A program made the position numbers and the translations under genes. From Sinomonas sp. ASV486 (lineage in GTDB: Bacteria > Actinomycetota > Actinomycetes > Actinomycetales > Micrococcaceae), in the NCBI RefSeq assembly GCF_030908215.1, contig NZ_JAVFJK010000009.1, forward strand, positions 117,616 through 181,615: 64,000 nucleotides of DNA. Direction: 5' to 3'. Positions 1-64,000 of this stretch are shown piece after piece. The notes below the pieces were generated by a model. It was not told the DNA's origin. It searched no databases and saw only the letters and a program-made list of their open reading frames with translations. The stretch's first letter is position 1. Every line of letters starts with the position of its first letter.

Positions 1-1408
1 CGGACCGGGCGCGGATCCAGCGGGGCCGCTCGCCGTCGAACGGATCCTCGCGCAGGAGCCTGAGCATGGCGGGGTCCGCGTTCAGGAGCTTCATGAGGAA
101 CGTGTAGAACCACTCCTCGTGCACGGTGCGCAGCGGCAGGAACCACATGAGCCAGTCGAGCCGCAGATGGTAGGGCGCCCACTGCCGCGGGATCCGCTCC
201 GGCTCACCGGGCTTGCCGCGGAACCGGTATTCGCGCCACTCGGCGTCCTCGGCGGGCACCGTATCGAGCGTTCCCTCCACGACGATCTCCACGCGGTTCT
301 TGGTCACCGAGCCGAAGGCCCCGTACGTGTTCACGAGCTGCCACCGGTTGAAGGAGGCGTTCATGAGCTGCTGCCTCGAGACGAGGTTCTTCGCGGGCCA
401 CCACGACAGCACAAGCAGGAGCAATGACGCGGCAAGCACGACGGCGACCCACACCCAGGCGGACCAGTCGCCCGAGGCGGGCCACGCCGTCGTGCGCCCT
501 GTGTTCTCCGAGGAGGCGGCGTTCCACGCCGCCGACGAGAGGTCCGCTGGCACGAAGGGGAGCACTGCGTGCACGGCGGAGTCGCCCATGGCTGCGAAGG
601 CGAGGATGATCGCTGACCAGTTGAGCCACGCGAAGTTCCCCGAGAGCACGAGCCACAGCTGCGTCACGACGACCACCGCCGCCGCGACAGATCCCACGGG
701 CTGCGGGAAGAAGAGGAAGAACGGCACAACGAGCTGTGCGACGTGGTTCCCCACGACCTCTGAGCGGTGCATCCATTTCGGCAGGAGGTGGAACTGCCGG
801 CTCAGCGGGCCCGGCATGGGCTGGGTCTCGTGGTGGTAGTACAGCGCGGTGAGATTGCGCCACTCGGCCCCGCCGCGGATCTTGATCATCCCTGCGCCGA
901 ACTCGAGCCGGAACACGAGCCACACGAGAAGGATGAGGACGGGCCGCGGCGGCGGGACCTGGTCCGAGCCGAGGAACGCGACGGTGAATCCCGCCTCGAG
1001 CAGGAGCATCTCCCACCCGAAGCCGTAGAACGTCTGGCCCACGTTCACGATCGACATGTACAGGGCCCACAACACGAGGAACGCCACGAGGGGCACCCAC
1101 CAAGGCCCCATCTGTGGGACGCCGACGACCAGCAGCCCCGCGACCACGAGCCCCACGGCACACACCCAGCGGAACAGCCGGTCAGAGTAGCGGAAGCGGA
1201 AGAGGCTTGGGCGGCGCAGGCGATGGAATCCCGCGAGGTACTCGGGGGCGGGCAGGAGGCCGTGTTCGCCCACGAGCGCGGGGAACTGGTTGAGGCTCGA
1301 GAGGAACGCGACGAAGAAGAGGGCCGCGACGCCGCGCTGCAGCATCCAGCGGGCCACCTCGGAGTCGGTGGCTGCGAACCAATCCGTGAACCAGGACACT
1401 GCGTCCAC
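1..1408 (-). CDS. Lipase maturation factor family protein (3' end outside window)
   Basis: The reading frame opens at a GTG at 1406-1408 and stays open to the left edge, giving about 469 residues of a family usually near 480-550, so only the extreme C-terminus is missing. The N-terminal region carries the family-typical run FPALVGEHGLLPAPEYL, followed by many hydrophobic segments and a soluble C-terminal part ending in FLMKLLNADPAM and GERPRWIRA, which matches the conserved end of LMF1/DUF1222 proteins. In vertebrates LMF1 is an ER membrane protein needed for lipase folding; the bacterial role is not established. It is divergent from the fluoride channel pair with only 57 bp between starts. 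I am confident of the family, not of the function. Confidence 0.85.
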   Translation of the reverse strand, partial: MDAVSWFTDWFAATDSEVARWMLQRGVAALFFVAFLSSLNQFPALVGEHGLLPAPEYLAGFHRLRRPSLFRFRYSDRLFRWVCAVGLVVAGLLVVGVPQMGPWWVPLVAFLVLWALYMSIVNVGQTFYGFGWEMLLLEAGFTVAFLGSDQVPPPRPVLILLVWLVFRLEFGAGMIKIRGGAEWRNLTALYYHHETQPMPGPLSRQFHLLPKWMHRSEVVGNHVAQLVVPFFLFFPQPVGSVAAAVVVVTQLWLVLSGNFAWLNWSAIILAFAAMGDSAVHAVLPFVPADLSSAAWNAASSENTGRTTAWPASGDWSAWVWVAVVLAASLLLLVLSWWPAKNLVSRQQLMNASFNRWQLVNTYGAFGSVTKNRVEIVVEGTLDTVPAEDAEWREYRFRGKPGEPERIPRQWAPYHLRLDWLMWFLPLRTVHEEWFYTFLMKLLNADPAMLRLLREDPFDGERPRWIRARS

Positions 1409-1450
1409 GGTTCCACGCTACGCCGGGGCCTCGCGCACAGGGAGAGGCGG

Positions 1451-1456
1451 TAGGCT
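1451..1456 (+). promoter_or_regulatory. Candidate -10 box for the first crcB gene
   Basis: TAGGCT fits the actinobacterial TAnnnT -10 and sits 9 nt before the GTG start, so the transcript would be leaderless or nearly so. No convincing -35 is visible and there is no room for a fluoride riboswitch. Confidence 0.4.
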
Positions 1457-1465
1457 CTATCCGCC

Positions 1466-2158
1466 GTGACCAGTGACCCCAAGCCCGCGCCTTCCGTGCC
1501 CGGCACCGCGCACGACGCCGGAGCCGCGCCCGCCGCTGACCACACGCCGTCGCGTCTACCTGCGCCCGCGCGTTTCGCGCATCCGTTCTCCCCAAGCGTC
1601 CTGACGCTCGTGTTCGCCGGCGGGATACTCGGGGCGCTGTCACGCTGGGCGCTCGGCACCGTGATCCCGGCTCCGGACGGCTGGCCCCTCGCCACGCTGC
1701 TGATCAATCTGGCCGGGGCCCTCGCGCTCGGTGGGCTGCTCGAGTCCCTGGCCCGCCGTGGGCCGGACGTGGGCCCCCGCCGCCTCGTGCGCCTGACCGC
1801 AGGGACAGGGTTCCTCGGCGCGTTCACCACCTACTCGACGCTCGCCGTCGAGGGCTCGCGCCTCCTCATCGCCGGCCGCGCGGCCGACGGCGTGTGGTAC
1901 CTCGCGCTGAGCCTGCTCGGGGGCGCTGCGGCGACCCTCGTCGGGGTTGCTGGAGCAGCGTGGCTGCACCGCGAGGACCGGCGCGGCCTGGCCGCCGAGG
2001 CCCACGTTGCGGCGCACCCCCACGGGGGCGGCCACCCCCACCCCACTTCTGAAGGTCAGGTTCTGGAGGTCACCTCAAGTGACTCCCAGAAGATGACCCT
2101 CAAACGGAGCGCGGAGCGCCAGCCGGGCCCCGACGGCATCTCGGAGGATTCCCGGTGA
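1466..2158 (+). CDS. crcB: Fluoride channel CrcB/Fluc, long form with His-rich tail
   Basis: Fluoride export channel of the inner membrane. The core (about residues 48-165) has four hydrophobic helices and the family motif GFLGAFTTYST. The 230-residue protein is unusually long: CrcB is normally 120-130 residues. About 47 residues precede the core and about 65 follow it, including a His-rich stretch AAHPHGGGHPHP that could bind metal (inference). It starts at GTG and its stop overlaps the GTG of the second channel by 4 nt, so the two are translationally coupled. Gram-positive bacteria often carry such pairs, which form heterodimeric dual-topology channels. Confidence 0.9.
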   Translation: MTSDPKPAPSVPGTAHDAGAAPAADHTPSRLPAPARFAHPFSPSVLTLVFAGGILGALSRWALGTVIPAPDGWPLATLLINLAGALALGGLLESLARRGPDVGPRRLVRLTAGTGFLGAFTTYSTLAVEGSRLLIAGRAADGVWYLALSLLGGAAATLVGVAGAAWLHREDRRGLAAEAHVAAHPHGGGHPHPTSEGQVLEVTSSDSQKMTLKRSAERQPGPDGISEDSR

Positions 2159-2535
2159 ACCCGGCCGAGGTGCTGCTGCTGGGAGTTGCGGGCGGGCTCG
2201 GCGCCGTCGCGCGCTATGTGCTCGACACCGCGGTGAGCCGCCGAGTGAAGGCCCCGCTGCCCGTCGCAACGATCTCCATCAACGTGAGTGGGTCGCTGCT
2301 CCTGGGCCTCATAGCCGGTGCCGTGCTCGCTGGCGCCGATCCCGCGCTGCAGGCGGTGCTCGGGACGGGATTCCTCGGCGGGTACACGACCTTTTCGACC
2401 GCGAGCTACCAGAGCGTGAGCCTCGCGCTCAGCGGGAGGTGGGCGGCCGCCGTCGTGAACGGGGTCGGAACGCTCGCGCTGTGCCTCGCGGCCGCGCTCG
2501 GCGGACTCGCGCTCGGCGGCGCGCTCACGGTCTGA
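2155..2535 (+). CDS. crcB: Fluoride channel CrcB/Fluc, second subunit
   Basis: 126 residues, the normal family length, with four transmembrane helices and the signature GFLGGYTTFSTAS that lines the fluoride pore. It starts at a GTG inside the stop region of the upstream crcB (GTGA overlap), so both are made from one mRNA and probably assemble together. The conserved Asn of helix 2 is visible in TISINVSGSLLLGL. There is little doubt about family or function. Confidence 0.93.
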   Translation: MNPAEVLLLGVAGGLGAVARYVLDTAVSRRVKAPLPVATISINVSGSLLLGLIAGAVLAGADPALQAVLGTGFLGGYTTFSTASYQSVSLALSGRWAAAVVNGVGTLALCLAAALGGLALGGALTV

Positions 2536-2540
2536 GCCCG

Positions 2541-2554
2541 GGCGCACGACGGCG
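2541..2554. repeat. Half copy of the ACGACGGCG palindrome family
   Basis: GGCGCACGACGGCG matches the left arm of the intergenic palindrome family found elsewhere in the window, but no matching right arm follows. It lies 5 bp after the crcB stop, the usual position of complete copies. Confidence 0.5.
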
Positions 2555-2611
2555 CGCGACCACTCCTGCGGGATCAACGCCCCGCGGAAGTGGCCACGCA
2601 AGCCGTCTCGA

Positions 2612-3148
2612 CTAGGCGATCTCGCCGGTCGGGACCATCACGGCGCGTGCGAGCGTGTGGAAGAAGATGTTGAAGCCCAAGAACGCCGGCGATGCGTCTG
2701 CCCCGACGCCGAGGTCCTCGACGTCGAGGGCGTGCACGGTGATGAAGTACCGGTGTGGCCCGTGCCCGGAGGGAGGGGCGGCGCCGACGAACTGCGCGGT
2801 GCCGGCGTCGTTCCTCAGCTGGAACGCGCCAGTCGGCAGGAGTTCGCCGGACGCGGTCCCTGCGCCCTCGGGCAGTTCGGTCACGGACGCCGGGATGTTC
2901 ACGACCGCCCAGTGCCAGAAGCCGGATTGGGTGGGCGCGTCGGGGTCGTAGACGGTGACAGCGAAGCTCTTGGTGCCCTCGGGGGCTCCCGACCACGAGA
3001 GCTGGGGCGAGATGTCCTCACCGCCGGGGACGTCGAACGCCCCGGAGTACTGCGGCGCGGGCCAGGGCTCGCCGTCCGCAGCCGTGGTGCTCGTGACGGT
3101 GAAGGCCGCCGTCGGCGGGATGCGGTCAAACGGATCGTTGCCACTCAT
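2612..3148 (-). CDS. YbhB/YbcL family (PEBP-like) protein
   Basis: 178 residues of the bacterial phosphatidylethanolamine-binding/Raf-kinase-inhibitor-like family. Visible family motifs are [43 protein letters not shown] and the C-terminal [12 protein letters not shown]. The start MSGNDPF is chosen because AGGAG lies 7 nt upstream; a start 16 codons earlier is possible but less well supported. No signal peptide, so cytoplasmic. The biochemical role of bacterial members is unclear. A diverged paralogue lies at 57945-58472. It is convergent with the crcB pair. Confidence 0.9.
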
Positions 3149-3250
3149 CGTGACTCCTCTCTCCGGTGTGAGGCGTCTGTGCGAGGCGACAGACACCTTC
3201 GCGTCCGATCTTACGGAGGGTACCGACGAGCCGCGGGCCGGTCGAAGCGG

Positions 3251-4786
3251 TCAGGCTGACCGGGACGCGTCGCGTGTCCGCAGCGCCCGGAGCACGACGA
3301 CGGCAGCCCCCGCCATGAGCACGGCTGCGATAGCGGACGTGGAGGCCACGCCGGAATCGAACGCTCGGCGGGCGGAGTCCAGGAGCGCTCCGGCGGCGTC
3401 CGGGGGAAGGAGGCTCGCGGCGTCGACCGCTCCGCCGAGGGTCTCGCGGGCCTGGGCTGCGGCCTCGGCCGGGAGCCCCGCCGGGACCTGGACTCCGAGT
3501 CGGTACGCCGCGCCGAGGATACTGCCGAGGATCGCCGTACCGAGAACGGCGCCAAGCTCATAGGCGGTCTCCGAGATGGCGGACGCCGCGCCGGCCTTCG
3601 CGGGCGGCACGGAGGCGAGGATGAGGTCGTTGGAGAGCGTCTCCGCGAGTCCCACACCGACGCCCACCACCGCGAAGCCCGTCAGGAGCGCAGGCATCGA
3701 CCCGTCTCGCCCGAAGGCCAGGACCACGGCGTAGCCCGCGGCGTTCATCACGAGGCCCGCGACCATGACGGACGCCGCCGAGAACCGCGAGGCCAGCCGC
3801 ACCGCCGCAAGGCCCGCAACCACCGAGAGGGCGGCGCCAGGAAGCATGAGGAGGCCCGCGTCCAGCGGACTGGCCCCCGCCACGAGCTGCAGGTGCTGCG
3901 ACAAGAAGTACATGAAGCCCACGAGCGAGAAGAAGCTCACGAGGTTCGCGCCGATGCTCGCGCTGAACATGGGTCGCGCGAACAGCCGCACATCCAGCAT
4001 GGGCCGTTCCCTTGTGAGCTGGCGGCGCACGAACGCTGTCCCGAGCCCCAAGCCCAGGAGGACGGCAGCGGCAGCCGCGGGGCCGCCGTCGTGCGCGATC
4101 TCCTTGATACCCCATACGAGGGCGACGGCGGCGGTCACCACGAGTGCGATGCTCACCGGATCGACGGGCGACGGCGCAGGGTCGCGGGATTCGGGCACGA
4201 GGACAGGGGTGAGGAGCAGCGCCGGGACGAGCATCGGCACGGCGATGAGGAAGACGGAGCCCCAAGGGAAGTGCTCGAGCAGCACGCCGCCCAGCAGGGG
4301 CCCGAAGGCCGCACCCCCGGAGTAGACCGAGGCCCAGATGGCCACGGCGAGGCGGCGTTCGCGGGCGTTGTCGAAGATGTTGCGGATGAGCGAGAGAGTG
4401 GCGGGCATGAGCATCGAGCCGAAGATGCCGATCGCCGCGCGCGCCGCGATGAGCTGGCCCGCAGTGGTGGCGAACGCGGCCGCGACGGAGACGATTGCGA
4501 AGCCGGTCGCGCCGATGAGGAGGATCCGGCGGCGGCCGATGCGGTCGCCGATCGAGCCCATCGGCACGAGGAGGCCGGCGAGCACGAGCGCGTAGACGTC
4601 CACGATCCACAGCATCTCGGTTGAGGTCGGCTTGAGGGCGAGGGAAATCGCGGGCACGGCGAAGCCCAGCACCGTGTTGTCCACCGAGATGAGCAGCACG
4701 GGGATCATGAGCGTCGCGAGCGCGAGCCAGCGGCGTGTGCTGGTTGATGTGGCTGATGCCTGGACCTGAGGCGTGGTCTGGTTCAT
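3251..4786 (-). CDS. MFS drug exporter, DHA2 (EmrB/QacA/SmvA-like) family
   Basis: 511 residues with about 14 predicted membrane segments, typical of DHA2 proton antiporters that expel cationic drugs and biocides. Motif A is GSIGDRIGRRRILLIGA after the second helix, and the motif-C-like run PLLGGVLLEHFPWGSVFLI follows helix 5. It is divergent from a TetR gene, and its promoter (-35 TTGTAA, 17-bp spacer, -10 TATAGT) is completely covered by an 11-bp-arm inverted repeat, so it is very probably the repressor's target. The exact substrate cannot be read from the sequence. Confidence 0.9.
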   Translation of the reverse strand: MNQTTPQVQASATSTSTRRWLALATLMIPVLLISVDNTVLGFAVPAISLALKPTSTEMLWIVDVYALVLAGLLVPMGSIGDRIGRRRILLIGATGFAIVSVAAAFATTAGQLIAARAAIGIFGSMLMPATLSLIRNIFDNARERRLAVAIWASVYSGGAAFGPLLGGVLLEHFPWGSVFLIAVPMLVPALLLTPVLVPESRDPAPSPVDPVSIALVVTAAVALVWGIKEIAHDGGPAAAAAVLLGLGLGTAFVRRQLTRERPMLDVRLFARPMFSASIGANLVSFFSLVGFMYFLSQHLQLVAGASPLDAGLLMLPGAALSVVAGLAAVRLASRFSAASVMVAGLVMNAAGYAVVLAFGRDGSMPALLTGFAVVGVGVGLAETLSNDLILASVPPAKAGAASAISETAYELGAVLGTAILGSILGAAYRLGVQVPAGLPAEAAAQARETLGGAVDAASLLPPDAAGALLDSARRAFDSGVASTSAIAAVLMAGAAVVVLRALRTRDASRSA

Positions 4787-4813
4787 CGGAGGCTCCCTTG
4801 AACGTTGATGGAA

Positions 4814-4844
4814 TAACTATACCGACTAGACGGTATAGTTACAA
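4814..4844 (-). promoter_or_regulatory. TetR operator overlapping the exporter promoter
   Basis: A perfect inverted repeat with arms TAACTATACCG and CGGTATAGTTA (4814-4824 and 4831-4841) is separated by ACTAGA. On the reverse strand the exporter promoter reads -35 TTGTAA (4844-4839), 17 bp, -10 TATAGT (4821-4816), so the repeat spans the whole promoter. The right arm also lies in the expected -35 region of the TetR gene, whose -10 TACAGT is at 4852-4857. Repression of both genes by the adjacent TetR protein is the simplest reading. Confidence 0.85.
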
Positions 4845-4863
4845 CTCCACGTACAGTGGGCCT

Positions 4864-5403
4864 ATGCCCAGACCCCCGAAGGCCCGAGCGGCGATCCTCG
4901 AGGCGTACCGAGAGCTCCTCGTGTCCGACGGCGAGCGCGCCGCGACGATGGACGCCGTCGCTGCAGCGGCGGGCGTCTCGAAGGGCGGGCTCCTCTACCA
5001 CTTCAAGAACAAGGACGCGCTCGCCGAGGGTCTCCTCGTCTGGCTGCGCGAGGCCGCCGCGGCGGACCGCGAGCGGATGGCCGCCGCCGAGGAGGGCCCG
5101 TCGCGATATTTCGTCCGGACGTCGGTGAGCACGGGCTCAGACCTCGATCGGCTGTTCGTCTCCGCCGTGCGCCTCGCCCAGGCCGGGCACGCGGGTGCCC
5201 TGAGGGCGCTCGAGGAGCTCGACGCGGCGTGGCTCGGGATCATCCGCGACGAGGTCGCAGACCCGGCCGTGTCTGCCGCGGTCATGCTCATCGGCGAGGG
5301 GCTCTACTACTACTCGACCCTCGCGGGGACATGGCCCGAGGAGGCCTTCGGGACGACGGTCGAGGACCTGCTCGGCGTCGTCGACCGCCTGCGGGAGGCG
5401 TGA
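4864..5403 (+). CDS. TetR/AcrR family repressor of the adjacent exporter
   Basis: 179 residues. The N-terminal helix-turn-helix (about residues 8-50) shows the typical TMDAVAAAAGVSKGGLLYHF followed by KNKDALAEGLL; the C-terminal part is the ligand-binding helical domain. The ATG is 6 nt after a TACAGT -10 box, so the mRNA is predicted to be leaderless. It faces the DHA2 exporter across a shared operator, the classic arrangement for a drug-responsive local repressor. The ligand is unknown. Confidence 0.92.
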   Translation: MPRPPKARAAILEAYRELLVSDGERAATMDAVAAAAGVSKGGLLYHFKNKDALAEGLLVWLREAAAADRERMAAAEEGPSRYFVRTSVSTGSDLDRLFVSAVRLAQAGHAGALRALEELDAAWLGIIRDEVADPAVSAAVMLIGEGLYYYSTLAGTWPEEAFGTTVEDLLGVVDRLREA

Positions 5404-5444
5404 GGGGACGCATCTTGCGGATCCCCAGCAGTCATTTCACTATC

Positions 5445-5472
5445 TTGACGGTCGTCATGCGAGTGATAGAGT
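5445..5472 (+). promoter_or_regulatory. Promoter of the kynurenine operon (leaderless)
   Basis: -35 TTGACG (5445-5450), 16-bp spacer, -10 TAGAGT (5467-5472). The predicted transcription start falls on the A of the ATG at 5480. TCACTATC at 5437-5444 and GAGTGATAGAGTGA across the -10 form an imperfect inverted pair that may be a regulator site. Confidence 0.7.
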
Positions 5473-5479
5473 GAGTGGT

Positions 5480-6349
5480 ATGTCCCAGACCACACCTGAA
5501 GAGTCTGCCGGCGTCCGCAAGATCGAAGACTCCGTCCGAACCGACTTCCGCGGCGCCATGACCTACGGGCGCTACCTCGCGCTCGACGAGCTCCTGCACG
5601 CCCAGCGCCCGCAGAGCCAGCCCGAGCACCACGACGAGCTGCTCTTCATCGTCCAGCACCAGACGAGCGAGCTGTGGCTCAAGCTCGTCCTGCACGAGCT
5701 TCTCGAGGCGCGTCGCCTCATGGATGCCGACGACCTCGGCAAGGCACTCAAGTGCCTCGCCCGCGTCAAGGCCATCCAGCGCACGCTGACCGAACAGTGG
5801 AGCGTCCTCGGCACCCTGACGCCCCGCGAGTACGCCCAGTTCCGTGGCTCGCTCGGCAACTCCTCAGGCTTCCAGTCCTACCAGTACCGCGCCATCGAAT
5901 TCGTGCTCGGCAACAAGCACGCGCGGATGCTTGAGGTGTTCACGAGCGAGCCCGAGGCGCACGCGCTGCTCGCCCGGATCCTCGAGGAGCCCACCGTCTA
6001 CGATGCGTTCCTGCGGCTCGTGGCCCGCAGTGGCTACGACGTCCCCGAGGACATCCTGACCCGTGACGTGCGTGAACCGTGGACTATGCGCGAGGACCTC
6101 GTGCCCGTCTTCCAGCGGATCTACGAGGAGGATTCGACCCCCTGGGGCCTCTACGAGGCGTGCGAGAGCCTCGTAGACCTCGAGGACAACTTCCAGGCCT
6201 GGCGCTTCCGCCACCTCCGCACGGTCCAGCGGACCATCGGCTTCAAGCGCGGTACCGGCGGCTCCTCTGGCGTCGATTTCCTCAAGCGCGCGCTGGACCT
6301 GACCTTCTTCCCCGAGCTGTACGCCGTCCGCACCGCGATCGGAGCCTGA
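5480..6349 (+). CDS. kynA: Tryptophan 2,3-dioxygenase
   Basis: Heme enzyme that opens the indole ring of L-tryptophan to N-formylkynurenine, first step of the kynurenine pathway. The 289 residues include the family motifs MTYGRYLALDELLHAQ and ELLFIVQHQTSELWLKL near the N-terminus and, near the C-terminus, the heme-ligand region FRHLRTVQRTIG followed by GTGGSSGVDFLK. The ATG is preferred to a GTG 9 nt earlier because the -10 box overlaps that GTG and predicts a leaderless transcript beginning at the ATG. The kynureninase gene follows after 2 nt. Confidence 0.95.
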   Translation: MSQTTPEESAGVRKIEDSVRTDFRGAMTYGRYLALDELLHAQRPQSQPEHHDELLFIVQHQTSELWLKLVLHELLEARRLMDADDLGKALKCLARVKAIQRTLTEQWSVLGTLTPREYAQFRGSLGNSSGFQSYQYRAIEFVLGNKHARMLEVFTSEPEAHALLARILEEPTVYDAFLRLVARSGYDVPEDILTRDVREPWTMREDLVPVFQRIYEEDSTPWGLYEACESLVDLEDNFQAWRFRHLRTVQRTIGFKRGTGGSSGVDFLKRALDLTFFPELYAVRTAIGA

Positions 6350-6351
6350 AC

Positions 6352-7623
6352 ATGACAGACCTCAGCACCTCCACCCAGGCCGCGCACGACGGCATGCTGG
6401 ACGCAGCAGCGCTCGACGCCGCCGACCCACTCGCCCATTTCCGCAACCGTTTCCTCGGGTGCGACGGTCCCAACGGTGGCCCGGTCGTCGCCTACCTAGA
6501 CGGCAACTCCCTCGGCCGTCCGCTGGCAGACACCGCCGAGCGGCTCGCAGAGTTCACCGCCGGCCCGTGGGGCCAGCGCCTCATCCGGGCCTGGGACGAG
6601 CAGTGGATGGACGAGCCCGTCCGCCTCGGCGATCGTCTCGGCGAGGTCGTGCTCGGCGCCGCGCGAGGCCAGACCATCGTCGCGGACTCGACGTCGGTCA
6701 TGATCTACAAGCTAGTGCGCGCCGCCTTCGACGCGCAGGCCCCAACGGGTCGGGACGAGATCGTGGTCGATCTCGAGAACTTCCCGACGGACCGATTCAT
6801 CGTCGAGGGCATCGCCGCGGAGCGCGGGGCGACGATCCGCTCGATCGAGCCCGACCCTGACACCGGGGTGACGCCGGCGGACGTCGAGTCCGTGCTCGGC
6901 CCACGCACCGCCGTCGTGCTCCTGTCCCACGTCGCGTACCGCTCGGGGTTCATCGCCGACGCCGCCGCAATCACCGACGTCGTGCACCGCGCCGGAGGGC
7001 TCGTGGCGTGGGACCTGTGCCACTCGGCCGGGTCGGTGCCGGTCGAGCTCGATGCGTGGGGCGCTGACCTCGCCGTCGGCTGCACCTACAAGTACCTCAA
7101 CGGAGGCCCCGGCTCGCCCGCCTTCGGCTACGTGCGCCGCGACCTCCAGGACCGGCTGCTCCAGCCGATCTGGGGCTGGATGGGAGCCGCCGACCCATTC
7201 GGCATGACCGACTCGTACGCGCCCGCTGCCGGGATCCGCCGTTTCATCACCGGCACCCCGCCGATCCTCGCGATGCAGCCACTCTCTGCCATGGTCGAGG
7301 TCATTGCCGAGGCCGGCATGGATGCCATCCGGGCCAAGTCCGTGCAGCTCACCGAGTTCGCCGCGGCCCTGAGCGAGCGGTTCCTGGTACCCCTCGGCGT
7401 CGAGCTCGCGAGCCCCAGCGACCCCGCCGAGCGGGGCTCGCACGTCACCCTCAACCACCCGCGCTTCCGTGAGGTCACCGCGATGCTCTGGGAGCGGGGG
7501 GTCATCCCGGACTTCCGCCCCCCTCGCGGGCTGCGCGTGGGCCTCTCGCCACTGAGCACCTCGTTCGCAGAGGTTCAGGCGGGGATTGAGGCGATCCGGG
7601 ACGCCCTGACTGAGCTCGCATGA
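6352..7623 (+). CDS. kynU: Kynureninase
   Basis: PLP enzyme that splits kynurenine to anthranilate and alanine (or 3-hydroxykynurenine to 3-hydroxyanthranilate). 423 residues; the Schiff-base lysine is Lys247 in CTYKYLNGGPGSPAFGY, and the upstream cofactor-binding WDLCHSAGSVPVEL is present. It begins 2 nt after kynA and overlaps the next gene by 4 nt (ATGA), so all three form one operon. A kynurenine formamidase (kynB), needed between KynA and KynU, is not in this window and must be encoded elsewhere or supplied by another hydrolase. Confidence 0.95.
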   Translation: MTDLSTSTQAAHDGMLDAAALDAADPLAHFRNRFLGCDGPNGGPVVAYLDGNSLGRPLADTAERLAEFTAGPWGQRLIRAWDEQWMDEPVRLGDRLGEVVLGAARGQTIVADSTSVMIYKLVRAAFDAQAPTGRDEIVVDLENFPTDRFIVEGIAAERGATIRSIEPDPDTGVTPADVESVLGPRTAVVLLSHVAYRSGFIADAAAITDVVHRAGGLVAWDLCHSAGSVPVELDAWGADLAVGCTYKYLNGGPGSPAFGYVRRDLQDRLLQPIWGWMGAADPFGMTDSYAPAAGIRRFITGTPPILAMQPLSAMVEVIAEAGMDAIRAKSVQLTEFAAALSERFLVPLGVELASPSDPAERGSHVTLNHPRFREVTAMLWERGVIPDFRPPRGLRVGLSPLSTSFAEVQAGIEAIRDALTELA

Positions 7624-8555
7624 GCGCCGTCGAGCAGCGCGGGGGCGCCGGCTCCGCACCATCACCCTCTGCGTTCAGCATTGGGGCAGTGGATGTTGTC
7701 CACGCCACGACGGGGTTCACCGATGTCCTGCCCCGCGTCACGGACGACATGGTGTCGAGGCCCGGCAGCGCGGTCTCCCTCCTGCGGACCGTTGTGGGCT
7801 TGTACCTGCGCGAGGCTGGCGGGTGGATGCCTACAGACGCCTTCCTCGCCCTGCTCGGGGCACTGGGCGTCCCTGTGCCGCAGGCGCGCACCGCGCTGAG
7901 CCGGGTCAAGCAGCGCGGCCTCCTTGAGGCGGAGGCGCAGGACGGCGTCCCCGGCCTCGCGCTCGCGCCCGGGGCCGTCGCGATGCTCGCCCGGGGCGAC
8001 CGCCGCATCCACGAGCCGCGCAGCATGGCGGCCGACGGCGAATGGTGCCTCATCGTGTTCTCGATCCCGGAGGCGATGCGCGATGCGCGGCACCAGCTGC
8101 GCAGGCAGCTCAAATGGATCGGCTGCGGGACTGTGGAGTCGGGCGTATGGATCTGCCCGGACTTCCTGCGCGGGGAGGTCGAGGACGTCATCGGGGGGCT
8201 GGGGCTGAGCGGTCATGTCGTGCTGTTCACCGCCCGGGGCCTCCCCGCGGGACCGGTCGCGGCCGGGCAGGTGGGGCACTGGTGGGACCTTGAGGCGATT
8301 GCGGAGCTGCACCGGGAGTTCATCGACGGGCAGTCACGCGTGCCGGAACGCAGTGCGGGGCCGGCCGAGAGCTTCGCCGCGTACGTGGAGTGCATCGACG
8401 CGTGGCGCGTCATTCCGTACCTCGATCCGGGCCTGCCGCCCGAGCTGCTGCCGCAGGACTGGCCGGGGCCCGAGTGCATCGCCCTGTTCCGGCGCATCCG
8501 CGAGGTGCACGCGGGGCCGGCGTGGGAGTTCGTGCGCCGGGTTCTGGCTGCGTGA
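7620..8555 (+). CDS. PaaX family transcriptional regulator
   Basis: 311 residues with an N-terminal winged helix (about residues 50-110, including ARTALSRVKQRGLLEAE), the PaaX central segment WCLIVFSIPEAMRDARHQLRRQL and GCGTVESGVWICPD, and the C-terminal domain with PPELLPQDWPGPECIALFRRI. PaaX represses phenylacetate catabolism and senses an aryl-CoA; relatives control other aromatic pathways. Its coupling to kynU by a 4-nt overlap suggests it regulates the kynurenine operon (inference from context). Confidence 0.9.
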   Translation: MSAVEQRGGAGSAPSPSAFSIGAVDVVHATTGFTDVLPRVTDDMVSRPGSAVSLLRTVVGLYLREAGGWMPTDAFLALLGALGVPVPQARTALSRVKQRGLLEAEAQDGVPGLALAPGAVAMLARGDRRIHEPRSMAADGEWCLIVFSIPEAMRDARHQLRRQLKWIGCGTVESGVWICPDFLRGEVEDVIGGLGLSGHVVLFTARGLPAGPVAAGQVGHWWDLEAIAELHREFIDGQSRVPERSAGPAESFAAYVECIDAWRVIPYLDPGLPPELLPQDWPGPECIALFRRIREVHAGPAWEFVRRVLAA

Positions 8556-8706
8556 GGAACCGCGCCCAACGCGGAGTATTGACTTCCGTTCGTTTGACCG
8601 CCTGAGAAAAGGGGTAACTGTCTGATCGTTGCGTGAGACCGGAACCCCTCGGGGGGCCCGTCGCCACGCGGTCAGGACACGCGATCAAGGCAGGAGGACG
8701 GACACT

Positions 8707-9909
8707 GTGATCACCCCCGAGTATCAAAGCCAGCCTTCCGCCGCCCCCACGACAACGGTCTCCGAGCTCTTGGACGTGCCGCCCGATCAGAGTGCGCCAG
8801 GGGTGTCGACCGTCGATCCTGCAGGGGGCGAGCCTCCTTCCGGGGGCAGTGCCCAGGGGCGGCGTCCGCTCCGGAACGCGGCGATTGCCATGAGCGCTGC
8901 CTTGGCCCTCGTGGTTGCCGGTTCGGTGGTGGGCGCGCTTGTGCTGCGCTCAGCCCTCGGAATGGACAAGGTCTCGGATTACGCGGGTCCCGGTGACGGA
9001 CAGGTCCAAGTCAACGTCCAGCCGGGAACCGGCCTCGTCGCGGTGGCGCAAGAGCTGAAGCAGGAGGGCGTCGTCGCGGACACCGATACCTTCGTCCGCG
9101 CCTTTGCCGACGTCGGGGGGAAGCTCCACCCCGGCGGCTTCACCTTCAAGAAGCAGATGAAGGCCTCCGACGCGGCGCAGCTCCTCGCAGACGACAATTC
9201 GAAGGTCATCTACTTTGCGCTCAGCGCTGGGCTCCGCCTCAACGAGTCGCTCGACACAATCGCGAAGTCCGCGAGCGTCGACCGCAAGGACCTCGACAAG
9301 CTCAACGCCGAGCCCGCGCAGTTCGGGCTCCCCTCTCAGGCCACGAACCTCGAGGGCTACTTGGCCCCGGGTGAGTACCGCTTCCCCACGGGGACGGCTG
9401 CGAAGGACATTCTCGCCGCGCTCGTCTCGGCCACCGTCGAAGAACTCAAGAAGGCTGGGATCACCGATCCCGCGAAGCAGCACGAGGTGCTCACCGTCGC
9501 GAGCATCGTGCAGGCCGAGGGCGGCCGGGCCGACTACGGAAACGTGGCCGGGGCCATCTACAACCGGCTCAAGCCGAACGATCAGACCGATGGCCTCGTC
9601 CAGTCCGATGCGACCGTCACTTATGGACTCGGCACCAAGACGGTCCAGCTCACGGACGCGCAGAAGGCAGACACCAACAACGCCTACAACACCTACGTCC
9701 ATCCCGGCCTTCCGCCCGGACCCATCGGCTCGCCCGGATCGAACGCCGTCGCAGCGGCAGCGCACCCGACGGCCAATGACTTCCTGTTCTGGGTGACCGT
9801 CAACCTCGACACGGGTGAGACGAAGTTCGCGAAGACGTACGCGGAGCATCAGGCCAACGTGGCTCAGTACCAGCAGTGGTGCGCGGCTAACGCCGGGAAA
9901 TGCGCTTGA
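8707..9909 (+). CDS. mltG: Endolytic transglycosylase MltG
   Basis: Membrane-bound lytic transglycosylase that cuts nascent peptidoglycan strands. The 400-residue protein has a cytoplasmic N-terminus rich in Pro/Ser/Gly, one transmembrane helix (about residues 57-85) and an extracellular YceG/MltG domain. The active-site motif is VASIVQAEGG with Glu271 in the catalytic position, followed by the family pattern GAIYNRL, QSDATVTYGLG and the substrate-site NAYNTYVHPGLPPGPIGSPG. The GTG start has GGAGG 8 nt upstream. In many actinobacteria mltG lies beside ruvX and aroE; here that context is absent, so this may be a second copy (inference). Confidence 0.9.
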   Translation: MITPEYQSQPSAAPTTTVSELLDVPPDQSAPGVSTVDPAGGEPPSGGSAQGRRPLRNAAIAMSAALALVVAGSVVGALVLRSALGMDKVSDYAGPGDGQVQVNVQPGTGLVAVAQELKQEGVVADTDTFVRAFADVGGKLHPGGFTFKKQMKASDAAQLLADDNSKVIYFALSAGLRLNESLDTIAKSASVDRKDLDKLNAEPAQFGLPSQATNLEGYLAPGEYRFPTGTAAKDILAALVSATVEELKKAGITDPAKQHEVLTVASIVQAEGGRADYGNVAGAIYNRLKPNDQTDGLVQSDATVTYGLGTKTVQLTDAQKADTNNAYNTYVHPGLPPGPIGSPGSNAVAAAAHPTANDFLFWVTVNLDTGETKFAKTYAEHQANVAQYQQWCAANAGKCA

Positions 9910-9958
9910 GCGCAGCGGCTCGCCCCTGAAGAAGCCGGTCTGCCGCCAGCGGGCGCAC

Positions 9959-9964
9959 TATAGT
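9959..9964 (+). promoter_or_regulatory. -10 box of the aldo/keto reductase gene
   Basis: TATAGT, close to consensus, lies 8 nt before the ATG at 9973. The transcript would start on or within two bases of the start codon. The -35 region is weak. Confidence 0.5.
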
Positions 9965-9972
9965 CGGACACC

Positions 9973-10959
9973 ATGGAAGAACGCGTGCTGGGTCGGACCG
10001 GCCGGACGGTGTCGCCGATTGGCCTCGGAACGTGGCAGTTGGGAGCGGACTGGGGCGAGGTCGGCAGCGCAGACGCCGCGCGGGTCCTCGACGCAGCGGC
10101 CGAGTCCGGAGTGAGGTTCTTCGACACTGCCGACGTCTACGGTGACGGGCGCAGCGAGCAGATCATCGGCGCGTGGCTCGCGGCGCACCCGGACGCCGGG
10201 ATCATGGTGGGGACGAAGATGGGCCGACGCATGCCCCAAGTCCCCGAGAACTACATGCTCGCCAACTTCCGCGAGTGGCTCGATCGTTCCCGCCGCAACC
10301 TCGGCCAGGACACTCTCGATCTGGTCCAGCTGCACTGCCCGCCCACCCCAGTCTACTCTGACGACAGGGTCTTTGACGCCCTCGACCAGCTTGTCGACGA
10401 GGGCGTGATGCGGAACTACGGCGTCAGCGTGGAGACGACCGAAGAGGCGTTGACCGCGATCGCACGGCCCGGTGTCGCTTCGGTGCAGATCATCTTCAAT
10501 CCCTTCCGACTCAAGCCCCAGGAGGAAGTCCTCCCGGCTGCACAGAAGGCAGGCGTGGGGATCATCGTCCGCGTGCCCTTGGCGTCCGGCCTGCTGAGCG
10601 GGAAGTACAGTCGCAGCACCCAGTTTGCCGAGCACGATCATCGGAGCTATAACCGGGACGGCTCAGCCTTCGATGTGGGGGAGACCTTTTCGGGGGTGGA
10701 CTTCGAGCGCGGTCTCGACGCGGTGGCCGAGTTTCAGGAGCTCGTCCCGGAGGGCCTGACCACTGCCCAGGCCGCCTTGGCCTGGATCATCTCCCAACCG
10801 GGGGTGACGACCGCCATCCCGGGAGCGAGGAACGCCGCCCAAGCGAAGGCGAACGCCGCGGCTGCCGATGGCGTCGGCCGTCTGGGCCCGGAGCTCGACG
10901 GCGGTGTGCGTCGCGTCTACGACAAGTACTTCCGCGAGGCGGTCCACCCGCGCTGGTAG
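9973..10959 (+). CDS. Aldo/keto reductase
   Basis: NADPH-dependent (beta/alpha)8-barrel oxidoreductase of 328 residues. The catalytic tetrad is visible: Asp in FFDTADVYG, Tyr56 in the same motif, Lys82 in VGTKMG and His121 in QLHCPPTP. The C-terminal cofactor region reads ALAWIISQPGVTTAIPGARN. The closest pattern is the YghZ/PdxI-like group of AKRs; the natural substrate is unknown. It stands alone between mltG and a divergent-function MerR gene, with its own near-consensus -10. Confidence 0.92.
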   Translation: MEERVLGRTGRTVSPIGLGTWQLGADWGEVGSADAARVLDAAAESGVRFFDTADVYGDGRSEQIIGAWLAAHPDAGIMVGTKMGRRMPQVPENYMLANFREWLDRSRRNLGQDTLDLVQLHCPPTPVYSDDRVFDALDQLVDEGVMRNYGVSVETTEEALTAIARPGVASVQIIFNPFRLKPQEEVLPAAQKAGVGIIVRVPLASGLLSGKYSRSTQFAEHDHRSYNRDGSAFDVGETFSGVDFERGLDAVAEFQELVPEGLTTAQAALAWIISQPGVTTAIPGARNAAQAKANAAAADGVGRLGPELDGGVRRVYDKYFREAVHPRW

Positions 10960-10966
10960 CCCCGGG

Positions 10967-10980
10967 CGCACGACGGCGGG
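10967..10980. repeat. Half copy of the ACGACGGCG palindrome family
   Basis: The left arm GCGCACGACGGCGG is present 8 bp after the aldo/keto reductase stop, without its partner arm. It probably is a decayed member of the intergenic palindrome family. Confidence 0.5.
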
Positions 10981-11039
10981 CCCTCCAGAGGCGTTGAGCG
11001 GCCTCGCGGAGGGCAGTCGGTCCGTGACGATCCCGCCCC

Positions 11040-11070
11040 TTGACCTTGACGCAGCGTCAACTCCTACGGT
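11040..11070 (+). promoter_or_regulatory. MerR-type promoter with 19-bp spacer and operator
   Basis: -35 TTGACC (11040-11045) and -10 TACGGT (11065-11070) are 19 bp apart, the over-long spacer that MerR-family activators untwist. Inside the spacer lies a perfect palindrome, TTGACGC-A-GCGTCAA (11046-11060). AAGGAGG and the ATG of the MerR gene follow, so the gene is predicted to be autoregulated. Confidence 0.85.
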
Positions 11071-11091
11071 GGTAACCACAAGGAGGAACGC

Positions 11092-11847
11092 ATGGACTGG
11101 AGCATTCAGGAAGTCGCCAGGCTGGCCGGGACCACGAGCCGGACGCTGCGCCACTACGGGAGCATCGGCCTGCTCGAGCCCAGCCGCGTGGGCCACAACG
11201 GCTACCGCTACTACGGGCCGGAGGAGCTGGTCCGGCTCCAGCGCATCCTCCTTCTCCGCGATCTCGGGCTCGGCCTCGAAGCAATCGCGGAGGTCCTCGC
11301 CAGCCAGCAGGACCAGAAGGAGGCGCTGCGCACCCATCTGGAATGGCTGCGGCAGGAACAGGGCCGGCTCGCGCGCCAGGCGAGGGCCGTTGAGGTGACG
11401 ATCCAGCAGATGGAAGGAGGTGGCCAGCTCATGGCACAGGACATGTTCGATGGGTTCGACCACACGCAGTACAAGGACGAGGTCGAGGAGCGCTGGGGCA
11501 AGAAGGCGTACGCGGACTCCGACGCGTGGTGGCGAGGCCTCGGCCCTGACGGCCAGAAGGAGTGGCAGAACCGCGTCGCGCAGCTCAACGCAGACTGGCA
11601 GGCCGCCTTCGCTGCCGGGGAGACACACGACGGCGCCGCCGCCGAGACGCTGGCTTCCCGCCATGTGCAGTGGCTCGCCGGGATCCCCGGCACGCCCGGT
11701 TACCCGGACGGCCCCGCCAAGGCCTACGTGCTGGGCCTCGCCGACATGTATGTGACCGACGAGCGCTTCGCCGAGAACTATGGCGGCCCCGAGGGCGCAG
11801 CCTTCGTCCGCGACGCTTTGACGGCGTATGCGGCCCGGGAGCTCTGA
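11092..11847 (+). CDS. TipA-like MerR family regulator with TipAS domain
   Basis: 251 residues. Residues 1-70 form the MerR winged helix (IQEVARLAGTTSRTLRHYG and NGYRYYGPEEL), residues 75-110 the dimer coiled coil, and the rest a TipAS antibiotic-recognition domain (YADSDAWWRGLG, RHVQWLAGIPGT, GLADMYVTDERFAENYGG). Streptomyces TipAL covalently traps thiopeptides and activates its own gene. The fit of a 19-bp-spacer promoter with an internal palindrome directly upstream supports the same autoregulation here. No drug-export gene is adjacent, so its other targets are unknown. Confidence 0.92.
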   Translation: MDWSIQEVARLAGTTSRTLRHYGSIGLLEPSRVGHNGYRYYGPEELVRLQRILLLRDLGLGLEAIAEVLASQQDQKEALRTHLEWLRQEQGRLARQARAVEVTIQQMEGGGQLMAQDMFDGFDHTQYKDEVEERWGKKAYADSDAWWRGLGPDGQKEWQNRVAQLNADWQAAFAAGETHDGAAAETLASRHVQWLAGIPGTPGYPDGPAKAYVLGLADMYVTDERFAENYGGPEGAAFVRDALTAYAAREL

Positions 11848-11893
11848 GCGAAGGATTCGGGGCTATCCTCGGAACTGCTTGAGAAGCGAGCGC

Positions 11894-11921
11894 ACGACGG
11901 CGGGTGCCCACCCGCCGTCGT
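11894..11921 (+). terminator. Intergenic palindrome copy A
   Basis: Arms ACGACGGCGGGTG and CACCCGCCGTCGT are separated by CC, 46 bp after the MerR stop. It is a very stable stem without a U-tract, so termination is a likely but unproven role. Confidence 0.7.
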
Positions 11922-11950
11922 TCGCTGTCTGCGGACGGCCGCCAAGCGGA

Positions 11951-11997
11951 TTGAATCGGCGATACCCCTGGGGGTATGTTTGAGTGACTGGGGTCAC
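11951..11997 (+). promoter_or_regulatory. SQR promoter with CstR/CsoR-like operator
   Basis: -35 TTGAAT (11951-11956), 18-bp spacer, -10 TATGTT (11975-11980). The spacer and -10 contain ATACCCCTGGGGGTAT (11962-11977), palindromic but for one central base and nearly identical to the operators of the persulfide sensor CstR, which controls sulfide oxidation genes in staphylococci. A small inverted repeat GTGAC/GTCAC (11984-11997) follows at the predicted transcript start. Confidence 0.8.
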
Positions 11998-12084
11998 ACT
12001 GCCGATTTCCCCGGCTGTCACTGATGGCCGGCGAGTCCTTCGACAAGCGCAGCCCCTCGAAACCTGAGGAAAGGCATCACCGCG

Positions 12085-13281
12085 ATGGGCATCCACCACA
12101 AGATCCTGATCATCGGCGGCGGCAACGCCGGATTGAGCGTGGCGGCGCGGCTGCGCCGTGCGGGCCAGAGCGACATCGGCGTGCTCGAGCCGAGCGACAA
12201 GCACTACTACCAGCCCCTGTGGACCCTGGTCGGGGGAGGCCGGGCCCCGCAGAAGGAATCGGTGCGGGACCAGGCCGCGGTCATGCCGAAGGGCGTCGCG
12301 TGGATCCGTGACGCGGCCGTCGATATCGACCCGGATGCCAAGATGGTCACCACGGTGGGCGGCGCGGAGATCGGCTACGACTACCTCGTTGTCTCCCCGG
12401 GCATCCAGCTGGACTGGGACAGGATCCCAGGCATGGCCGCGGCCGTCGAATCCCCCGCGGCGTCCAGCAACTTCCGCTACGACCTGGCCCCCAAGACCTG
12501 GGACCTGATCCGGGGGATGCGGTCGGGCACCGCGGTCTTCACCATGCCCGCCGGGCCGATCAAGTGCGCCGGGGCCCCGCAGAAGATCGCCTACCTCGCC
12601 GCGGACTACTGGCGCCAGCAGGGGGTGCTGGGAAACATCCGCGTCGTGATGGTGCTTCCGACCCCGGGGATGTTCGGCGTGAAGGTCTTTGCCGACGAGC
12701 TGGAGCGGGTCGTGGCCAAGTATGGGATCGAGGTCCGCAAGAGCAGTGAGATGACCTCCGTGGATCCTCACGCCCAGGAGATGGTCATCACCGACCACGC
12801 GACCGGCGCCAGCGAGACCCTCCACTACGACATGCTGCACACCGTTCCCCCGCAGTCCGCGCCGGACTGGCTGAAGGCGACCGCCCTTGCCGACCCGAAC
12901 AATTCCGCGGGGTACGTCGAGGTTGACAAGCACACCCTCCAGCACACTCGCTACCCCACTGTCTTTTCGTTGGGCGACGCCGGCTCGACCCCGAACTCCA
13001 AGACCGGGGCCGCGATCCGCAAGCAGGCCCCCGTGCTGGTCCAGAACCTGCTCTCTGTGATGAAGGGCCAGCCCGCCGAAGCCAGCTACAGCGGCTACGG
13101 GTCCTGCCCCCTCACCACCGCGCGCAACAGGATGCTTCTCGCGGAGTTCGACTACAGCCTGCAGCCCGCGCCGAGCATCCCGCTGATCGATACGACGCGC
13201 GAGCGCTGGGACATGTGGCTGCTCAAGCGCTATGGACTGCCGTTCATGTACTGGCGGTTCATCCTTCCCGGGCGTGCCTGA
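12085..13281 (+). CDS. sqr: Sulfide:quinone oxidoreductase, type II
   Basis: Membrane-associated flavoprotein that oxidises sulfide and passes electrons to quinone. The 398 residues begin with the FAD-binding ILIIGGGNAGLSVAARL. The two redox cysteines expected in type II (mitochondrial-like) enzymes are Cys161 in GPIKCAGAPQK and Cys341 in YGSCPLTTARNRMLLAEF. The second FAD contact is FSLGDAGSTPNSKTGAAIRKQ. GAGGAAAGG precedes the ATG. No rhodanese, persulfide dioxygenase or CstR gene is adjacent, but a CstR-like operator overlies its promoter, so sulfide or persulfide induction is likely (inference). Confidence 0.92.
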   Translation: MGIHHKILIIGGGNAGLSVAARLRRAGQSDIGVLEPSDKHYYQPLWTLVGGGRAPQKESVRDQAAVMPKGVAWIRDAAVDIDPDAKMVTTVGGAEIGYDYLVVSPGIQLDWDRIPGMAAAVESPAASSNFRYDLAPKTWDLIRGMRSGTAVFTMPAGPIKCAGAPQKIAYLAADYWRQQGVLGNIRVVMVLPTPGMFGVKVFADELERVVAKYGIEVRKSSEMTSVDPHAQEMVITDHATGASETLHYDMLHTVPPQSAPDWLKATALADPNNSAGYVEVDKHTLQHTRYPTVFSLGDAGSTPNSKTGAAIRKQAPVLVQNLLSVMKGQPAEASYSGYGSCPLTTARNRMLLAEFDYSLQPAPSIPLIDTTRERWDMWLLKRYGLPFMYWRFILPGRA

Positions 13282-13329
13282 GGGTGCCTCGGCGTGGCAT
13301 TGACTGAAGGCCGACAATAAGGCGGGCGG

Positions 13330-13357
13330 ACGACGGCGGGTGCGCACCCGCCGTCGT
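13330..13357. terminator. Intergenic palindrome copy B, bidirectional terminator
   Basis: ACGACGGCGGGTGC and GCACCCGCCGTCGT abut to form a 28-bp perfect palindrome, extended outward by imperfect GGCGGGCGG/CCGTCCGCC pairing. It lies between the convergent sqr and oxidoreductase genes and is followed by TTTCATTT, the best U-tract of any copy. Confidence 0.8.
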
Positions 13358-13371
13358 CCGTCCGCCTTTCA

Positions 13372-13387
13372 TTTAGACCGGTCTAAA
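13372..13387. promoter_or_regulatory. Distal LacI-type operator at the 3' end of the oxidoreductase gene
   Basis: TTTAGACCGGTCTAAA is a perfect 16-bp palindrome with the central CG usual for LacI-family sites. It is identical to the site in the promoter region at 14667-14682, and the oxidoreductase stop codon is part of it. Two identical sites 1,295 bp apart suggest looping or roadblock repression. Confidence 0.8.
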
Positions 13388-14576
13388 GAAGCCGCACATC
13401 CTCCCATGCACCGGCAGAATCAGACCGTTCCGCGGCCTCGAGGACCTCGGCGACCCGCCAGCCGTCCTCGAAGGATGGGTACGCCTGGGTGCCGTCGAGG
13501 ATCGCCTGGAAGAAGTTGCGGATCTCAACCGCCTTGAGCTCGTGGAGCCCGATCGTGACGCCGGGGAATGGCCAGAACGCGGCGTAGTCGCCGTGCCCTG
13601 GACCGAGCGTCACGGTGGTGCTGCCCGGGAATGCCGTGGGCTCCCCGCCGCGCAGGAACAGCTCGACCTTGTAGGAGTCCTGCTGCGAGAAGCGCACGGA
13701 GCCCTTCGATCCGAACACCTCGACCCCGAGGTCGAACGGGTGGCCGTTGGCCACCCGACTTGACTCGATGGTCACGGACGCGCCGGAGACGAGGCGGCCG
13801 AGCACGGTCGCGACGTCGTCGTTCTCCACCGGAAGCAGCGGCGCGTCTGCAGCGGCCTGAGACCCGTACGAGAGCGCACCCGAGGCCTCGGGCCGCTCCC
13901 GCACCATGGTCGCGAGGTCGCCGAAGACCCGCGTGATGGGCCCGCCGAGCGCCTGCACGAGCGAGATCACGTGCGATCCGATGTCCCCGAGAGCCCCGAG
14001 GCCGGCCTTGCCGCGCTCGTAGTGCCAGGTGCGGGGGAGTGACGGGTCAGCGTTCGCGTCGACCACGAAGTGCCCCTTGATGCTCCACACGTCCCCGAGC
14101 GTGCCGTCGTCGATGAGCCTCCTGATGAGCTGCACGCCTGGGTTGCCGAGGTACGAGAAGCCCACGAGGGTGGTCACACCGGCGTCACGTGCCGCCTCCC
14201 ACATCGCCCGGGCCTCCTTGGCCGTGATCGCGAGCGGCTTCTCGCAGTAGACGTGCTTGCCGGCGGCGATGGCCTCCATGGCCACCTCGTAGTGGAGCCA
14301 GTTCGGCGTCACGATGTCCACGACGTCGACCTCGGGATCGTGCACCGCCGCGTGCCAGTCGCTCGTCCAGCGGGAGAACCCGAGCTGGCGTGCGCCGGCC
14401 TCGGCACGCGCGTCGTCCACGTCGGCGAGCACGCTGAGCTCGGGCGCCGCGGGAAGCGCTGGGAAGAGCGTGGGGAGGGCCCCGTACGCGAGGGTGTGGG
14501 ACTTCGCCATGAGCCCGGCGCCGATGAGGGCGACGCGGAGCCTGCGCGTGTTCTGGGTCGTTGGACTGATCGTCAT
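13383..14576 (-). CDS. Gfo/Idh/MocA family oxidoreductase
   Basis: NAD(P)-dependent sugar or polyol dehydrogenase-type protein of 397 residues. The Rossmann motif is VALIGAGLMAKSHTLAY, the family signature is VYCEKPLAITAKEA, and the C-terminal domain contains WHYERGKAGLGALGDIGSH. AAGGAA precedes the ATG. It is divergent from two TIM-barrel isomerases across a shared operator, and a second identical operator overlaps its stop codon. With those neighbours it probably acts in the breakdown of an inositol-like or rare sugar. The substrate cannot be deduced. Confidence 0.9.
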   Translation of the reverse strand: MTISPTTQNTRRLRVALIGAGLMAKSHTLAYGALPTLFPALPAAPELSVLADVDDARAEAGARQLGFSRWTSDWHAAVHDPEVDVVDIVTPNWLHYEVAMEAIAAGKHVYCEKPLAITAKEARAMWEAARDAGVTTLVGFSYLGNPGVQLIRRLIDDGTLGDVWSIKGHFVVDANADPSLPRTWHYERGKAGLGALGDIGSHVISLVQALGGPITRVFGDLATMVRERPEASGALSYGSQAAADAPLLPVENDDVATVLGRLVSGASVTIESSRVANGHPFDLGVEVFGSKGSVRFSQQDSYKVELFLRGGEPTAFPGSTTVTLGPGHGDYAAFWPFPGVTIGLHELKAVEIRNFFQAILDGTQAYPSFEDGWRVAEVLEAAERSDSAGAWEDVRLL

Positions 14577-14654
14577 CGAGCATTTCCTTATTCCGCCGCG
14601 TGAGCGGCACGTCCGGCCGCCGGAAAGACCGGCGCGGAATCAGGATAGGCCATA

Positions 14655-14694
14655 TTGACGAGAATGTTTAGACCGGTCTAAAGTCCATTTTCAA
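14655..14694. promoter_or_regulatory. Divergent promoter and operator of the sugar locus
   Basis: On the forward strand TTGACG (14655-14660), 18 bp, TAAAGT (14679-14684) drives the isomerase genes. On the reverse strand TTGAAA (14694-14689) and TAAACA (14670-14665) could drive the oxidoreductase. The perfect palindrome TTTAGACCGGTCTAAA (14667-14682) overlaps both -10 regions. The LacI protein at 16729-17748 is the likely binder. Confidence 0.8.
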
Positions 14695-14754
14695 CAACAT
14701 CAGCCGGTCCCTCGGCCCGAAGCAAGGACGTTCGATGAACCAGGAAGCCCCACG

Positions 14755-15762
14755 ATGAGAGTCGGCCTCTACCTCGCCGCGCTCATGGATCTCCCCCTCC
14801 GCGACGCGCTCTCGATGGCGCACGGCTGGGGCATCACCGATGCCGAGGTCCCGGCCGGCGGTTTCAACCCCTACGGCCACTGCAACCCCGGTGCGCTCGT
14901 CGCCAGCGCCGCCGCGCGCGACGAGTTCCTCGGCCTGTTCGCCGAGACCGGGGTCAACCTCGCGATCCTCAACGCGAACAGCAACCCCCTCCACCCCGAC
15001 CCCGAGGTCAGCGTTCCGCACCGGAAGGACCTCCGGGACGCGATCGTGCTGAGCTCCCAGCTCGGCCTCGACCGGCTCAACGCCATGGTCGGCAGTGTGG
15101 GCTCCGGACCGGGCGCCACGCTGCCCACGTGGTCGCTCGTGCCGTGGGAGAGCGGCCTGCTCGAGGTCCGCGACTACCAGTGGTCCGTCGCGCTGCCGTA
15201 CTGGAAGGAGACCGCGGCCTTCGCCGAGGACCACGGCGTCCGGCTCGCGCTGGAGATCCACCCGCACATGCTCACCTACAGCCCCGCCACGCTCGAGCGG
15301 TTCCTCGACGCCGTCGGGTCGGAGTACCTGGGTGTGAACCTCGATCCGAGCCACCTGTTCTGGCAGGGCATCGATCCGAACCGCATGGCCGCACGGTTCA
15401 CCGGGCGGATCTGGCACGTTGCCGCGAAGGACACCGTGCTCGTGCCCGAGAACATCGCCGAGTGGGGCCTCCTCGACGACCGGTACGCGTACATCCCGTC
15501 CGAGGAGAAGCCCCAGCCGCTAGGCGGCCGCTACCTCACCACCCGGCCGCCGGCGGACGGGCCGTGGCATTTCGTCGCAGCCGGACGCGGGCACGACGTC
15601 GCATGGTGGACCGACTTCCTCGCCACCGTGCGCCGCGCGGGCTTCGACGGCGCCGTCTGCATCGAGAACGAGGACTGGGACCTGCCCCGCGAGGAGTCCA
15701 TCCCCGTCGCCGCGCGGACGCTGCGCGCCGCCATCGGCATCGCCGAGCCCACCCACGCCTGA
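14755..15762 (+). CDS. Sugar phosphate isomerase/epimerase (xylose isomerase-like TIM barrel)
   Basis: 335 residues of the AP-endonuclease 2/xylose isomerase-like barrel family. Metal-site residues are suggested by ALEIHPHMLTY, GVNLDPSHLFWQGIDP, HVAAKDTVL and the C-terminal CIENEDWDLPRE. It is the first gene rightward of the divergent operator, followed after 86 bp by a second barrel of the same superfamily. In such loci these enzymes isomerise or dehydrate keto-sugar intermediates made by the Gfo/Idh/MocA enzyme; the exact reaction is unknown. Confidence 0.88.
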   Translation: MRVGLYLAALMDLPLRDALSMAHGWGITDAEVPAGGFNPYGHCNPGALVASAAARDEFLGLFAETGVNLAILNANSNPLHPDPEVSVPHRKDLRDAIVLSSQLGLDRLNAMVGSVGSGPGATLPTWSLVPWESGLLEVRDYQWSVALPYWKETAAFAEDHGVRLALEIHPHMLTYSPATLERFLDAVGSEYLGVNLDPSHLFWQGIDPNRMAARFTGRIWHVAAKDTVLVPENIAEWGLLDDRYAYIPSEEKPQPLGGRYLTTRPPADGPWHFVAAGRGHDVAWWTDFLATVRRAGFDGAVCIENEDWDLPREESIPVAARTLRAAIGIAEPTHA

Positions 15763-15770
15763 CCGCGTCT

Positions 15771-15804
15771 GGCGCACGACGGCGACCGCTCGCCGTCGTG
15801 CGCC
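15771..15804 (+). terminator. Intergenic palindrome copy C
   Basis: Arms GGCGCACGACGGCG and CGCCGTCGTGCGCC with a 6-nt loop ACCGCT, 8 bp after a stop codon and between two co-oriented isomerase genes. If it terminates, it would lower expression of the second gene relative to the first. Confidence 0.65.
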
Positions 15805-15848
15805 GCCTCACCACCCGCCGCCTCGCCGCCCCCATCAAGGAGCACACC

Positions 15849-16697
15849 ATGAAGATCACCCTCGACCCGCTGCCCTTCCGCCACCTCCCCATCCCCGAGA
15901 TGGTCCGCACCGTTGCCGACCTCGGGTACGAATGGATCGAGTTCTCCCAGCGGGACGACTTCTTCCCCTTCTACCTCTACCCGCGCGCCAACGACGCCCT
16001 CGTCCAGCAGCTCAAGGCCGCGCTGAAGGAGACCGGGGTGAAGATCGCCTCTGTGCTGCCGATCCTTCGTTGGTCCAGCCCGGACGAGGACGAGCGCCAG
16101 GCTGCCGTGCGCTCCTGGATGCGTTCGATTGACATCACGGCTGAACTGGGCGTGGACCAGATGAACTCCGAGTTCTCCGGCCGCCCCGAGCAGAAGGAGC
16201 GCAGCGAGGCCCAGTTCCTGCGCTCGATGGAGGTGATCCTGCCCCGCCTCGAGAAGGAGGGCATCAAGCTCAATATCGAGCCGCACCCGGACGACTTCAT
16301 CGAGGACGGCATCGAGGCCGTGCAGATGATCCGCGGCCTCAACTCGCCCAACATCGGGTTCCTGTACTGCGTGCCGCACACGTTCTACCAGGGCCACGAG
16401 CCGGCCACGATCGTCGAGTACGCCGGGCCGGACCTCAAGCACCTGCACCTCGCCGACTCGTTCGACTACCGCGCGTCCGGCGGCCGCCGGTACCTGCTCA
16501 ACCCGGCGGAGACGAACGCGACCGTGCACCAGCACCTCCCGTACGGGCAGGGCGAGGTGGACCTCGACGGCTTCTTCGCAGCGCTCAAGCGCGTGGACTT
16601 CGATGGCATCGCGACCGTGGCCGTGTTCTCGCAGGAGGAGAAGGCCGTGGAGAACTCCATCTGGATGCTCGAGGAGACCAAGAAGCGCCTCGCCTGA
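15849..16697 (+). CDS. Sugar phosphate isomerase/epimerase, second copy
   Basis: 282 residues, TIM-barrel isomerase of the same superfamily as the upstream gene but clearly different in sequence. Typical segments are LGYEWIEFSQRDDF near the N-terminus, KLNIEPHPDDF, and DLKHLHLADSFDYR, which carry the metal-binding Glu, Asp and His. AAGGAG precedes the ATG at a short distance. It belongs to the LacI-controlled sugar locus. I cannot name the substrate. Confidence 0.87.
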   Translation: MKITLDPLPFRHLPIPEMVRTVADLGYEWIEFSQRDDFFPFYLYPRANDALVQQLKAALKETGVKIASVLPILRWSSPDEDERQAAVRSWMRSIDITAELGVDQMNSEFSGRPEQKERSEAQFLRSMEVILPRLEKEGIKLNIEPHPDDFIEDGIEAVQMIRGLNSPNIGFLYCVPHTFYQGHEPATIVEYAGPDLKHLHLADSFDYRASGGRRYLLNPAETNATVHQHLPYGQGEVDLDGFFAALKRVDFDGIATVAVFSQEEKAVENSIWMLEETKKRLA

Positions 16698-16715
16698 GGT
16701 GCTCGGGCGCTCACC

Positions 16716-16721
16716 TAGGCT
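16716..16721 (+). promoter_or_regulatory. -10 box of the LacI gene (leaderless)
   Basis: TAGGCT lies 7 nt before the GTG at 16729. This decides the start: in-frame GTG 16741 and ATG 16756 lack properly spaced ribosome binding sites. Confidence 0.45.
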
Positions 16722-16728
16722 TGTCGCT

Positions 16729-17748
16729 GTGGATGAGGGAGTGAAACGGGCGACCATGGCCGACGTCGCCGAGGCCGCCAGCGTGTCCAAGGCGCTCGTC
16801 TCGCTCGTCTACCGCCAGCCCGAGAAGGTCAGCCCCGAGCGCCGCGCCCGCGTGCACGCGGCCGCCGAGCGCCTCGGCTTCCGGCCCAACTGGGTCGCGA
16901 GCTCGCTGTCCGCCTACCGGGGGAGCTTCATCGGCATCCTCGTCTCGAATCTCCACAACCCACTGTTCGCGACGATCGTCGACACCGTCCGGACCGAGCT
17001 GGACGCCGTGGGCCGCTACGGGCTCATGTCGAGCGCCGTGATCCAGGACCGGGACGGCACGTACCGGACCGACCGGCGGATCGTGCAGGCCTTCGAGGAC
17101 CTCAACGCCTCGGCCCTGCTCGTCGTGGGCGTGACGCCGGACCTCGCTGACCTCCAGCGGCTGCGGCCCGGCATCCCGATCGTCGTGGCCGCCGCGTCCA
17201 TCGAGGAACTGCCCCGGGCCGTGTCGGTGCGCTCCGACAGCGAGATCGGCATGCGGGCGGTCGTCGACCACCTCGTGTCGCTCGGGCATCAGCGCATTGT
17301 GCACCTCGGCGGTCAGGGCGGACCCGCGAGCCGACGGCGCGCGGAGGCCTACGCGCGCGCGATGGCGGAGCACGGACTCGCGGACCACGTGCACGTCGAG
17401 CCGGCGGAGTTCGATGAGGCGAGCGGCCGGGCTGCCGCGGAGCGCGTCCTGAGCGCGAGGCCCGGGAGCACAGCGCTCGTGTGCGTCAACGACCTCGTTG
17501 CGCTCGGCGCGATGAGCGAGGCTGCGGAGCGCGGCCTGCGCGTGCCCGAGGATGTCGCGATCACGGGCTACGACAACACGTTCCTCGCCGGCATTGCGGC
17601 CGTCGGCCTCACGTCGGTGGACACCGAGGCGCAGGAGATCGGCCGGGTTGCCGCCTCGTGGCTCGCTTCCGACGAAGCCCTCCCCGCCCCCGGCACCGAG
17701 GTGCTCATCCCGCCGAGGCTGGTGGTCCGCCGCTCGACGGCGGGGTGA
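16729..17748 (+). CDS. LacI family regulator of the sugar locus
   Basis: About 339 residues. The N-terminal helix-turn-helix reads TMADVAEAASVSKALVSLVY, followed by the hinge region FRPNWVASSLSAYRGSFIG, which has the usual helix contacting the central CG of operators. The periplasmic-binding-like effector domain ends in GYDNTFLAGIAAVGLTSVDT. It is encoded next to two identical TTTAGACCGGTCTAAA sites, which are its likely targets. The effector is probably a pathway intermediate or the sugar itself. Confidence 0.9.
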   Translation: MDEGVKRATMADVAEAASVSKALVSLVYRQPEKVSPERRARVHAAAERLGFRPNWVASSLSAYRGSFIGILVSNLHNPLFATIVDTVRTELDAVGRYGLMSSAVIQDRDGTYRTDRRIVQAFEDLNASALLVVGVTPDLADLQRLRPGIPIVVAAASIEELPRAVSVRSDSEIGMRAVVDHLVSLGHQRIVHLGGQGGPASRRRAEAYARAMAEHGLADHVHVEPAEFDEASGRAAAERVLSARPGSTALVCVNDLVALGAMSEAAERGLRVPEDVAITGYDNTFLAGIAAVGLTSVDTEAQEIGRVAASWLASDEALPAPGTEVLIPPRLVVRRSTAG

Positions 17749-17775
17749 GAGCGTCTCCCGGCACGGGGTGGGCGC

Positions 17776-17803
17776 ACGACGGCGGGTGCGCACCCGCCGT
17801 CGT
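17776..17803. terminator. Intergenic palindrome copy D
   Basis: A 28-bp perfect palindrome (ACGACGGCGGGTGC and its complement) lies between the convergent LacI and alcohol dehydrogenase genes, 27 and 39 bp from their stops. A bidirectional terminator is the natural reading. Confidence 0.75.
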
Positions 17804-17842
17804 CCGCGCTCCTGGTCAGCCGTCAGCCGTGGTCGGCGCCGG

Positions 17843-18865
17843 TCAGAGGGTGAGCAGCACCTTGGTGGCGAGCCGCTCGTCCATCGCCCGGTAGCCCTCG
17901 GCCGCCTTCTCGAGGGGGAGGGTGAGGTCGAAGACCGCGCCCGGGTCGATCTCGCCGTCCAGGATGAGCCGGATCAGCTCGGGGAGGAATTGCCGGACCG
18001 GGGCCGGGCCGCCGTGGAGGTGGACGCCGGAGAAGAACAGCTCGAGGCCCGGCAGGGCGACGTCGTGCGAGACGCCCACATAGCCCACGTGCCCGCCCGC
18101 GCGGGTTGCGCGGATGGCCTGCATCATCGACTCCTGCGTGCCGACGGCCTCAATGGTCGAGTGGGCGCCGAGCCCGTCCGTAAGCTCCCTGATCTTCGCC
18201 ACGCCCTCGTCGCCGCGCTCCTCGACGATGTCCGTCGCGCCGAAGCGCCGGGCGAGTTCCTGCCGGTCGGCGTGGCGGCTCATCGCGATGATCCGCTCGG
18301 CGCCCAGCTGCTTTGCGGCGAGCACCCCGAGGAGCCCGACGGCGCCGTCGCCCACCACCGCGACAGTCTTGCCCGGCCCGGCCTCGGCGGCGACCGCGGC
18401 GAACCAGCCGGTCCCCAGGACGTCCGAGGCGGCGAGCAGGCCCGGGATCTCCTCCGGCCGCGGCGGGCGTGGCGTCGCGACGAGCGTCCCGTCGGCGAGC
18501 GGGATTCGCAGGAGCTCGGCCTGGGTGCCGAGCGCACCCATCGGCTCGCGGTGGACGCAGTGCGACTGGTAGCCGGCGCGGCAGATCTCGCACGTGTTGT
18601 CCGAGGCGAAGAACGAGCCGACCACGAAGTCGCCCACCTTGACGTTCTTCACGTCGTCGCCGACCTGCTCGACAATGCCGACGTACTCGTGGCCCATCGG
18701 AGTGGGCCGCTCCACTGGGTCCGCGCCGCGGTACGGCCACAGGTCCGAGCCACAGATGCAGGCCGCGGCGACGCGGATGACGGCGTCGGTGGGCTGCTCG
18801 ATGACCGGGTCGGCGCGCTCCTCGACGCGGACGTCCCGGGGTGCGTACATGACTACTCCACGCAT
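17843..18865 (-). CDS. Zinc-dependent alcohol dehydrogenase family protein
   Basis: 340 residues of the medium-chain dehydrogenase family. Catalytic zinc ligands are Cys38 (with Cys36) in ACICGSDLW and His59-Glu60 in PMGHEYVG. The structural zinc lobe reads DNTCEICRAGYQSHC, with Cys92, Cys95 and Cys103 but Asp at the fourth ligand position. The NAD(P) motif is VAVVGDGAVGLLGVLAAKQLG. The start has GGAAGGAA 7 nt upstream and overlaps the 3' end of the MFS gene by 13 nt, so both are co-transcribed. Substrate unknown. Confidence 0.9.
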   Translation of the reverse strand: MRGVVMYAPRDVRVEERADPVIEQPTDAVIRVAAACICGSDLWPYRGADPVERPTPMGHEYVGIVEQVGDDVKNVKVGDFVVGSFFASDNTCEICRAGYQSHCVHREPMGALGTQAELLRIPLADGTLVATPRPPRPEEIPGLLAASDVLGTGWFAAVAAEAGPGKTVAVVGDGAVGLLGVLAAKQLGAERIIAMSRHADRQELARRFGATDIVEERGDEGVAKIRELTDGLGAHSTIEAVGTQESMMQAIRATRAGGHVGYVGVSHDVALPGLELFFSGVHLHGGPAPVRQFLPELIRLILDGEIDPGAVFDLTLPLEKAAEGYRAMDERLATKVLLTL

Positions 18866-20190
18866 GTGGGTGTTCCTTCCAGTGTGAGTTCCGCTGCGAG
18901 TTCGGGCGCGGCGGGTGGTGTGGGGCGCACGACGGCGGTCCGGCTGGCTCTGTGGGGAGTGCCGGCCGTGCTGCGGGTCGGGCGGGCGAGGAAGACGAGG
19001 CCGGCCGTGGCCGCGAGCATGATGACCGTGACCGAGACGAGGCCGAGCGGGAGGATGCTGAAGGCACCGGCGACGCCGACCAAGGGCGCGGCCACGCCGC
19101 CGAACGCGAACCGCGCCCCGCCCAGCACCGATGATGCCGTCCCCGCCATGTGCGGGTAGTCGGCCAGTGCGATCGCGGTGGACGGCGGGCTCGTCACCGC
19201 AGCGCCGCTGACCACGAGGAGCAGGGACGCCATCACGACGGCGAGGGGCACGTGCGCGAGCCCTGCGACCAGGAGCCCCGTGGCACCGGCGCCGCACATC
19301 GCCAGGCCGATGGCCAGCATCCCGCCTGCGCGCCACCGTTCGCTGAACCGGCCAGACAGGTAGCCGAAGACCATGAAGCCCGCAGAGTTCAGCCCGAACG
19401 CCATCGCGTACTGCTGGGGTGAAAGGCCGTAGATCCCCTGGAGGACGAAGGTCGCGCCGGCCAGGTACGCGAAGATCGCGGAGTTGACGAAGCCCTGCAC
19501 GAGCACCGCCCCGACGAAGCCGCGGTCGGAGAGCAGCACGCGCAGGTCCCGGCCCACCCGACCGAATCCGCCAGCGGTCCGGGCCTCGTGGGGGAGGGTC
19601 TCGCGGAACCCGAGGGCGACGCTCGCGAGGATGGCGGCGCCGATGGTCGCGAGGACCAGGAACAGCCCGCGCCAGTCCATGACCGCGGTCAGCGCACCGC
19701 CGAGCATCGGTCCGACGATGGCCGCGAAGCCGCCCACTACGGTCAGGCGCCCGTAGAAGCGGATCAGCCGCGTGCCGTTGTACAAGTCACGGCCGGATGC
19801 CTGCGCGATCACGATCCCGACGCCGCCCGCGAGGCCCTGCACGAGCCGCGCCGCGATGAGGACCTCAACCGTGGGGCTCGCGGCGCACAGCGCCGAGACC
19901 GCCACGTAGGCCGCGACGCCGACGAGGAGCGGCCCCCGCCGCCCGAGGCGGTCGGAGAGCGGGCCCGCGATGAGCTGGCCGCCGGCAAGTCCGAACAGGC
20001 ACGCCGTCACGGTCAGCTGCGCGAGCGAGGTCGCCGCCCCGAGCTCGGACGTGAGCGCCGGCAGTGCCGGCAGGTAGAGGTCCATGGAGATGGGCCCGAA
20101 GACCGTCAGGACCAGCAGGAGGGTCGCCAGAGTGCGGCCGATGCGGGGGCCACGACCGAGCGATGCCCGGGTGGAAAGGGAAGCTGTCAC
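18853..20190 (-). CDS. MFS transporter, Bcr/CflA family
   Basis: 445 residues, 12 predicted membrane helices. The Bcr/CflA pattern is clear: FGPISMDLYLPALPALTSEL, then GPLSDRLGRRGPLLVG, then GRDLYNGTRLIRFYGRL. These proteins export bicyclomycin, sulfonamides, chloramphenicol or cysteine. I chose the GTG at 20188-20190; a GTG 22 codons earlier would run into the promoter of the divergent XRE gene. Its C-terminus has a Pro/Ala-rich tail that contains a half copy of the intergenic palindrome. It overlaps the alcohol dehydrogenase downstream and faces an XRE regulator. Confidence 0.88.
   Translation of the reverse strand: MTASLSTRASLGRGPRIGRTLATLLLVLTVFGPISMDLYLPALPALTSELGAATSLAQLTVTACLFGLAGGQLIAGPLSDRLGRRGPLLVGVAAYVAVSALCAASPTVEVLIAARLVQGLAGGVGIVIAQASGRDLYNGTRLIRFYGRLTVVGGFAAIVGPMLGGALTAVMDWRGLFLVLATIGAAILASVALGFRETLPHEARTAGGFGRVGRDLRVLLSDRGFVGAVLVQGFVNSAIFAYLAGATFVLQGIYGLSPQQYAMAFGLNSAGFMVFGYLSGRFSERWRAGGMLAIGLAMCGAGATGLLVAGLAHVPLAVVMASLLLVVSGAAVTSPPSTAIALADYPHMAGTASSVLGGARFAFGGVAAPLVGVAGAFSILPLGLVSVTVIMLAATAGLVFLARPTRSTAGTPHRASRTAVVRPTPPAAPELAAELTLEGTPTCVE
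18924..18938. repeat. Half copy of the palindrome family inside a coding sequence
   Basis: GGCGCACGACGGCGG, the left arm of the intergenic family, lies within the C-terminal codons of the MFS gene. It may mark a former intergenic copy absorbed by a shifted stop codon, or be chance. Confidence 0.35.
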
Positions 20191-20278
20191 CCCACCAGCA
20201 CACCGTGTCCGGCCGGGCGGCGGGAGTCCCTGCTGAAAGGTGTACCGGGAGGGCACCCCTCGCCGGTCCTCAGGGACG

Positions 20279-20284
20279 TACGCT
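20279..20284 (+). promoter_or_regulatory. -10 box of the XRE regulator gene (leaderless)
   Basis: TACGCT lies 7 nt before the ATG at 20292. No strong -35 is seen. Confidence 0.4.
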
Positions 20285-20291
20285 CTACGGC

Positions 20292-21173
20292 ATGGACAAT
20301 CGAGCCGAGGTCCGCGAGTTCCTCATGTCGCGGCGCGCCAAGCTCACCCCCGAGCTCGCCGGGATCCCCGCGGGGCCCAACCGGCGCGTGGCCGGGCTGC
20401 GCCGCTCCGAGGTCGCGATGGCGGCCGGCGTCAGCGTCGAGTACTACGCCAAGCTCGAGCGCGGCACCATCGCGGGGGCCTCCTCCTCCGTCCTAGACTC
20501 GATCGCCACGGCACTGCAGCTCGATGACACCGAACGGGCCCACTTGTTCGACCTGGCCCGAGCGGCCGACGGGATCCCCACGTCGGGGCGGGCGCGCCGT
20601 CGCTCCGACGCGAATCCCGCCACCCGGCCCAGCCTTCACTGGGCTCTCGAGGCCATCACCGACGGCGTCGCGTTCGTCCGCAACGCGCACCAGGACCTTG
20701 TCGCGACCAATGCCCTCGGCCGGGCGTTCTACTCCCCGGTGGTCGGCGATGGCGGGCGTGTGCCCAATCTGGCCCGGTTCCAGTTCCTCGACCCGGCCGC
20801 GCGCGACTTCTACCCGGACTGGGACCGCTTCGCCGAGATGTGCGTCGCGGTCATGCGGGCCGAGGCCGGCCGCGACCCGCACGACCGGGGCCTGCAGGAC
20901 GTCGTCGGCGAGCTCTCCACGCGCAGCGATGTGTTCCGCCGGCTCTGGGGAGCGCATGATGTGCGCACCCACGGTGCCGGGACCAAGCGCTTCGTCCACC
21001 CGGTGGTCGGCGAGGTGACCTTCGCGTACGAGGAGCTCGCCATCACCGCGGAGCCCGGTCACGTCCTGCTGATCTACACCGCGGAACCGGGCTCGCCCTC
21101 GGCCGAGCGGCTGCGCCTCCTCGCCTCCTGGGCGGCCGAGCATCCGGCACCCGTGTCGGCCGACCCCCGCTGA
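20292..21173 (+). CDS. XRE family regulator with MmyB-like ligand-binding domain
   Basis: 293 residues. The N-terminal helix-turn-helix contains RVAGLRRSEVAMAAGVSVEY and YYAKLERG, the standard opening of this actinobacterial family. The C-terminal two-thirds is an MmyB-like PAS-type domain (SLHWALEAITDGVAFVRNAHQD, LVATNALGRAFYSP, HPVVGEVTFAYEEL) that can bind fatty-acid-like ligands in studied members. It is divergent from the MFS-alcohol dehydrogenase pair by about 100 bp and is its probable regulator (inference). Confidence 0.92.
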   Translation: MDNRAEVREFLMSRRAKLTPELAGIPAGPNRRVAGLRRSEVAMAAGVSVEYYAKLERGTIAGASSSVLDSIATALQLDDTERAHLFDLARAADGIPTSGRARRRSDANPATRPSLHWALEAITDGVAFVRNAHQDLVATNALGRAFYSPVVGDGGRVPNLARFQFLDPAARDFYPDWDRFAEMCVAVMRAEAGRDPHDRGLQDVVGELSTRSDVFRRLWGAHDVRTHGAGTKRFVHPVVGEVTFAYEELAITAEPGHVLLIYTAEPGSPSAERLRLLASWAAEHPAPVSADPR

Positions 21174-21198
21174 ACTCCCGCGGGCGGCCCCCACTGAA

Positions 21199-21213
21199 GC
21201 CGGCCGCGCCGGC
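21199..21213. terminator. Short GC hairpin between convergent genes
   Basis: GCCGGC-CGC-GCCGGC lies between the XRE and D-threonine aldolase-like stops. It is short and lacks a U-tract, so it is a weak terminator candidate. Confidence 0.4.
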
Positions 21214-21219
21214 GGCGTG

Positions 21220-22320
21220 CTACCTGTTCATGCCCCTCGCGGCGACGCGCCACCGGTCCACGACGCGCCCGCCGCTGACCACCGCGACCTCGTCGACGAG
21301 GTTCACGGCCACGCACACGTGGTTCGGGATCACGCGCACGCGCTCGCCGAGGGCCGGCAGGGGAGCATCCTCGGGGAAGACCACCGTTGCGTGATGCTCC
21401 GACAGGCCCGTGATCCGGGCACCGGGGAAGTCCATGAGCCGGCCGAAGCCCGTGGCCCACGCGGGCCGGTCTCCGCCCAGGACCTTGCTGCCCGCATCGA
21501 GCACGATCCGCCGGGGAACCACCGAGTCGCCCTCGTGGCGGCTCACCACAGTGGCCGCGACGGTGAGGGCGATGTCCTCGAGCGCACACCGGCCGAGCTC
21601 GAGCTGCTGCGCATCGCCGAACACATACACGCCCGGCCGAACCTCCGTGGTGGTGCCCGCCTCCGTGAGCAGGGCGCTCGGCGTCGAGCCGCCGCTCACG
21701 CGCGTGATCTCAAGGCCCGCGTCCGCGAGCAGCCTCGCGGCCTCACCGAGGGCACGCTGCTCCTGGGCGGCGGCCTCGGTAGGCATCCCCGGCGCGTACG
21801 AGTGGCCGGGGAACGTGAAGACGCCGGCCACCCGCAGCCCGGCATCGGCCGCGGCCCGGGCCACCTCGACTGCCTGGGTGGGCGCGACCCCGCTGCGGTG
21901 GTGCCCGCTGTCGATCTCCACGAGCACCTCGATGGTCCCCGCGGCCTCGCCGAGCGCGGTTCCCATGGCCCGCGCGGCCTCGGCCGAGTCGGTCCCGACC
22001 GCGATCCGGGCCCGCCCGGCGAGCCGCCGCAGCCGCTCTGCCTGCCGCGGCCCGACCCACAGCGGATACGCGACGAACAGGTCCGTCACGCCGCGATCGG
22101 CGAACAGCTCGGCCTCGCCGATCGTGGCGACGGTCAGCCCGACCGCCCCGGCGGCGAGCTGCAGCTCGGCGATCTCGGGGATCTTGTGCGTCTTCGCATG
22201 CGGGCGCAGCGCGAGGCCCTTCGCAGCGACCCCCTCGGCCATCCGGGCGATGTTCCGGGCCAGGATCTCGCGATCGACCATGATCTCCGGGGTGTCGATC
22301 TCATGCGGGACTGTGGTCAA
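21220..22320 (-). CDS. D-threonine aldolase/D-serine dehydratase-like PLP enzyme
   Basis: 366 residues of the fold-III (alanine racemase-like) DSD1/D-threonine aldolase family. The PLP lysine lies in [14 protein letters not shown] near the N-terminus, and the metal site typical of the family is in [10 protein letters not shown] and [14 protein letters not shown] near the C-terminus. Such enzymes cleave D-threonine to glycine and acetaldehyde or deaminate D-serine and 3-hydroxyaspartate. It starts at TTG with AGGAG 7 nt upstream. It is preceded by the two-component system, with palindrome copy E between them. Confidence 0.9.
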
Positions 22321-22367
22321 CGGGTTCTCCTGAGGCTGTCGGCTGGCGGTATCCCAAGCTTAGGCGA

Positions 22368-22403
22368 GCGCACGACGGCGGGTGCCCGCCCGCCGTCGTG
22401 CGC
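22368..22403 (-). terminator. Intergenic palindrome copy E
   Basis: Arms GCGCACGACGGCGGG and CCCGCCGTCGTGCGC with a 6-nt loop, 4 bp after the response regulator stop. It should isolate the two-component operon from the enzyme gene downstream. Confidence 0.72.
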
Positions 22404-22407
22404 CCGG

Positions 22408-23058
22408 TCAGTCCCGGCTGAGGTGGCGCATGACGGCGAGCACGCGCCGGTGCGAATCGGCATCGCGGGGCAGCTGGAGCGCGTCATAGATGTTGGACGT
22501 GTGCTGGACCACCGCCTTCTCGGTCAGGAAGAGCTCCACGGCGATCCGGGCGTTGCTGCGCCCCTCCGCCATGAGCGCGAGCACCTCCTGCTGGCGCGTC
22601 GTGAGGCCCCTGACCGCGCCGTCGGAGCGCCGGGCGCGGGCGAGCATGACGGACACGACCTCGGGATCGAGGGCGGTCCCGCCGCTGGCGACGTTGCGGA
22701 GGTCTCCGAGGAAGGTATCGACGTCGGCGATGCGCTGCTTGAGGAGGTAGCCCACGCGACCGTCGGGCGAGGCGAGCAGCTCGCGGGCGTAGCGCCGCTG
22801 GACGTGCTGGGAGAGGACCACGACGGCGGTCCGGGGGTGCAGGCGGCGGATCCTGAGGGCCGCGACGAGCCCCTCGTCGGTGTGGGTCGGCGGCATCCGG
22901 ATGTCGGTGACCACGAGGTCCGGACGGTGCTCTTCGACGGCGGACTCGAGGGCCTCCGCGTCGGCCGTGGCCGCGACGACCTCGAAACCGCCGTCCTCCA
23001 GGAGGAGCTGCAGCCCGCGCCTCAGGAGCGCCTCGTCTTCCCCGATGATCACGCGCAT
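22408..23058 (-). CDS. NarL/LuxR family response regulator
   Basis: 216 residues. The receiver domain has the acidic pair GEDEALL, phospho-acceptor Asp52 in DLVVTDIRMPP, and conserved Ser and Lys in VVVLSQHV and GYLLKQRI. The LuxR DNA-binding helix reads LTTRQQEVLALMAEGRSNARIA and TEKAVVQHTSNIY. It overlaps the histidine kinase by 10 nt and is its partner. The HTDEG insertion after the phospho-site is common in this subgroup. Targets are not evident; the lipoprotein gene upstream of the kinase is one candidate. Confidence 0.93.
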   Translation of the reverse strand: MRVIIGEDEALLRRGLQLLLEDGGFEVVAATADAEALESAVEEHRPDLVVTDIRMPPTHTDEGLVAALRIRRLHPRTAVVVLSQHVQRRYARELLASPDGRVGYLLKQRIADVDTFLGDLRNVASGGTALDPEVVSVMLARARRSDGAVRGLTTRQQEVLALMAEGRSNARIAVELFLTEKAVVQHTSNIYDALQLPRDADSHRRVLAVMRHLSRD

Positions 23059-24836
23059 GGCAGCTCCACGGTGATATGAGTGCCCTCGCCGGGTTCGCTG
23101 GTCACATCGAGGCGCCCCGCGAGGACCTCGACCCGGTCGGACAGGCCGCGCAGCCCGGCCCCGTCGTTCTGCCGTGCGCCGCCCACGCCGTCGTCGTGCA
23201 CCTCGAGCCGTAGCTGCCCGTCGTCGAGGGCGACCCGCACCGCCGCCGATTCCGCCGCCGCGTGCTTGACGGTGTTCGCGAGGGCCTCCGCGATGACGAA
23301 GTAGGCGGTGCTCTCGACCGCCGGGGGGAAGGCGCGAGTGCCCGGGGTGATCTCGGGGCCCATCTCGAGCGAGGTGGGGATGGGCATCCTGTCGGTGAGA
23401 TCCTCGACAGCGGCCGCAAGGCCCTGTTCGATGAGCGCAGCAGGCATGACGTTGTGCACGAGCTGCCGCAGGTCCGCCGCAGCGGCGTCGATCTCACGGC
23501 GCAGCTGGGTCGCGCGGTGGGACATCTCTTCGGTGGTCCCGGTCGCGTTGCCGAGCCGCTGGGCGTCGAGGGCCAGGAGGACGAGCCGCATCTGCAGGCC
23601 GTCGTGGAGGTCCTGGGCGATGCGGCGCCGCTCCCGGTCCACGGCGTTGACGAGCCGCTCCCTCGACCTCTGCAGCGCTGCGCGGTTGGACCGCAGCTCG
23701 GCGGTGAGCCGTTCCCTGTCCACCGCGATGGCAACGACGCGCCCCGCCGTCCGGACGAGCTCGGGGTCAGCGATGAGGGCCGCGTCATAGGAGATGGCGC
23801 CCACGCGGCGGCCGTCCACCTCGACCTCGACCGTTCCGCGCCCCTCGCCGGTATCGCGTTCCGTCCCGAGGACGACGGCGACCGGCTCGCCCTGCTCGTC
23901 GACGAACGACTTCCGCTGGGGCACCCAGTAGGAGAGCTCGAGCGAGGGGTCGCCGAGCGTGCCCGAGAGCGCCACGGACAGGGCGTGCTTGGGTCCGGAC
24001 ACACCGAGCCAGGTCCCGAGTTCCTCGAGCTGGCCCGTCCTGGCGAATCCGCCCCGCAGGACTCCGAGTGCGAAGGCGACCGGGATCCCGGCGAGGACCG
24101 CAAGCTGGATGCCGCCTCGCAGCATCGCGGGAAGGTGCAGGAGGCCGCCGAGCACGGACGAGCTGAACGGGGTGAAGATCACGGCGAAGATCCCGTAGGC
24201 GGAGACGGGGACGAGCACGAAGCGGTGCCGCCGTTCGGTGCGGAGCAACCGGCGCGTGAGGATGACGGCTGTCGCGACCATGACCGCGGCACCGGCGAAC
24301 TGCTGGACCGAGACCCCGAGGGCCAGGGCCTCCGGGCTGTCCGCAACGAGCAGCCACGGCACCTGGCCTCGCGCGTCGAAGAGGTAGTGCGGGGCCTGGA
24401 GCGGGAGTGCCGTCACGTACGCGCCGACGACCGTGGCTCTGGACGCCCGCCCACGGAGCCTGCCGGAGGGGAAGGCGTGAAGGAGGTGGACCGTCGAGGC
24501 GAGGACGAGCGTGCTGCACACCGCCCCGACGGCGACGAGCGCGGGCACCTCCGTGTTCCACAGGCCGCCTCCGAGGAAGAGCGCCATGCCCGCAACGAGG
24601 ATGAGTGGCCCCATGCGGTTGCTCGGCCGCCGGTACCAGGCAAGGAGGCCAGCTCCGAGGTAGACGAGGAAGATGCACGGGAAGAGGAGCAGCAGCCAGC
24701 CCGCTGGCCCCTCCCACGGTACGAGGGCGGCGAGGATTCCGGCGAGCACGAGGCCCAGGCCGAGGACGGTGCGCAGTGAGACGTCCAGCGAGTGGGCCAA
24801 AGGCGGCCGGAGGGCGGGGGCCATGAACGCGATCAT
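23049..24836 (-). CDS. Membrane sensor histidine kinase (HisKA_3)
   Basis: 595 residues: about eight hydrophobic segments in residues 15-260, a linker of about 100 residues, then the HisKA_3 dimerisation helix with phospho-acceptor His411 in RRRIAQDLHDGLQ, and a HATPase domain (EALANTVKHA, VHDDGVGG, GAGLRGLSDRVEVLAG, GEGTHITVELP). It is NarX/DesK-like in output. The signal is unknown; the large membrane part without an extracellular domain suggests sensing in the membrane. An ATG 12 nt further in is also possible since neither start has a clear ribosome binding site. Confidence 0.92.
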   Translation of the reverse strand: MIAFMAPALRPPLAHSLDVSLRTVLGLGLVLAGILAALVPWEGPAGWLLLLFPCIFLVYLGAGLLAWYRRPSNRMGPLILVAGMALFLGGGLWNTEVPALVAVGAVCSTLVLASTVHLLHAFPSGRLRGRASRATVVGAYVTALPLQAPHYLFDARGQVPWLLVADSPEALALGVSVQQFAGAAVMVATAVILTRRLLRTERRHRFVLVPVSAYGIFAVIFTPFSSSVLGGLLHLPAMLRGGIQLAVLAGIPVAFALGVLRGGFARTGQLEELGTWLGVSGPKHALSVALSGTLGDPSLELSYWVPQRKSFVDEQGEPVAVVLGTERDTGEGRGTVEVEVDGRRVGAISYDAALIADPELVRTAGRVVAIAVDRERLTAELRSNRAALQRSRERLVNAVDRERRRIAQDLHDGLQMRLVLLALDAQRLGNATGTTEEMSHRATQLRREIDAAAADLRQLVHNVMPAALIEQGLAAAVEDLTDRMPIPTSLEMGPEITPGTRAFPPAVESTAYFVIAEALANTVKHAAAESAAVRVALDDGQLRLEVHDDGVGGARQNDGAGLRGLSDRVEVLAGRLDVTSEPGEGTHITVELPCA

Positions 24837-24873
24837 ATTTCGGGGCCGTCCAGCTGCCGCTTCCGTTACGCGC

Positions 24874-26175
24874 TCACGCCTTCGGGTTAGGCTTGAACTC
24901 GTGGCCCAGGGCCGCGGAGACAGAGACGAAGATCCGGCTCGCGGGGTCCATGCACGACAGCTGCTTCGGCGTGTCCGGCAGGGTTGCTGACTCCGTGCAG
25001 CCGCCCGAGGGGATGTCGCTGTTGGCGAGAACGGTCACGGTCGTGTCGGAGCGCGTGTCGTAGAAGAGGCTCGTGTTGAACCCGGGGATCTCGCCCGTGT
25101 GCCCGAGCCACCCGTCGATGCAGCCCACGGCGAGGCCGTAGCCCGCCGGCCCGGGGATCGACGCGAGCCGCTCGGTTTGGGTCTTCTCGTCGAGGAGCCC
25201 CTGACCCGTCGCCATGGCCCGCCCGTACACGAGGAGGTCGGCGGCCGACGAGGTCAGCTCTCCCGCCGACCAGGCCCAGGTGGGGTTCCACGCGGTCGCG
25301 TCCTGCGGCGTCGTCTGCCCGTCGGGGAGCCCCTGGAGGGTGAGACCGGTCGCGTGCGGGGAGGGGAGCGCGCCGCTGGCGCCCGGCATCGAAGTCCCCG
25401 AGAGCTTGAGCGGTGCGATGACGTAGTTCTGGAGCGCGTCCGTGTAGGTCGTTCCCGTGACCTTCTCCATGACCTTGCCGAGCAGGAGCGTGTTCGTGTT
25501 CGAATAGTCGAACTTCGCGCCCGGCTCGAACTGGCGGGGGAGCGCGAGGCCGAGCGCGATCAGCTGATCCGGCGTCCACACCTTGTTCGGGGTGGTGAAG
25601 AGGTCGTGCTGGAACGTCGTGTCGAGGGAGTAGCTCGGGACCCCGCTCGTCATGTTCAGCAGCAGGCGGAGGGTCACCTCGTCGCCGCGGGGGACGCCCG
25701 GGACATAGCGGCTGATCGGGTCGTTGAGGGAGACCCTGCCGTCCTGGACCAGCCTGAGGACCACCGTTCCCGTGAATGTCTTGGTGACCGAGCCGATGCG
25801 CTGGTACATGTCCACCGTCATGGGCGCCCTCGTGGTCTGGTCCGCGAGGCCGAACGCCTTGATCCATGTCCCCTGTGGGCTGCGGATGGCGACGATCGCG
25901 CCCGCCGTCGAGGCCTGCGCGAGGCCATCCTGCGCGGCTTTGTCGAGGGCGGCCGCGGTCGCCGCGGGCATCGGGCCCGACGCCGCCGCAGGGAGCGTGC
26001 GCCGGATGACCGCCTGCGGGTCTGCCACGCATGCCGCTGCTGCGCTCGCGGACGACGGCGCGGTCCCGCTGCTCGCGCTGGGGTTGCTCGTGCTCGCCTG
26101 CTGCGGTGCTGCGCAGCCGCTGAGTGCGAGCACGAGTGCCCCGGCCGCCGCGCCGTAGAGCCATCCACGATCCAC
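24874..26175 (-). CDS. Serine hydrolase lipoprotein (beta-lactamase/DD-peptidase family)
   Basis: 433 residues. The signal peptide ends in a lipobox, ALVLALSGC, so the protein is anchored outside the membrane. The three penicillin-recognising motifs are present: SVTK with Ser129 and Lys132, YSN in DYSNTNTLLL, and HTG in LGHTGEIPG. This is the class C beta-lactamase/D-alanyl-D-alanine carboxypeptidase-like (S12) family. A role in cell-wall trimming or esterase activity is likely; a true beta-lactamase is possible but not shown. GAGGGGA precedes the GTG. The histidine kinase follows after 37 bp. Confidence 0.9.
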   Translation of the reverse strand: MDRGWLYGAAAGALVLALSGCAAPQQASTSNPSASSGTAPSSASAAAACVADPQAVIRRTLPAAASGPMPAATAAALDKAAQDGLAQASTAGAIVAIRSPQGTWIKAFGLADQTTRAPMTVDMYQRIGSVTKTFTGTVVLRLVQDGRVSLNDPISRYVPGVPRGDEVTLRLLLNMTSGVPSYSLDTTFQHDLFTTPNKVWTPDQLIALGLALPRQFEPGAKFDYSNTNTLLLGKVMEKVTGTTYTDALQNYVIAPLKLSGTSMPGASGALPSPHATGLTLQGLPDGQTTPQDATAWNPTWAWSAGELTSSAADLLVYGRAMATGQGLLDEKTQTERLASIPGPAGYGLAVGCIDGWLGHTGEIPGFNTSLFYDTRSDTTVTVLANSDIPSGGCTESATLPDTPKQLSCMDPASRIFVSVSAALGHEFKPNPKA

Positions 26176-26255
26176 GAAAGTGTCCCCTCTTCCGTGGGCC
26201 CGCCCGACGGCACGCCCCCATGGGCCCATCCTCTCGGACACGGGAGCACGCCACC

Positions 26256-26276
26256 ATAGACCTAGGTCTATAGACC
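26256..26276. promoter_or_regulatory. Overlapping palindromes in a divergent promoter region
   Basis: ATAGACCTAGGTCTAT (26256-26271) and GGTCTATAGACC (26265-26276) are both perfect and share a half site, giving three alternating TAGACC half sites. The element lies between the divergent lipoprotein and MFS genes. The half site matches that of the LacI operators at 13.4 and 14.7 kb but with different spacing. Confidence 0.65.
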
Positions 26277-26404
26277 ACATGGCCCTCGAGCACGTAGCGA
26301 TGCCGGATGCCCGAAAGTCCGCGGACGCCGGCCCAGAAATCCTCATCGGAAGGGGGGCCGGGTCGGCCTGACGGATCACAATGGTGAATGGGCCAGGAGG
26401 AGAC

Positions 26405-27745
26405 ATGAAGACCGTGAGCGAAAGGAGGACGGCGCGGGGGGAGCTGTCCGCGACAGGGAAGCGACGCTTTCTGATCAGGCTCGCCGCCGTGATGGTTGGC
26501 GGGATGTTCCTGGACGGGTACATCCTCGGGATCATCGGGCCGGTGGCCGCCACGATGATGGGCGATCTCCGTCTAACGTCGCTTGAGGAGGGCCTCGTCG
26601 CTGCGGCCGCGCTCCTCGGAATCCTCGTAGGGTCGCCCATCGGCGGCTACGCGGCGGACAAGTTCGGCCGCAAGCCGCTGTTCATGCTCGACATGGGGCT
26701 GTTCGTCATCGCCTCGGCGCTTCAGTTCGTCGTCGACTCGGCAGAGTGGCTGATCGTGGTGCGCTTCATGATGGGCATAGCGATCGGCGCCGAGTACTCG
26801 GTCGGCTGGCCTCTCATGTCGGAGTTCGCGCCCGCCCGGTTGAGGGGCCGGGTCCTCGGGCTGACGCTCATCGCGTGGTACTCGGGCTTCATGGCCGCGT
26901 TCGCGCTGGGCTATGTCCTGACCGAGTACACCGATCTGGGGTGGCGGACCATCCTCGGCACGAGCACCGTCATCGCAGGGGTCCTGTTCGTCAGCCGGCT
27001 CGGCCTCCCCGAGTCACCGCGGTGGCTCTGGAATGTCGGCCGCAGGGACGAGGCCCGCCTCGTCGCGCGGCGGTATCTGGAGAGCGAGGCCGACATGGCC
27101 GACGTCGAGCACGAGGACGTGCGCCCCGGCACCTTCGGCATGCTGTTCTCGCGGAAGTACTGGCGGTCGACCCTGTTCGTTTCGATGTTCTGGTTCTGCG
27201 CCGTCTCGCCGTATTTCGCGATCGCCACCTTCGCCGACAGCGTCCTGGAGAGCTACGGCCTCGGCGGGGGCCTCGCCGGCGGCGTGGGGCTCTCCGCCGT
27301 GGCCCTCTCTGGCGTGGTGCTCACGGTGTTCCTGATCGACAAGGTCGGACGGCGCGTGCTCACGGTGCCGCCGCAGTGGCTGGCCACGGTGATCCTCGCC
27401 GTCATCGGGCTCTGGGCCGGTGCGCCGCCGTTCGCAGTGCTCGCGCTGTTCTTGGTGTTCTCGTTCTTCAATGCGATGTACAACACGCTGACCGGGGTCT
27501 ACCCCGGCGAGGTCTTCCCGACTGAGATCCGGGGAATCGGTACGGGCTTCGCGGCGGCCGTGAGCCGGGTGGGCGCCGGCATCGGCACGTTCCTGCTGCC
27601 GATGTCGATGAAGAGCCTGGGCACTGGTGGCACGATGCTCATCGCTGCGGGGGTCGCCCTGCTGGGTGCAGTGCTGTCCCAGTGGCTGGCCCCCGAGACG
27701 AAGGGGAAGAGCCTCACCGAGACTGCGGCCGGCTACGGCGATTGA
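26405..27745 (+). CDS. MFS transporter, metabolite:proton symporter type
   Basis: 446 residues with 12 predicted helices. Sugar-porter-like motifs are visible: GGYAADKFGRKPLFMLD after helix 2, RFMMGIAIGAEYSVGWPLMSE, the mid-loop LPESPRWLW, and PTEIRGIGTGFAAA near helix 10. AGGAGG precedes the ATG. The next gene, convergent, is a LacI repressor, and an aldolase-family gene plus another MFS carrier follow, so uptake of a sugar acid is plausible (inference). Confidence 0.88.
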   Translation: MKTVSERRTARGELSATGKRRFLIRLAAVMVGGMFLDGYILGIIGPVAATMMGDLRLTSLEEGLVAAAALLGILVGSPIGGYAADKFGRKPLFMLDMGLFVIASALQFVVDSAEWLIVVRFMMGIAIGAEYSVGWPLMSEFAPARLRGRVLGLTLIAWYSGFMAAFALGYVLTEYTDLGWRTILGTSTVIAGVLFVSRLGLPESPRWLWNVGRRDEARLVARRYLESEADMADVEHEDVRPGTFGMLFSRKYWRSTLFVSMFWFCAVSPYFAIATFADSVLESYGLGGGLAGGVGLSAVALSGVVLTVFLIDKVGRRVLTVPPQWLATVILAVIGLWAGAPPFAVLALFLVFSFFNAMYNTLTGVYPGEVFPTEIRGIGTGFAAAVSRVGAGIGTFLLPMSMKSLGTGGTMLIAAGVALLGAVLSQWLAPETKGKSLTETAAGYGD

Positions 27746-27806
27746 GACTCGCCTGGTCAGAGGCTCGCGCTTCCCGCCGCGTGCACAGCTGGCGGTCGGC
27801 GAGCGC

Positions 27807-27834
27807 ACGACGGCGGGTGCCCACCCGCCGTCGT
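27807..27834. terminator. Intergenic palindrome copy F
   Basis: ACGACGGCGGGTG-CC-CACCCGCCGTCGT between the convergent MFS and LacI genes. The right arm ends within the LacI stop codon. Confidence 0.73.
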
Positions 27835-28901
27835 CAGGCGACTGCGGCGCCCGCACTCTCCTGAACCGGAGGCCGGCCCGTCGACGCACGGGGGATGAGC
27901 GTGGGCGCGAGGATGCGCGAGGACCCCGCCCGGTCCGCGGCACTCCGCCCGGCGACCTGGTCGAGCAGCGAGTCCACGGCGGCCACAGCGATCTCTCGGA
28001 AGGGCACGCGGACGCTCGTGAGCGGCACGGCGAGGCGGCCGACGACGGGGATGTCGTTGTAGCCCGCCACTGAGAGGTCCGCGGGTATCTGTAGCCCGGC
28101 CCGCTGGATCACCGATGTGAACCCTATTGCCGTGTTGTCGTTGACTGCGAACACGGCGGTGGGGCGGCGTTCGCCGGCCAGGAGCGCTGCGGCAGCGACC
28201 TCGCCGCTTTCCATCGAGAACGTCGAGGCATACTCGAACGAGGGGTCGGCGACGAGTCCCGCCTCTGCCAGCGCCCGCCGATACCCCTCGCGGCGGGCCA
28301 GGGCGGTCGGGGCCTCGTCCGGCCCCGCGACGATCCCGATCAGCCGGTGGCCCAGATCGATGAGGTGCCGGGTCGCGAGATAGCCGCCCAGCGCGTCGTC
28401 GCCCGTCACGCTCGGGCTCGGCCCATACGCGCGCAGCGCGAGCACATGCGGTACGCCGCCCTCCAGCAGTTCGGCGCACAGTCCTCCCCGAGTCGTGGCG
28501 GTCGTGAGGATGAGGCCGTCCACGCGTGAGGCGAGCATCGCGAGGCCGTTCTCCCGCTCGAGTCGGGCATCGCCGTAGGTCGTGGCGACGAGGGCGTGGT
28601 AGCCGCGCGCCCCGCACGCCGTCGCGATCTCCTCGTACAGCGTGGCCATGACCGTGTCCGTGAGCCGCGGGACGAGGACCCCGATGGTGTTCGTCTGCCT
28701 GCGGCGCAGGTTCGCGGCCGAGGGGTTGGGCTCGTAGCCCAGACCCTCGGCGACAGCGCGGATCCGGGCGGCGGAGTCGCTGCGGTAGAACGTGTGGTCG
28801 CGGTTCATGGCGCGAGACACCGTGGAGCGCGCAACGCCTGCCGCTGCCGCGACATCCGCGATCGTGGGCCTCGATCCAGTCCTGACGCCCTTGCCGTCCA
28901 T
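27834..28901 (-). CDS. LacI family regulator of the aldolase locus
   Basis: 355 residues. The helix-turn-helix is PTIADVAAAAGVARSTVSRAM, the hinge helix region is YEPNPSAANLRRRQTNTIGV, and the effector domain ends with AGYNDIPVVGRLAVPLTSVRVP. It is divergent from the dihydrodipicolinate-synthase-family gene, whose promoter carries GGAATCGATTCC, a likely binding site. It probably represses that gene and perhaps the flanking MFS carriers. Confidence 0.9.
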   Translation of the reverse strand: MDGKGVRTGSRPTIADVAAAAGVARSTVSRAMNRDHTFYRSDSAARIRAVAEGLGYEPNPSAANLRRRQTNTIGVLVPRLTDTVMATLYEEIATACGARGYHALVATTYGDARLERENGLAMLASRVDGLILTTATTRGGLCAELLEGGVPHVLALRAYGPSPSVTGDDALGGYLATRHLIDLGHRLIGIVAGPDEAPTALARREGYRRALAEAGLVADPSFEYASTFSMESGEVAAAALLAGERRPTAVFAVNDNTAIGFTSVIQRAGLQIPADLSVAGYNDIPVVGRLAVPLTSVRVPFREIAVAAVDSLLDQVAGRSAADRAGSSRILAPTLIPRASTGRPPVQESAGAAVA

Positions 28902-28935
28902 GCTGCCCTTCCTCGAATCCCGTGAAACGGACCCC

Positions 28936-28993
28936 TTGACGGGCTCCTGTGACTCAGCTTACCGTTGGTGCAATCGATAACGGAATCGATTCC
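28936..28993 (+). promoter_or_regulatory. Promoter and LacI-type operator of the aldolase gene
   Basis: -35 TTGACG (28936-28941), 18 bp, -10 TACCGT (28960-28965). Just downstream are GCAATCGATAAC and the perfect palindrome GGAATCGATTCC (28982-28993), both with a central CG, centred 12 bp apart across the transcription start. GAGGAG and the GTG start follow. Confidence 0.78.
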
Positions 28994-29018
28994 CTTTCCC
29001 TTCAACGAGGAGCAATCA

Positions 29019-29963
29019 GTGAGCACCATCGACCTCCGGGGCCTCGTCCCGGCCCCCGTCACCCCCTTCACCCGCGATGGCGACGTTGATGTCGACGCGA
29101 TCCAGCGCCTCGGCAGCTGGCTCGGCAGTGTTGAAGGCGTCAAGGGCCTCGTGGTCCTCGGCCACGCCGGCGAGGGGACGTTCCTCACCCAGGCGGAGCA
29201 GGCGCAGGTCATCGCTGCGTTCCGGGACTCTGTGGACGGCCGGCTGCCGATCATCGCCGGCATCACCGGAGAGGGGAACAAGGTTGCCGCCGAGGAGGCC
29301 CAGCGCGCTGTCGACGCCGGTGCTTCCGCCGGCCTCGTCTACCCCTCGCACGGCTGGCTGCGGTTCGGCTACCAGGACGGTGCGCCGCAGACCCGCTACC
29401 GCGAAATCTACGAGACGAGCGGCCTTCCGCTCATCCTCTTCCAGTACCCGGACGCCACCAAGGCCACCTACAACCTCGACACCCAGCTCGAGATCGCCGC
29501 TCAGGAGGGCGTGTTCGCCACCAAGAACGGCGTGCGCAACATGCGCCGCTGGGACACCGAGATCCCCGTGCTGCGGGCAGCGTTCCCGGAGCTGCAGGTC
29601 CTCACGTGCCATGACGAGTACCTCCTGCACACGATGTTCGACGTCGACGGCGCCCTCGTCGGCTACGGCGGTCTTGCGCCCGAGCCGCTCGTCGAGCTCA
29701 TCGCAGCGGGCAAGGCCAAGGACTACGCGAAGGCGCGCGAGATCCACGACCGCCTGCTGCCCGTGACCAAGAACGTCTACCACCGCGGCTCCCACATGGA
29801 GGGCACGGTCGCGCTCAAGGAGGGCCTCGTGGTCCGAGGCATCCTCGAGCACGCCACGGTGCGGCCCCCGCTGCTCTCGCTTGCCCCCGGCGCACACGAG
29901 GAGATCGCCCTTGCACTCGCCTCGGCGAACCTCGGTCTGGCCTCCGTGCCCGCCCACGCGTGA
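29019..29963 (+). CDS. Dihydrodipicolinate synthase family aldolase/dehydratase
   Basis: 314 residues, class I aldolase of the DapA/NanA/KdgD superfamily. The N-terminal LVPAPVTPFTRDGDVDVDAI and GHAGEGTFLTQAEQ are typical, the catalytic Tyr is in LFQYPDATKATYN, and the Schiff-base Lys is in FATKNGVRNMRRWDT. It is not true DapA: it is regulated by a LacI protein and flanked by MFS carriers, which fits sugar-acid catabolism such as 2-keto-3-deoxy acid cleavage. The GTG start has GAGGAG 6 nt upstream. Confidence 0.88.
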   Translation: MSTIDLRGLVPAPVTPFTRDGDVDVDAIQRLGSWLGSVEGVKGLVVLGHAGEGTFLTQAEQAQVIAAFRDSVDGRLPIIAGITGEGNKVAAEEAQRAVDAGASAGLVYPSHGWLRFGYQDGAPQTRYREIYETSGLPLILFQYPDATKATYNLDTQLEIAAQEGVFATKNGVRNMRRWDTEIPVLRAAFPELQVLTCHDEYLLHTMFDVDGALVGYGGLAPEPLVELIAAGKAKDYAKAREIHDRLLPVTKNVYHRGSHMEGTVALKEGLVVRGILEHATVRPPLLSLAPGAHEEIALALASANLGLASVPAHA

Positions 29964-29968
29964 CGGGT

Positions 29969-30008
29969 GAGCGTACGACGGCGGGTTCCTGCCCGCCGTC
30001 GTACGCTC
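29969..30008 (+). terminator. Intergenic palindrome copy G with compensatory pair
   Basis: Arms GAGCGTACGACGGCGGG and CCCGCCGTCGTACGCTC, 17 bp each, with a 6-nt loop TTCCTG, 5 bp after a stop codon. Where other copies have a C-G pair (GCGCACG/CGTGCGC), this copy has T-A (GCGTACG/CGTACGC), preserving the stem. Confidence 0.8.
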
Positions 30009-30132
30009 GACTTCGCAAGCCCGGCGTGACACGCCACCTTCCCGTCCGTTCGCGCACCCTGGGCGAGCGGTTCGGCGACAACGATGTCCCGACAACTCCG
30101 CGATGGTCGCGGAGGGGAGGAACCACCCCACA

Positions 30133-31506
30133 ATGACTGCTATGGCCAGCGGACAGACTTCCGCGACACAGACCGAGCTCGTCGCGAGACTCGAGCGGCT
30201 GCCGATCACCCGGCGCCTCACGATGATCCGCGTCGTCATCGGCTCCGCCACCTTCTTCGACGCGTACACGGTCCTCGCGATCGCGTTCGCGATGCCCCAG
30301 CTCGTGACCGAGTGGCACCTCAGCGCCGGTGAGGTCGGTATGATCCTCTCCGCCGGCTACCTCGGCCAGCTCTTCGGGTCACTGTTCTTCGGCAGCCTCG
30401 CCGAGCGCATCGGGCGCATGCCCACCCTGGCGATCACCATCGTGCTGTTCGTGAGCATGGACCTCGCCTGCCTGTTCGCGTGGGGCGCCTGGTCCATGAT
30501 CGTGATGCGGTTCCTCCAGGGCATCGGCACCGGCGGCGAGGTGCCGGTGGCGAGTGCGTACATCAACGAATTCGTCGGCGCCCGGCGCCGCGGCCGTTTC
30601 TTCCTCCTCTACGAGGTCATCTTCCCCGTGGGCCTCATGTTCGCCGGGATCGCGGGCTTCTTCCTCGTGCCGGTGTTCGGTTGGAAGGCCATGTTCATCG
30701 TGGGGCTCGTCCCCGCCGTCCTCACCATCCCGCTGCGCTGGCTCATGCCCGAATCGCCTCGATGGCTCGCCGCCGTGGGGCGCACGGCGAAGGCCGAGGC
30801 CGTCGTGGCCATGCTCGAGCGGGAGGCCGTCAAGGCCGGCCACACGCTCGCCGAGCCGGAGGTCCGGCCGGTCGCCCCTGTCGAGGGCCGCTCCGACTGG
30901 CGTGAGCTGTTCCGCGGCGTCTACCGCAAGCGCACCCTCATGATCTGGGGCCTGTGGGTGAGCGTGTACGTGGTCAACAACGGCCTCATCACCTGGCTGC
31001 CCACCCTCTACAAGGAGGTCTTCCATGTGCCGCTCCAGACGAGTCTGGCCTACGGCTGGGTGACTTCCAGCGTTGGCGTCGTTGCGTCCGTGATCTGCGC
31101 GCTGCTGATCGACCGCGTGGGCCGCAAGCGCTGGTACTCGGTGGCGTTCCTCGTCTCCACCGTCCCGCTAGTGGTGCTCGGGGCCCTGGGCGCGGTCTCC
31201 GCGGTCCAGGTGGTCCTCTTCGCGAGTATCGCCTACGCGATCCTGCAGACGGTCTCCTTCTCGCTGTACCTCTACTCGGCCGAGCTGTACCCGACACGGC
31301 TGCGGGCCATCGGCACGGGCTTCGGGAGCGCGTGGCTCCGTGCGGGCTCGAGTCTCGGGCCGCTGCTGGTCGCGTGGATCATGGACGGCTTCGGGATCTC
31401 GTGGGTGTTCATCGTGTTCGCCGGGATCGCGGCACTGGGCGGGCTCATCACCATCTTCTTCGCGATCGAGACGAAGGGCCGCGTCCTCGAGGAGTTGTCC
31501 CCGTGA
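30133..31506 (+). CDS. MFS transporter, sugar or acid symporter type
   Basis: 457 residues with 12 predicted helices. Family motifs are GSLFFGSLAERIGRMPTLAI, RFLQGIGTGGEVPVASAYINE, the central [13 protein letters not shown], and ELYPTRLRAIGTGFGSAWLRAGS. The ATG is chosen for the GGAGGGGAGG about 12 nt upstream; an in-frame ATG 30 nt earlier is within that purine run. It follows the aldolase-family gene after palindrome copy G and likely imports its substrate or precursor. Confidence 0.88.
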   Translation: MTAMASGQTSATQTELVARLERLPITRRLTMIRVVIGSATFFDAYTVLAIAFAMPQLVTEWHLSAGEVGMILSAGYLGQLFGSLFFGSLAERIGRMPTLAITIVLFVSMDLACLFAWGAWSMIVMRFLQGIGTGGEVPVASAYINEFVGARRRGRFFLLYEVIFPVGLMFAGIAGFFLVPVFGWKAMFIVGLVPAVLTIPLRWLMPESPRWLAAVGRTAKAEAVVAMLEREAVKAGHTLAEPEVRPVAPVEGRSDWRELFRGVYRKRTLMIWGLWVSVYVVNNGLITWLPTLYKEVFHVPLQTSLAYGWVTSSVGVVASVICALLIDRVGRKRWYSVAFLVSTVPLVVLGALGAVSAVQVVLFASIAYAILQTVSFSLYLYSAELYPTRLRAIGTGFGSAWLRAGSSLGPLLVAWIMDGFGISWVFIVFAGIAALGGLITIFFAIETKGRVLEELSP

Positions 31507-31548
31507 GGTCGATCTCCGGCTGACGCTCCCGGAGCGGCGGTGAAGCGG

Positions 31549-31576
31549 ACGACGGCGGGTTCCCACCCGCCGTCGT
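31549..31576 (+). terminator. Intergenic palindrome copy H
   Basis: ACGACGGCGGGT-TCCC-ACCCGCCGTCGT, 42 bp after the MFS stop. The loop is longer and the arms one base shorter than in most copies. Confidence 0.7.
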
Positions 31577-31896
31577 GCGCTCAGGAGCTCCGGTGATCTT
31601 GTCCTCGAAGCGATGAACCGTTCGTGCAGGGTGGGACGAAAGCCTCTGAACGCACGGCCAGACCACCGATTAGCTTGGTCCTTGGGTCAAGAATCGGCCT
31701 ACTGACGGGCTGGCGGCATGGAATGCTGGGGGCGTTCATCATGGGGGATGCCGCCAGCCTGTCGGTCACCGGCACCCATGCCGTGCTACGCATTCGAGGG
31801 GTAAAATCTGAGTCCACATGGCGCGCAGGGTGCCCATTCATCGGGTGTCGAGCGAGGTTGTGTGGCGCTACCGCAGTCGCCTGAGAGGAGGGGTCG
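31577..31896. other. Gene-free stretch with one clear -10 box
   Basis: No recognisable gene is seen. An open frame over 31624-31884 has neither a good start signal nor family resemblance. TAAAAT at 31802-31807, preceded by GGGG, is a strong -10 for the MEDS gene, giving a leader of about 80 nt. A partner -35 is not evident, so an alternative sigma factor is possible (inference). Confidence 0.4.
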
Positions 31897-32415
31897 GTGA
31901 ACGAGCGCATCCACCGGCCGCGGCGAGAGGACCGGTGGCCGGTCGGCCATCTCGGATGGGCTTTCATGGGCTTACCCGAATTCGAGGGTCGCGTCGCATC
32001 GTTTCTGGTCGAAGGACACGCCCGCGGCGAGCGCCAGGTCTTCATCGTCGACGACCCTAGGGCTGCACTCTGGCCCAAGGGCCTCGTGGAGCGGGGCGAC
32101 CTCCTGATCTTCAGCACGGCCGAGGCGTATGGCCAAGCGATGATCATCGATGCAGCTGCACAACGGGCAGCCTTCGAGAGTTCCCTGGCACAGGCCATCG
32201 AGCTCGGCTACACGGGACTTCGGATTGCGGCGGACAACACCAGCCTGACCTTGGATCCCGAGCGGCTCGAGGCGTGGATGCGCTGGGAGGAAGAGGCCGA
32301 GCTCCTGATGCAGGCTAAGCCCATCACCGGGCTGTGTGCCTTCGACCGCACGAGGAGTGATGCCGCGACAATCAAGGCTCTGATGAGCATGCACCCGGTC
32401 GCCGTTGGCTTCTAG
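31897..32415 (+). CDS. MEDS domain-containing protein
   Basis: 172 residues that are almost entirely one MEDS (methanogen/methylotroph DcmR sensory) domain: VGHLGWAFMGLPEFEGRVAS with FLVEGHARGERQVFIVDD, then LRIAADNTSLTLDPERL, MRWEEEAELLMQAKPITGLC and CAFDR. In other proteins this domain is fused to kinases or anti-sigma-antagonist modules as a small-molecule or redox sensor; here it stands alone. GAGGAGG precedes the GTG. Nothing adjacent indicates a partner. Confidence 0.82.
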   Translation: MNERIHRPRREDRWPVGHLGWAFMGLPEFEGRVASFLVEGHARGERQVFIVDDPRAALWPKGLVERGDLLIFSTAEAYGQAMIIDAAAQRAAFESSLAQAIELGYTGLRIAADNTSLTLDPERLEAWMRWEEEAELLMQAKPITGLCAFDRTRSDAATIKALMSMHPVAVGF

Positions 32416-32417
32416 GA

Positions 32418-32430
32418 CCGCCGTCGTGCG
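32418..32430. repeat. Right half of the palindrome family
   Basis: CCGCCGTCGTGCG lies 2 bp after the MEDS stop with no left arm. It resembles a decayed copy of the intergenic element. Confidence 0.45.
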
Positions 32431-32542
32431 TCCGAGCAGGCCTCGGCGACCTGCTGACGGTCCGTGTCCGCACCCTACGTTCGGCTCATGTCACCCTGTG
32501 AGGACGATTCGTCCGGTCGTGGGGATTGTCGGAGGCGGTGCG

Positions 32543-32548
32543 TAGGCT
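32543..32548 (+). promoter_or_regulatory. -10 box of the VOC gene (leaderless)
   Basis: TAGGCT lies 7 nt before the ATG at 32556, placing the predicted transcript start on the start codon. Confidence 0.42.
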
Positions 32549-32555
32549 GAGGGCC

Positions 32556-32930
32556 ATGAGGATTAAGATGTGCTCCATCCACGTGATTGACCCGGCCGCC
32601 GCGCACGTGTTCTACACGGAGACGCTCGGCTTCGACACCCTGCTTGCGATGCCCGAGGCGAACCTGTTCATCGTCTCTTCGCCCGATTCCGGTGGCGTGG
32701 GACTGCTGCTCGAACCGAGCGGAAACCCCGTCGCGGAGGCCTACCGCACGGGCGTGTACGACGCCGGCCTGCCGGCTATCGTGCTCGGCTCGCCGGACGT
32801 CCGGGCCGACTACGAGCGTCTGAGCGCGGCCGGGGTCGTGTTCCGCGGGGAGCCGACCCAGGACCCCTCGGGCGTCATGGCCGACTTCGAGGACACCTGC
32901 GGGAACCTCATCCGCCTGCATCAGGACTGA
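32556..32930 (+). CDS. VOC superfamily (glyoxalase/bleomycin-resistance-like) protein
   Basis: 124 residues with the paired beta-alpha-beta-beta-beta modules of vicinal oxygen chelate proteins: IHVIDPAAAHVFYTETLGFD at the N-terminus and the closing VMADFEDTCGNLIRLHQD with the metal-site Glu/Asn region. Members bind metals or drugs and catalyse isomerisation, extradiol cleavage or sequestration. The reaction of this one cannot be predicted. It is a single-gene unit. Confidence 0.9.
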   Translation: MRIKMCSIHVIDPAAAHVFYTETLGFDTLLAMPEANLFIVSSPDSGGVGLLLEPSGNPVAEAYRTGVYDAGLPAIVLGSPDVRADYERLSAAGVVFRGEPTQDPSGVMADFEDTCGNLIRLHQD

Positions 32931-33033
32931 CTTGGGTCTCCGCCCGGGCATCCTTGTGCGGGACGTGCGGGCAACCCACCGGTCCCATCAGGATTGAGCC
33001 CTTGGGCCCCTTCGGTGCGGCCTGGAGGGCCGA

Positions 33034-33039
33034 TAGGCT
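33034..33039 (+). promoter_or_regulatory. -10 box of the butanediol-type dehydrogenase gene
   Basis: TAGGCT, 35 nt before the start codon, gives a leader of about 29 nt that includes the GGAGGGG ribosome binding site. Confidence 0.4.
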
Positions 33040-33074
33040 GGCTCCCGAAGCCACCGACGATGGAGGGGTCCGTC

Positions 33075-34136
33075 ATGAAAGCTGCCCGGTACTACGACCG
33101 GAAAGACATCCGCATCGAGGACATTCCGGAGCCCGAGCTCAAGCCTGGGACGGTCGCGATCGACGTCGCCTGGTGCGGGATCTGCGGCACCGACCTGCAC
33201 GAATACCTCGAGGGCCCGATCTTCATACCGCCGAAGGGGTCGCCGCATCCGATCTCGGGCGAGGAGGCCCCGGTGACGATCGGCCATGAGTTCTCCGGCA
33301 CGATCACGGCGCTCGGCGATGGGGTCACCGACCTCGAGGTCGGCCAGAATGTGGTCGTCGAGCCCTACATCATCCACGACGATGTCGACACCGGACCTGG
33401 GGCGGCCTACCAGCTCTCCAAGGACATGAACTTCATCGGTCTGGGTGGGCGGGGCGGGGGCCTCGCGCAGAAGATCGTGGTCCAGCGGCGCTGGGTCCAC
33501 CCGATCGGGGACATCCCCCTGGATCAGGCCGCACTGATCGAGCCGCTCTCCGTGGGGCACCATGCCTTTGTCCGCAGCGGCGCGAAGGCCGGCGACGTCG
33601 CCATCGTGGGCGGCGCGGGTCCGATTGGCCTGCTGACCTCGGCCGTGCTGAAGGCGTCCGGCCTCACGGTGTTCATCTCGGAGCTGAGCGAGGCCCGCAA
33701 GCAGATGGCGCGGGACACCGGGGTGGCGGACGAGGTGTTCGACCCGCGCGAAGGCGACGTCGCCGAGCAGGTGCGGGCGCGCACCGGCGGCAAGGGTGCA
33801 GACGTCGGCTTCGAATGCAGCTCCGTCCCCGCCGTGCTGGACATGCTCATGGCCACCGTCCGGCCCGGCGGAGTCATCGTGAACGTGTCCATCTGGGGGC
33901 ACAAGCCTCCGGTCGACATGCCCTCCCTCGTGCTCAAGGAGATCGACCTCCGCGGCACCATCGGGTACGCGAACGACCACCCCAGCACCATCGCGCTCGT
34001 GCAGTCCGGCAAGCTCGACCTGGCGCCCTTCATCACCGCCAAGATCCCCTTGGACGATCTCGTCACCGAGGGCTATGACCAGCTCATCAACAACAACGAG
34101 CACCACGTGAAGATCCTGGTCGATCCGAACGCCTGA
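33075..34136 (+). CDS. 2,3-Butanediol dehydrogenase-like zinc alcohol dehydrogenase
   Basis: 353 residues, medium-chain dehydrogenase. Catalytic zinc ligands are Cys37 in WCGICGTDLHEY and His71-Glu72 in TIGHEFSG. The structural zinc loop of most relatives is replaced by EPYIIHDDVDTGPGAAYQL and contains no cysteine. The closest pattern is bacterial (R,R)-butanediol dehydrogenase, with VTIGHEFSG and MNFIGLGGRGGGLAQ. The NAD motif is VAIVGGAGPIGLLTSAVLKASG. It would interconvert acetoin and 2,3-butanediol; related diols are possible substrates. Confidence 0.88.
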   Translation: MKAARYYDRKDIRIEDIPEPELKPGTVAIDVAWCGICGTDLHEYLEGPIFIPPKGSPHPISGEEAPVTIGHEFSGTITALGDGVTDLEVGQNVVVEPYIIHDDVDTGPGAAYQLSKDMNFIGLGGRGGGLAQKIVVQRRWVHPIGDIPLDQAALIEPLSVGHHAFVRSGAKAGDVAIVGGAGPIGLLTSAVLKASGLTVFISELSEARKQMARDTGVADEVFDPREGDVAEQVRARTGGKGADVGFECSSVPAVLDMLMATVRPGGVIVNVSIWGHKPPVDMPSLVLKEIDLRGTIGYANDHPSTIALVQSGKLDLAPFITAKIPLDDLVTEGYDQLINNNEHHVKILVDPNA

Positions 34137-34261
34137 TCCGGCCGCCGCGGTGGCCCTGCGCACTGTGACTGAGCGCGGTAGAAACCTGTTTCCGCCGAGC
34201 TGAGCCGTGCACAACGGGCCCCCGGGCCGTCCGGAGCCTCCCAAGGGCAGGCACGCGTTGC

Positions 34262-34345
34262 GGGGTCACCTTTCACCGTTGGGGGGTCATCTCTCACCGT
34301 TGCGAAGTCAGCTTTCACCGTTGCGGGTCCACCTCCCATCGTCGA
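34262..34345 (+). repeat. Upstream 21-bp tandem repeat array (4 units)
   Basis: Four direct units of exactly 21 bp begin at 34262, 34283, 34304 and 34325. The best-conserved part is TCANCTYTCACCGTTG. Units match each other at most positions and match the downstream array (34659-34805) at about 14 of 21 positions in the same orientation. A degenerate further unit may precede. Confidence 0.85.
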
Positions 34346-34434
34346 GGGTGATCTTCGCGTCTGTGCGGTGAGCGCCTAGGCCCAGCACAGGTCCACGAGA
34401 TAAGCCGCACAGCACCGGACGAGATTCTGGTGCC

Positions 34435-34647
34435 ATGGAGAATTCATCGGAAACTCAGCCTTATGCATCGCGTCGCGCCCGGATCGGTGCTGCGATCTTG
34501 GGCGCATTGGGGGTAGCGCTATTCGGACTCGCAGCTCTCCCTGCCCAAGAGGCCAGCGCCGCGGGAATCGTCTCCGGAATCCACTATGTCCCGCCAACCC
34601 AGACGGTAACCACGGCTATCGAGGCGAACAGCGCCGAGGAAGCCTAG
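34435..34647 (+). CDS. Small predicted secreted peptide between repeat arrays
   Basis: 70 codons. After a charged start (ASRRARIGAA) there is a hydrophobic stretch LGALGVALFGLAALP and a signal-peptidase-I-like site ASA before AGIVSG, leaving a mature peptide of about 27 residues containing HYVPPTQTVTTAIEANSA. The ribosome binding site is weak, and a GATTCT box 6 nt before the ATG could give a leaderless transcript. Its base composition is lower in GC than its neighbours. I do not recognise a family. It could be a real exported peptide or a relic; the flanking arrays make it noteworthy. Confidence 0.5.
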   Translation: MENSSETQPYASRRARIGAAILGALGVALFGLAALPAQEASAAGIVSGIHYVPPTQTVTTAIEANSAEEA

Positions 34648-34658
34648 ACGCTCGGCCT

Positions 34659-34805
34659 GTGGTGACTCCGCATCGTTGGGAGGTGACTCCGCATCGTTGG
34701 GTGGTGACTCCGCATCGTTGGGTGGTGACTCCGCATCGTTGGGTGGTGACTCCGCATCGTTGGGAGGTGACTCCGCATCGTTGGGTGGTGACCCCGCAAC
34801 GCAGG
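34659..34805 (+). repeat. Downstream 21-bp tandem repeat array (7 units)
   Basis: Seven direct 21-bp units start at 34659, 34680, 34701, 34722, 34743, 34764 and 34785. Units 1-6 are identical in GGTGACTCCGCATCGTTGG and differ only at the second base (T or A); unit 7 has four changes. No gap separates units, so it is not a CRISPR. It lies 11 bp after the small peptide gene and 11 bp before the DUF5997 stop. Confidence 0.95.
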
Positions 34806-34816
34806 GAGGCGGCCCG

Positions 34817-35269
34817 TCAGCCGTGGCGACCGCCGCGCAGCGACCTCTCCGCCGCTGCTCCGTGTGCGGCCGAGGCGACCTTAGCGGCCTTCTGCTCGGC
34901 CTCTGCCTTGACCCGCCGGGCCTCCTCGCGGACCGAGGCCATGTTGGCGCGCTCCTCCTGGAGCCACTGCGGCCGGTTCTCGAGCAGCGCCGTGATCTCC
35001 GCCGTCGTGAGCGCCTCGGTGATGCCAGCGCGGGCGAGGCCGGAGATGGTGACGTTGAGCTTCTGCGCCACGACCGGCCGCGGGTGCGGGCCCTTCTCGA
35101 GCAGCTCGGTGAGCCACGCCGGCGGGTTGGCGCGCAGTTCGTCGAACTCCTCGCGCGTCACCGCACCTTCCTGGAACTCCGCAGGCGTGGCGGGGAGGAA
35201 GATGCCGAGCTTCTTCGCGGCGGTGGCCGGCTTCATGGACTGGGACGCGGCCTTGGGGTTCGAGCTCAT
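34817..35269 (-). CDS. DUF5997 family protein
   Basis: 150 residues: MKPATAAKKLGIFLPATPAEF at the N-terminus, then VTREEFDELRANPPAWLTEL, KLNVTISGLARAGITEALTT, and a basic, Ala/Glu-rich helical tail (REEARRVKAEAEQKAAK). This uncharacterised actinobacterial family looks like a small DNA-binding or adaptor helical protein. The start MSSNPK is chosen because an upstream extension would overlap the divergent gene. It is divergent from the HTH-less LysR-like gene by 23 bp. Confidence 0.82.
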   Translation of the reverse strand: MSSNPKAASQSMKPATAAKKLGIFLPATPAEFQEGAVTREEFDELRANPPAWLTELLEKGPHPRPVVAQKLNVTISGLARAGITEALTTAEITALLENRPQWLQEERANMASVREEARRVKAEAEQKAAKVASAAHGAAAERSLRGGRHG

Positions 35270-35292
35270 GGGATCAAGGCTACCGTGGACCC

Positions 35293-36060
35293 ATGCAGCC
35301 TGAGAGTGCCCATGCCCTGAAGGTCGCCTTCGTCGCGGGGGTCGCACCCGGCAAGTGGTTCCACCGGTGGGAGGAGCGCTTTCCCGACCAGCCGCTCGCT
35401 TCCCAGATGGTCGACGACGCCCAGCAGCTCGCCGTCCTGCGCGACGGCACCGCGGACGTGGCCTTCGTGCGGCTGCCCGTGGACAGGGACAAGGAAGCCC
35501 TCCACGTCATCCCGCTGTACGAGGAGCTGCCCGTGGTCGTGGCGCCCAAGGGCCACGAGATCCAGGCGTTCGAGGAGATTCCCCTCGGCGAGGTCGAGGA
35601 CGAGCTCTTCGAGTACGACGGCGGGCCCTCCGAGCGCTTGGACCTCGTCGAGGGCGGGGCGGGGCTCGCGATCATGCCGATGTCCGTGGTGAGGCACTTC
35701 AACCGCAAGGACCTCCGCTATCGGCCGGTGACCGGCGTCGAACCCTATGCGGTCGGGATCGCCTGGCGGCGCGAGGACGAGTCGGAGCTGATCCAGGAGT
35801 TCATCGGCGTGGTCCGCGGGCGCGGGGCGAACAGCTCCCGGCAGGCCTCGGTTCAGCGCGACCAGCAGGAGGCCGCGCAGAAGCGCCGCGAGAACCTGGC
35901 CGCCACGCAGTCCAAGGAGGCCAAGGCCCGCAATGAGGCGAGCCGCGCGGCGAAGTCCGCCCGGGGCGGCAAGTTCGGCACCCGGGGCGGAAAGCCCGGC
36001 GGCGGCAAGGGACGTCCGGCATCGGGCAAGGGCAGGCCCGGGCAACGGCGCGGGCGTTGA
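35293..36060 (+). CDS. LysR substrate-binding-domain protein without HTH, RG-rich tail
   Basis: 255 residues. Residues 8-180 resemble the LysR effector-binding domain (LKVAFVAGVAPGKWFHRW, DGTADVAFVRLPVD, LYEELPVVVAPKGHEIQ, EGGAGLAIMPMSVVRHF). There is no N-terminal winged helix, so it cannot bind DNA as a usual LysR protein. The C-terminal 70 residues are basic and Gly/Arg/Lys rich (ARGGKFGTRGGKPGGGKG), a composition seen in nucleic-acid-binding tails. With DUF5997 divergently adjacent, the two may act together, one as DNA-binding part and one as sensor (inference). Confidence 0.82.
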   Translation: MQPESAHALKVAFVAGVAPGKWFHRWEERFPDQPLASQMVDDAQQLAVLRDGTADVAFVRLPVDRDKEALHVIPLYEELPVVVAPKGHEIQAFEEIPLGEVEDELFEYDGGPSERLDLVEGGAGLAIMPMSVVRHFNRKDLRYRPVTGVEPYAVGIAWRREDESELIQEFIGVVRGRGANSSRQASVQRDQQEAAQKRRENLAATQSKEAKARNEASRAAKSARGGKFGTRGGKPGGGKGRPASGKGRPGQRRGR

Positions 36061-36125
36061 GCTCGTTGACGCGGAGCACCGTGGAGCGGATCGAGTTCGG
36101 ATAGGGACTGGAGGGCAGCGGGGGA

Positions 36126-36917
36126 GTGGTGAGCGGCGGAGACCCGTTCGAGGGAATGCCCTCGTTCCGGCTGGGCACCGGGCGTCCGCTCGTGGTGCTG
36201 CCCGGACTCACGCCGCGGCACGTTGTTCCGCGCGGCACGGCCTTCCTCGCAGAGTCCCGGACGCTCGGGCCGCTCGCCCGGAGCCGCGAGGTCTGGTGGG
36301 TCAACCGGCGCGCGGGCCTGGGCCCCGACGCAACCATGGAAGATATCGCCGCGGACTACGCGGACCGCCTTCCGAGGCTCGGCGCCCCCGTGGATGTCAT
36401 GGGTATCTCGACCGGCGGCATCGTGGCACTCCAGCTCGCTGCCGATCGCCCGGACCTCGTGCGGCGGCTCGTCCTCGTTGCATCGGGCTGCAGGCTCGGT
36501 CCTGCGGGCAAGGTCGGCCAGCGTGCCCTGCTCGCGCGGCTCGAGGCCGGGGACCTCCGGGGCGCCGGTTCCGAGATGGTCCGGCTCATCGGGGTCCGCC
36601 CCGCCGCGCGCAGCCTCGAGGGCTGGGCAGGCTGGCTTGTGGGCCCACTCGTGTACCGCGGCTCGACCGACGACCTCGCCGTTGTGCTGCGCGCCGAGGA
36701 CGCCTTCGACCTCACGGCCAGGCTCACCGAGATCAGCGTCCCGACCCTCGTGATCGGCGGGGACGAGGACACTCCGTACGGGCCTGCGGTGTTCCGTGAG
36801 ACGGCGCGCGGCCTCCCGAACGGCCGGCTCATCATGTACTACGGCCGCGGCCATGTGGGCGTCCAGCTCACCCCCGGCTTCGCCCAGGACGTCCTCGGGT
36901 TCCTTGACGCCCCCTGA
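36126..36917 (+). CDS. Alpha/beta hydrolase
   Basis: 263 residues. The oxyanion region is PLVVLPGLTPRH, the nucleophile elbow is MGISTGGIVAL, the acid is in VIGGDEDTPYG and the histidine in YYGRGHVGVQLTP. A short lid is present between residues about 120 and 185. No signal peptide, so cytoplasmic. Esterase, lactonase or similar; the substrate is unknown. The start is one of two adjacent GTG codons after GGGGGAG. Confidence 0.88.
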   Translation: MVSGGDPFEGMPSFRLGTGRPLVVLPGLTPRHVVPRGTAFLAESRTLGPLARSREVWWVNRRAGLGPDATMEDIAADYADRLPRLGAPVDVMGISTGGIVALQLAADRPDLVRRLVLVASGCRLGPAGKVGQRALLARLEAGDLRGAGSEMVRLIGVRPAARSLEGWAGWLVGPLVYRGSTDDLAVVLRAEDAFDLTARLTEISVPTLVIGGDEDTPYGPAVFRETARGLPNGRLIMYYGRGHVGVQLTPGFAQDVLGFLDAP

Positions 36918-36965
36918 GACGCCAGCGCGTTGTGGGTGCCTTCTCCCGGTCTACGGTTCAGGTGT

Positions 36966-38627
36966 CTACCCTGTCGCGGCCGGGGTCACCGTCGCCTCCG
37001 CGAACCTCTTCGCGACGGCGGTCCCGCCGCACGCTTCGATGGCAGCACGCGGGCCGACGACGACGAGCCTGCTCCGTGCCCGGCTGATTCCCGTGTAGAG
37101 CAGCTCCGGGCCGAGGTCCGCATGCCAGCCGTTGACGGCCAGGACGACGGCGGACCGCTCGAGCCCCTTGAACCCCTGCACGCTCGAGTAGAAGACGTCC
37201 CGGTCGCCGAAGTACCCGGCCCAGTAGCCTGCCTTCCCGAGGATGCGGATCTGGTTCTCCTGCTCGGGATGCCTGTACTTGGTAGTCAAGAGGGCGATCT
37301 GCCCCGGATCCCAGCCTTCTGCAATGAGGCGATCGACGGCGTCGTCCGCCGCGGCGATGGCCCTGTCCACGGGGACGTCGATCACCTCGACGGGATCCCC
37401 GGCCAGGCCGCGGACCCGCTGCTCCCGACCCGTGAAGGCTCCCGCGAGGTTGGCGATCTGCTTCGTGTTGCGCAGGTTCTCCCGCAGTGAGAACGGCACC
37501 ATGCCGAGCGGCCGGGCGGGACGGCTGTGGTACACCGACTGGTTGGAGTCGCTGAACACGTACAGGCCATTGCCCCCGCGATGGCGCAGGCTCACGAGCA
37601 CGGTCTCCCACCACAGCGGGCGGAAGTCCTGCCCCTCGTCCACGACGATCGAGTCGAACCGGCGGAAGTCCGGCAGGGCACGGGCCGCCCGGGTGAGCGC
37701 CTGCGGAAGGCTGACGTCGTAGAAGTGCTGCAGGGCGCCGTCGTCCGGGGAGAGCCGCACATCGAGGTACTCGGCGAGCTCGTGGAACGTGCCGATGTAC
37801 TCGGCGGGCCTCTTCCACCGGGCGCCCACCTCGTTGAGGTGGCCGGCCAGCCCCTGGTTGAAGCACAGGACCGCCACGCGCTCTCCTGCCTGGGCCAGCC
37901 GGCGAGCCTGCTCGAGGGCGAGGTAGGTCTTCCCGCTCCCTGCGGTCCCCTGGATGTGCAGGCGTGGCTGCTCGGCGAGGAAATCGAGGAGCACGCGTTG
38001 GTTCTCGGTGAGGTGCTCGGCGTGCTCTTCGAGTTCGACGGCGCTGGCCCGCGCTGGTCCGATGTCCTCGGTGTTCGCGAGGAGCGCCTCGATCAGGGCT
38101 TCGAACGTGCTTTCGCCTCCCCGGCGGAGATGCACGCCCGTGCCTTCGGCGTGGATTGCGGCTTTGATCTTCTCGGCGAGGTGGTCGAGGTCGTTCTGGC
38201 CGGCGAGGATCGAGAGGGGCGTGCCGGGGGAGTGGAAGTCGTGGCCGACCTTCGTGAACGGGAACACCGCGAGCTCGGCGAACCGGGTGCCGTGCGCTGC
38301 CGTCCCGTCGAGGTATGCGCGCAGCTTGTGCTTGGCGGCCCGGGCCTGGTCCACCGGATTCTCGATCGCGTGGTCCTGCCCGCCGCGGCTGCGCGTGTAC
38401 CAGCGGCCGCGTGAGCGTCGCACCACTCCGCCCTTGACCTCGAGGACGGCTGCCCCGACCCCGGGCCATAGGACGAGGAAGTCGATTTCCCGCTCGCCGA
38501 GGTGGGCGAGCTTGAGCGAATGGAAGACCACCGCGCTGTCCGGAAGCTGCTCCATGAGCCTGTTCCAGACGTGCTCCTCCGCCGTGCTGGCGCCGAAGTC
38601 AGGATGCTCCGGGAGGCTCGTGGCCAT
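36966..38627 (-). CDS. NERD-domain SF1 (UvrD/Rep-like) helicase
   Basis: 553 residues. Residues 12-130 form a NERD nuclease-related domain (STAEEHVWNRL, REIDFLVLWPGVGAAVLEVK with the E/D/ExK pattern of PD-(D/E)XK folds). Residues 215-540 form an SF1 helicase: Walker A GTAGSGKTYLALEQ with Lys233, Walker B IVVDEGQDF, motif III-like LYVFSDSNQSVY, LRENLRNT, and the C-terminal SVQGFKGLERSAVVL and LYTGISRARSRLVVVG. AAGGAGGGG precedes the ATG. Nuclease-helicase fusions of this kind serve DNA repair or phage defence; no other defence gene is adjacent. Confidence 0.9.
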   Translation of the reverse strand: MATSLPEHPDFGASTAEEHVWNRLMEQLPDSAVVFHSLKLAHLGEREIDFLVLWPGVGAAVLEVKGGVVRRSRGRWYTRSRGGQDHAIENPVDQARAAKHKLRAYLDGTAAHGTRFAELAVFPFTKVGHDFHSPGTPLSILAGQNDLDHLAEKIKAAIHAEGTGVHLRRGGESTFEALIEALLANTEDIGPARASAVELEEHAEHLTENQRVLLDFLAEQPRLHIQGTAGSGKTYLALEQARRLAQAGERVAVLCFNQGLAGHLNEVGARWKRPAEYIGTFHELAEYLDVRLSPDDGALQHFYDVSLPQALTRAARALPDFRRFDSIVVDEGQDFRPLWWETVLVSLRHRGGNGLYVFSDSNQSVYHSRPARPLGMVPFSLRENLRNTKQIANLAGAFTGREQRVRGLAGDPVEVIDVPVDRAIAAADDAVDRLIAEGWDPGQIALLTTKYRHPEQENQIRILGKAGYWAGYFGDRDVFYSSVQGFKGLERSAVVLAVNGWHADLGPELLYTGISRARSRLVVVGPRAAIEACGGTAVAKRFAEATVTPAATG

Positions 38628-38678
38628 GTCCCCTCCTTGCCGCGCGGGCGGCCTGCTTTGGCCCCGAGGCGCAGTTTC

Positions 38679-41432
38679 TCACACGGCGGCGGGCTTGAGC
38701 TCCACGCCCGTCCGGGCCCGGCGCCGCCGGATGTAGCGGACCGCTTCGTCGGAGCCCCAGACGATGAAGGGGAACGGCACGAGCATGAGCAGCTGCCACG
38801 GTTCCGGGGCTGCGGTCCCGAAGACGAGCTGGAGCGGCGGGACATACACGATCGCCGCCGAGAAGGCGATCTCGAACGCGATGCCCCACAGCAGGAGCTT
38901 GTTGGTGCCGATCCCGATCTGTGCGAGCGAGGCGGTCTGGGTCCGTGCAGCGAACGCCGTCCCGATCTGGCACGCCACGATGCCGAGGAAGGTCATCGTT
39001 GTGGCTTGGACCCACACTCCGTGGAGGGGTCCCGATGCGGTGGGGGCGCCGAAATGCCACCCGCCGGCGATGAGCGTCGCGAGGAACCCGCCCGTGACGA
39101 GGACGGCCGAAATCCCCCCGAGGAGCCCCCACGCTCTGGCGAGCATCGGTCCATCGATCACGTTCTGCCCCCGCTGGCGCGGCGGCCGGTCCATGGTACC
39201 CGGCTCCTCGGGCTCCCGGCCGAGGGCGAGCGCCGGGAGTGTCTCGGTGCCGAGGTCCACGGCGAGGATCTGCATCACGGTGAGGGGGAGCGGAATCCCT
39301 CCTCCCGCGACCGCGTAGAGGAGGAAGGGGACGACCTCGGGGGTCGCGTGGGCGAAGATGTACACGATGAACTTGCGGACATTGTCGTAGACCCGGCGGC
39401 CTGAGCGGACGGCGCTCACGATCGACGCGAAATCGTCATCGGTGAGGACCATCGCCGAGGCCTCCCGGGCCACGTCCGTCCCAGAGCGACCCATGGCGAC
39501 CCCGATGTCGGCGCGCCGCAGAGCGGGGGCGTCGTTGACGCCGTCGCCCGTCATCGCTACGACGTGCCCGAGGTCCCGCAGCGCGTCCGCGATGCGCAGC
39601 TTCGCCTCGGGCGAGCTGCGCGCGAAGATGATCTCCCGGTCCGTGGCCAGGAGGGCGTCGAGCTCGGCCTCCGGCATGTGGTCCAGCTCGGTGCCGCTGA
39701 CGATCCGGATGTCGCCGTCGCCGATGCCTACCCGGGCCGCGATGCCCCGGGCGGTCAGGCCGTGGTCGCCCGTGACGATGATGAGTCGGATCCCGGCTGC
39801 GTGGCAGCGCGCGACGGCGTCCGCCACCTCGGGGCGCGGGGGGTCCAGGAGCGCGATGATTCCCAGCAGCGTGAGCCCTCGCTCGGCGTCGTGCCTGCTG
39901 AGGCCCGCCGCGCCGTCGCCGGGGACGGCCTTCTCGGCGACGGCGAGGACGCGCAGCCCCTGTTCAGCCCAGTCGTTGACCGTCTCCACCACGTGCGTGC
40001 GGTCCCGCTCCGAGAGGGGTTCGCGGCCGCCGTCGGGCGCGGAGATCCAGTCGCACAGCGGCAGGAGCTCCTCCGGGGCGCCCTTGCAGTGGACCGCCGA
40101 TTCTCCTGCCGCGGCGTCGACAGTGGACATACGGCGCAGTACTGGGTCGAAGTGGAACTGGGCGAGCCGCACGACGCCGAGACGGTTGTTGGGCAGACCG
40201 AGCGTGGCGGCCGCGTGGAGGAAAGCGAGCTCCGTCGGGTCGCCCGTCTCGGTCCCGTCCGGGGCAATGTGCGCGTTGTTGCACGCGACTCCGGCCGCCG
40301 CGAGCCGGGCGGCGGGCGAGCCGGGCGCGGCAGGCGGCACAGCGCCTTCGAGCGCGAGCGTCCCGTCCGGAGTCCAGAGCGTGACGGCGCGCATCTGGTT
40401 CATGGTGAGCGTGCCGGTCTTGTCGGTGCAGATCACGCTCGTCGAGCCGAGGGTCTCGACGGCGGAGATCCGCTTCACGAGCGCGCCCTCGCGGGCCAGG
40501 ACGCGGACGCCGACGGCGAGCGCGAGCGTGATCGTGGGCAGCAGGCCCTCCGGGACGTTGGCCACGAGAAGGCCGATCGCGAAGTTCAGGGTGTCGCCGA
40601 GCGGTAGGCCTGTGAGGAGCGTGCCGACAGGGATGAACGCCGCTCCCATCACGATCGCCACGATCGCGATGACCCTCGCGACGCGGGTGACCTGCCTCTC
40701 GAGCGGGCTGCTCTCGTGGCCCACGCGTTCCGACAGCGCCGCGATGCGGCCGAGCTCGGTGTGCATGCCGGTCGCGAACACGACGGCGGTCGCCTCGCCG
40801 CCCGTGCAGCTCGTCCCGCTGAAGACCATGTCCGAGGCGTCCAGCAGGCGCTCCGCGAACGAGTCGCCTTCGGCGGTCCGCAGCACGGGGAGGGACTCGC
40901 CCGTGAGCGTCGAGACGTCCATCTCGACGGAACCCTCAAGGAGCCGCGCGTCGGCTGAGACCCGGTCGCCCTCTCGGACAACGATCACGTCGCCGGGAAC
41001 CAGCAGCCGCGCGTCCACGAGGGTCTCCTGCCCGTCGCGGATGGCGCGGGCCGAGGGAGGCAGGTAGGCCGCGAGCGCCTCGACCGCGTGCTCGGCGTGG
41101 CGCTCCTGGAGGAAGGCGAACGCCGCGTTGATCAGGATGACCGCCACGATCGCGGCGGCCAGGGCCCCGGACCCGGTGATAAAGCTCAGGACGGCTGCGA
41201 GCCAGAGCAGCAGGGCGAGCGGCTGCGTGAGCTGGCCCAGAATCTGCCGGGGCCATCTCCGGCCGCCTTTGCGGGTGAGCATGTTCGGCCCGTAGACGAC
41301 CTGGCGCCTCGCGGACTCGCGTCCCGTGAGGCCGCGGCGGCTCGATCGCAGGTCGCGGAGGAGTCTGTCTACCGAAGACCGGGGATCAACGTGCTGCGCG
41401 GCCTCGGGCTCGGTCGTGGCGCGATGGTTCAT
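38679..41432 (-). CDS. Cation-translocating P2-type ATPase
   Basis: 917 residues. Actuator motif TGESLPVL, phosphorylation site Asp337 in [12 protein letters not shown], nucleotide-binding [10 protein letters not shown], and hinge [21 protein letters not shown] are all present, with about ten membrane helices. The fourth helix reads [17 protein letters not shown], closer to Na+/K+ or H+-type P2 pumps than to the PEGLP of Ca2+ pumps. The ion is therefore uncertain. I take ATG 41432; a GTG 28 codons earlier is possible. The C-terminal six helices are complete. Confidence 0.9.
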
Positions 41433-41524
41433 GAGGGCATTGTGGGCCGGACAGGTGAACGTGGGGTTAGGGCCGAAGGTCGCAGGGACGCCGTTCTCGT
41501 GGGTGATCTTGCCCACGCGCCCTG

Positions 41525-41556
41525 TCCATCCGTCCGTCCGTCTATCCGTCCGTCTG
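41525..41556. repeat. TCCG-type tetranucleotide repeat upstream of the ATPase gene
   Basis: Eight successive 4-bp units, five TCCG mixed with TCCA, TCTA and TCTG, lie between the NUDIX stop and the ATPase start. Slippage here could change promoter spacing. Confidence 0.6.
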
Positions 41557-41576
41557 GACGGTCGGTCGAGGTGCCC

Positions 41577-42038
41577 TCAGGCGAGGCGCTGGACCAACGC
41601 GTCGAGGATCGGGAGCTGGCCCTTGACGAGCTTGGCCCTGGCCACGGTCTCGGTGACCCATTCCGCGCGGTCGATCTCGGGGAACGACTGGATCTTGCCG
41701 GAGCCGCGCGGCCATTCGAGGGGGAAGGTGTTGCTGACGATCCGCTCGGGTGCGAACTCCGCGTCGCCAGCGAACGCCGTGATGACCTTGCCCGACGGCT
41801 GGCGGAAGTCGCCGAGGGCCGCGTACTCGGCGTCCGGCGCGGGCGAGCCCATCTCCTCCGCGAACTCGCGCCGTGCTGCCTCGAATGGGTCCTCACCCTC
41901 GCCGTACTCCCCCTTGGGAATCGACCACGCGCGATCGTCCTTGCGCGCCCAGAACGGTCCGCCCATGTGGGCGATCCACACCTCCAGGTCCATGCCCGCT
42001 TGGCGGTACAGCAGGATCCCCGCGCTCTTCACAGGCAT
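41577..42038 (-). CDS. NUDIX hydrolase
   Basis: 153 residues. The Nudix box is complete: GEYGEGEDPFEAARREF followed by AEEMGS, matching GX5EX7REUXEEXGU. The N-terminal SAGILLYR and the internal AWSIPKGEY are typical of the diadenosine polyphosphate/NTP pyrophosphohydrolase group (MutT/Ap4A-like). Substrate not predictable. GGAG precedes the ATG. The ATPase gene lies downstream on the same strand after 60 bp. Confidence 0.92.
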   Translation of the reverse strand: MPVKSAGILLYRQAGMDLEVWIAHMGGPFWARKDDRAWSIPKGEYGEGEDPFEAARREFAEEMGSPAPDAEYAALGDFRQPSGKVITAFAGDAEFAPERIVSNTFPLEWPRGSGKIQSFPEIDRAEWVTETVARAKLVKGQLPILDALVQRLA

Positions 42039-42225
42039 GCCGGCTCCATGGGGCCAGCGTACGCGCGCCCCGGCCCCACACCAGACATCCTCACACTGAG
42101 GTCACATCCCGCGCATCGATGGGCCCAAGTCCCCTAGTTCGCCGTCGGTCCGAAACATAGCGTTCGGGGCAGGAGCCCAGCAATCCCCCGCAGGGCCGGA
42201 GAGCCTATCGAACGGATGCCCCGCG

Positions 42226-43626
42226 ATGCCTGCTTACCGCAACGTCCACCGGAGAAGGAGCCGGCGGTGGAGCGCGCCGGCACCCCTGATCGCGATGGGA
42301 CTGGCTGGAATCATGGTCCTTTCTGGCTGCGTGGCCGCTGAGCCTGAGCCGACCGTCCCCTCGAAGGTGTTCACTGACCAGGAGCTGATGGCGGTCGGAT
42401 ACGCGATGCTCGGGGAGCGCGGCCTGAACCCGAACTTTGTGGATGACAGCCAGATCACGCGCACCTCGTTCGATACCCACCCGATCTCCCCGCTTCAGTA
42501 CACGATGCAGCCGGCCGAATGCTCTGCATTCCATCTGCCCACTTCGGACGAGGCACTCAAGGATCTGAGCGTCGGCTTCGCGATGGGAGCCGTGCCACTC
42601 CTCGACGAGACTGACCCGACGAGCCAGATTCGGTTCACGATTCGCAGCGCCGAGGCCGGCAGGCTCGCAGTGGCCGACTTTGACTACACAGACGAGATCC
42701 TCTCCCGGTGCGCCCAGTTCACGGCGACCGAGGTGGGGACAGACGCAGCCCCCCAGACGCTGATGATGATCACGCCTCCTTCGGTAGGAGACAGGTCCTA
42801 CGCGCTGATGGGCCGGCCCGACGCACAGAGTGGGGCCACAGGAGTGGGGCTTCGAGTCCTCGCAGGGACGATCTCGATCAGCATGTTCCGTGCGGTGCCA
42901 TCCCTGAAGAGCGAGGCCGACGCCAAGCCCACTCTGGACGCGATGGCGGGCGTTGCAAAGGAGCTTATCCACCAGTCGCTCAAGCATCCGCCGGTCGTCA
43001 CGCCGCCGCCTGCGAACGCCATGAGCCCCCAGCAGCTGACCGACCTGCTCCAAAGTGTGTCTGGCCCCGGCGGGAAGAAGGTGGATACCGCCGCGGGAAC
43101 CGTTGTGGACGGCACATCCGTGGGCCCGATGGAAAAATGCACCTACAGCGACGGGACCTACTACTCTGCGCTGCGCGGATCCACGTGGGTCGGCGGGGAG
43201 TTCCCTGCCTCGATGACAACAATGGGAAGTACCTTGTTCATCGCTGGCCTCACCGTCAACTTGGTGAGCATGCCCACTGGGGCTGCCCAGCCGTACCCCT
43301 TCGACAAGCGCGCCGCAGACCTGCGTGACTGTCCCGTGATCCAGGAGCAGGTCTTCTCCGACACGGCCAGCAGCAGCACCAGCCAATGGACCTCGATACG
43401 TCGTCTGGGCTTGGACGTCGCCGCGGACTCGACCTACGCGATCGCCCATGAGCATCCGGACTCGGGCGTCTGGCACCTGTTTGTCGGGGCCAGAAAGGGC
43501 ACACTGTCCGTTGAACTGGCGACGATCTGGCCGGTCGGGTCCGATCCGCAGCCGCGTGCTGACGAGATGGCGGCGGTGATCAACGAGCTCTTCGCCAAGG
43601 CAGGCCAGCCGGCAGGGGGCACCTAG
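42226..43626 (+). CDS. Lipoprotein of unknown function
   Basis: 466 residues. A basic N-terminus and hydrophobic run end in the lipobox MVLSGC, so the protein is exported and lipid-anchored. The rest appears to be two similar-sized extracellular domains joined by a Pro-rich linker (PPVVTPPPANAMSPQQL). Several cysteines (AECSAF, LSRCAQF, MEKCTYSDG, LRDCPV) could form disulfides. The architecture recalls PknH-type sensor domains of mycobacterial proteins, but similarity is weak. It is convergent with putA and the stops overlap by 4 nt. Confidence 0.7.
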   Translation: MPAYRNVHRRRSRRWSAPAPLIAMGLAGIMVLSGCVAAEPEPTVPSKVFTDQELMAVGYAMLGERGLNPNFVDDSQITRTSFDTHPISPLQYTMQPAECSAFHLPTSDEALKDLSVGFAMGAVPLLDETDPTSQIRFTIRSAEAGRLAVADFDYTDEILSRCAQFTATEVGTDAAPQTLMMITPPSVGDRSYALMGRPDAQSGATGVGLRVLAGTISISMFRAVPSLKSEADAKPTLDAMAGVAKELIHQSLKHPPVVTPPPANAMSPQQLTDLLQSVSGPGGKKVDTAAGTVVDGTSVGPMEKCTYSDGTYYSALRGSTWVGGEFPASMTTMGSTLFIAGLTVNLVSMPTGAAQPYPFDKRAADLRDCPVIQEQVFSDTASSSTSQWTSIRRLGLDVAADSTYAIAHEHPDSGVWHLFVGARKGTLSVELATIWPVGSDPQPRADEMAAVINELFAKAGQPAGGT

Positions 43627-46600
43627 AGAACGAGCGCTCGTACTACCGGGTTCGGGGTCCCGAAGCGGTGCGCGGTGACCGACACGGCTTGCTCGTGCAC
43701 GAACGGCAGGATCTCCACGCGTCCGGCCGAGACGACCGGGTGGGCATACGCGGCCACATCCGGCGTGCCGCCGACGGTGTCCGCGAGGCTGCTCACAGCC
43801 GCGCGCGCGGCGGCGCCCGTACCGGCAATGAGCCGCACACGGCCCGAGCCGAGCATCGCAGCCCGCCGAAGCCACCCGGCAGAATCCTCAACCGTGACGG
43901 ACACCCCGTGCTGGTTCAGCACGTCCGCGGTCGAGCCGGGAAGCCCGACGGCGCTGCTCACCGTCACGGGCGAGCCCGCCAGGATCCCCGCTGCCGCCAC
44001 GCGGAGGAGCTCCGCGATACCGTGCCCCGAGGTCGCAGATTCGTACCGCACGGTCACCGGCAGCGGCCGGTACCGGAACACATTGCGCTCGCAGGCGAGC
44101 CCCGAGACGTCCTCGGAGACACCGAACTCCGAGGCCCACGCGGCGGCGTCGGAGCCGAGAGCTGCAGCCAGCCACACGGCGTCGTCCGCGGGGAGTGCGG
44201 CAGAGGCTGCGTCGAGGAGCCCGCTCACCGCCTGGTTGCGGATCGCCGCTACCGACGTGGCCGGTGCGTCTGCCCATGAGCCCAGGCCCACGAGGTAGTT
44301 CGGACCGCCGGCCTTGGTCCCGGCGCCCACAGCGGACTTCTTCCAGCCGCCGAACGGCTGGCGCTGCACGATCGCGCCCGTGATCCCGCGGTTGATGTAG
44401 AGGTTGCCGGCCTCGATGTGCTCGAGCCAGTAGTCCAGCTCGGCGGGATCGAGGGAGTGCAGGCCGGAGGTGAGGCCGTAGTCGATCTGGTTGACGAGCG
44501 CCACGGCCTCCTCGAGCGTCTCGGCGGTCATGACGCCGAGGATCGGGCCGAAGTACTCGGTGAGGTGGTACTCCGAGCCGGGCTTCACGTCAGAGCGCAC
44601 GCCCGGGCTCCACAGCTTCCCGGAGTCATCGAGCTGGCGCGGGGTGAGGACCCAGTTCTCGCCTTCGCCGAGCGTGGTCAGCCCGCGGAGCAGCTTCTCG
44701 CCCGGGGCCTCGATGACCGGACCCATCTGAGTCCGCGCGTCCCACGGGTAGCCCACGTGGAGCGACTGCACGGCGTCGACGAGCTGGTTCCGGAACCGCT
44801 TCGACTTGGCGGCGGAGCCCACGAGCACCACGAGCGAGGCCGCCGAGCACTTCTGCCCAGCGTGCCCGAACGCCGAGTAGGCGACGTCCTTCGCCGCGAG
44901 GTCGAGGTCGGCGCTGGGCGTGACGATGATCGCGTTCTTCCCGGAGGTCTCCGCGAGCAGCGGCAGGTCGGGCCGGAACGAGCGGAAGAGCTGCGCGGTC
45001 TCGTACCCGCCGGTGAGGATCACTCGGTCCACGTCCGGGTGGGCGATGAGCTTCTGGCCGAGGGACCTCCCTGGCTGCCCCTCCGGGAGCTGCACGAGCT
45101 GGAGCACTTCGCGGCCCACGCCGGTCTGCGCCGCCGTCTCGTCGAACGCCTCCCAGAGAGCCTCGACCATGACGGATCCCGAGCGGCGCGCCTGCTTCGC
45201 CGGCTTGATCACCACGCCGGAGCCGGCGGCCAGCGCCGCGAGGGTGGACCCGGCGGGGATCGCCACTGGGAAGTTCCACGGCGGGGTCACGACCGTGAGC
45301 CGGCTCGGGGAGTACACAGCGCCGTCCACGGTGTCGAGGCCGCGTGCGAGCTCCGCGTAGTAGTGCGCGAAGTCGATCGCCTCGGAGACCTCAGGGTCGC
45401 CCTGATCGATCGTCTTGCCGGCCTCGGAGGCCATCACCTCGAGCAGATCGCCGCGGCGGCGCTCGAGCGCCCGGCCCGCTGCATCGAGCACGACGGCGCG
45501 CTGGGCGCCGCTGAGGGCACCCCACCGCTCGCCGGCGCTCACCGCGGCCCGCACGACGGCGTTGAGCTCGCCCTCCGTGGGCAGGGTCGCCGCATCCGCC
45601 GTGTCGATGCCGATCCGGCTGTCTTTCGCACGTGCGATGATCGCCCGGCCCCAGAGACGGTTCGCGGGAAGGTCCGGATCGGTGTCCGGGGTGTTCTCGA
45701 ACCCCCCAGACGAGCGGGGAGTGCCGGCGTCGTGCGCGGAGCCCGCAGTGGTGCGCCGATCCTGCGTGCGGTTCGGCCCGGGGACCGTGCGGCGCCCCGC
45801 GGGGTCCGCGAACGGCGCGGTCCCGAGGGCCGCGAGCGAGGCGAGGAAGCGCTTCTTCTCGCGCTCGAAGAGCACCTCACTGGAATCCAGCTCGAACACG
45901 GCGGACATGAAGTTGTCCTGGCTCGCGCCCTCTTCGAGGCGCCGGATCAGGTAGGCGATCGCCACGTCGAACTCGCCCGGGTGCACCACGGGCGTGTAAA
46001 GAAGGAGGTGGCCGACGTCGGAGAGCACGGCCTGCGCCTGGGCCGAGGCCATGCCGAGGAGCATCTCGAACTCGAGGACACCCTTGCCGCCCGAGACCCC
46101 CGTGTCCACGCCGCGTGCCTTCGCGAGCAGCCACGCGAGCGCGACGTCGAACAGGTTGTGCCCTGCGACTCCAACGCGCACGTTGGCGAGGTGCTCCGGG
46201 GTGAGGGCATAGTCGAGCACCGCCTTGTAAGAGGTGTCCGATTCCTGCTTCGAGCCCCACGTGGCTGCGGGCCAGCCGTGGACCTCTGCGTCAACGTGCT
46301 CCATGGGGAGGTTGGCGCCCTTGACCACGCGGACCTTGATGGGAGCGCCGCTGGCCGCCACACGCCGCGAGGCCCACTCCTGCAGGTGGATCATCGCGCC
46401 GAGTGCGTCCGGCAGGTAGGCCTGCAGCACGATCCCGGCCTCGAGCCCACGGAACTCCTCGCGGTCGAGGAGGCGCGTGAAGACGGCGATCGTGAGGTCG
46501 AGGTCCTTGTACTCCTCCATGTCCAGGTTGATGAACTTGGGGGCGGCGCTTGAGGCGGCGAGACGGTAGAGCGGCGCGAGGGACTCGATGATGTGCTCGA

Positions 46601-47249
46601 CCGCCTCCTCGAACGCCCAGTGGTTGTGCGGGGCGACGGTCGAGGAGACCTTGATGGAGACGTAGTCGACGTCGTCCCGCGCGAGCAGGCTGCGCGTGCC
46701 CTCGAGGCGCCGCGCGGCCTCGCCCTGGCCGAGGATCGCCTCGCCGAGGAGGTTCACGTTGAGGCGGATGCCGGGGGTGCGGATCTTGGAGATGGCCGGA
46801 CCGAGCTTGGAGTCGGAGGCGTCCACGATGAGGTGGCCCACCATCTCGCGGAGCACGCGGCGCGCGATGGGCACGACGACGCCGGGCATCGCTGGGGCGA
46901 GCGCGCCTCCCAGTGCGACAGCCTTGCGCATGGGCCAGGGCAGGAATGCCGGGACCTTGGGCGCGAGCGCCTTGAGGTTGCGGGCGGCGACAGAGAGGTC
47001 CTCGGGGCGGACCACGCCGTCGACGAATCCGACCGTGAACGCGAGCCCGTTCGGGTCCTTGAGGACGCCTGCGAGCTGAGCTGCGGCGGGGTCAACGGGG
47101 AGCTTGGCGGCGGCGTCGAGCCAGCGGCGGACCTGCGCGATGGCCTCGTCGGCGAGGTCCTGGGGGCGGACAGGGTTGACGCGGCCTGCGTCGGAGGTGC
47201 TGGTCTGCGTCTCGGGCGTGTGGTCCGGCGCGTGGAGCGGCGTCGTCAT
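43623..47249 (-). CDS. putA: Bifunctional proline dehydrogenase/glutamate semialdehyde dehydrogenase
   Basis: Oxidises proline to glutamate in two steps, feeding electrons to quinone and NAD. 1,208 residues. The proline dehydrogenase barrel (about 90-450) shows YVSIKVSSTVAPHN, KFINLDMEEYKDLDLT and the C-terminal LLGMASAQAQAVLSDVGHLL. A linker rich in Pro/Thr/Arg (about 470-520) leads to the aldehyde dehydrogenase domain (TPPWNFPVAIPAGS, LAETSGKNAIIVTPSADLDL, catalytic Cys801 in GHAGQKCSAASLVV). There is no N-terminal DNA-binding domain, so it is not self-repressing. AAGGA precedes the ATG. A divergent LysR gene is the likely regulator. Confidence 0.95.
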   Translation of the reverse strand: MTTPLHAPDHTPETQTSTSDAGRVNPVRPQDLADEAIAQVRRWLDAAAKLPVDPAAAQLAGVLKDPNGLAFTVGFVDGVVRPEDLSVAARNLKALAPKVPAFLPWPMRKAVALGGALAPAMPGVVVPIARRVLREMVGHLIVDASDSKLGPAISKIRTPGIRLNVNLLGEAILGQGEAARRLEGTRSLLARDDVDYVSIKVSSTVAPHNHWAFEEAVEHIIESLAPLYRLAASSAAPKFINLDMEEYKDLDLTIAVFTRLLDREEFRGLEAGIVLQAYLPDALGAMIHLQEWASRRVAASGAPIKVRVVKGANLPMEHVDAEVHGWPAATWGSKQESDTSYKAVLDYALTPEHLANVRVGVAGHNLFDVALAWLLAKARGVDTGVSGGKGVLEFEMLLGMASAQAQAVLSDVGHLLLYTPVVHPGEFDVAIAYLIRRLEEGASQDNFMSAVFELDSSEVLFEREKKRFLASLAALGTAPFADPAGRRTVPGPNRTQDRRTTAGSAHDAGTPRSSGGFENTPDTDPDLPANRLWGRAIIARAKDSRIGIDTADAATLPTEGELNAVVRAAVSAGERWGALSGAQRAVVLDAAGRALERRRGDLLEVMASEAGKTIDQGDPEVSEAIDFAHYYAELARGLDTVDGAVYSPSRLTVVTPPWNFPVAIPAGSTLAALAAGSGVVIKPAKQARRSGSVMVEALWEAFDETAAQTGVGREVLQLVQLPEGQPGRSLGQKLIAHPDVDRVILTGGYETAQLFRSFRPDLPLLAETSGKNAIIVTPSADLDLAAKDVAYSAFGHAGQKCSAASLVVLVGSAAKSKRFRNQLVDAVQSLHVGYPWDARTQMGPVIEAPGEKLLRGLTTLGEGENWVLTPRQLDDSGKLWSPGVRSDVKPGSEYHLTEYFGPILGVMTAETLEEAVALVNQIDYGLTSGLHSLDPAELDYWLEHIEAGNLYINRGITGAIVQRQPFGGWKKSAVGAGTKAGGPNYLVGLGSWADAPATSVAAIRNQAVSGLLDAASAALPADDAVWLAAALGSDAAAWASEFGVSEDVSGLACERNVFRYRPLPVTVRYESATSGHGIAELLRVAAAGILAGSPVTVSSAVGLPGSTADVLNQHGVSVTVEDSAGWLRRAAMLGSGRVRLIAGTGAAARAAVSSLADTVGGTPDVAAYAHPVVSAGRVEILPFVHEQAVSVTAHRFGTPNPVVRALVL

Positions 47250-47310
47250 CGTGGTGGTCCTTGGCGATCGGTGGCTGGGTCTCTGGCGCCAGCCGGGTGG
47301 GACGTGGCGC

Positions 47311-47322
47311 CCGCATATGCGG
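47311..47322. promoter_or_regulatory. Palindrome in the putA-lysR intergenic region
   Basis: CCGCATATGCGG is a perfect 12-bp palindrome about 60 bp from the putA start. It is a candidate regulator site, though LysR sites usually are T-N11-A. Confidence 0.4.
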
Positions 47323-47363
47323 TCTCCTGCCAGTATGTGATGGACAATACGAAAGGAGAAGCG

Positions 47364-47387
47364 ATGATTTCCGATCAATATCCATGA
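47364..47387 (+). CDS. Candidate 7-codon leader peptide (MISDQYP)
   Basis: ATG-ATT-TCC-GAT-CAA-TAT-CCA-TGA is preceded by AAGGAG at ideal spacing, 28 bp before the LysR start. A short translated leader with a terminal proline codon next to a proline-catabolism operon could have a regulatory role (speculative). It could also be a chance ORF. Confidence 0.3.
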   Translation: MISDQYP

Positions 47388-47415
47388 GGAAATCCGATCT
47401 ATCGAGGAGGGTTCC

Positions 47416-48321
47416 ATGCTTGAGATCCGCCGACTGAGGCTCCTGCGCGAACTGAGCATCCGGGGCACGCTCGCCGGCGTCGCCGAGGCCCTCGCCTACA
47501 GCCCGTCGTCGGTGTCGCAGCAGCTCGCCCTGCTGGAGAAGGAGGCCGGCGTCGAGCTGATGCGGAAGTCGGGCCGCGGTGTCGTGCTCACCCCGGCCGC
47601 CGAGGTGCTCGTGGGCCGCACGGAGGAGCTCCTCGCAGCGCTCGAGCGCACGGAGGCCGAGCTCGCAGCGAGCGAGAGCGAGGTCCAGGGCACGGTGCGC
47701 GTGGCAGTCTTCCAGACGGCCGTGCTCGCCCTCATGCCCACTGCGCTGCGCACCCTGCGCGAGCGGCATCCGCTCCTGCGCGTGGAGATGGTCCAGCACG
47801 AGCCAGAGACCGCGCTGCGCGAGACGTGGGCGCGGAGCTTCGACGTCGTCGTCGCCGAGCACTACCCGCACCACGCCGCGCCGCACTATCCCGGCCTCGA
47901 CCGCGAGCGGCTCACCGAGGACGCGATCCGGCTCGCCCTCCCGCCAGCGGGTGCGGGCCCCGCGTTCGACGCCGCGCGGAGGCTTTCCGAGGCAGCCCAC
48001 CTGCCGTGGGTCATGGAACCGCACGGTGCGGCGTCCCGGCACTGGGCCGAACAGGCGTGCCGCGCCGCGGGCTTCGAGCCGGACGTGCGCTACGAGACCG
48101 CCGACCTCCAGGCGCACGTGCGTCTCGTCGAGTCGGGCAATGCCGTGGCGCTGCTGCCGGACCTCGTCTGGGCAGGCCGCCTGCCCGCCGCCCGGCTCGT
48201 GACGCTCGACGGCGCGCCGCAGCGCGTGGTCTTCACGTCCGTGCGGGCCTCGGGTGCCCGCAGCCCGGTGATGCTCGCCGTGCGGCAAGCCCTCGAGGAG
48301 GCCGCGCACACGGCGGGGTGA
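47416..48321 (+). CDS. LysR family regulator, probable activator of putA
   Basis: 301 residues. N-terminal winged helix LRLLRELSIRGTLAGVAEAL and YSPSSVSQQLALLEKEAGV, then the effector domain with VRVAVFQTAVLALMPTALR and NAVALLPDLVW. GAGGAGGG precedes the ATG. It is divergent from putA across 166 bp. Two direct repeats of TCCGATC (47370-47376 and 47393-47399) lie just upstream of its start. Regulation of proline use in response to proline is inferred from context. Confidence 0.9.
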   Translation: MLEIRRLRLLRELSIRGTLAGVAEALAYSPSSVSQQLALLEKEAGVELMRKSGRGVVLTPAAEVLVGRTEELLAALERTEAELAASESEVQGTVRVAVFQTAVLALMPTALRTLRERHPLLRVEMVQHEPETALRETWARSFDVVVAEHYPHHAAPHYPGLDRERLTEDAIRLALPPAGAGPAFDAARRLSEAAHLPWVMEPHGAASRHWAEQACRAAGFEPDVRYETADLQAHVRLVESGNAVALLPDLVWAGRLPAARLVTLDGAPQRVVFTSVRASGARSPVMLAVRQALEEAAHTAG

Positions 48322-48420
48322 GCGGGGGCCGCGAGCGCTCTGGCAAAGGGTCTTGACTGCCCCGGAAACCGGGGCCCAACCGCAAGCCGTCGGCCTAGTC
48401 GTGGCCGCGTCTCTGCGAGC

Positions 48421-49437
48421 CTACTGTGCTGTGATCGCCGCTGTCTCCGGAGCTGCGGGCGAGACCTCCGGCAGCGGCCGGCGCGCGAGCCACGCGGCCA
48501 CGACCGCTCCGGAGAGGTTGTGCCACACCGAGAACACGGCGGAGGGCAGTGCGGCGAGCGGAGTGAAGTGCGCCGCGGCGAGGGTCGCGGCGAGACCCGA
48601 ATTCTGCATGCCCACCTCGAACGCGAGGGCGCGCCGCGCCTTGTGGTCGAGGCGGCCGATCTTGCCCGCGAGGTAGCCGAGGCCCAGCCCGAATCCGTTG
48701 TGCAGCACGACGGCGAGCAGCACGATTCCGCCTGCGGCCACGAGCTTGGACGCCGACCCCGCAACGACGATCGCCACGATCGCCGCGATGACCAGGGCCG
48801 AGATCCACGGCAGCGCCGGGAGGAGCTTCGCCACAGCCTTCCTGAGGAAGACGCGCACCGCAAGCCCGAGGATCACGGGCAGCAGCACGGTCTTCACGAT
48901 GTCCAGCAGCATCCCGCCGGCGTCGACGTGCAGGAACGAGCCCGCGAGCAGGAGCGTGAGGGCTGGCGTCACGAGCGGTGCCACGAGCGTGGAGACGGTC
49001 GCGACGGCAACCGACAGGGCGACGTCGCCCTTCGCCAGGTACGCCATGACGTTCGACGCCGTGCCTGAGGGCGCGCAGCCCACGAGGATCACGCCGACGG
49101 CGAGCTCGGGCGGGAGCGCCAGAGCCGTGGCGATGACCCAGCCCGCGCCGGGCATGATCACGTAGTGCGCCACGAGACCAAGCGCCACGGCCCACGGGCG
49201 CTTCGCGACGGATGCGAAGTCGGGGGGCGTGAGGGTGAGGCCCATGCAGAACATGATGACGCCAAGGAGGTACGGCACCGCGGGCGCGCCGGCCTTGATC
49301 GGGCCCGGGAGGAGGAAGCCCGCGAGCCCCGCCAGGACTACGAGGATCGGAAAGACGGTGACCGCGAGCCGCGCGTCGCGGTCGGCCTTGGAGCGTGCCG
49401 GGGCTGTGCTGGGCTGGTGGGTGTCGATGGGGCTCAC
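48421..49437 (-). CDS. Bile acid:sodium symporter family carrier
   Basis: 338 residues with about ten predicted helices. Family motifs are MFCMGLTLTPPDFASV, GVILVGCAPSGTASNVMAYL with the paired broken helices, and FEVGMQNSGLAATLAA. In bacteria such proteins (ASBT/PanS-like) import organic anions, pantoate or keto acids with sodium. The GTG start (VSPIDTHQ) is chosen because earlier in-frame ATGs fall beyond a strong inverted repeat in the promoter region. The substrate is unknown. Confidence 0.9.
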   Translation of the reverse strand: MSPIDTHQPSTAPARSKADRDARLAVTVFPILVVLAGLAGFLLPGPIKAGAPAVPYLLGVIMFCMGLTLTPPDFASVAKRPWAVALGLVAHYVIMPGAGWVIATALALPPELAVGVILVGCAPSGTASNVMAYLAKGDVALSVAVATVSTLVAPLVTPALTLLLAGSFLHVDAGGMLLDIVKTVLLPVILGLAVRVFLRKAVAKLLPALPWISALVIAAIVAIVVAGSASKLVAAGGIVLLAVVLHNGFGLGLGYLAGKIGRLDHKARRALAFEVGMQNSGLAATLAAAHFTPLAALPSAVFSVWHNLSGAVVAAWLARRPLPEVSPAAPETAAITAQ

Positions 49438-49494
49438 CGCCCCATGGTTGCAGAGGGCACCTAAATGCTCCGAATGCTGTTCGAAATGTGGAAT

Positions 49495-49519
49495 CAACAG
49501 TCCGCGATGCGGACTGTTG
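49495..49519. promoter_or_regulatory. Strong inverted repeat upstream of the symporter gene
   Basis: Perfect 11-bp arms CAACAGTCCGC and GCGGACTGTTG with a 3-bp centre GAT, about 58 bp before the symporter start and 144 bp before the S53 gene. It lies between divergent genes, so an operator is more likely than a terminator. Confidence 0.65.
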
Positions 49520-49662
49520 GCCTGGAGCGGGATGCCAATCATATCCAGTCACAAAAGTCGTTGTGCGCGTCATGCGCGTGACCGTGGCGTGCAGGCCGGC
49601 GCCGTCCTATCGTCAGGAGTGACTTGCGCCCAGCCCATTCGCAGCGACGTTCGGAGGATCCT

Positions 49663-51279
49663 ATGACCACCAACCACCCGGGCAGCACGCCTGAACCCAG
49701 CGTCACCCTCGAGGGCTCCGAAAGGCAGGCCGCCCCCGGCATCGTCTCCGGGGAACCCGCGGATCCGTCGCAGCGGATCGAGGTCACCGTTGTACTTCGC
49801 CGGAAGGCACCGTTCCCTGAGCACCCCACCGGGCATCTCAGTCGTGAAGCGCTCGCCGAGCACCACGGCGCCGCCGGCGAGGACCTCGAGCTCGCCACGG
49901 ACACCTTCACGCGGCTCGGTGCCGAGGTCGTCGAGGCAGACGCGGCGTCCCGCCGCATCCGGCTGGGCGGCACCGTCGCGCAGCTCAGCGCGATCTTCGG
50001 CACGACCCTCGAGAAGGTTACGAGCACCGGGCCCCACGGAGCGGCGGTCGAGCACCGCCACCGCACCGGCAGCCTGAGCGTCCCCGCCGCGCTCGATGGC
50101 ATCGTCACCGCGGTGCTCGGCCTCGACGACCGGCCCCAAGCCCGCCCGCAGCTGAGGATGCTCCCCCTCGCGGCCGCGGGCACGAGCTACAACCCGAACG
50201 ACCTCGGGCGGATCTACAGCTTCCCTCCCAACACTGACGGGGCCGGCCAGACCATTGCGATCCTCGAGCTCGGCGGCGGATTCGGGCAAGCCGACCTCGA
50301 TGCGTACTTCGGCGGCCTCGGCATCACTCCCACGCCCACGGTGACGGCGGTCGGCGTCGACGGCGCCACGAACCAGGCCGGGCAGGACCCTCAGGGGGCG
50401 GACGGCGAGGTGCTGCTCGACATCGAGGTGATCGGCGCGCTCGCCCCGAAGGCGACCATCCTCGTGTACTTCGCGCCGAACACCGACGCCGGGTTCCTCG
50501 ACGCCCTCGCCACCGCATCCCATGCGACTCCCGCGCCGAGCGCGATCAGCATCAGCTGGGGCCAGAGCGAGGACTCGTGGACGGCTCAGGCCCGCAACGC
50601 GTTCGACCAGGCGCTCGCGGACGCCACCGCCCTCGGCGTCACCGTCACCGCCGCGGCCGGGGACCGCGGCAGCACCGATGGCGTCACTGATGGGCACGAC
50701 CACGCGGACTTCCCCGCCTCGAGCCCCCACGCCCTCGCGTGCGGCGGGACGCGGCTCTCCGCCGACGCCGCCACGGGCGCGATCTCCTCGGAGACGGTCT
50801 GGAACGACTCGCCTACCACCTCCGCGACCGGCGGCGGGTACAGCGACGTCTTCCCGACGCCGGCGTGGCAGAACTCCGTCGCGGGCCACGCTGCCAACGC
50901 GGCGCACCGCAAGCCAAAGCCCAAGCCGCCCACGCCTACGCCCACGCCGACCCCCACCACCCATGGTCGGGGCGTCCCCGACGTCAGCGGCGTGGCCGAC
51001 CCGCAGACCGGGTACAACGTGCGCGTCGACGGGCAGGACATGGTGATCGGCGGCACGAGCGCGGTCGCACCCCTGTGGGCGGCCCTCATCGCGCGGCTCG
51101 CCCAAGCCTCCGGGAAGCGCTTCGGCCTCTTCCAGCCGGTGCTCTACGCGCAGCCGGGCAGCTTCCATGACATCACTGTCGGGAACAACGGCACCTACCA
51201 CGCCGGGCCCGGCTGGGATCCGTGCACGGGCCTCGGCTCCCCGAACGGGGCGGCGCTCCTGACCGCGCTGGGCGGCTGA
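49663..51279 (+). CDS. S53 family (sedolisin/kumamolisin-like) serine-carboxyl peptidase
   Basis: 538 residues. The N-terminal 165 form the activation prodomain; the catalytic domain has Glu249 and Asp253 in GEVLLDIEV, oxyanion Asp334 in AAGDRGST, and nucleophile Ser466 in GGTSAVAP. The calcium site at the C-terminus is in HDITVGNNGTYHAGPGWDPC. Such enzymes are acid-active endopeptidases. Two oddities: no classical signal peptide is visible, and a Lys-Pro then Pro-Thr-repeat linker of about 18 residues (417-434) is inserted just before GRGVPDVSG. CGGAGG precedes the ATG. Confidence 0.92.
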   Translation: MTTNHPGSTPEPSVTLEGSERQAAPGIVSGEPADPSQRIEVTVVLRRKAPFPEHPTGHLSREALAEHHGAAGEDLELATDTFTRLGAEVVEADAASRRIRLGGTVAQLSAIFGTTLEKVTSTGPHGAAVEHRHRTGSLSVPAALDGIVTAVLGLDDRPQARPQLRMLPLAAAGTSYNPNDLGRIYSFPPNTDGAGQTIAILELGGGFGQADLDAYFGGLGITPTPTVTAVGVDGATNQAGQDPQGADGEVLLDIEVIGALAPKATILVYFAPNTDAGFLDALATASHATPAPSAISISWGQSEDSWTAQARNAFDQALADATALGVTVTAAAGDRGSTDGVTDGHDHADFPASSPHALACGGTRLSADAATGAISSETVWNDSPTTSATGGGYSDVFPTPAWQNSVAGHAANAAHRKPKPKPPTPTPTPTPTTHGRGVPDVSGVADPQTGYNVRVDGQDMVIGGTSAVAPLWAALIARLAQASGKRFGLFQPVLYAQPGSFHDITVGNNGTYHAGPGWDPCTGLGSPNGAALLTALGG

Positions 51280-51289
51280 GCTGACCTAC

Positions 51290-51332
51290 CGACGCCGGCG
51301 AGCCTCCCACGCGGGGCGGCTCGCCGGCGTCG
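51290..51332. terminator. Bidirectional terminator hairpin
   Basis: Perfect 15-bp arms CGACGCCGGCGAGCC and GGCTCGCCGGCGTCG with a 13-nt loop between the convergent S53 and RelA/SpoT genes. It is not a member of the ACGACGGCG family. Confidence 0.75.
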
Positions 51333-51412
51333 TTCGTGTCTGCACAATGCCTCGACCATGGCGTCTCGTTCGGCGGCCGCCCTTCGCCATTCCGCTGGCG
51401 CCCTGCTCGGGT

Positions 51413-52513
51413 TCAGGCGAGCCGGTAGCGCTCGATCTGCTTGAGCCTGCGCAGGAGGGAGTCGCGCCGCGGGTGGGACCCCGCGTCGGCCGGCTCGGCG
51501 GTGAGCTCGATGTGCTCGGGGCCGTACTGCCACAGGAGCAGGTCGTCGAGCAGGCGGTCAGGCCCGGGGGAGTAGCGGTGGTCGAGCGCCTTGCGGACCT
51601 CGGTGATGCGCTCGGCGTCGAGCAGCTCGACGAGCTGGCGCGTCTGGGTCAGCCCGTGGGCGGCGGCGAGTTCCGCGGCCCAGGCCCAGTCGTCGTCGAT
51701 CTTGCGGTCCACGTGCGGCAGGAGCGTCAGCCACACATCGCGGATGCGATCGGGGGTGAGGGGCCCAGCGCCCTCGCCCGCCTCGTCCCAGAAGCCGCGC
51801 ACCTTCTCGTAGCGGTCGTGCAGCTCGGCGAACTCCTTCTCGACAACCTCGAGCATGGCCGCCGTGGCCGTGAACTGGCGGTCGAACTGCGGGCTCCAGG
51901 CGCGCGGGTCCTGGCCCTTGAAGCGGATGTCGTGCTCGATCTCGCTCCACGCGTGCGCGAACACCGTGCGGATCTGGCACTCGAAGAAGTACGAGCCGTT
52001 GGCCGGGAGCTCAGGGTTGAACTCGGCCTGGTACGCGCGCACGGCGTCGTTCTGGAGGGTCCTCAGGATCAGGTGCCGGCTCGAGTACCCGTACGTCCCG
52101 GACTCGATCGAGCCGATGGCCTTCTCCCGGTCGCCGCGGCAGTCGAAGATCTGCCGCTGCCGCTTGATGAGGTTGGCCACCGATGCGTTCTCGGCGGGGA
52201 GCTTGGTGATGACCCGGACGCCCACCATGTCGTTGAGGGTCCGGAAGGGGTCGGGGAACTTGAGGGTCGGCTCGCCGCCGGGCACCGCAGGGGGGTCGAG
52301 CCGAGAGATCTTCTCGCGGAACGACTCGACCGTCTTGGTGCGGCCCGTGATGAAGAGAGGATCGACCTCGGCGTCCCTGAACATCGCGATGAGCGTGCGG
52401 AGCACGTCCTGCGTGATGTTCTTCAGCTCGGGCCGCACGCGCTCGTACGTCGCGACGGAGGCGTCCACGATGGCGCGCTGCGCGGCGTCGAGGCGGTCGT
52501 AGTTGGAGACCAT
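51413..52513 (-). CDS. RelA/SpoT-domain (p)ppGpp synthetase-like protein
   Basis: 366 residues. The nucleotidyltransferase signature is present: ITGRTKTVESFREKISR, LNDMVGVRVITKL and the tyrosine/Gly loop SGTYGYSSRHLIL, then FFECQIRTVFAHAWSEIEHD. There is no hydrolase HD domain and no TGS/ACT domains, so it is a small alarmone synthetase type with an extended C-terminal helical region. It would make (p)ppGpp or a related pyrophosphorylated nucleotide under stress. The ATG follows GAGG closely; a GTG 9 nt earlier is possible. Confidence 0.9.
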   Translation of the reverse strand: MVSNYDRLDAAQRAIVDASVATYERVRPELKNITQDVLRTLIAMFRDAEVDPLFITGRTKTVESFREKISRLDPPAVPGGEPTLKFPDPFRTLNDMVGVRVITKLPAENASVANLIKRQRQIFDCRGDREKAIGSIESGTYGYSSRHLILRTLQNDAVRAYQAEFNPELPANGSYFFECQIRTVFAHAWSEIEHDIRFKGQDPRAWSPQFDRQFTATAAMLEVVEKEFAELHDRYEKVRGFWDEAGEGAGPLTPDRIRDVWLTLLPHVDRKIDDDWAWAAELAAAHGLTQTRQLVELLDAERITEVRKALDHRYSPGPDRLLDDLLLWQYGPEHIELTAEPADAGSHPRRDSLLRRLKQIERYRLA

Positions 52514-52580
52514 GAGCCTCACGGTAGCAACCGTCACCAATACCAGTCCGCCCGCATGACGTGGCGTGATGCGCTGGGCG

Positions 52581-52610
52581 CACGACGGCGGGTGCGCACC
52601 CGCCGTCGTG
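52581..52610. repeat. Intergenic palindrome copy I, in a divergent promoter region
   Basis: CACGACGGCGGGTGC and its complement abut, giving 30 bp of perfect dyad symmetry. Unlike every other copy, it lies between two start codons (RelA/SpoT-like and DUF4389 genes), so a terminator role is not obvious here. Confidence 0.85.
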
Positions 52611-52694
52611 CCCCGGCCTTTAGCCCCTAGCCGCCAGCGGCTGGGCGCGCCAGAGTGGATGCGGCACAGGACATGCACTACGGGGGAATCAGTC

Positions 52695-54170
52695 ATGAGC
52701 GCCCAGCCATCTCCGACCAATGCCTTCCCGGATTCCGCCGCGCGCGGCGGCGCCATGAAGCCGGGTCATTGGGTCCTACTCGTCCTCGGAGTGCTGCTGG
52801 CGGCCCTCGGGGTTGGGCTCGTCGCCGGCGGCGCGGTTCTGCTGAGCGGTGACGCCGCGCAGCGGGATGGGCAGTACCTGCAGTCCCAGCGGGAGCGTCT
52901 GCGGACCACGGGCTACGCGATGCTCTCCCGCACCGTCGCCATCGATCTCGGGAGCGCCGCGAGCCAAGCCGCCCCCGGGATGCCGCGCCTCGGGGACCTC
53001 GCCAGCGTGCGGATCTCGGCGGCATCTGCCGTGCCGGGCCAGCAGGTGTTCGTCGGTATTGCGGACGCCTCCACGGTCGCTGACTACCTCCGCGGCGTCC
53101 CGTCTGCCTCGCTGGGCGACGTCGCGTGGTCGCCGGCCGGGGTGCGTCCGCCCGCCGCTTCAGGGCAGGCTGATCGTGGCGAGCTGGCGGCATCCGCGGG
53201 CGACAGAACCCCAGGGGCGCCGAAGGACCAGAACTTCTGGGTGGCATCAGCCTCGGGCCCGGGAACCCAGGCGCTGACCTTCGACCTGCGGGAGGGCAAC
53301 TGGGCCCTCGTGGTCATGAACGTGGACGCCACCCGGCCCCTCTGGACTGACCTGCAAGTGGGTGTCCGTTCCCGGCTCGTCGGACCGATTGGCACCGGCC
53401 TCCTGGTCAGCGGCCTGATCGGGATGGTCATCGGGGTTCCGCTCCTCCTGTTCGGGGCCGCCGGTCTCGGACGGGACATCGGGCTGCCGACCACTCAGGC
53501 CCAGGCCCGCGCCGTCTACCCCGTCCGTTTCAGCGGGTTCCTCGATCCGAAGATCTCGCGCGGGCTGTGGATCATCAAATGGCTGCTGGTCATCCCGCAC
53601 GGGATCGTTCTGGCCGTCCTGTGGTTCGCGCTCTTCGTGACCACGATCGCGGCGGGCTTCGCCATCGTGGTGACGGGCCGCTACCCGCGCCCGCTGTTCT
53701 CCTTCAGCGTTGGAGTCCTGCGGTGGACGTGGCGCGTTGGCTTCTACGCGTACGCGGCCCTCGGGACGGACCGTTACCCGCCGTTCTCGCTGGCCTCGGC
53801 GGACTATCCCGCGGACCTCGACGTGGACTACCCGGAGCGGCTGTCCCGCGGGCTCGTGCTCGTCAAGTCGTGGCTCCTGGCCCTCCCACAGCTGATGATC
53901 GTGGCTGTCCTGACGGGTGGTGTGGGTACTCAGACCGCCAGCGGGGGCGCCGGTCCGTCCCTCTTGGGGCTCCTCGTGTTCTTCGCGGCGGTGATCGTCC
54001 TCTTCACCGGCCGGTACGCCCCGCAGCTGTTCGGGCTCGTGGTGGGCATCGATCGCTGGCTCTTCCGGGTCTGGGCCTATGTGCTCCTCATGAGGGACGA
54101 GTACCCACCGCTCCGTCTCGACCAGGGCCCACTCGATCCTGGCCTCGGTGACCGGCCCCTGGTCGAGTAG
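52695..54170 (+). CDS. DUF4389 membrane protein
   Basis: 491 residues. An N-terminal membrane segment (about 22-50) is followed by a soluble extracytoplasmic region (about 50-230) and then several helices with two DUF4389-type repeats: VYPVRFSGFLDPKISRGLWI with GRYPRPLFSFSVGVLRWTWR, and YPERLSRGLVLVKSWLLALP with GRYAPQLFGLVVGIDRWLFR. The function of this family is unknown. The tandem repeat suggests internal duplication. It is divergent from the alarmone synthetase. Confidence 0.85.
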   Translation: MSAQPSPTNAFPDSAARGGAMKPGHWVLLVLGVLLAALGVGLVAGGAVLLSGDAAQRDGQYLQSQRERLRTTGYAMLSRTVAIDLGSAASQAAPGMPRLGDLASVRISAASAVPGQQVFVGIADASTVADYLRGVPSASLGDVAWSPAGVRPPAASGQADRGELAASAGDRTPGAPKDQNFWVASASGPGTQALTFDLREGNWALVVMNVDATRPLWTDLQVGVRSRLVGPIGTGLLVSGLIGMVIGVPLLLFGAAGLGRDIGLPTTQAQARAVYPVRFSGFLDPKISRGLWIIKWLLVIPHGIVLAVLWFALFVTTIAAGFAIVVTGRYPRPLFSFSVGVLRWTWRVGFYAYAALGTDRYPPFSLASADYPADLDVDYPERLSRGLVLVKSWLLALPQLMIVAVLTGGVGTQTASGGAGPSLLGLLVFFAAVIVLFTGRYAPQLFGLVVGIDRWLFRVWAYVLLMRDEYPPLRLDQGPLDPGLGDRPLVE

Positions 54171-54308
54171 GCCCACCGCACCAGCGCCGGAGTCCCAGGG
54201 CACTCACGCCGATCAGCGCCAGACCGGCGATCACCGGCGTGCCGCGCGGGCACGCCGGTGATCGGCGGTCAGTCTGAGCGGGATCGGACACGAGGCCCGG
54301 CCGGACGC

Positions 54309-55757
54309 CTACTTCCTGTGCACGAGGTAGATCGCGCCGGTGGTGACGTCCTCCTCGAGGGCCTCGAGGGTCCGTCCGCGGCTCTCCGGCACCTGGGTGA
54401 TGACGAAGACCAGCGCGAGGGCGCCGACCACGGCGAAGAGGAAGAACGTCCCGGTGATTCCCATGGCCGCGACCATCGAGGGGAAGTAGAGCGAGAGGAA
54501 TCCGTTGACCACCCACAGGGCGAACACAGCGACGCCGATGCCGAATCCTCGCATATGCAGGGGGAAGATCTCCGAGAGGTAGACCCAGACGGCAACGTTG
54601 AGGAAGGTCTGCATCGAGCCGACGAAGGCCACCACGAGGAAGAGGATCACGAAGGGGCGGGCCGGGTTGCCGACAGGGAGTGCCATCGAGGCGATGCCGA
54701 TGAGCACATGGCAGGCCGTGGTCAGCGAGAGGCCGATGATGAAGGTCTTGCGGCGGTCGAGGCGGTCCATCATCTTCAGCGCGATGATGCCGCCGACGAC
54801 GGCGATCACACCGGGAGCGATGTTGGCGATGAGCGCACCGTCCTTGCTGAAGCCCGACTCCGTCAGGACGGTCTGGCCGTAGTACATGATCGAGTTGATG
54901 CCGGTCAGCTGCTGCGCCACGCCGAGGCCGATGGCGACGAGGACGATGCGGAAGAGGTTCTTGTTCGAGAAGATGGCGCGCCAGCCGATCTGGTGGCTCT
55001 GCCGCTCTTCCTTGGCGACCAGCTCGACGTCGGCGAGCTCCGCTGCCGCCCGGTCGCCGGTCCGGACGGTCCGCAGCACCGCAAGGGCTTCGTCATGGCG
55101 GCCCTTCTCCACGAGCCAGCGGGGAGACTCGGGCATCCGCAGCATGCCGAAGAACAGCGCCAGGGCGGGAAGTGCGCAGATCGCGAACATGATGCGCCAG
55201 ACGCCGCCGACGCCTCCGAACGCGTTGCCGATCACGGCGTTGATAACGAAGGCGGCCAGCTGGCCGATGACAATCGCGAGCTCGTTGCGGCCTGCGAGCG
55301 AACCGCGGATCTCGAAGGGCGCGAGCTCTGCGAGGAAGACCGGCACCACGGTCGAGGCGCCGCCCACGGCGAGGCCGAGGAGGATGCGGCCCAGGACGAG
55401 GACTTCGAAGTTCGGGGTGAACACGACCGCGACCGTGCCGGCGAAGAACAGCACGGCGAGCATGATGATCGTCCTGCGGCGCCCCAACGTGTCGGAGAGG
55501 CGCCCGCCGAAGATCGCACCGAGCGCGGCCGCGAAGACGAGCGACGAGGTGACGATGCCTTCCGTGATCGGGGTCAGTCCGAGCTCTGTGGACATAGGGT
55601 TCAGCGCGCCGTTGATCACGCCCGTGTCGTAGCCGAACAGCAGGCCGCCGAACGTTGCGACGAGGGCGACGAGGCCGAGTCGCTTCGAGTGGGGGCCGGA
55701 GGTCAGCGGCGGGAGCGCGCGCTGGGCGGAACTATGGGATGTCTGAGTGGCGGACAT
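54309..55757 (-). CDS. MFS sugar porter
   Basis: 482 residues, 12 helices, with the full sugar-porter signature: [82 protein letters not shown], and the C-terminal [14 protein letters not shown]. It imports a monosaccharide with protons. AAGGAG precedes the ATG. The divergent LacI gene and the PfkB kinase behind it suggest fructose or a similar sugar. Confidence 0.93.
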
Positions 55758-55826
55758 CGGGGACTCCTTTGTCGGGGGATCTGCGGACCGTGATCCGCGT
55801 CTCACTCAAGCCTAACGCGCGAAAGG

Positions 55827-55852
55827 GTTGTATGTAAGGTCATATGGACAAC
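55827..55852. promoter_or_regulatory. Imperfect dyad between sugar porter and LacI genes
   Basis: GTTGT and ACAAC (55827-55831, 55848-55852) flank TATGTAAGGTCATA, itself with TATG/CATA ends. It lies about 70-95 bp before the porter start and is a candidate LacI-family site, though no strong palindrome with a central CG is present. Confidence 0.4.
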
Positions 55853-55879
55853 TTCCCAAAATTGGTCCATTCGCGGGCG

Positions 55880-55912
55880 GTGGCCGGATTGACGGCAGTG
55901 GCAGGATTGACG
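55880..55912 (+). repeat. Direct repeat containing two TTGACG boxes
   Basis: GTGGCCGGATTGACG and GTGGCAGGATTGACG, 18 bp apart, just before the LacI start. They may be tandem -35 boxes or a local duplication. Confidence 0.5.
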
Positions 55913-55914
55913 CT

Positions 55915-56931
55915 GTGCCACCGCTGCCGCCGTCCGGATCGCCGCGCCCCGCCACCCAGGCCGACGTCGCTCGGGAGGTCGGCGTGTCCCGGACCCTCGT
56001 CTCGTTCGCGTTCCGCAACGCCCCCGGCGTGAGCGAGGTGACCCGGCAGGCCATCTTCGAGGCCGCGAGACGCCTCGGCTACCGACCCAACTCCGTCGCC
56101 GCGGACCTCGCGCGCAAGCGCGCCTCCGCCATCGGCCTGTACCTGCTCGACCTCCACAACGAGGTCTACGCGGACATCTTCACGGGGGTCCGCGAGGCGC
56201 TCGCCGGGTCAGGCTCGCGCGTGATCCTCGCCGCCGGACGGGCGGGCAGCGAGCCCGACGAGGAGGTGGGCCCGCTCGTCGAGGCGAGGGCCGGCGTCGT
56301 GATCGCGGCGACCCTCACGAGCCCGGACGCGCACGTGCTCGAGTTGGCGGGCATGGTCCCGATCGTCAGCGTCGCGCGGCGGATCGAGGGCATGGACAGC
56401 GTCTACTCGGACGACGCCGCGGGCGCCCGCGCGGCAGTGGAGCACCTGCTCGGCCTCGGGCACGCCCGGATCGTGCATCTCGCCGGCCCCGGCGTGGACG
56501 GCAATCTCGAGCGCCGGATCGCCTATGAGTCGGCGATGCACGACGCCGGGCTCTCGCCCCGCGTGGTCGCGGCGCCGTCGCATTCGTTCGAGTCGGGGGA
56601 GGCCACGGCGGCCGGCTTCCTCGCGGCCTCGGACCGCCCCACGGCCGTGTTCGCGCACAACGACCAGCTCGCCCTCGGGGTGCGCGAGGCCGCCCTTGCC
56701 CTCGGGCTCACGATTCCCGGCGACCTCTCGGTGGTGGGCTACGACGACTCCCGGGGGGCACGGCTCCGCGGGATCGACCTCACCTCCGTGGACCTGCACG
56801 CCCACCAACTCGGCGCGGCCGCCGGCGCCGCGGCACTGGCGCGGCTCCGGTTCCCGAGCGAGCCCGCTGTGGACGAGTGCAGCGCGCCGCGGCTGGTGGT
56901 GCGCGCATCGACCGCGCCGCCCCATGACTAG
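55915..56931 (+). CDS. LacI family regulator of the sugar porter/kinase locus
   Basis: About 338 residues. Helix-turn-helix ATQADVAREVGVSRTLVSFAF, hinge region YRPNSVAADLARKRASAIGL, effector domain ending GYDDSRGARLRGIDLTSVDL. The GTG start has AGGA 8 nt upstream; the frame is open further back but that part encodes the 18-bp repeat and is low-complexity. It sits between the porter and the PfkB kinase and probably controls both. Confidence 0.88.
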   Translation: MPPLPPSGSPRPATQADVAREVGVSRTLVSFAFRNAPGVSEVTRQAIFEAARRLGYRPNSVAADLARKRASAIGLYLLDLHNEVYADIFTGVREALAGSGSRVILAAGRAGSEPDEEVGPLVEARAGVVIAATLTSPDAHVLELAGMVPIVSVARRIEGMDSVYSDDAAGARAAVEHLLGLGHARIVHLAGPGVDGNLERRIAYESAMHDAGLSPRVVAAPSHSFESGEATAAGFLAASDRPTAVFAHNDQLALGVREAALALGLTIPGDLSVVGYDDSRGARLRGIDLTSVDLHAHQLGAAAGAAALARLRFPSEPAVDECSAPRLVVRASTAPPHD

Positions 56932-56944
56932 GGTCGAGGGGCGT

Positions 56945-56972
56945 ATGACGGCGCATCCCTGACTGCTACCGT
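56945..56972 (+). promoter_or_regulatory. Promoter of the PfkB kinase operon (leaderless)
   Basis: -35-like ATGACG (56945-56950), 16 bp, -10 TACCGT (56967-56972), 7 nt before the ATG at 56980. The stretch GTGAGTGGYATG around the start is shared with the kynA promoter. Confidence 0.5.
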
Positions 56973-56979
56973 GAGTGGC

Positions 56980-57948
56980 ATGCTGACAGTCATCGGCGAG
57001 GCGCTCATCGACGTGGTACGCCGCCCCACGGGCACTGAGTCACACCCCGGCGGGAGCCCGCTCAACGTGGCCGTCGGCCTGGCCCGGCTTGACCATCCCG
57101 TGCAGTTCATCGGCCGCTACGGCGACGACGCTTACGGGCGCCTGCTCACGGACCACCTCCACGGCTCCAACGTGCTCGTCCCGCTCCCGCCCGACGAGGC
57201 CCCGACCTCGGTGGCGAGCGCTGAGCTGGACCACCACGGTGCCGCGACCTACCATTTCGACCTCGACTGGCACCTGCCAGACCTCCGAGGCCGGCTCGAG
57301 ACGCTCCTCAGCGCGACGACCCTCGTCCACACGGGCTCGATCGCAGCGGTCCTCGAGCCGGGCGCGGACCAGGTCCTGCACGCCATCGAACACGCGCGTC
57401 CGCGCGCAACCATCGGCTTCGACCCGAACTGCCGGCCCACGATCACGACCGATCCTGAGGTGGTCCGCATCAGGGTGGAGCGCTTTGTGGCGCTCTCCGA
57501 CGTGGTGAAGGCATCGGACGAGGACCTCGCGTGGCTGTACCCCGGGATCGACCCGCTCGAGTCGGCGCGCCGCTGGCTCACCCTGGGCGGCTCGGACGGG
57601 CCGGCGTTCGTCGTCGTGACCCGCGGGGCCGAGGGCCCGTGGGGCGTGTGCCGCGACGGCGAGGTGGCCATCCCGGCGCCGTCGGTGAAGGTCGCAGACA
57701 CCGTGGGTGCCGGGGACTCGTTCATGGCCGCGCTGCTCTCCGCGGTCGTGGACCGGGAGCTCGACGGCGCCCAGCGGCGTCCGGAGCTGCGGCGACTCGA
57801 CGTCCGCGAACTCGCCCGCATCCTCGACTTCGCCGCCCGTGCGGCAGCGGTGACCGTTTCGCGCCCGGGCGCGAATCCGCCGTCGCGCGCCGAGATCCGC
57901 ACGAGAGGTGCACAGAGCGAAGGTGCACAGGACGGAGGCACACCGTGA
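56980..57948 (+). CDS. PfkB family carbohydrate kinase (fructokinase-like)
   Basis: 322 residues. N-terminal GEALIDVVRR and HPGGSPLNVAVGLARL, and the catalytic anion hole with base Asp in DTVGAGDSFMAALLSAV. It phosphorylates a sugar with ATP, probably fructose given the neighbouring sugar porter and LacI protein. The start is set by the leaderless promoter. Its stop overlaps the GTG of the PEBP gene by 4 nt, so the two are translationally coupled. Confidence 0.92.
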   Translation: MLTVIGEALIDVVRRPTGTESHPGGSPLNVAVGLARLDHPVQFIGRYGDDAYGRLLTDHLHGSNVLVPLPPDEAPTSVASAELDHHGAATYHFDLDWHLPDLRGRLETLLSATTLVHTGSIAAVLEPGADQVLHAIEHARPRATIGFDPNCRPTITTDPEVVRIRVERFVALSDVVKASDEDLAWLYPGIDPLESARRWLTLGGSDGPAFVVVTRGAEGPWGVCRDGEVAIPAPSVKVADTVGAGDSFMAALLSAVVDRELDGAQRRPELRRLDVRELARILDFAARAAAVTVSRPGANPPSRAEIRTRGAQSEGAQDGGTP

Positions 57949-58472
57949 CCCGCGCCGGCTTCAAGCTGACCAGCCAGGACCTCGTGGCGGGCGGCGTGCT
58001 GCCCCAGCCGCAGGTGAGCGCCTACTTCGGGCTCGACGGGCAGGACCTCTCGCCGCAGCTCTCCTGGAGCGGCGCGCCCGAGGGGACGCACAGCTTCGCC
58101 GTGACTGTCATGGACCCGGACGCGCCGCGCGCCGGTGGCTTCTGCCACTGGGCCGTGGTCAACATCCCCGCCGCCGTGGACGAGCTGCCCGAAGGCGCCG
58201 GCGGGGCGCCGGACGGCATGGGCCCCTCGGACTCGGAGGCCGGCCTGCCGAGCGGCTCCCTCGAGCTGGTGAACGACGCCGGCTACAACGGATTCGTGGG
58301 CGCCGCACCCCCGCGCGGGTCGGGACCGCATCGGTACGTCGTCACGGTGCATGCGCTCTCCGCTGACGTCATCCCCGGAACCCCGCGCACCATGGGCTCG
58401 CGCGCACTGAGGGACATCGCCGCCCACGAGTTGGCGACGGCGAGCCTCACCTGCACGTTCGAGGTCCGCTGA
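57945..58472 (+). CDS. YbhB/YbcL family (PEBP-like) protein, second copy
   Basis: 175 residues with the same motifs as the protein at 2612-3148: [40 protein letters not shown] and GPHRYVVTVHALS. The N-terminus is shorter and the sequence well diverged, so this is an old paralogue. It overlaps the PfkB gene by 4 nt and abuts the HAD gene, giving a three-gene operon. Function unknown. Confidence 0.9.
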   Translation: MTRAGFKLTSQDLVAGGVLPQPQVSAYFGLDGQDLSPQLSWSGAPEGTHSFAVTVMDPDAPRAGGFCHWAVVNIPAAVDELPEGAGGAPDGMGPSDSEAGLPSGSLELVNDAGYNGFVGAAPPRGSGPHRYVVTVHALSADVIPGTPRTMGSRALRDIAAHELATASLTCTFEVR

Positions 58473-59348
58473 ATGGCGCATCCGGGCGCTGCGGGGGCGA
58501 TGGATGCCCAGGGGCCCATGCGCCTCGTGGCCAGTGATATCGATGGCACGATCCTCGGCCGCGACGGGCGGATCACGCCGCGCACGGTGCGGGCGCTGCA
58601 CGCGTGCGAGGAGGCCGGCGTCGAGCTCGTGTTCGTCACGGGGAGGCCTGCGCGGTGGCTCACGCCCCTCAGCGAGCAGCTGGGCCATGCCGGGACGGTG
58701 ATCTGCTCGAACGGCGCGCTCGTGTACAGCCTCGAGACGATGTCCGTGGTCTCCTCCGAGGCGATCCGCCGGGACACGATGCTCGAGGTCCGCGAGATCG
58801 TCCGCGGGCTCTTCCCGGAGACGGTATTCGCGGTGGAGACCCCCGTCGAGTTCGTCATGGAGACCGCGTTCGCCGAGCCCCGGCACCAGCGTCTGCTCGA
58901 GGAGGTGCGGCACGGCGACCTCGCCGAGCTCGTTCAGGGGGACGAGGTCGTGAAGTTCATGGCGAAGATCGAGGGGATCACGGCCGAGGACTACCTCCGC
59001 GTCGTGGCGCCGCACGTTTCCCACCTGGTCTCCGTGACCCATTCGGCGATCGACATGACCATGCTCGAGATGGCCCCGATCGGCGTCAACAAGGCTGTCA
59101 CGCTTGCCGAGTACGCCCACGCTCTGGGGATCGCCCCGGCGGACGTGGTTGCGTTCGGAGACATGCCCAATGACGTCGAGATGCTCGCCTGGGCGGGCGA
59201 GGGCTACGCGATGCAGTCGGGCCACCCCGACGCGCTCGCGGCGACGGAGCTCCACGCCCCGGGCATCGAGGACGACGGCGTGGCGCAGGTCCTCGAGCGC
59301 AAGCTCGCGGGGATTGGACGCACGGCAGTCGGCTCTGGCCCCGCGTGA
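58473..59348 (+). CDS. HAD superfamily (Cof-type) phosphatase
   Basis: 291 residues. Motif I with nucleophile Asp is in LVASDIDGTILGRDG, motif II Thr in ELVFVTGRPARW, and motif IV in VAFGDMPNDVEMLAWAGEGYAM. The large C2B cap between them marks the Cof/YbiV group, which dephosphorylates sugar phosphates, FMN or PLP. The ATG directly follows the PEBP stop. An in-frame ATG at 58518, just before the conserved motif, is an alternative start. With the PfkB kinase upstream a sugar-phosphate substrate is plausible. Confidence 0.92.
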   Translation: MAHPGAAGAMDAQGPMRLVASDIDGTILGRDGRITPRTVRALHACEEAGVELVFVTGRPARWLTPLSEQLGHAGTVICSNGALVYSLETMSVVSSEAIRRDTMLEVREIVRGLFPETVFAVETPVEFVMETAFAEPRHQRLLEEVRHGDLAELVQGDEVVKFMAKIEGITAEDYLRVVAPHVSHLVSVTHSAIDMTMLEMAPIGVNKAVTLAEYAHALGIAPADVVAFGDMPNDVEMLAWAGEGYAMQSGHPDALAATELHAPGIEDDGVAQVLERKLAGIGRTAVGSGPA

Positions 59349-59370
59349 CGTGCGCGTGGATCATGAACGC

Positions 59371-59880
59371 ATGATCACCACGCGTGATGAGCTCAGGGCC
59401 GCGCAGGCACCGCTCAAGCAGCAGTACCGGGATGACCCGGCTTCGGCGCTGACCCCGATATCGGCGGCCGCGCGCTACACCGAGTCGGGTATCACCGCGA
59501 CGGTGGAGACGTGGTCGGCTCCTGTGCGCGCGGGTCTGCACCGTGCCGTCGGGGGCGACGGCTCGGACGCATGCTCGGCGGACATGCTCATGGAGGCGGT
59601 CGTGGCGTGCGCGAGCGTGACGCTCCGGAGCGTCGCGACGGCGATGGGGCTGACGATCCGTTCGGGGGAGATCCGTGGGGAGGGCGTCTTCGATGCGCGC
59701 GGCACCCTCGGCGTCGATCGGACGGTGGAGGTGGGCGTCCAGGATGTCCGGCTGGTCGCGACCTTCGACACAGACGCGACCGACGCGGAGCTTGAGAAGC
59801 TCGCGTCGGTCGCGGACAGGTACTGTGTCGTCGCCCAGTCGCTCAGGCGGCCGCCTCACATCGAGGTCAGGCGCGCCTGA
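59371..59880 (+). CDS. OsmC family protein
   Basis: 169 residues. The two conserved cysteines are in MEAVVACASVTLRS and DRYCVVAQS, and the N-terminal Arg/Glu region is present. OsmC/Ohr proteins reduce organic hydroperoxides through these cysteines. The motif ACASVT belongs to the YhfA/OsmC-like branch rather than classical Ohr, so peroxidase activity is likely but untested. It may be read from the operon upstream, 22 bp away. Confidence 0.9.
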   Translation: MITTRDELRAAQAPLKQQYRDDPASALTPISAAARYTESGITATVETWSAPVRAGLHRAVGGDGSDACSADMLMEAVVACASVTLRSVATAMGLTIRSGEIRGEGVFDARGTLGVDRTVEVGVQDVRLVATFDTDATDAELEKLASVADRYCVVAQSLRRPPHIEVRRA

Positions 59881-59894
59881 GCGTCAACCGGACG

Positions 59895-59938
59895 GTCATG
59901 GCGTCTATACGGTTTATACGGCCATGACGGTTATACGG
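59895..59938. terminator. Hairpin with TATACGG triplicate
   Basis: GTCATGGC (59895-59902) pairs with GCCATGAC (59921-59928) around an 18-nt loop. TATACGG occurs at 59906, 59915 and 59932, the last overlapping the stop of the small membrane gene. It lies between two convergent genes. Confidence 0.5.
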
Positions 59939-60080
59939 CGCGGCGGCCGCGCACGAAGTGGACGATGAGTGCGATCACCGCCAGCACGATGAGGATGTGC
60001 ACAATCCCGCCCAGGCTGGGGAGCGCGATGAAGCCCAGCAGCCAGAGCACGAACAGAATGAGGGCAATCCAGAGAAGCAC
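59931..60080 (-). CDS. Small membrane protein, lmo0937-like family
   Basis: 49 residues, almost all membrane: LLWIALILFVLWLLGFIALP, a Gly turn, then GGIVHILIVLAVIALIVHFV and a basic end RGRRAV. The two-helix hairpin with WLLG and GGIVHILLV-type motifs is a widespread uncharacterised family, often stress-induced. The GTG start is chosen because AAGGAG lies 7 nt upstream; a longer ATG start has no ribosome binding site. Confidence 0.85.
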   Translation of the reverse strand: MLLWIALILFVLWLLGFIALPSLGGIVHILIVLAVIALIVHFVRGRRAV

Positions 60081-60163
60081 GATGAACTCCTTAGTTTGGG
60101 GATGGATCGTGACTTGTGAATACCCGCCTGCGAGCCAAGCCAAACAGACTTTTTTCCGACCGC

Positions 60164-61447
60164 CTACTGTCCGGCCGTCGCGGCCGCCACGATGAGCGCG
60201 GCCACCTCAGGGTGCTCGATGTCCGAGTGCGCCCCGGCAAACGCGGACTGCGACGTGTCCTTGATGACGCCGTTCGCGTCTGCACGGTAGAAGGTCGACG
60301 CCGCGAGCGCGGTTCCCGTGGGAAGCGGCAGCGCGACGTTGGCGCTCGGCTCAACGCTCTGGTACCCGTCCGAGCCCATTCCGCCCCAGCGGTCCGGGGC
60401 CGCGACGTCCTGATTGTCCTGCTGCGCGAGGAAGGACGCCTTCGGGTACCAGCGGCCCACGGCCCAGTCCGCCGCGGTGAAGGTGGAGACGAGCGGCCCG
60501 GACACGCGGTCCGTGACGGAGAACAGCGCCCCGGCCTCGGCGAACGGGCTGTCGGCGGCCTGGGTGAAGGACCAGTGGGAGAAGGCGCCCTGGACGAGCG
60601 TCAGCGATGCGACGGGGCTTTCCTGCGGAGAGGGGATTCCGCTGAGCGCGAAGGAGACGAGCCGCGCCCCGAAGCTGTGTCCGATCAGATGCACGCGCAG
60701 CGCTGGTACGGCCGTATGCAGCTGGACGAGGAACGGGCCGAGGCCTTTGGCCCCGACGGTCCCGGCGCGGGCCTTCATCTGGTAGAACGAGGCCACTCGA
60801 AGGGCGTCCTTCGCTCCGTTCCAGATGGGGCCGAAGATGTCGGCGAGACCCTCGGCGTCGCCCGCGGCCGGGGCACTGCCCATCTCGACGGCGAGGGCGG
60901 CGTAGTCGCGCTGAGGGTTGTCGCTCGCGATGAGGGCGCTCTCGCCGGCGTCTTCAGTGGTCGCGGTGGTGCCGCCGAAGACGTTCTGCAGCAGGCCGTG
61001 GAACTGCTCGACCGCGGCGCTTTGCTGTGCAGGAGTGGCCGTCCCGGCGTCGACGTGCCCGAGGCCGGAGTCGATGAGGGCGCCCATCGTGGCCAGAGGT
61101 GCCGACGCGGCGGGGACGCTGCGCGCGAGCGTGGCGCTGATCTGCGCACCCGAGAGCGCGGCGTCGGAGGACCCGGCTGGCGGGTCCGGGAACCAGATCG
61201 ATGGCCAGAAGACCCCGAGATAGCCCGCGTGCGCCGGGACCCCCGGAGCGTTCGCGATGAGCGGGAACATCGCCGAGTAGAGCCGCTCGGCGTCGCCCTC
61301 GGAGTTGTTCCAGCCGTGGCTCATGACGAAGAGGTCGGTTGTCCCGGAAGCGGAAACGGCCGAGATGAGTGCGCCGGGATCCTGGCCCGTGGCGTTGCCG
61401 TTTTCGTCGAAGTTCAGCTGCCAGTAGCTCGTTGCGGTTCCGTCCAC
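60164..61447 (-). CDS. Large alpha/beta hydrolase paired with an S8 peptidase
   Basis: 427 residues. Opening segment TATSYWQLNFDENGNATG, then the hydrolase start DLFVMSHGWNNSEGDAERL, a long insertion (about residues 100-230), the nucleophile elbow LIGHSFGARLVSF with Ser258, and ALFSVTDRVSGPLVSTF in the region of the acid. The expected His may be in AGAHSDIEHPEV near the end. No signal peptide is seen. AAGGAG precedes the GTG. It lies 26 bp behind the S8 peptidase gene in the same operon, so the two probably act in one process. Substrate unknown. Confidence 0.78.
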   Translation of the reverse strand: MDGTATSYWQLNFDENGNATGQDPGALISAVSASGTTDLFVMSHGWNNSEGDAERLYSAMFPLIANAPGVPAHAGYLGVFWPSIWFPDPPAGSSDAALSGAQISATLARSVPAASAPLATMGALIDSGLGHVDAGTATPAQQSAAVEQFHGLLQNVFGGTTATTEDAGESALIASDNPQRDYAALAVEMGSAPAAGDAEGLADIFGPIWNGAKDALRVASFYQMKARAGTVGAKGLGPFLVQLHTAVPALRVHLIGHSFGARLVSFALSGIPSPQESPVASLTLVQGAFSHWSFTQAADSPFAEAGALFSVTDRVSGPLVSTFTAADWAVGRWYPKASFLAQQDNQDVAAPDRWGGMGSDGYQSVEPSANVALPLPTGTALAASTFYRADANGVIKDTSQSAFAGAHSDIEHPEVAALIVAAATAGQ

Positions 61448-61473
61448 GGTGGGGCTCCTTCGGGCTGGGCGGG

Positions 61474-63003
61474 TCAGTAGTTCGTGAGCATGGCCATGGC
61501 GTCGGCGAGCCCGGCGCCCTGCCCGTAGCGGTCGCGGCCGAGGTCCAGTGCGCTGCGCAGGAGCAGGGCTTTGACCTCTGCGGCGCGCCCGATGTACTCG
61601 GGCCGTCCGGACAGGAAGGCGGCGATGACGCCGGAGACGTGCGGCGCGGCCATGCTCGTGCCGGAGAGTTCCGCGTAGGTGAGGGACGCGTCGTCGCCCG
61701 TCAGCCCGTCCAGACCGGCGCGGGTGCGGACCGTGCCGGTCGCGGCCGAGCAGATCCACTCGCCCGGCGCCACGACGTCGGGCTTGGCCCGCCCGTCGAG
61801 CGTGGGCCCTTTCGACGACGTCCACGACACGCCGAACACGTGGGGTGCATCGCGGTGCGTCGATCCGACGGTGATGCAGGCCTCGGTGTGTCCGGGCTCG
61901 GTGATGGACGCGAGCACGCCCGTGGACTGGTTGGCGGACTGGGCCGCGGCGGCACTGCCGTTGTTGCCCGCCGAGACCACCACGTTGACGCCCGTCGCGA
62001 CGAGCTCGGTGAGCAGCTGGTCCAGTGGAGACTGGCCCGCGGCGTAGTGGCTCGGGTCCCAGTCGCACCCGAGGCTCAGATTGACGCCGTGCACGCGCAG
62101 GGGGTTCCGGCTCACGTTGACCTCGGTGAGCACGTACTCGATGGCGGCGATGACGGCCGACGACGAGGTCACCGCCACCCCGGCCACGCGCCGGAACACC
62201 TTGAGGCTCACGAGCTGGCAGAGGGGCGCCATCCCGCTCAGTGCCCCCGCGTGGGCCCTCGGCACGAATCCGCCATCCACGGCCTCGTCTGAGGAGGCGA
62301 CATGGGCGGTGCGCCCCTCCGGGCACCCGCCCGCGATGATTCCGGCCACGTGCGTCCCATGCCCCTCCTCGTCCGCGAGGGGGTCCGCGGGTGCCGTCGG
62401 GGTTCCGAGGCTCGGGCGCACGAGGCCCGAGAAGTCCCGGTGGAGGCCGCCCGTCTTCGGCGTTGGTGCGGCGTCGGGCGTCCCCTCGCGTGCGAGTTCG
62501 AGCGCGGAGAAATGCGGATGCTTCTGGTCGATGCCCGTGTCGATGACGGCCCAGACGATTCCTTCCCCGAGTGCACTGAACGAGCGCCGCGCGGCGTCGA
62601 CCTTCACCGTCGCCGCCGATCTGTCGATGTGCGCATACAGCTCGTAGTCCGGCCAGGCGCGGAAGATGATGCGGGCTCCGGTGGGGCCGGGCTCGTCCAT
62701 CTCCATGAGGACTGCGAGCGAGGACCGGGTCAGGATGCATTGGTAGAGCTTGCGGGCGATCCGCGTCTTCTGGAAGAGGACCTTCGGCGCGCCGCCTGCC
62801 GGGGCCACGCGTTCCACGAACCGGTGCCAGAGGTCGGCGAAGGCGTCGTGGGCCGCGCTCGCCGGGCCCGGGTAGGTCGCGTTGAGCTCGATCACGACGT
62901 CGACCGGCTCGTCGGGGCCCGGAACGTCGCCGCCGCTTTCGCCCTCCGGGGGCGTCCGCAGGTCGCCGATGATCCGCGACTTGCCCTTCTGCTCGGGCGC
63001 CAT
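61474..63003 (-). CDS. S8 (subtilisin-like) peptidase with N-terminal extra domain
   Basis: 509 residues. The triad is Asp155 in WAVIDTGIDQKHPHF, His215 in EEGHGTHVAGII and Ser450 in ELSGTSMAAPHVSG, with the oxyanion Asn in VVVSAGNNGSA. The first 145 residues form a separate domain (DVVIELNATYPGP, AFADLWHRFVERV, FQKTRIARKLYQCILTRSSL, ARIIFRAWPDYEL) that I do not recognise. No signal peptide is visible, which is unusual for subtilases and points to a cytoplasmic protease. The hydrolase gene follows after 26 bp. Confidence 0.9.
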   Translation of the reverse strand: MAPEQKGKSRIIGDLRTPPEGESGGDVPGPDEPVDVVIELNATYPGPASAAHDAFADLWHRFVERVAPAGGAPKVLFQKTRIARKLYQCILTRSSLAVLMEMDEPGPTGARIIFRAWPDYELYAHIDRSAATVKVDAARRSFSALGEGIVWAVIDTGIDQKHPHFSALELAREGTPDAAPTPKTGGLHRDFSGLVRPSLGTPTAPADPLADEEGHGTHVAGIIAGGCPEGRTAHVASSDEAVDGGFVPRAHAGALSGMAPLCQLVSLKVFRRVAGVAVTSSSAVIAAIEYVLTEVNVSRNPLRVHGVNLSLGCDWDPSHYAAGQSPLDQLLTELVATGVNVVVSAGNNGSAAAAQSANQSTGVLASITEPGHTEACITVGSTHRDAPHVFGVSWTSSKGPTLDGRAKPDVVAPGEWICSAATGTVRTRAGLDGLTGDDASLTYAELSGTSMAAPHVSGVIAAFLSGRPEYIGRAAEVKALLLRSALDLGRDRYGQGAGLADAMAMLTNY

Positions 63004-63226
63004 GGCGTCTATGCCTCCTGGGCATTGGTCACTCGTGAACTGGATCTACTGCCGCACATGATCGCCAGACCGAACGCCGGATTCAAGAGTCTGATCCGAC
63101 TTCACGGGAACTGTAGAGCAACCCGTGGCCGCCTCTCCGATACGCACCCGCTGCGGTCCCCCGTCCTAAGTCCTCCGGCAATGGACCTTCCGCGTCCGTA
63201 CCCGCCCCGAACGGAGCCGAATAACA

Positions 63227-63236
63227 CTTGTACAAG
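63227..63236. promoter_or_regulatory. Palindrome upstream of the right-edge gene
   Basis: CTTGTACAAG, a perfect 10-bp palindrome, lies 54 bp before the start of the next gene and between it and the S8 operon. It is a possible operator for a TetR-type protein. Confidence 0.35.
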
Positions 63237-63290
63237 GGCGGGGGCCGCCTGCGACGGCGGTGGAAATCATGGCAGTACGAGGGGGCGGAC

Positions 63291-64000
63291 ATGGCGTTCG
63301 TGCAGGGTGAACCGTGGGGGGAAGCGTCCGATCTGGCGGAGGTGGATCTGGCCGAGACGGTCACGAATCTCAGCCGAGTCCGAGCCAAGAACAGGGCGCG
63401 GCTGGCCAACTCCGACCTCACGCGGGCGTTCCTCAATGCCGCTCTGAGGCTGACCGACCAGGCTTTCACCTCCGGCGACGAGGAGCTCGTGGAGGGCACG
63501 CGTCAGACACTCTCGTACCTTTCCCGTCCCAGAGTCGTGAGCCGGGCGCAGCACGACTACCCGGATCTCGTCCCCACTGAGGCCAAGTTCCGGGACCGCT
63601 GGGCCGGCCAGCAGGATTTCATCGACGACTTCATCTCCTACGCCCTCGTGGTCCGGCAGGTGAGCCTCAAGACGGCCCTCGGGCGCGTCCTTGAGGCCGG
63701 AGGCGCTGAGAACGGGGATACCTCTGAGATTCTGCATCGCATTGCCTACGAGGGTGCCGTTCTCGTTCTCGAGCTCCCGGCGTTCCGCCTGCAGCTCCTC
63801 ACCATCGCCTCGGCCTCGGCCCATCCGATGGTCTCGCGCGGTGTTAAGGGCATGTACGCGTCCCTCACGGCGGCGTGGTTCGGGCTGTACGAGCGCGTCC
63901 TCGCCGCGGCGGGCCTCGAGCTGCGCCCGGGCGTCACGGCAGAGGAGTTCGCGATCGTCCTCGAAGCCATGGGCGAAGGACTTGGGCTGCGTCTCCTCGC
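63291..64000 (+). CDS. Unidentified protein, possibly TetR-like (3' end outside window)
   Basis: At least 236 codons from an ATG preceded by GGGGGCGG. The visible part is helical and has no clear family motif. The stretch GLELRPGVTAEEFAIVLEAM followed by GEGLGLRLL resembles the closing helices of TetR C-terminal domains, while the N-terminal NLSRVRAKNRARLANSDLTR and AFLNAALRL could be a poorly conserved helix-turn-helix. It is divergent from the S8/hydrolase operon and may regulate it. The assignment is tentative. Confidence 0.45.
   Translation, partial: MAFVQGEPWGEASDLAEVDLAETVTNLSRVRAKNRARLANSDLTRAFLNAALRLTDQAFTSGDEELVEGTRQTLSYLSRPRVVSRAQHDYPDLVPTEAKFRDRWAGQQDFIDDFISYALVVRQVSLKTALGRVLEAGGAENGDTSEILHRIAYEGAVLVLELPAFRLQLLTIASASAHPMVSRGVKGMYASLTAAWFGLYERVLAAAGLELRPGVTAEEFAIVLEAMGEGLGLRLL

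What the first reader, a model, noticed from the sequence alone, without database searches (positions are those of the whole stretch)
11894..52610. Nine-copy family of near-perfect intergenic palindromes
Nine elements share the core ACGACGGCGGG(TG) and its complement: 11894-11921, 13330-13357, 15771-15804, 17776-17803, 22368-22403, 27807-27834, 29969-30008, 31549-31576 and 52581-52610. Half copies are at 2541, 10967, 18924 and 32418. Eight full copies lie 0 to about 60 bp after stop codons, in both convergent and co-oriented gaps. Only 13330-13357 has a clear U-tract. They may be lineage-specific terminators, REP-like mobile hairpins, or sites for a protein. Density here is about one per 7 kb.
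Basis: partly seen in the sequence, partly recalled or inferred. Interest (0 to 1): 0.75.

Follow-up and report, generated by a model that had tools for sequence, protein, structure and literature searches.

The report
Sequence-conserved terminator-like hairpins in Sinomonas
A soil bacterium ends dozens of its genes with near-identical DNA hairpins that most likely stop transcription, and many of them lie at the borders of gene blocks that differ between related species.

Summary
Nine palindromes are at the stated places; eight carry the exact core ACGACGGCGGG and 15771-15804 is a variant. They belong to a family of at least 68 loci in this genome (probably Sinomonas), matched in 15 of 15 genus and 41 of 61 family genomes; a draw of 296 class genomes gave 15 with a match, 12 outside the family. 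Copies sit after stop codons (69 of 75 facing gene ends within 150 bp, median 28), favour convergent gaps and avoid divergent ones. The stem beside the core changes in compensated pairs. In lower-GC relatives the hairpin has a T-enriched tail. Best reading: a lineage-specific, sequence-conserved intrinsic terminator, mostly without a U-tract here. Termination itself is untested.

The one-per-7-kb density is local: the window holds a species-variable gene hotspot with palindromes at module borders. In 7 of 7 convergent pairs whose genes each have a palindrome elsewhere, one shared palindrome remains, hinting at recombination between copies. Against that, split junctions were no more frequent at palindromes than at other gene ends (14/159 versus 29/344).

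The parts
11894..11921 (.). palindrome, exact core; 46 bp after the stop of the MerR-type gene 11092-11847 (+), co-oriented gap
13330..13357 (.). palindrome, exact core, arms of 25 nt at 96%, A-rich/T-rich flanks; convergent gap between 12085-13281 (+) and 13383-14576 (-)
   Evidence: z -8.1
15771..15804 (.). palindrome, short subtype ACGACGGCGA-CCGC-TCGCCGTCGT; after the stop of 14755-15762 (+)
17776..17803 (.). palindrome, exact core; convergent gap between 16756-17748 (+) and 17843-18850 (-)
22368..22403 (.). palindrome, exact core; 9 bp after the stop of 22408-23058 (-)
27807..27834 (.). palindrome, exact core; convergent gap, touching the stop codon of 27834-28808 (-)
29969..30008 (.). 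palindrome, exact core, arms of 17 nt 100% complementary; after the stop of 29019-29963 (+)
31549..31576 (.). palindrome, exact core; after the stop of 30142-31506 (+)
52581..52610 (.). palindrome, exact core; the exception, between divergent gene calls 51413-52513 (-, RelA_SpoT domain) and 52755-54170 (+, DUF4389)
10967..10984 (+). lone 5' arm (half copy) just after the stop of 9973-10959 (+)
2541..2560 (+). degenerate half copy in a convergent gap
32413..32432 (-). lone 3' arm (half copy) at the stop of gene call 31966-32415 (+)
11894..32500 (.). species-variable gene hotspot holding eight of the nine palindromes, between genes found together in relatives (11092-11847 on one side; 32568, 34817 and 35293 on the other)

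Best explanation
The palindromes are a Micrococcaceae family of bidirectional, sequence-conserved transcription-terminator hairpins, most abundant in Sinomonas among the genomes searched. When RNA polymerase passes the stop codon, the nascent RNA folds into a GC hairpin of 10-28 bp (mean 16) built around the core ACGACGGCG(GGG). The hairpin stops or releases polymerase, mostly without a U-tract in this 70%-GC genome (an I-shaped terminator) and with a U-enriched tail in lower-GC relatives. Being palindromic it can serve both genes of a convergent pair. It tends to stay with its gene when neighbourhoods are reshuffled, so copies pile up in variable regions such as this window. Shown here: position, pairing, covariation, taxonomic limits, association with module borders. 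Inferred: that it terminates transcription. Not explained: why so many unrelated genes share one core sequence (spread by copying with genes, or recognition by a factor).
For: Of 68 own-genome loci (E<=1e-3) 29 are in co-oriented gaps, 23 convergent, 3 divergent, 13 inside gene calls; of the 45 scoring >=40 bits 24 are co-oriented, 17 convergent, 3 divergent, 1 inside, while 49 of the 196 gaps of >=30 bp in the same stretches are divergent. 69 of 75 facing 3' ends lie within 150 bp of a stem; among these the median is 28 bp and 61 of 69 are within 61 bp. In 53 loci of other genera: 40 co-oriented, 14 convergent, 2 divergent, 1 inside, 1 edge. Over all 80 named loci palindromes lie in 2 of 71 divergent and 86 of 287 other gaps, p = 1e-7. 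T in the first 8 nt after the stem: other genera 2.66 versus 1.36 background, 16 of 67 ends with >=4 T. Covariation: 7 of 19 pairs change on both sides in 21 copies, 22 doubly changed cells versus 11.3 shuffled; the pair next to the core is G-C 43, C-G 42, T-A 2 of 115 non-orthologous Sinomonas copies (paired 0.76, expected 0.45) and T-A 17, G-C 16 of 39 elsewhere (0.90, expected 0.41). RNA fold z -2.3 to -8.1 for the nine. 15 of 15 genus and 41 of 61 family genomes match (own included).
Against: No RNA data. In this genome T after the stem is only 1.39 of 8 against 1.07 background, 4 of 69 ends with >=4 T. Mycobacterial polymerase is reported to need a U-tract in vitro (Czyz 2014: title seen in reference lists only; paper not held), though a review says I-shaped terminators work (PMC12288462, passages). 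Three copies of >=40 bits lie in divergent gaps, one of them in this window. In the 23 named Sinomonas loci 8 of 37 copies fall inside gene calls. Covariation further out is weak, and one shuffle measure (further pair types) was reached by 55 of 500 shuffles. Core fixity is partly by selection: 20 of the 21 model copies and all 80 named loci were found by the exact core; of the 48 other own loci 26 have both 9-nt arms exact. The lower divergence of the core between two strains (8/522 versus 70/1972, p = 0.016) is likewise flattered by choosing copies on the own sequence. 86 of 180 intergenic hairpins are in no shared family, so termination alone does not need this core.
Confidence: 0.75

Rival explanations
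1. 3'-end protector: transcription is ended by Rho downstream and the hairpin is where 3' exonucleases stop, fixing the mature mRNA end and its stability. The DNA looks like a terminator but does not terminate.
For: Mostly no U-tract here. The S. clavuligerus Term-seq paper says U-lacking structured ends may be I-shaped terminators or 3' ends of Rho-terminated transcripts (PMC8269248, passages). A review calls Rho-dependent termination dominant in mycobacteria (PMC12288462, passages).
Against: T enrichment after the stem in lower-GC relatives points to intrinsic termination. Use in convergent gaps fits both readings.
Confidence: 0.17
2. REP-like mobile hairpin spread by a REP-associated tyrosine transposase (RAYT).
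For: Many copies with unrelated flanks (115 non-orthologous copies in the Sinomonas stretches); clustered.
Against: No Y1_Tnp match in the own genome, with 5 of 14 control genomes positive (relatives not searched). Copies have their own complementary pair beside the core, which a copied fixed unit would not have. Strong bias to gene 3' ends. No match in phage or plasmid records for one 68-nt query.
Confidence: 0.04
3. Operator or architectural site for a DNA-binding protein that recognises the symmetric core.
For: One symmetric core at many unrelated genes and in several genera; inside-out arrangement absent.
Against: Placed after stops and away from divergent promoter regions; compensated base-pair changes beside the core are not expected of a duplex-DNA site.
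Confidence: 0.05
4. Integron-like cassette array: gene plus palindrome is a cassette moved by a site-specific recombinase, the palindrome acting like attC.
For: Gene-plus-palindrome units recur beside different neighbours. A 386-bp unit from a ribosome-binding site (my reading of the sequence) through a small gene to the palindrome occurs at two places in the sister strain, with homology ending at the palindrome edge.
Against: Integron-integrase model TIGR02249: 0 of 15 genus genomes over its cut-off (lower-scoring matches in all 15, as in all 14 controls, none of which passes the cut-off either, so there was no positive control). Blocks lie in both orientations and many hold several genes. 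Split junctions no commoner than at other gene ends.
Confidence: 0.02
5. DNA-uptake sequence doubling as terminator, as in Neisseria and Haemophilus.
For: Known precedent for terminators made of paired uptake words (PMC1852404, passages).
Against: 243 copies of the 11-mer in 4.28 Mb, palindromes included, 19 for the backwards control, against the 1,000 or more that the paper gives as general for uptake signals.
Confidence: 0.02

Closest known systems
I-shaped (U-less) intrinsic terminators of mycobacteria and other high-GC bacteria
   Same: GC hairpin, no or weak U-tract, within about 50 bp of the stop (features as given in PMC12288462, passages)
   Different: described there by shape; the present family shares one 9-11 nt core at dozens of unrelated genes and in several genera
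TRIT, the tuberculosis rho-independent terminator motif of Gardner et al. 2011 (RNIE)
   Same: a terminator motif of one actinobacterial lineage (recalled; a passage in PMC3526491 only names a TRIT model)
   Different: different lineage; sequences could not be compared because the paper is not held
REP / BIME elements with RAYT
   Same: repeated extragenic palindromes after genes
   Different: no RAYT in this genome, copy-specific stem beside the core, terminator-like placement
Uptake-sequence terminators of Neisseria and Pasteurellaceae
   Same: terminator hairpins built from an inverted pair of a fixed word (PMC1852404, passages)
   Different: far too few copies of the word for an uptake signal
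HS-U-lack transcript ends of Streptomyces clavuligerus Term-seq (PMC8269248)
   Same: structured, U-poor 3' ends in a high-GC actinobacterium
   Different: no shared core sequence appeared in the passages seen

Membership tests
Intrinsic terminator, I-shaped | strong hairpin just after the stop codon | tested here: met
   69 of 75 facing 3' ends within 150 bp, 61 within 61 bp; folds z -2.3 to -8.1 for the nine window copies
Intrinsic terminator, I-shaped | no U-tract | tested here: met
   1.39 T in 8 versus 1.07 background; 4 of 69 with >=4 T
Intrinsic terminator, I-shaped | stops transcription | not testable with these tools
   no RNA data
Canonical intrinsic terminator (hairpin plus U-tract) | U-rich tail | tested here: inconclusive
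   enriched in other genera (2.66 versus 1.36, 16 of 67 ends with >=4 T); weak in Sinomonas (1.39 versus 1.07 own; 1.59 versus 0.99 in named loci)
TRIT | match to the published TRIT model | not tested
   paper not held
REP with RAYT | Y1_Tnp transposase in the genome | tested here: not met
   0 matches in the own genome; 5 of 14 controls positive
Integron cassette array | integron integrase | tested here: not met
   0 of 15 genomes over the cut-off of TIGR02249; none of the 14 controls passes it either
DNA uptake sequence | a thousand or more copies of the word in the genome | tested here: not met
   243 copies of the 11-mer in all
Known Rfam RNA | Rfam match at gathering score | tested here: not met
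   0 matches in the window

The most novel reading that the evidence does not exclude
The palindromes are terminators that also act as recombination seams. Because many modules end in the same palindrome, crossing-over between two copies joins two modules tail to tail or deletes what lies between, and leaves one working bidirectional terminator. This would explain the shared core, the clusters in variable regions and the single palindrome between genes that each own one elsewhere.
Probability: 0.2. Interest if true: 0.75.

Novelty: new member of a known kind. Interest (0 to 1): 0.42.

Why it matters
Whether U-less hairpins terminate transcription in high-GC actinobacteria is disputed. A family with one core, used at dozens of unrelated genes and with lower-GC versions that do carry a U-enriched tail, is a natural series for testing that question. 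Its place at the borders of gene blocks in a variable region also makes a link between terminators and gene shuffling testable.

Tried and rejected
Mobile REP reading: RAYT search negative in the own genome. Integron reading: integrase search negative over cut-off. Uptake-signal reading: too few words. The palindrome as a hot spot of insertion or deletion: junctions split by an insert in another genome were 14 of 159 with a palindrome and 29 of 344 control gene ends in the same stretches, so no excess; this counts against the seam reading. So does the comparison of own and sister strain in the second cluster, where 6 of 9 palindrome gaps and 7 of 11 other gaps are kept. Homology ends at the far edge of the palindrome in 192 of 480 one-sided matches against 24 of 807 controls, but that is expected merely because the palindrome is conserved, and that table contains overlapping fetched stretches of the sister strain, so I do not use it. 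The broken-adjacency counts show that palindromes lie in the variable part, not that they cause the variation; genome pairs there are not independent. Two palindromes in one gap do occur, in 5 of 134 gaps, four of the five more than 1 kb apart and one of the five in the own genome by an assembly gap. One search found 29 orthologous pairs, 48 queries without a match (probably because only part of the sister genome was fetched) and 2 partial matches; one pair (C5:4014) lies by a poorly assembled stretch. Rfam gave nothing in the window.

Papers. Searches for the core sequence (10 papers, unrelated by title), Sinomonas plus palindromes (3 papers) and Arthrobacter or Micrococcaceae with terminators or palindromes (15 and 10 titles listed of 195 and 259) showed no description of this family in the listings. 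A REP catalogue has an Arthrobacter row in a table (PMC12306157, passages), so such hairpins may be counted there without a name. A term search of PMC3733652 (GTAG/CGTC-tagged repeats) found no actinobacterial terms. The library holds open-licence papers only.

Rows dropped: 4 of the 80 named loci (one Pseudonocardia, one Pseudoxanthomonas, two Xanthomonas) were left out but are in the 80-locus table; ten Sinomonas loci of genomes also held under G handles were left out. The own-genome count of 68 is a floor (150 candidates scored; loci of E above 0.001 were mostly not fetched). One search scored 19 candidates per genome.
Full report
What was checked. Eight carry ACGACGGCGGG on both arms with a 6-nt spacer; 15771-15804 is a shorter subtype with ACGACGGCGA. 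The full pattern occurs at 20 places in the 4.28-Mb genome, 8 of them in the window, with 0 hits for the backwards pattern and 0 for the inside-out arrangement. A covariance model (R1, from the 21 copies of alignment A1) finds 68 distinct loci at E<=1e-3 in the fetched stretches of the own genome. Of these 20 have both 11-nt arms exact and 46 both 9-nt arms.

Whose genome. The window's genus contains G066, a single contig of 3,939,870 bases, the length that one search gives for the Sinomonas sp. R1AF57 chromosome, and G036 and G063 contigs with the lengths of S. notoginsengisoli and S. atrocyanea contigs; I take the organism to be a Sinomonas (inference). With the model, 41 of 61 family genomes in 23 of 31 genera match, and 15 of 15 genus genomes (27-125 matches, both strands counted). 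A class-wide draw of 296 genomes gave 15 with a match; 12 of these lie outside the family with 1-4 matches, the best at E 1.3e-9 in one genome and 7e-7 or weaker in the rest. The family is thus spread over many genera and rare outside one bacterial family.

Anatomy. The stem outside the core varies but pairs: 7 of 19 pairs change on both sides in 21 copies, with 22 doubly changed cells against 11.3 in shuffles; one of the five measures, further pair types, was reached by 55 of 500 shuffles. In 115 non-orthologous Sinomonas copies the pair next to the core is G-C in 43 and C-G in 42 (paired 0.76, expected 0.45); in 39 copies of other genera it is T-A in 17 and G-C in 16 (0.90 against 0.41). Further out the excess is smaller. 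The core's fixity is partly a matter of how copies were found (exact core in 20 of 21 model copies and in all named loci). Between two strains of the species the core has changed at 8 of 522 sites and the flanks at 70 of 1972 (p = 0.016), again for copies chosen on the own sequence. The nine window copies fold as RNA better than shuffles, z -2.3 to -8.1.

Position. Gene ends are from my own codon-usage caller; all 19 of its proteins that I scanned match known families at E<=1e-3, many below curated cut-offs. Of 68 own loci 29 are co-oriented, 23 convergent, 3 divergent and 13 inside gene calls; 12 of the 13 inside hits score under 40 bits. Gaps of 30 bp or more in the same stretches are 102 co-oriented, 45 convergent and 49 divergent (stretches chosen for their hits). 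Of 75 facing 3' ends 69 lie within 150 bp of the stem, median 28 bp. The 53 loci of other Micrococcaceae repeat the pattern: 40 co-oriented, 14 convergent, 2 divergent, 1 inside, 1 edge; the 23 named Sinomonas loci have 19, 7, 0, 8 and 3.

U-tract. In this genome the first 8 bases after the stem hold 1.39 T on average, background 1.07. In other genera, mean GC 63%, the figure is 2.66 against 1.36, and 16 of 67 ends have 4 or more T. One hairpin family with a U-enriched tail where GC allows and a poor one where it does not is what a terminator family would look like (inference). A review describes U-less I-shaped terminators within 50 bp of the stop as typical of mycobacteria (PMC12288462, passages); the opposing in-vitro paper is known to me from reference lists only.

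Why the window is so dense. The stretch 11.9-32.5 kb lies between genes found together in relatives (11092-11847 on the left; 32568, 34817, 35293 on the right). In the relatives compared it holds other sets of genes, with palindromes at many borders, or next to nothing and no palindrome. Among gaps able to hold a terminator, those with a palindrome are kept in some relative in 5 of 23 cases, those without in 51 of 83 (p = 0.0009); in a second cluster 3 of 28 against 16 of 38 (p = 0.006; the two strains of one species, not compared with each other there, keep 6 of 9 and 7 of 11). The palindrome tends to follow its gene to new neighbours: of 347 pairs of homologous gene ends with different neighbours both have it in 100, one in 86, none in 161. 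In the closed sister genome the two largest clusters are at 158-200 kb and 1152-1209 kb.

Recombination between copies. In relative G036 the genes that flank palindromes 11894 and 17776 of the window face each other across a single palindrome, and the 5.8 kb between is absent there. A like case lies in the second cluster. In a third, the sister strain has an intact palindrome in one copy of a gene pair, where the other copy has a half palindrome, about 1 kb of insert and a full palindrome. Of 7 convergent pairs whose two genes each have a palindrome with other partners, 7 have just one between them; two palindromes in one gap are rare in general, 5 of 134 gaps, only one pair of them within 1 kb. 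Against this, the rate of split junctions is the same as at other gene ends (14/159 and 29/344). I keep the seam reading as a hypothesis at 0.2.

What is not explained. Of 180 distinct intergenic hairpins in the Sinomonas stretches 82 share ACGACGGCG and 86 are in no shared family (stretches partly chosen for palindromes). In the relative stretches chosen by gene homology and not for palindromes, strong hairpins in co-oriented and convergent gaps were 16 of the family and 40 others. So termination by itself does not need this core. Either copies spread by duplication and recombination with their genes, or something reads the core. Found negative: RAYT in the own genome, integron integrase over cut-off in 15 genomes, Rfam in the window, phage and plasmid records for one 68-nt query.

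Verdict. A real family of terminator-type hairpins that I did not find described (searches); ordinary in kind, unusual in its shared sequence and in lying at the borders of variable gene blocks.

Noticed in passing
window 11900-32500: Species-variable hotspot carrying sugar- and inositol-type dehydrogenase relatives, LacI-type regulators, sugar-type and other MFS transporters and a two-component pair.
   Followed up: partly
L256:935-1320 and G069:C1:1167749-1168134 (L259): A 386-bp unit running from a ribosome-binding site through a small gene to the palindrome is present at a second place in the sister strain at 97% identity, with homology ending at the palindrome edge.
   Followed up: partly
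L256:2780-2789 and 5518-5527: Two runs of N with homopolymer junk in the own genome fall at palindromes, so draft assemblies may undercount the family.
   Followed up: no
window 51413-52513 and 52582-52609: The one copy in a divergent gap lies upstream of a gene with a RelA_SpoT domain; the longest start of that frame (52756) would put it inside the gene.
   Followed up: no
window 10967, 2541, 32413: Lone arms at gene ends may be remnants of split palindromes, as seen in the own genome at about L272:10313-10337.
   Followed up: partly
Sinomonas stretches: Four intergenic inverted repeats share TAACTATAC; AT-rich, perhaps an operator rather than a terminator.
   Followed up: no
window 54222-54270 and 51290-51332: Two other strong hairpins in convergent gaps without the family core, probably ordinary terminators.
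   Followed up: no
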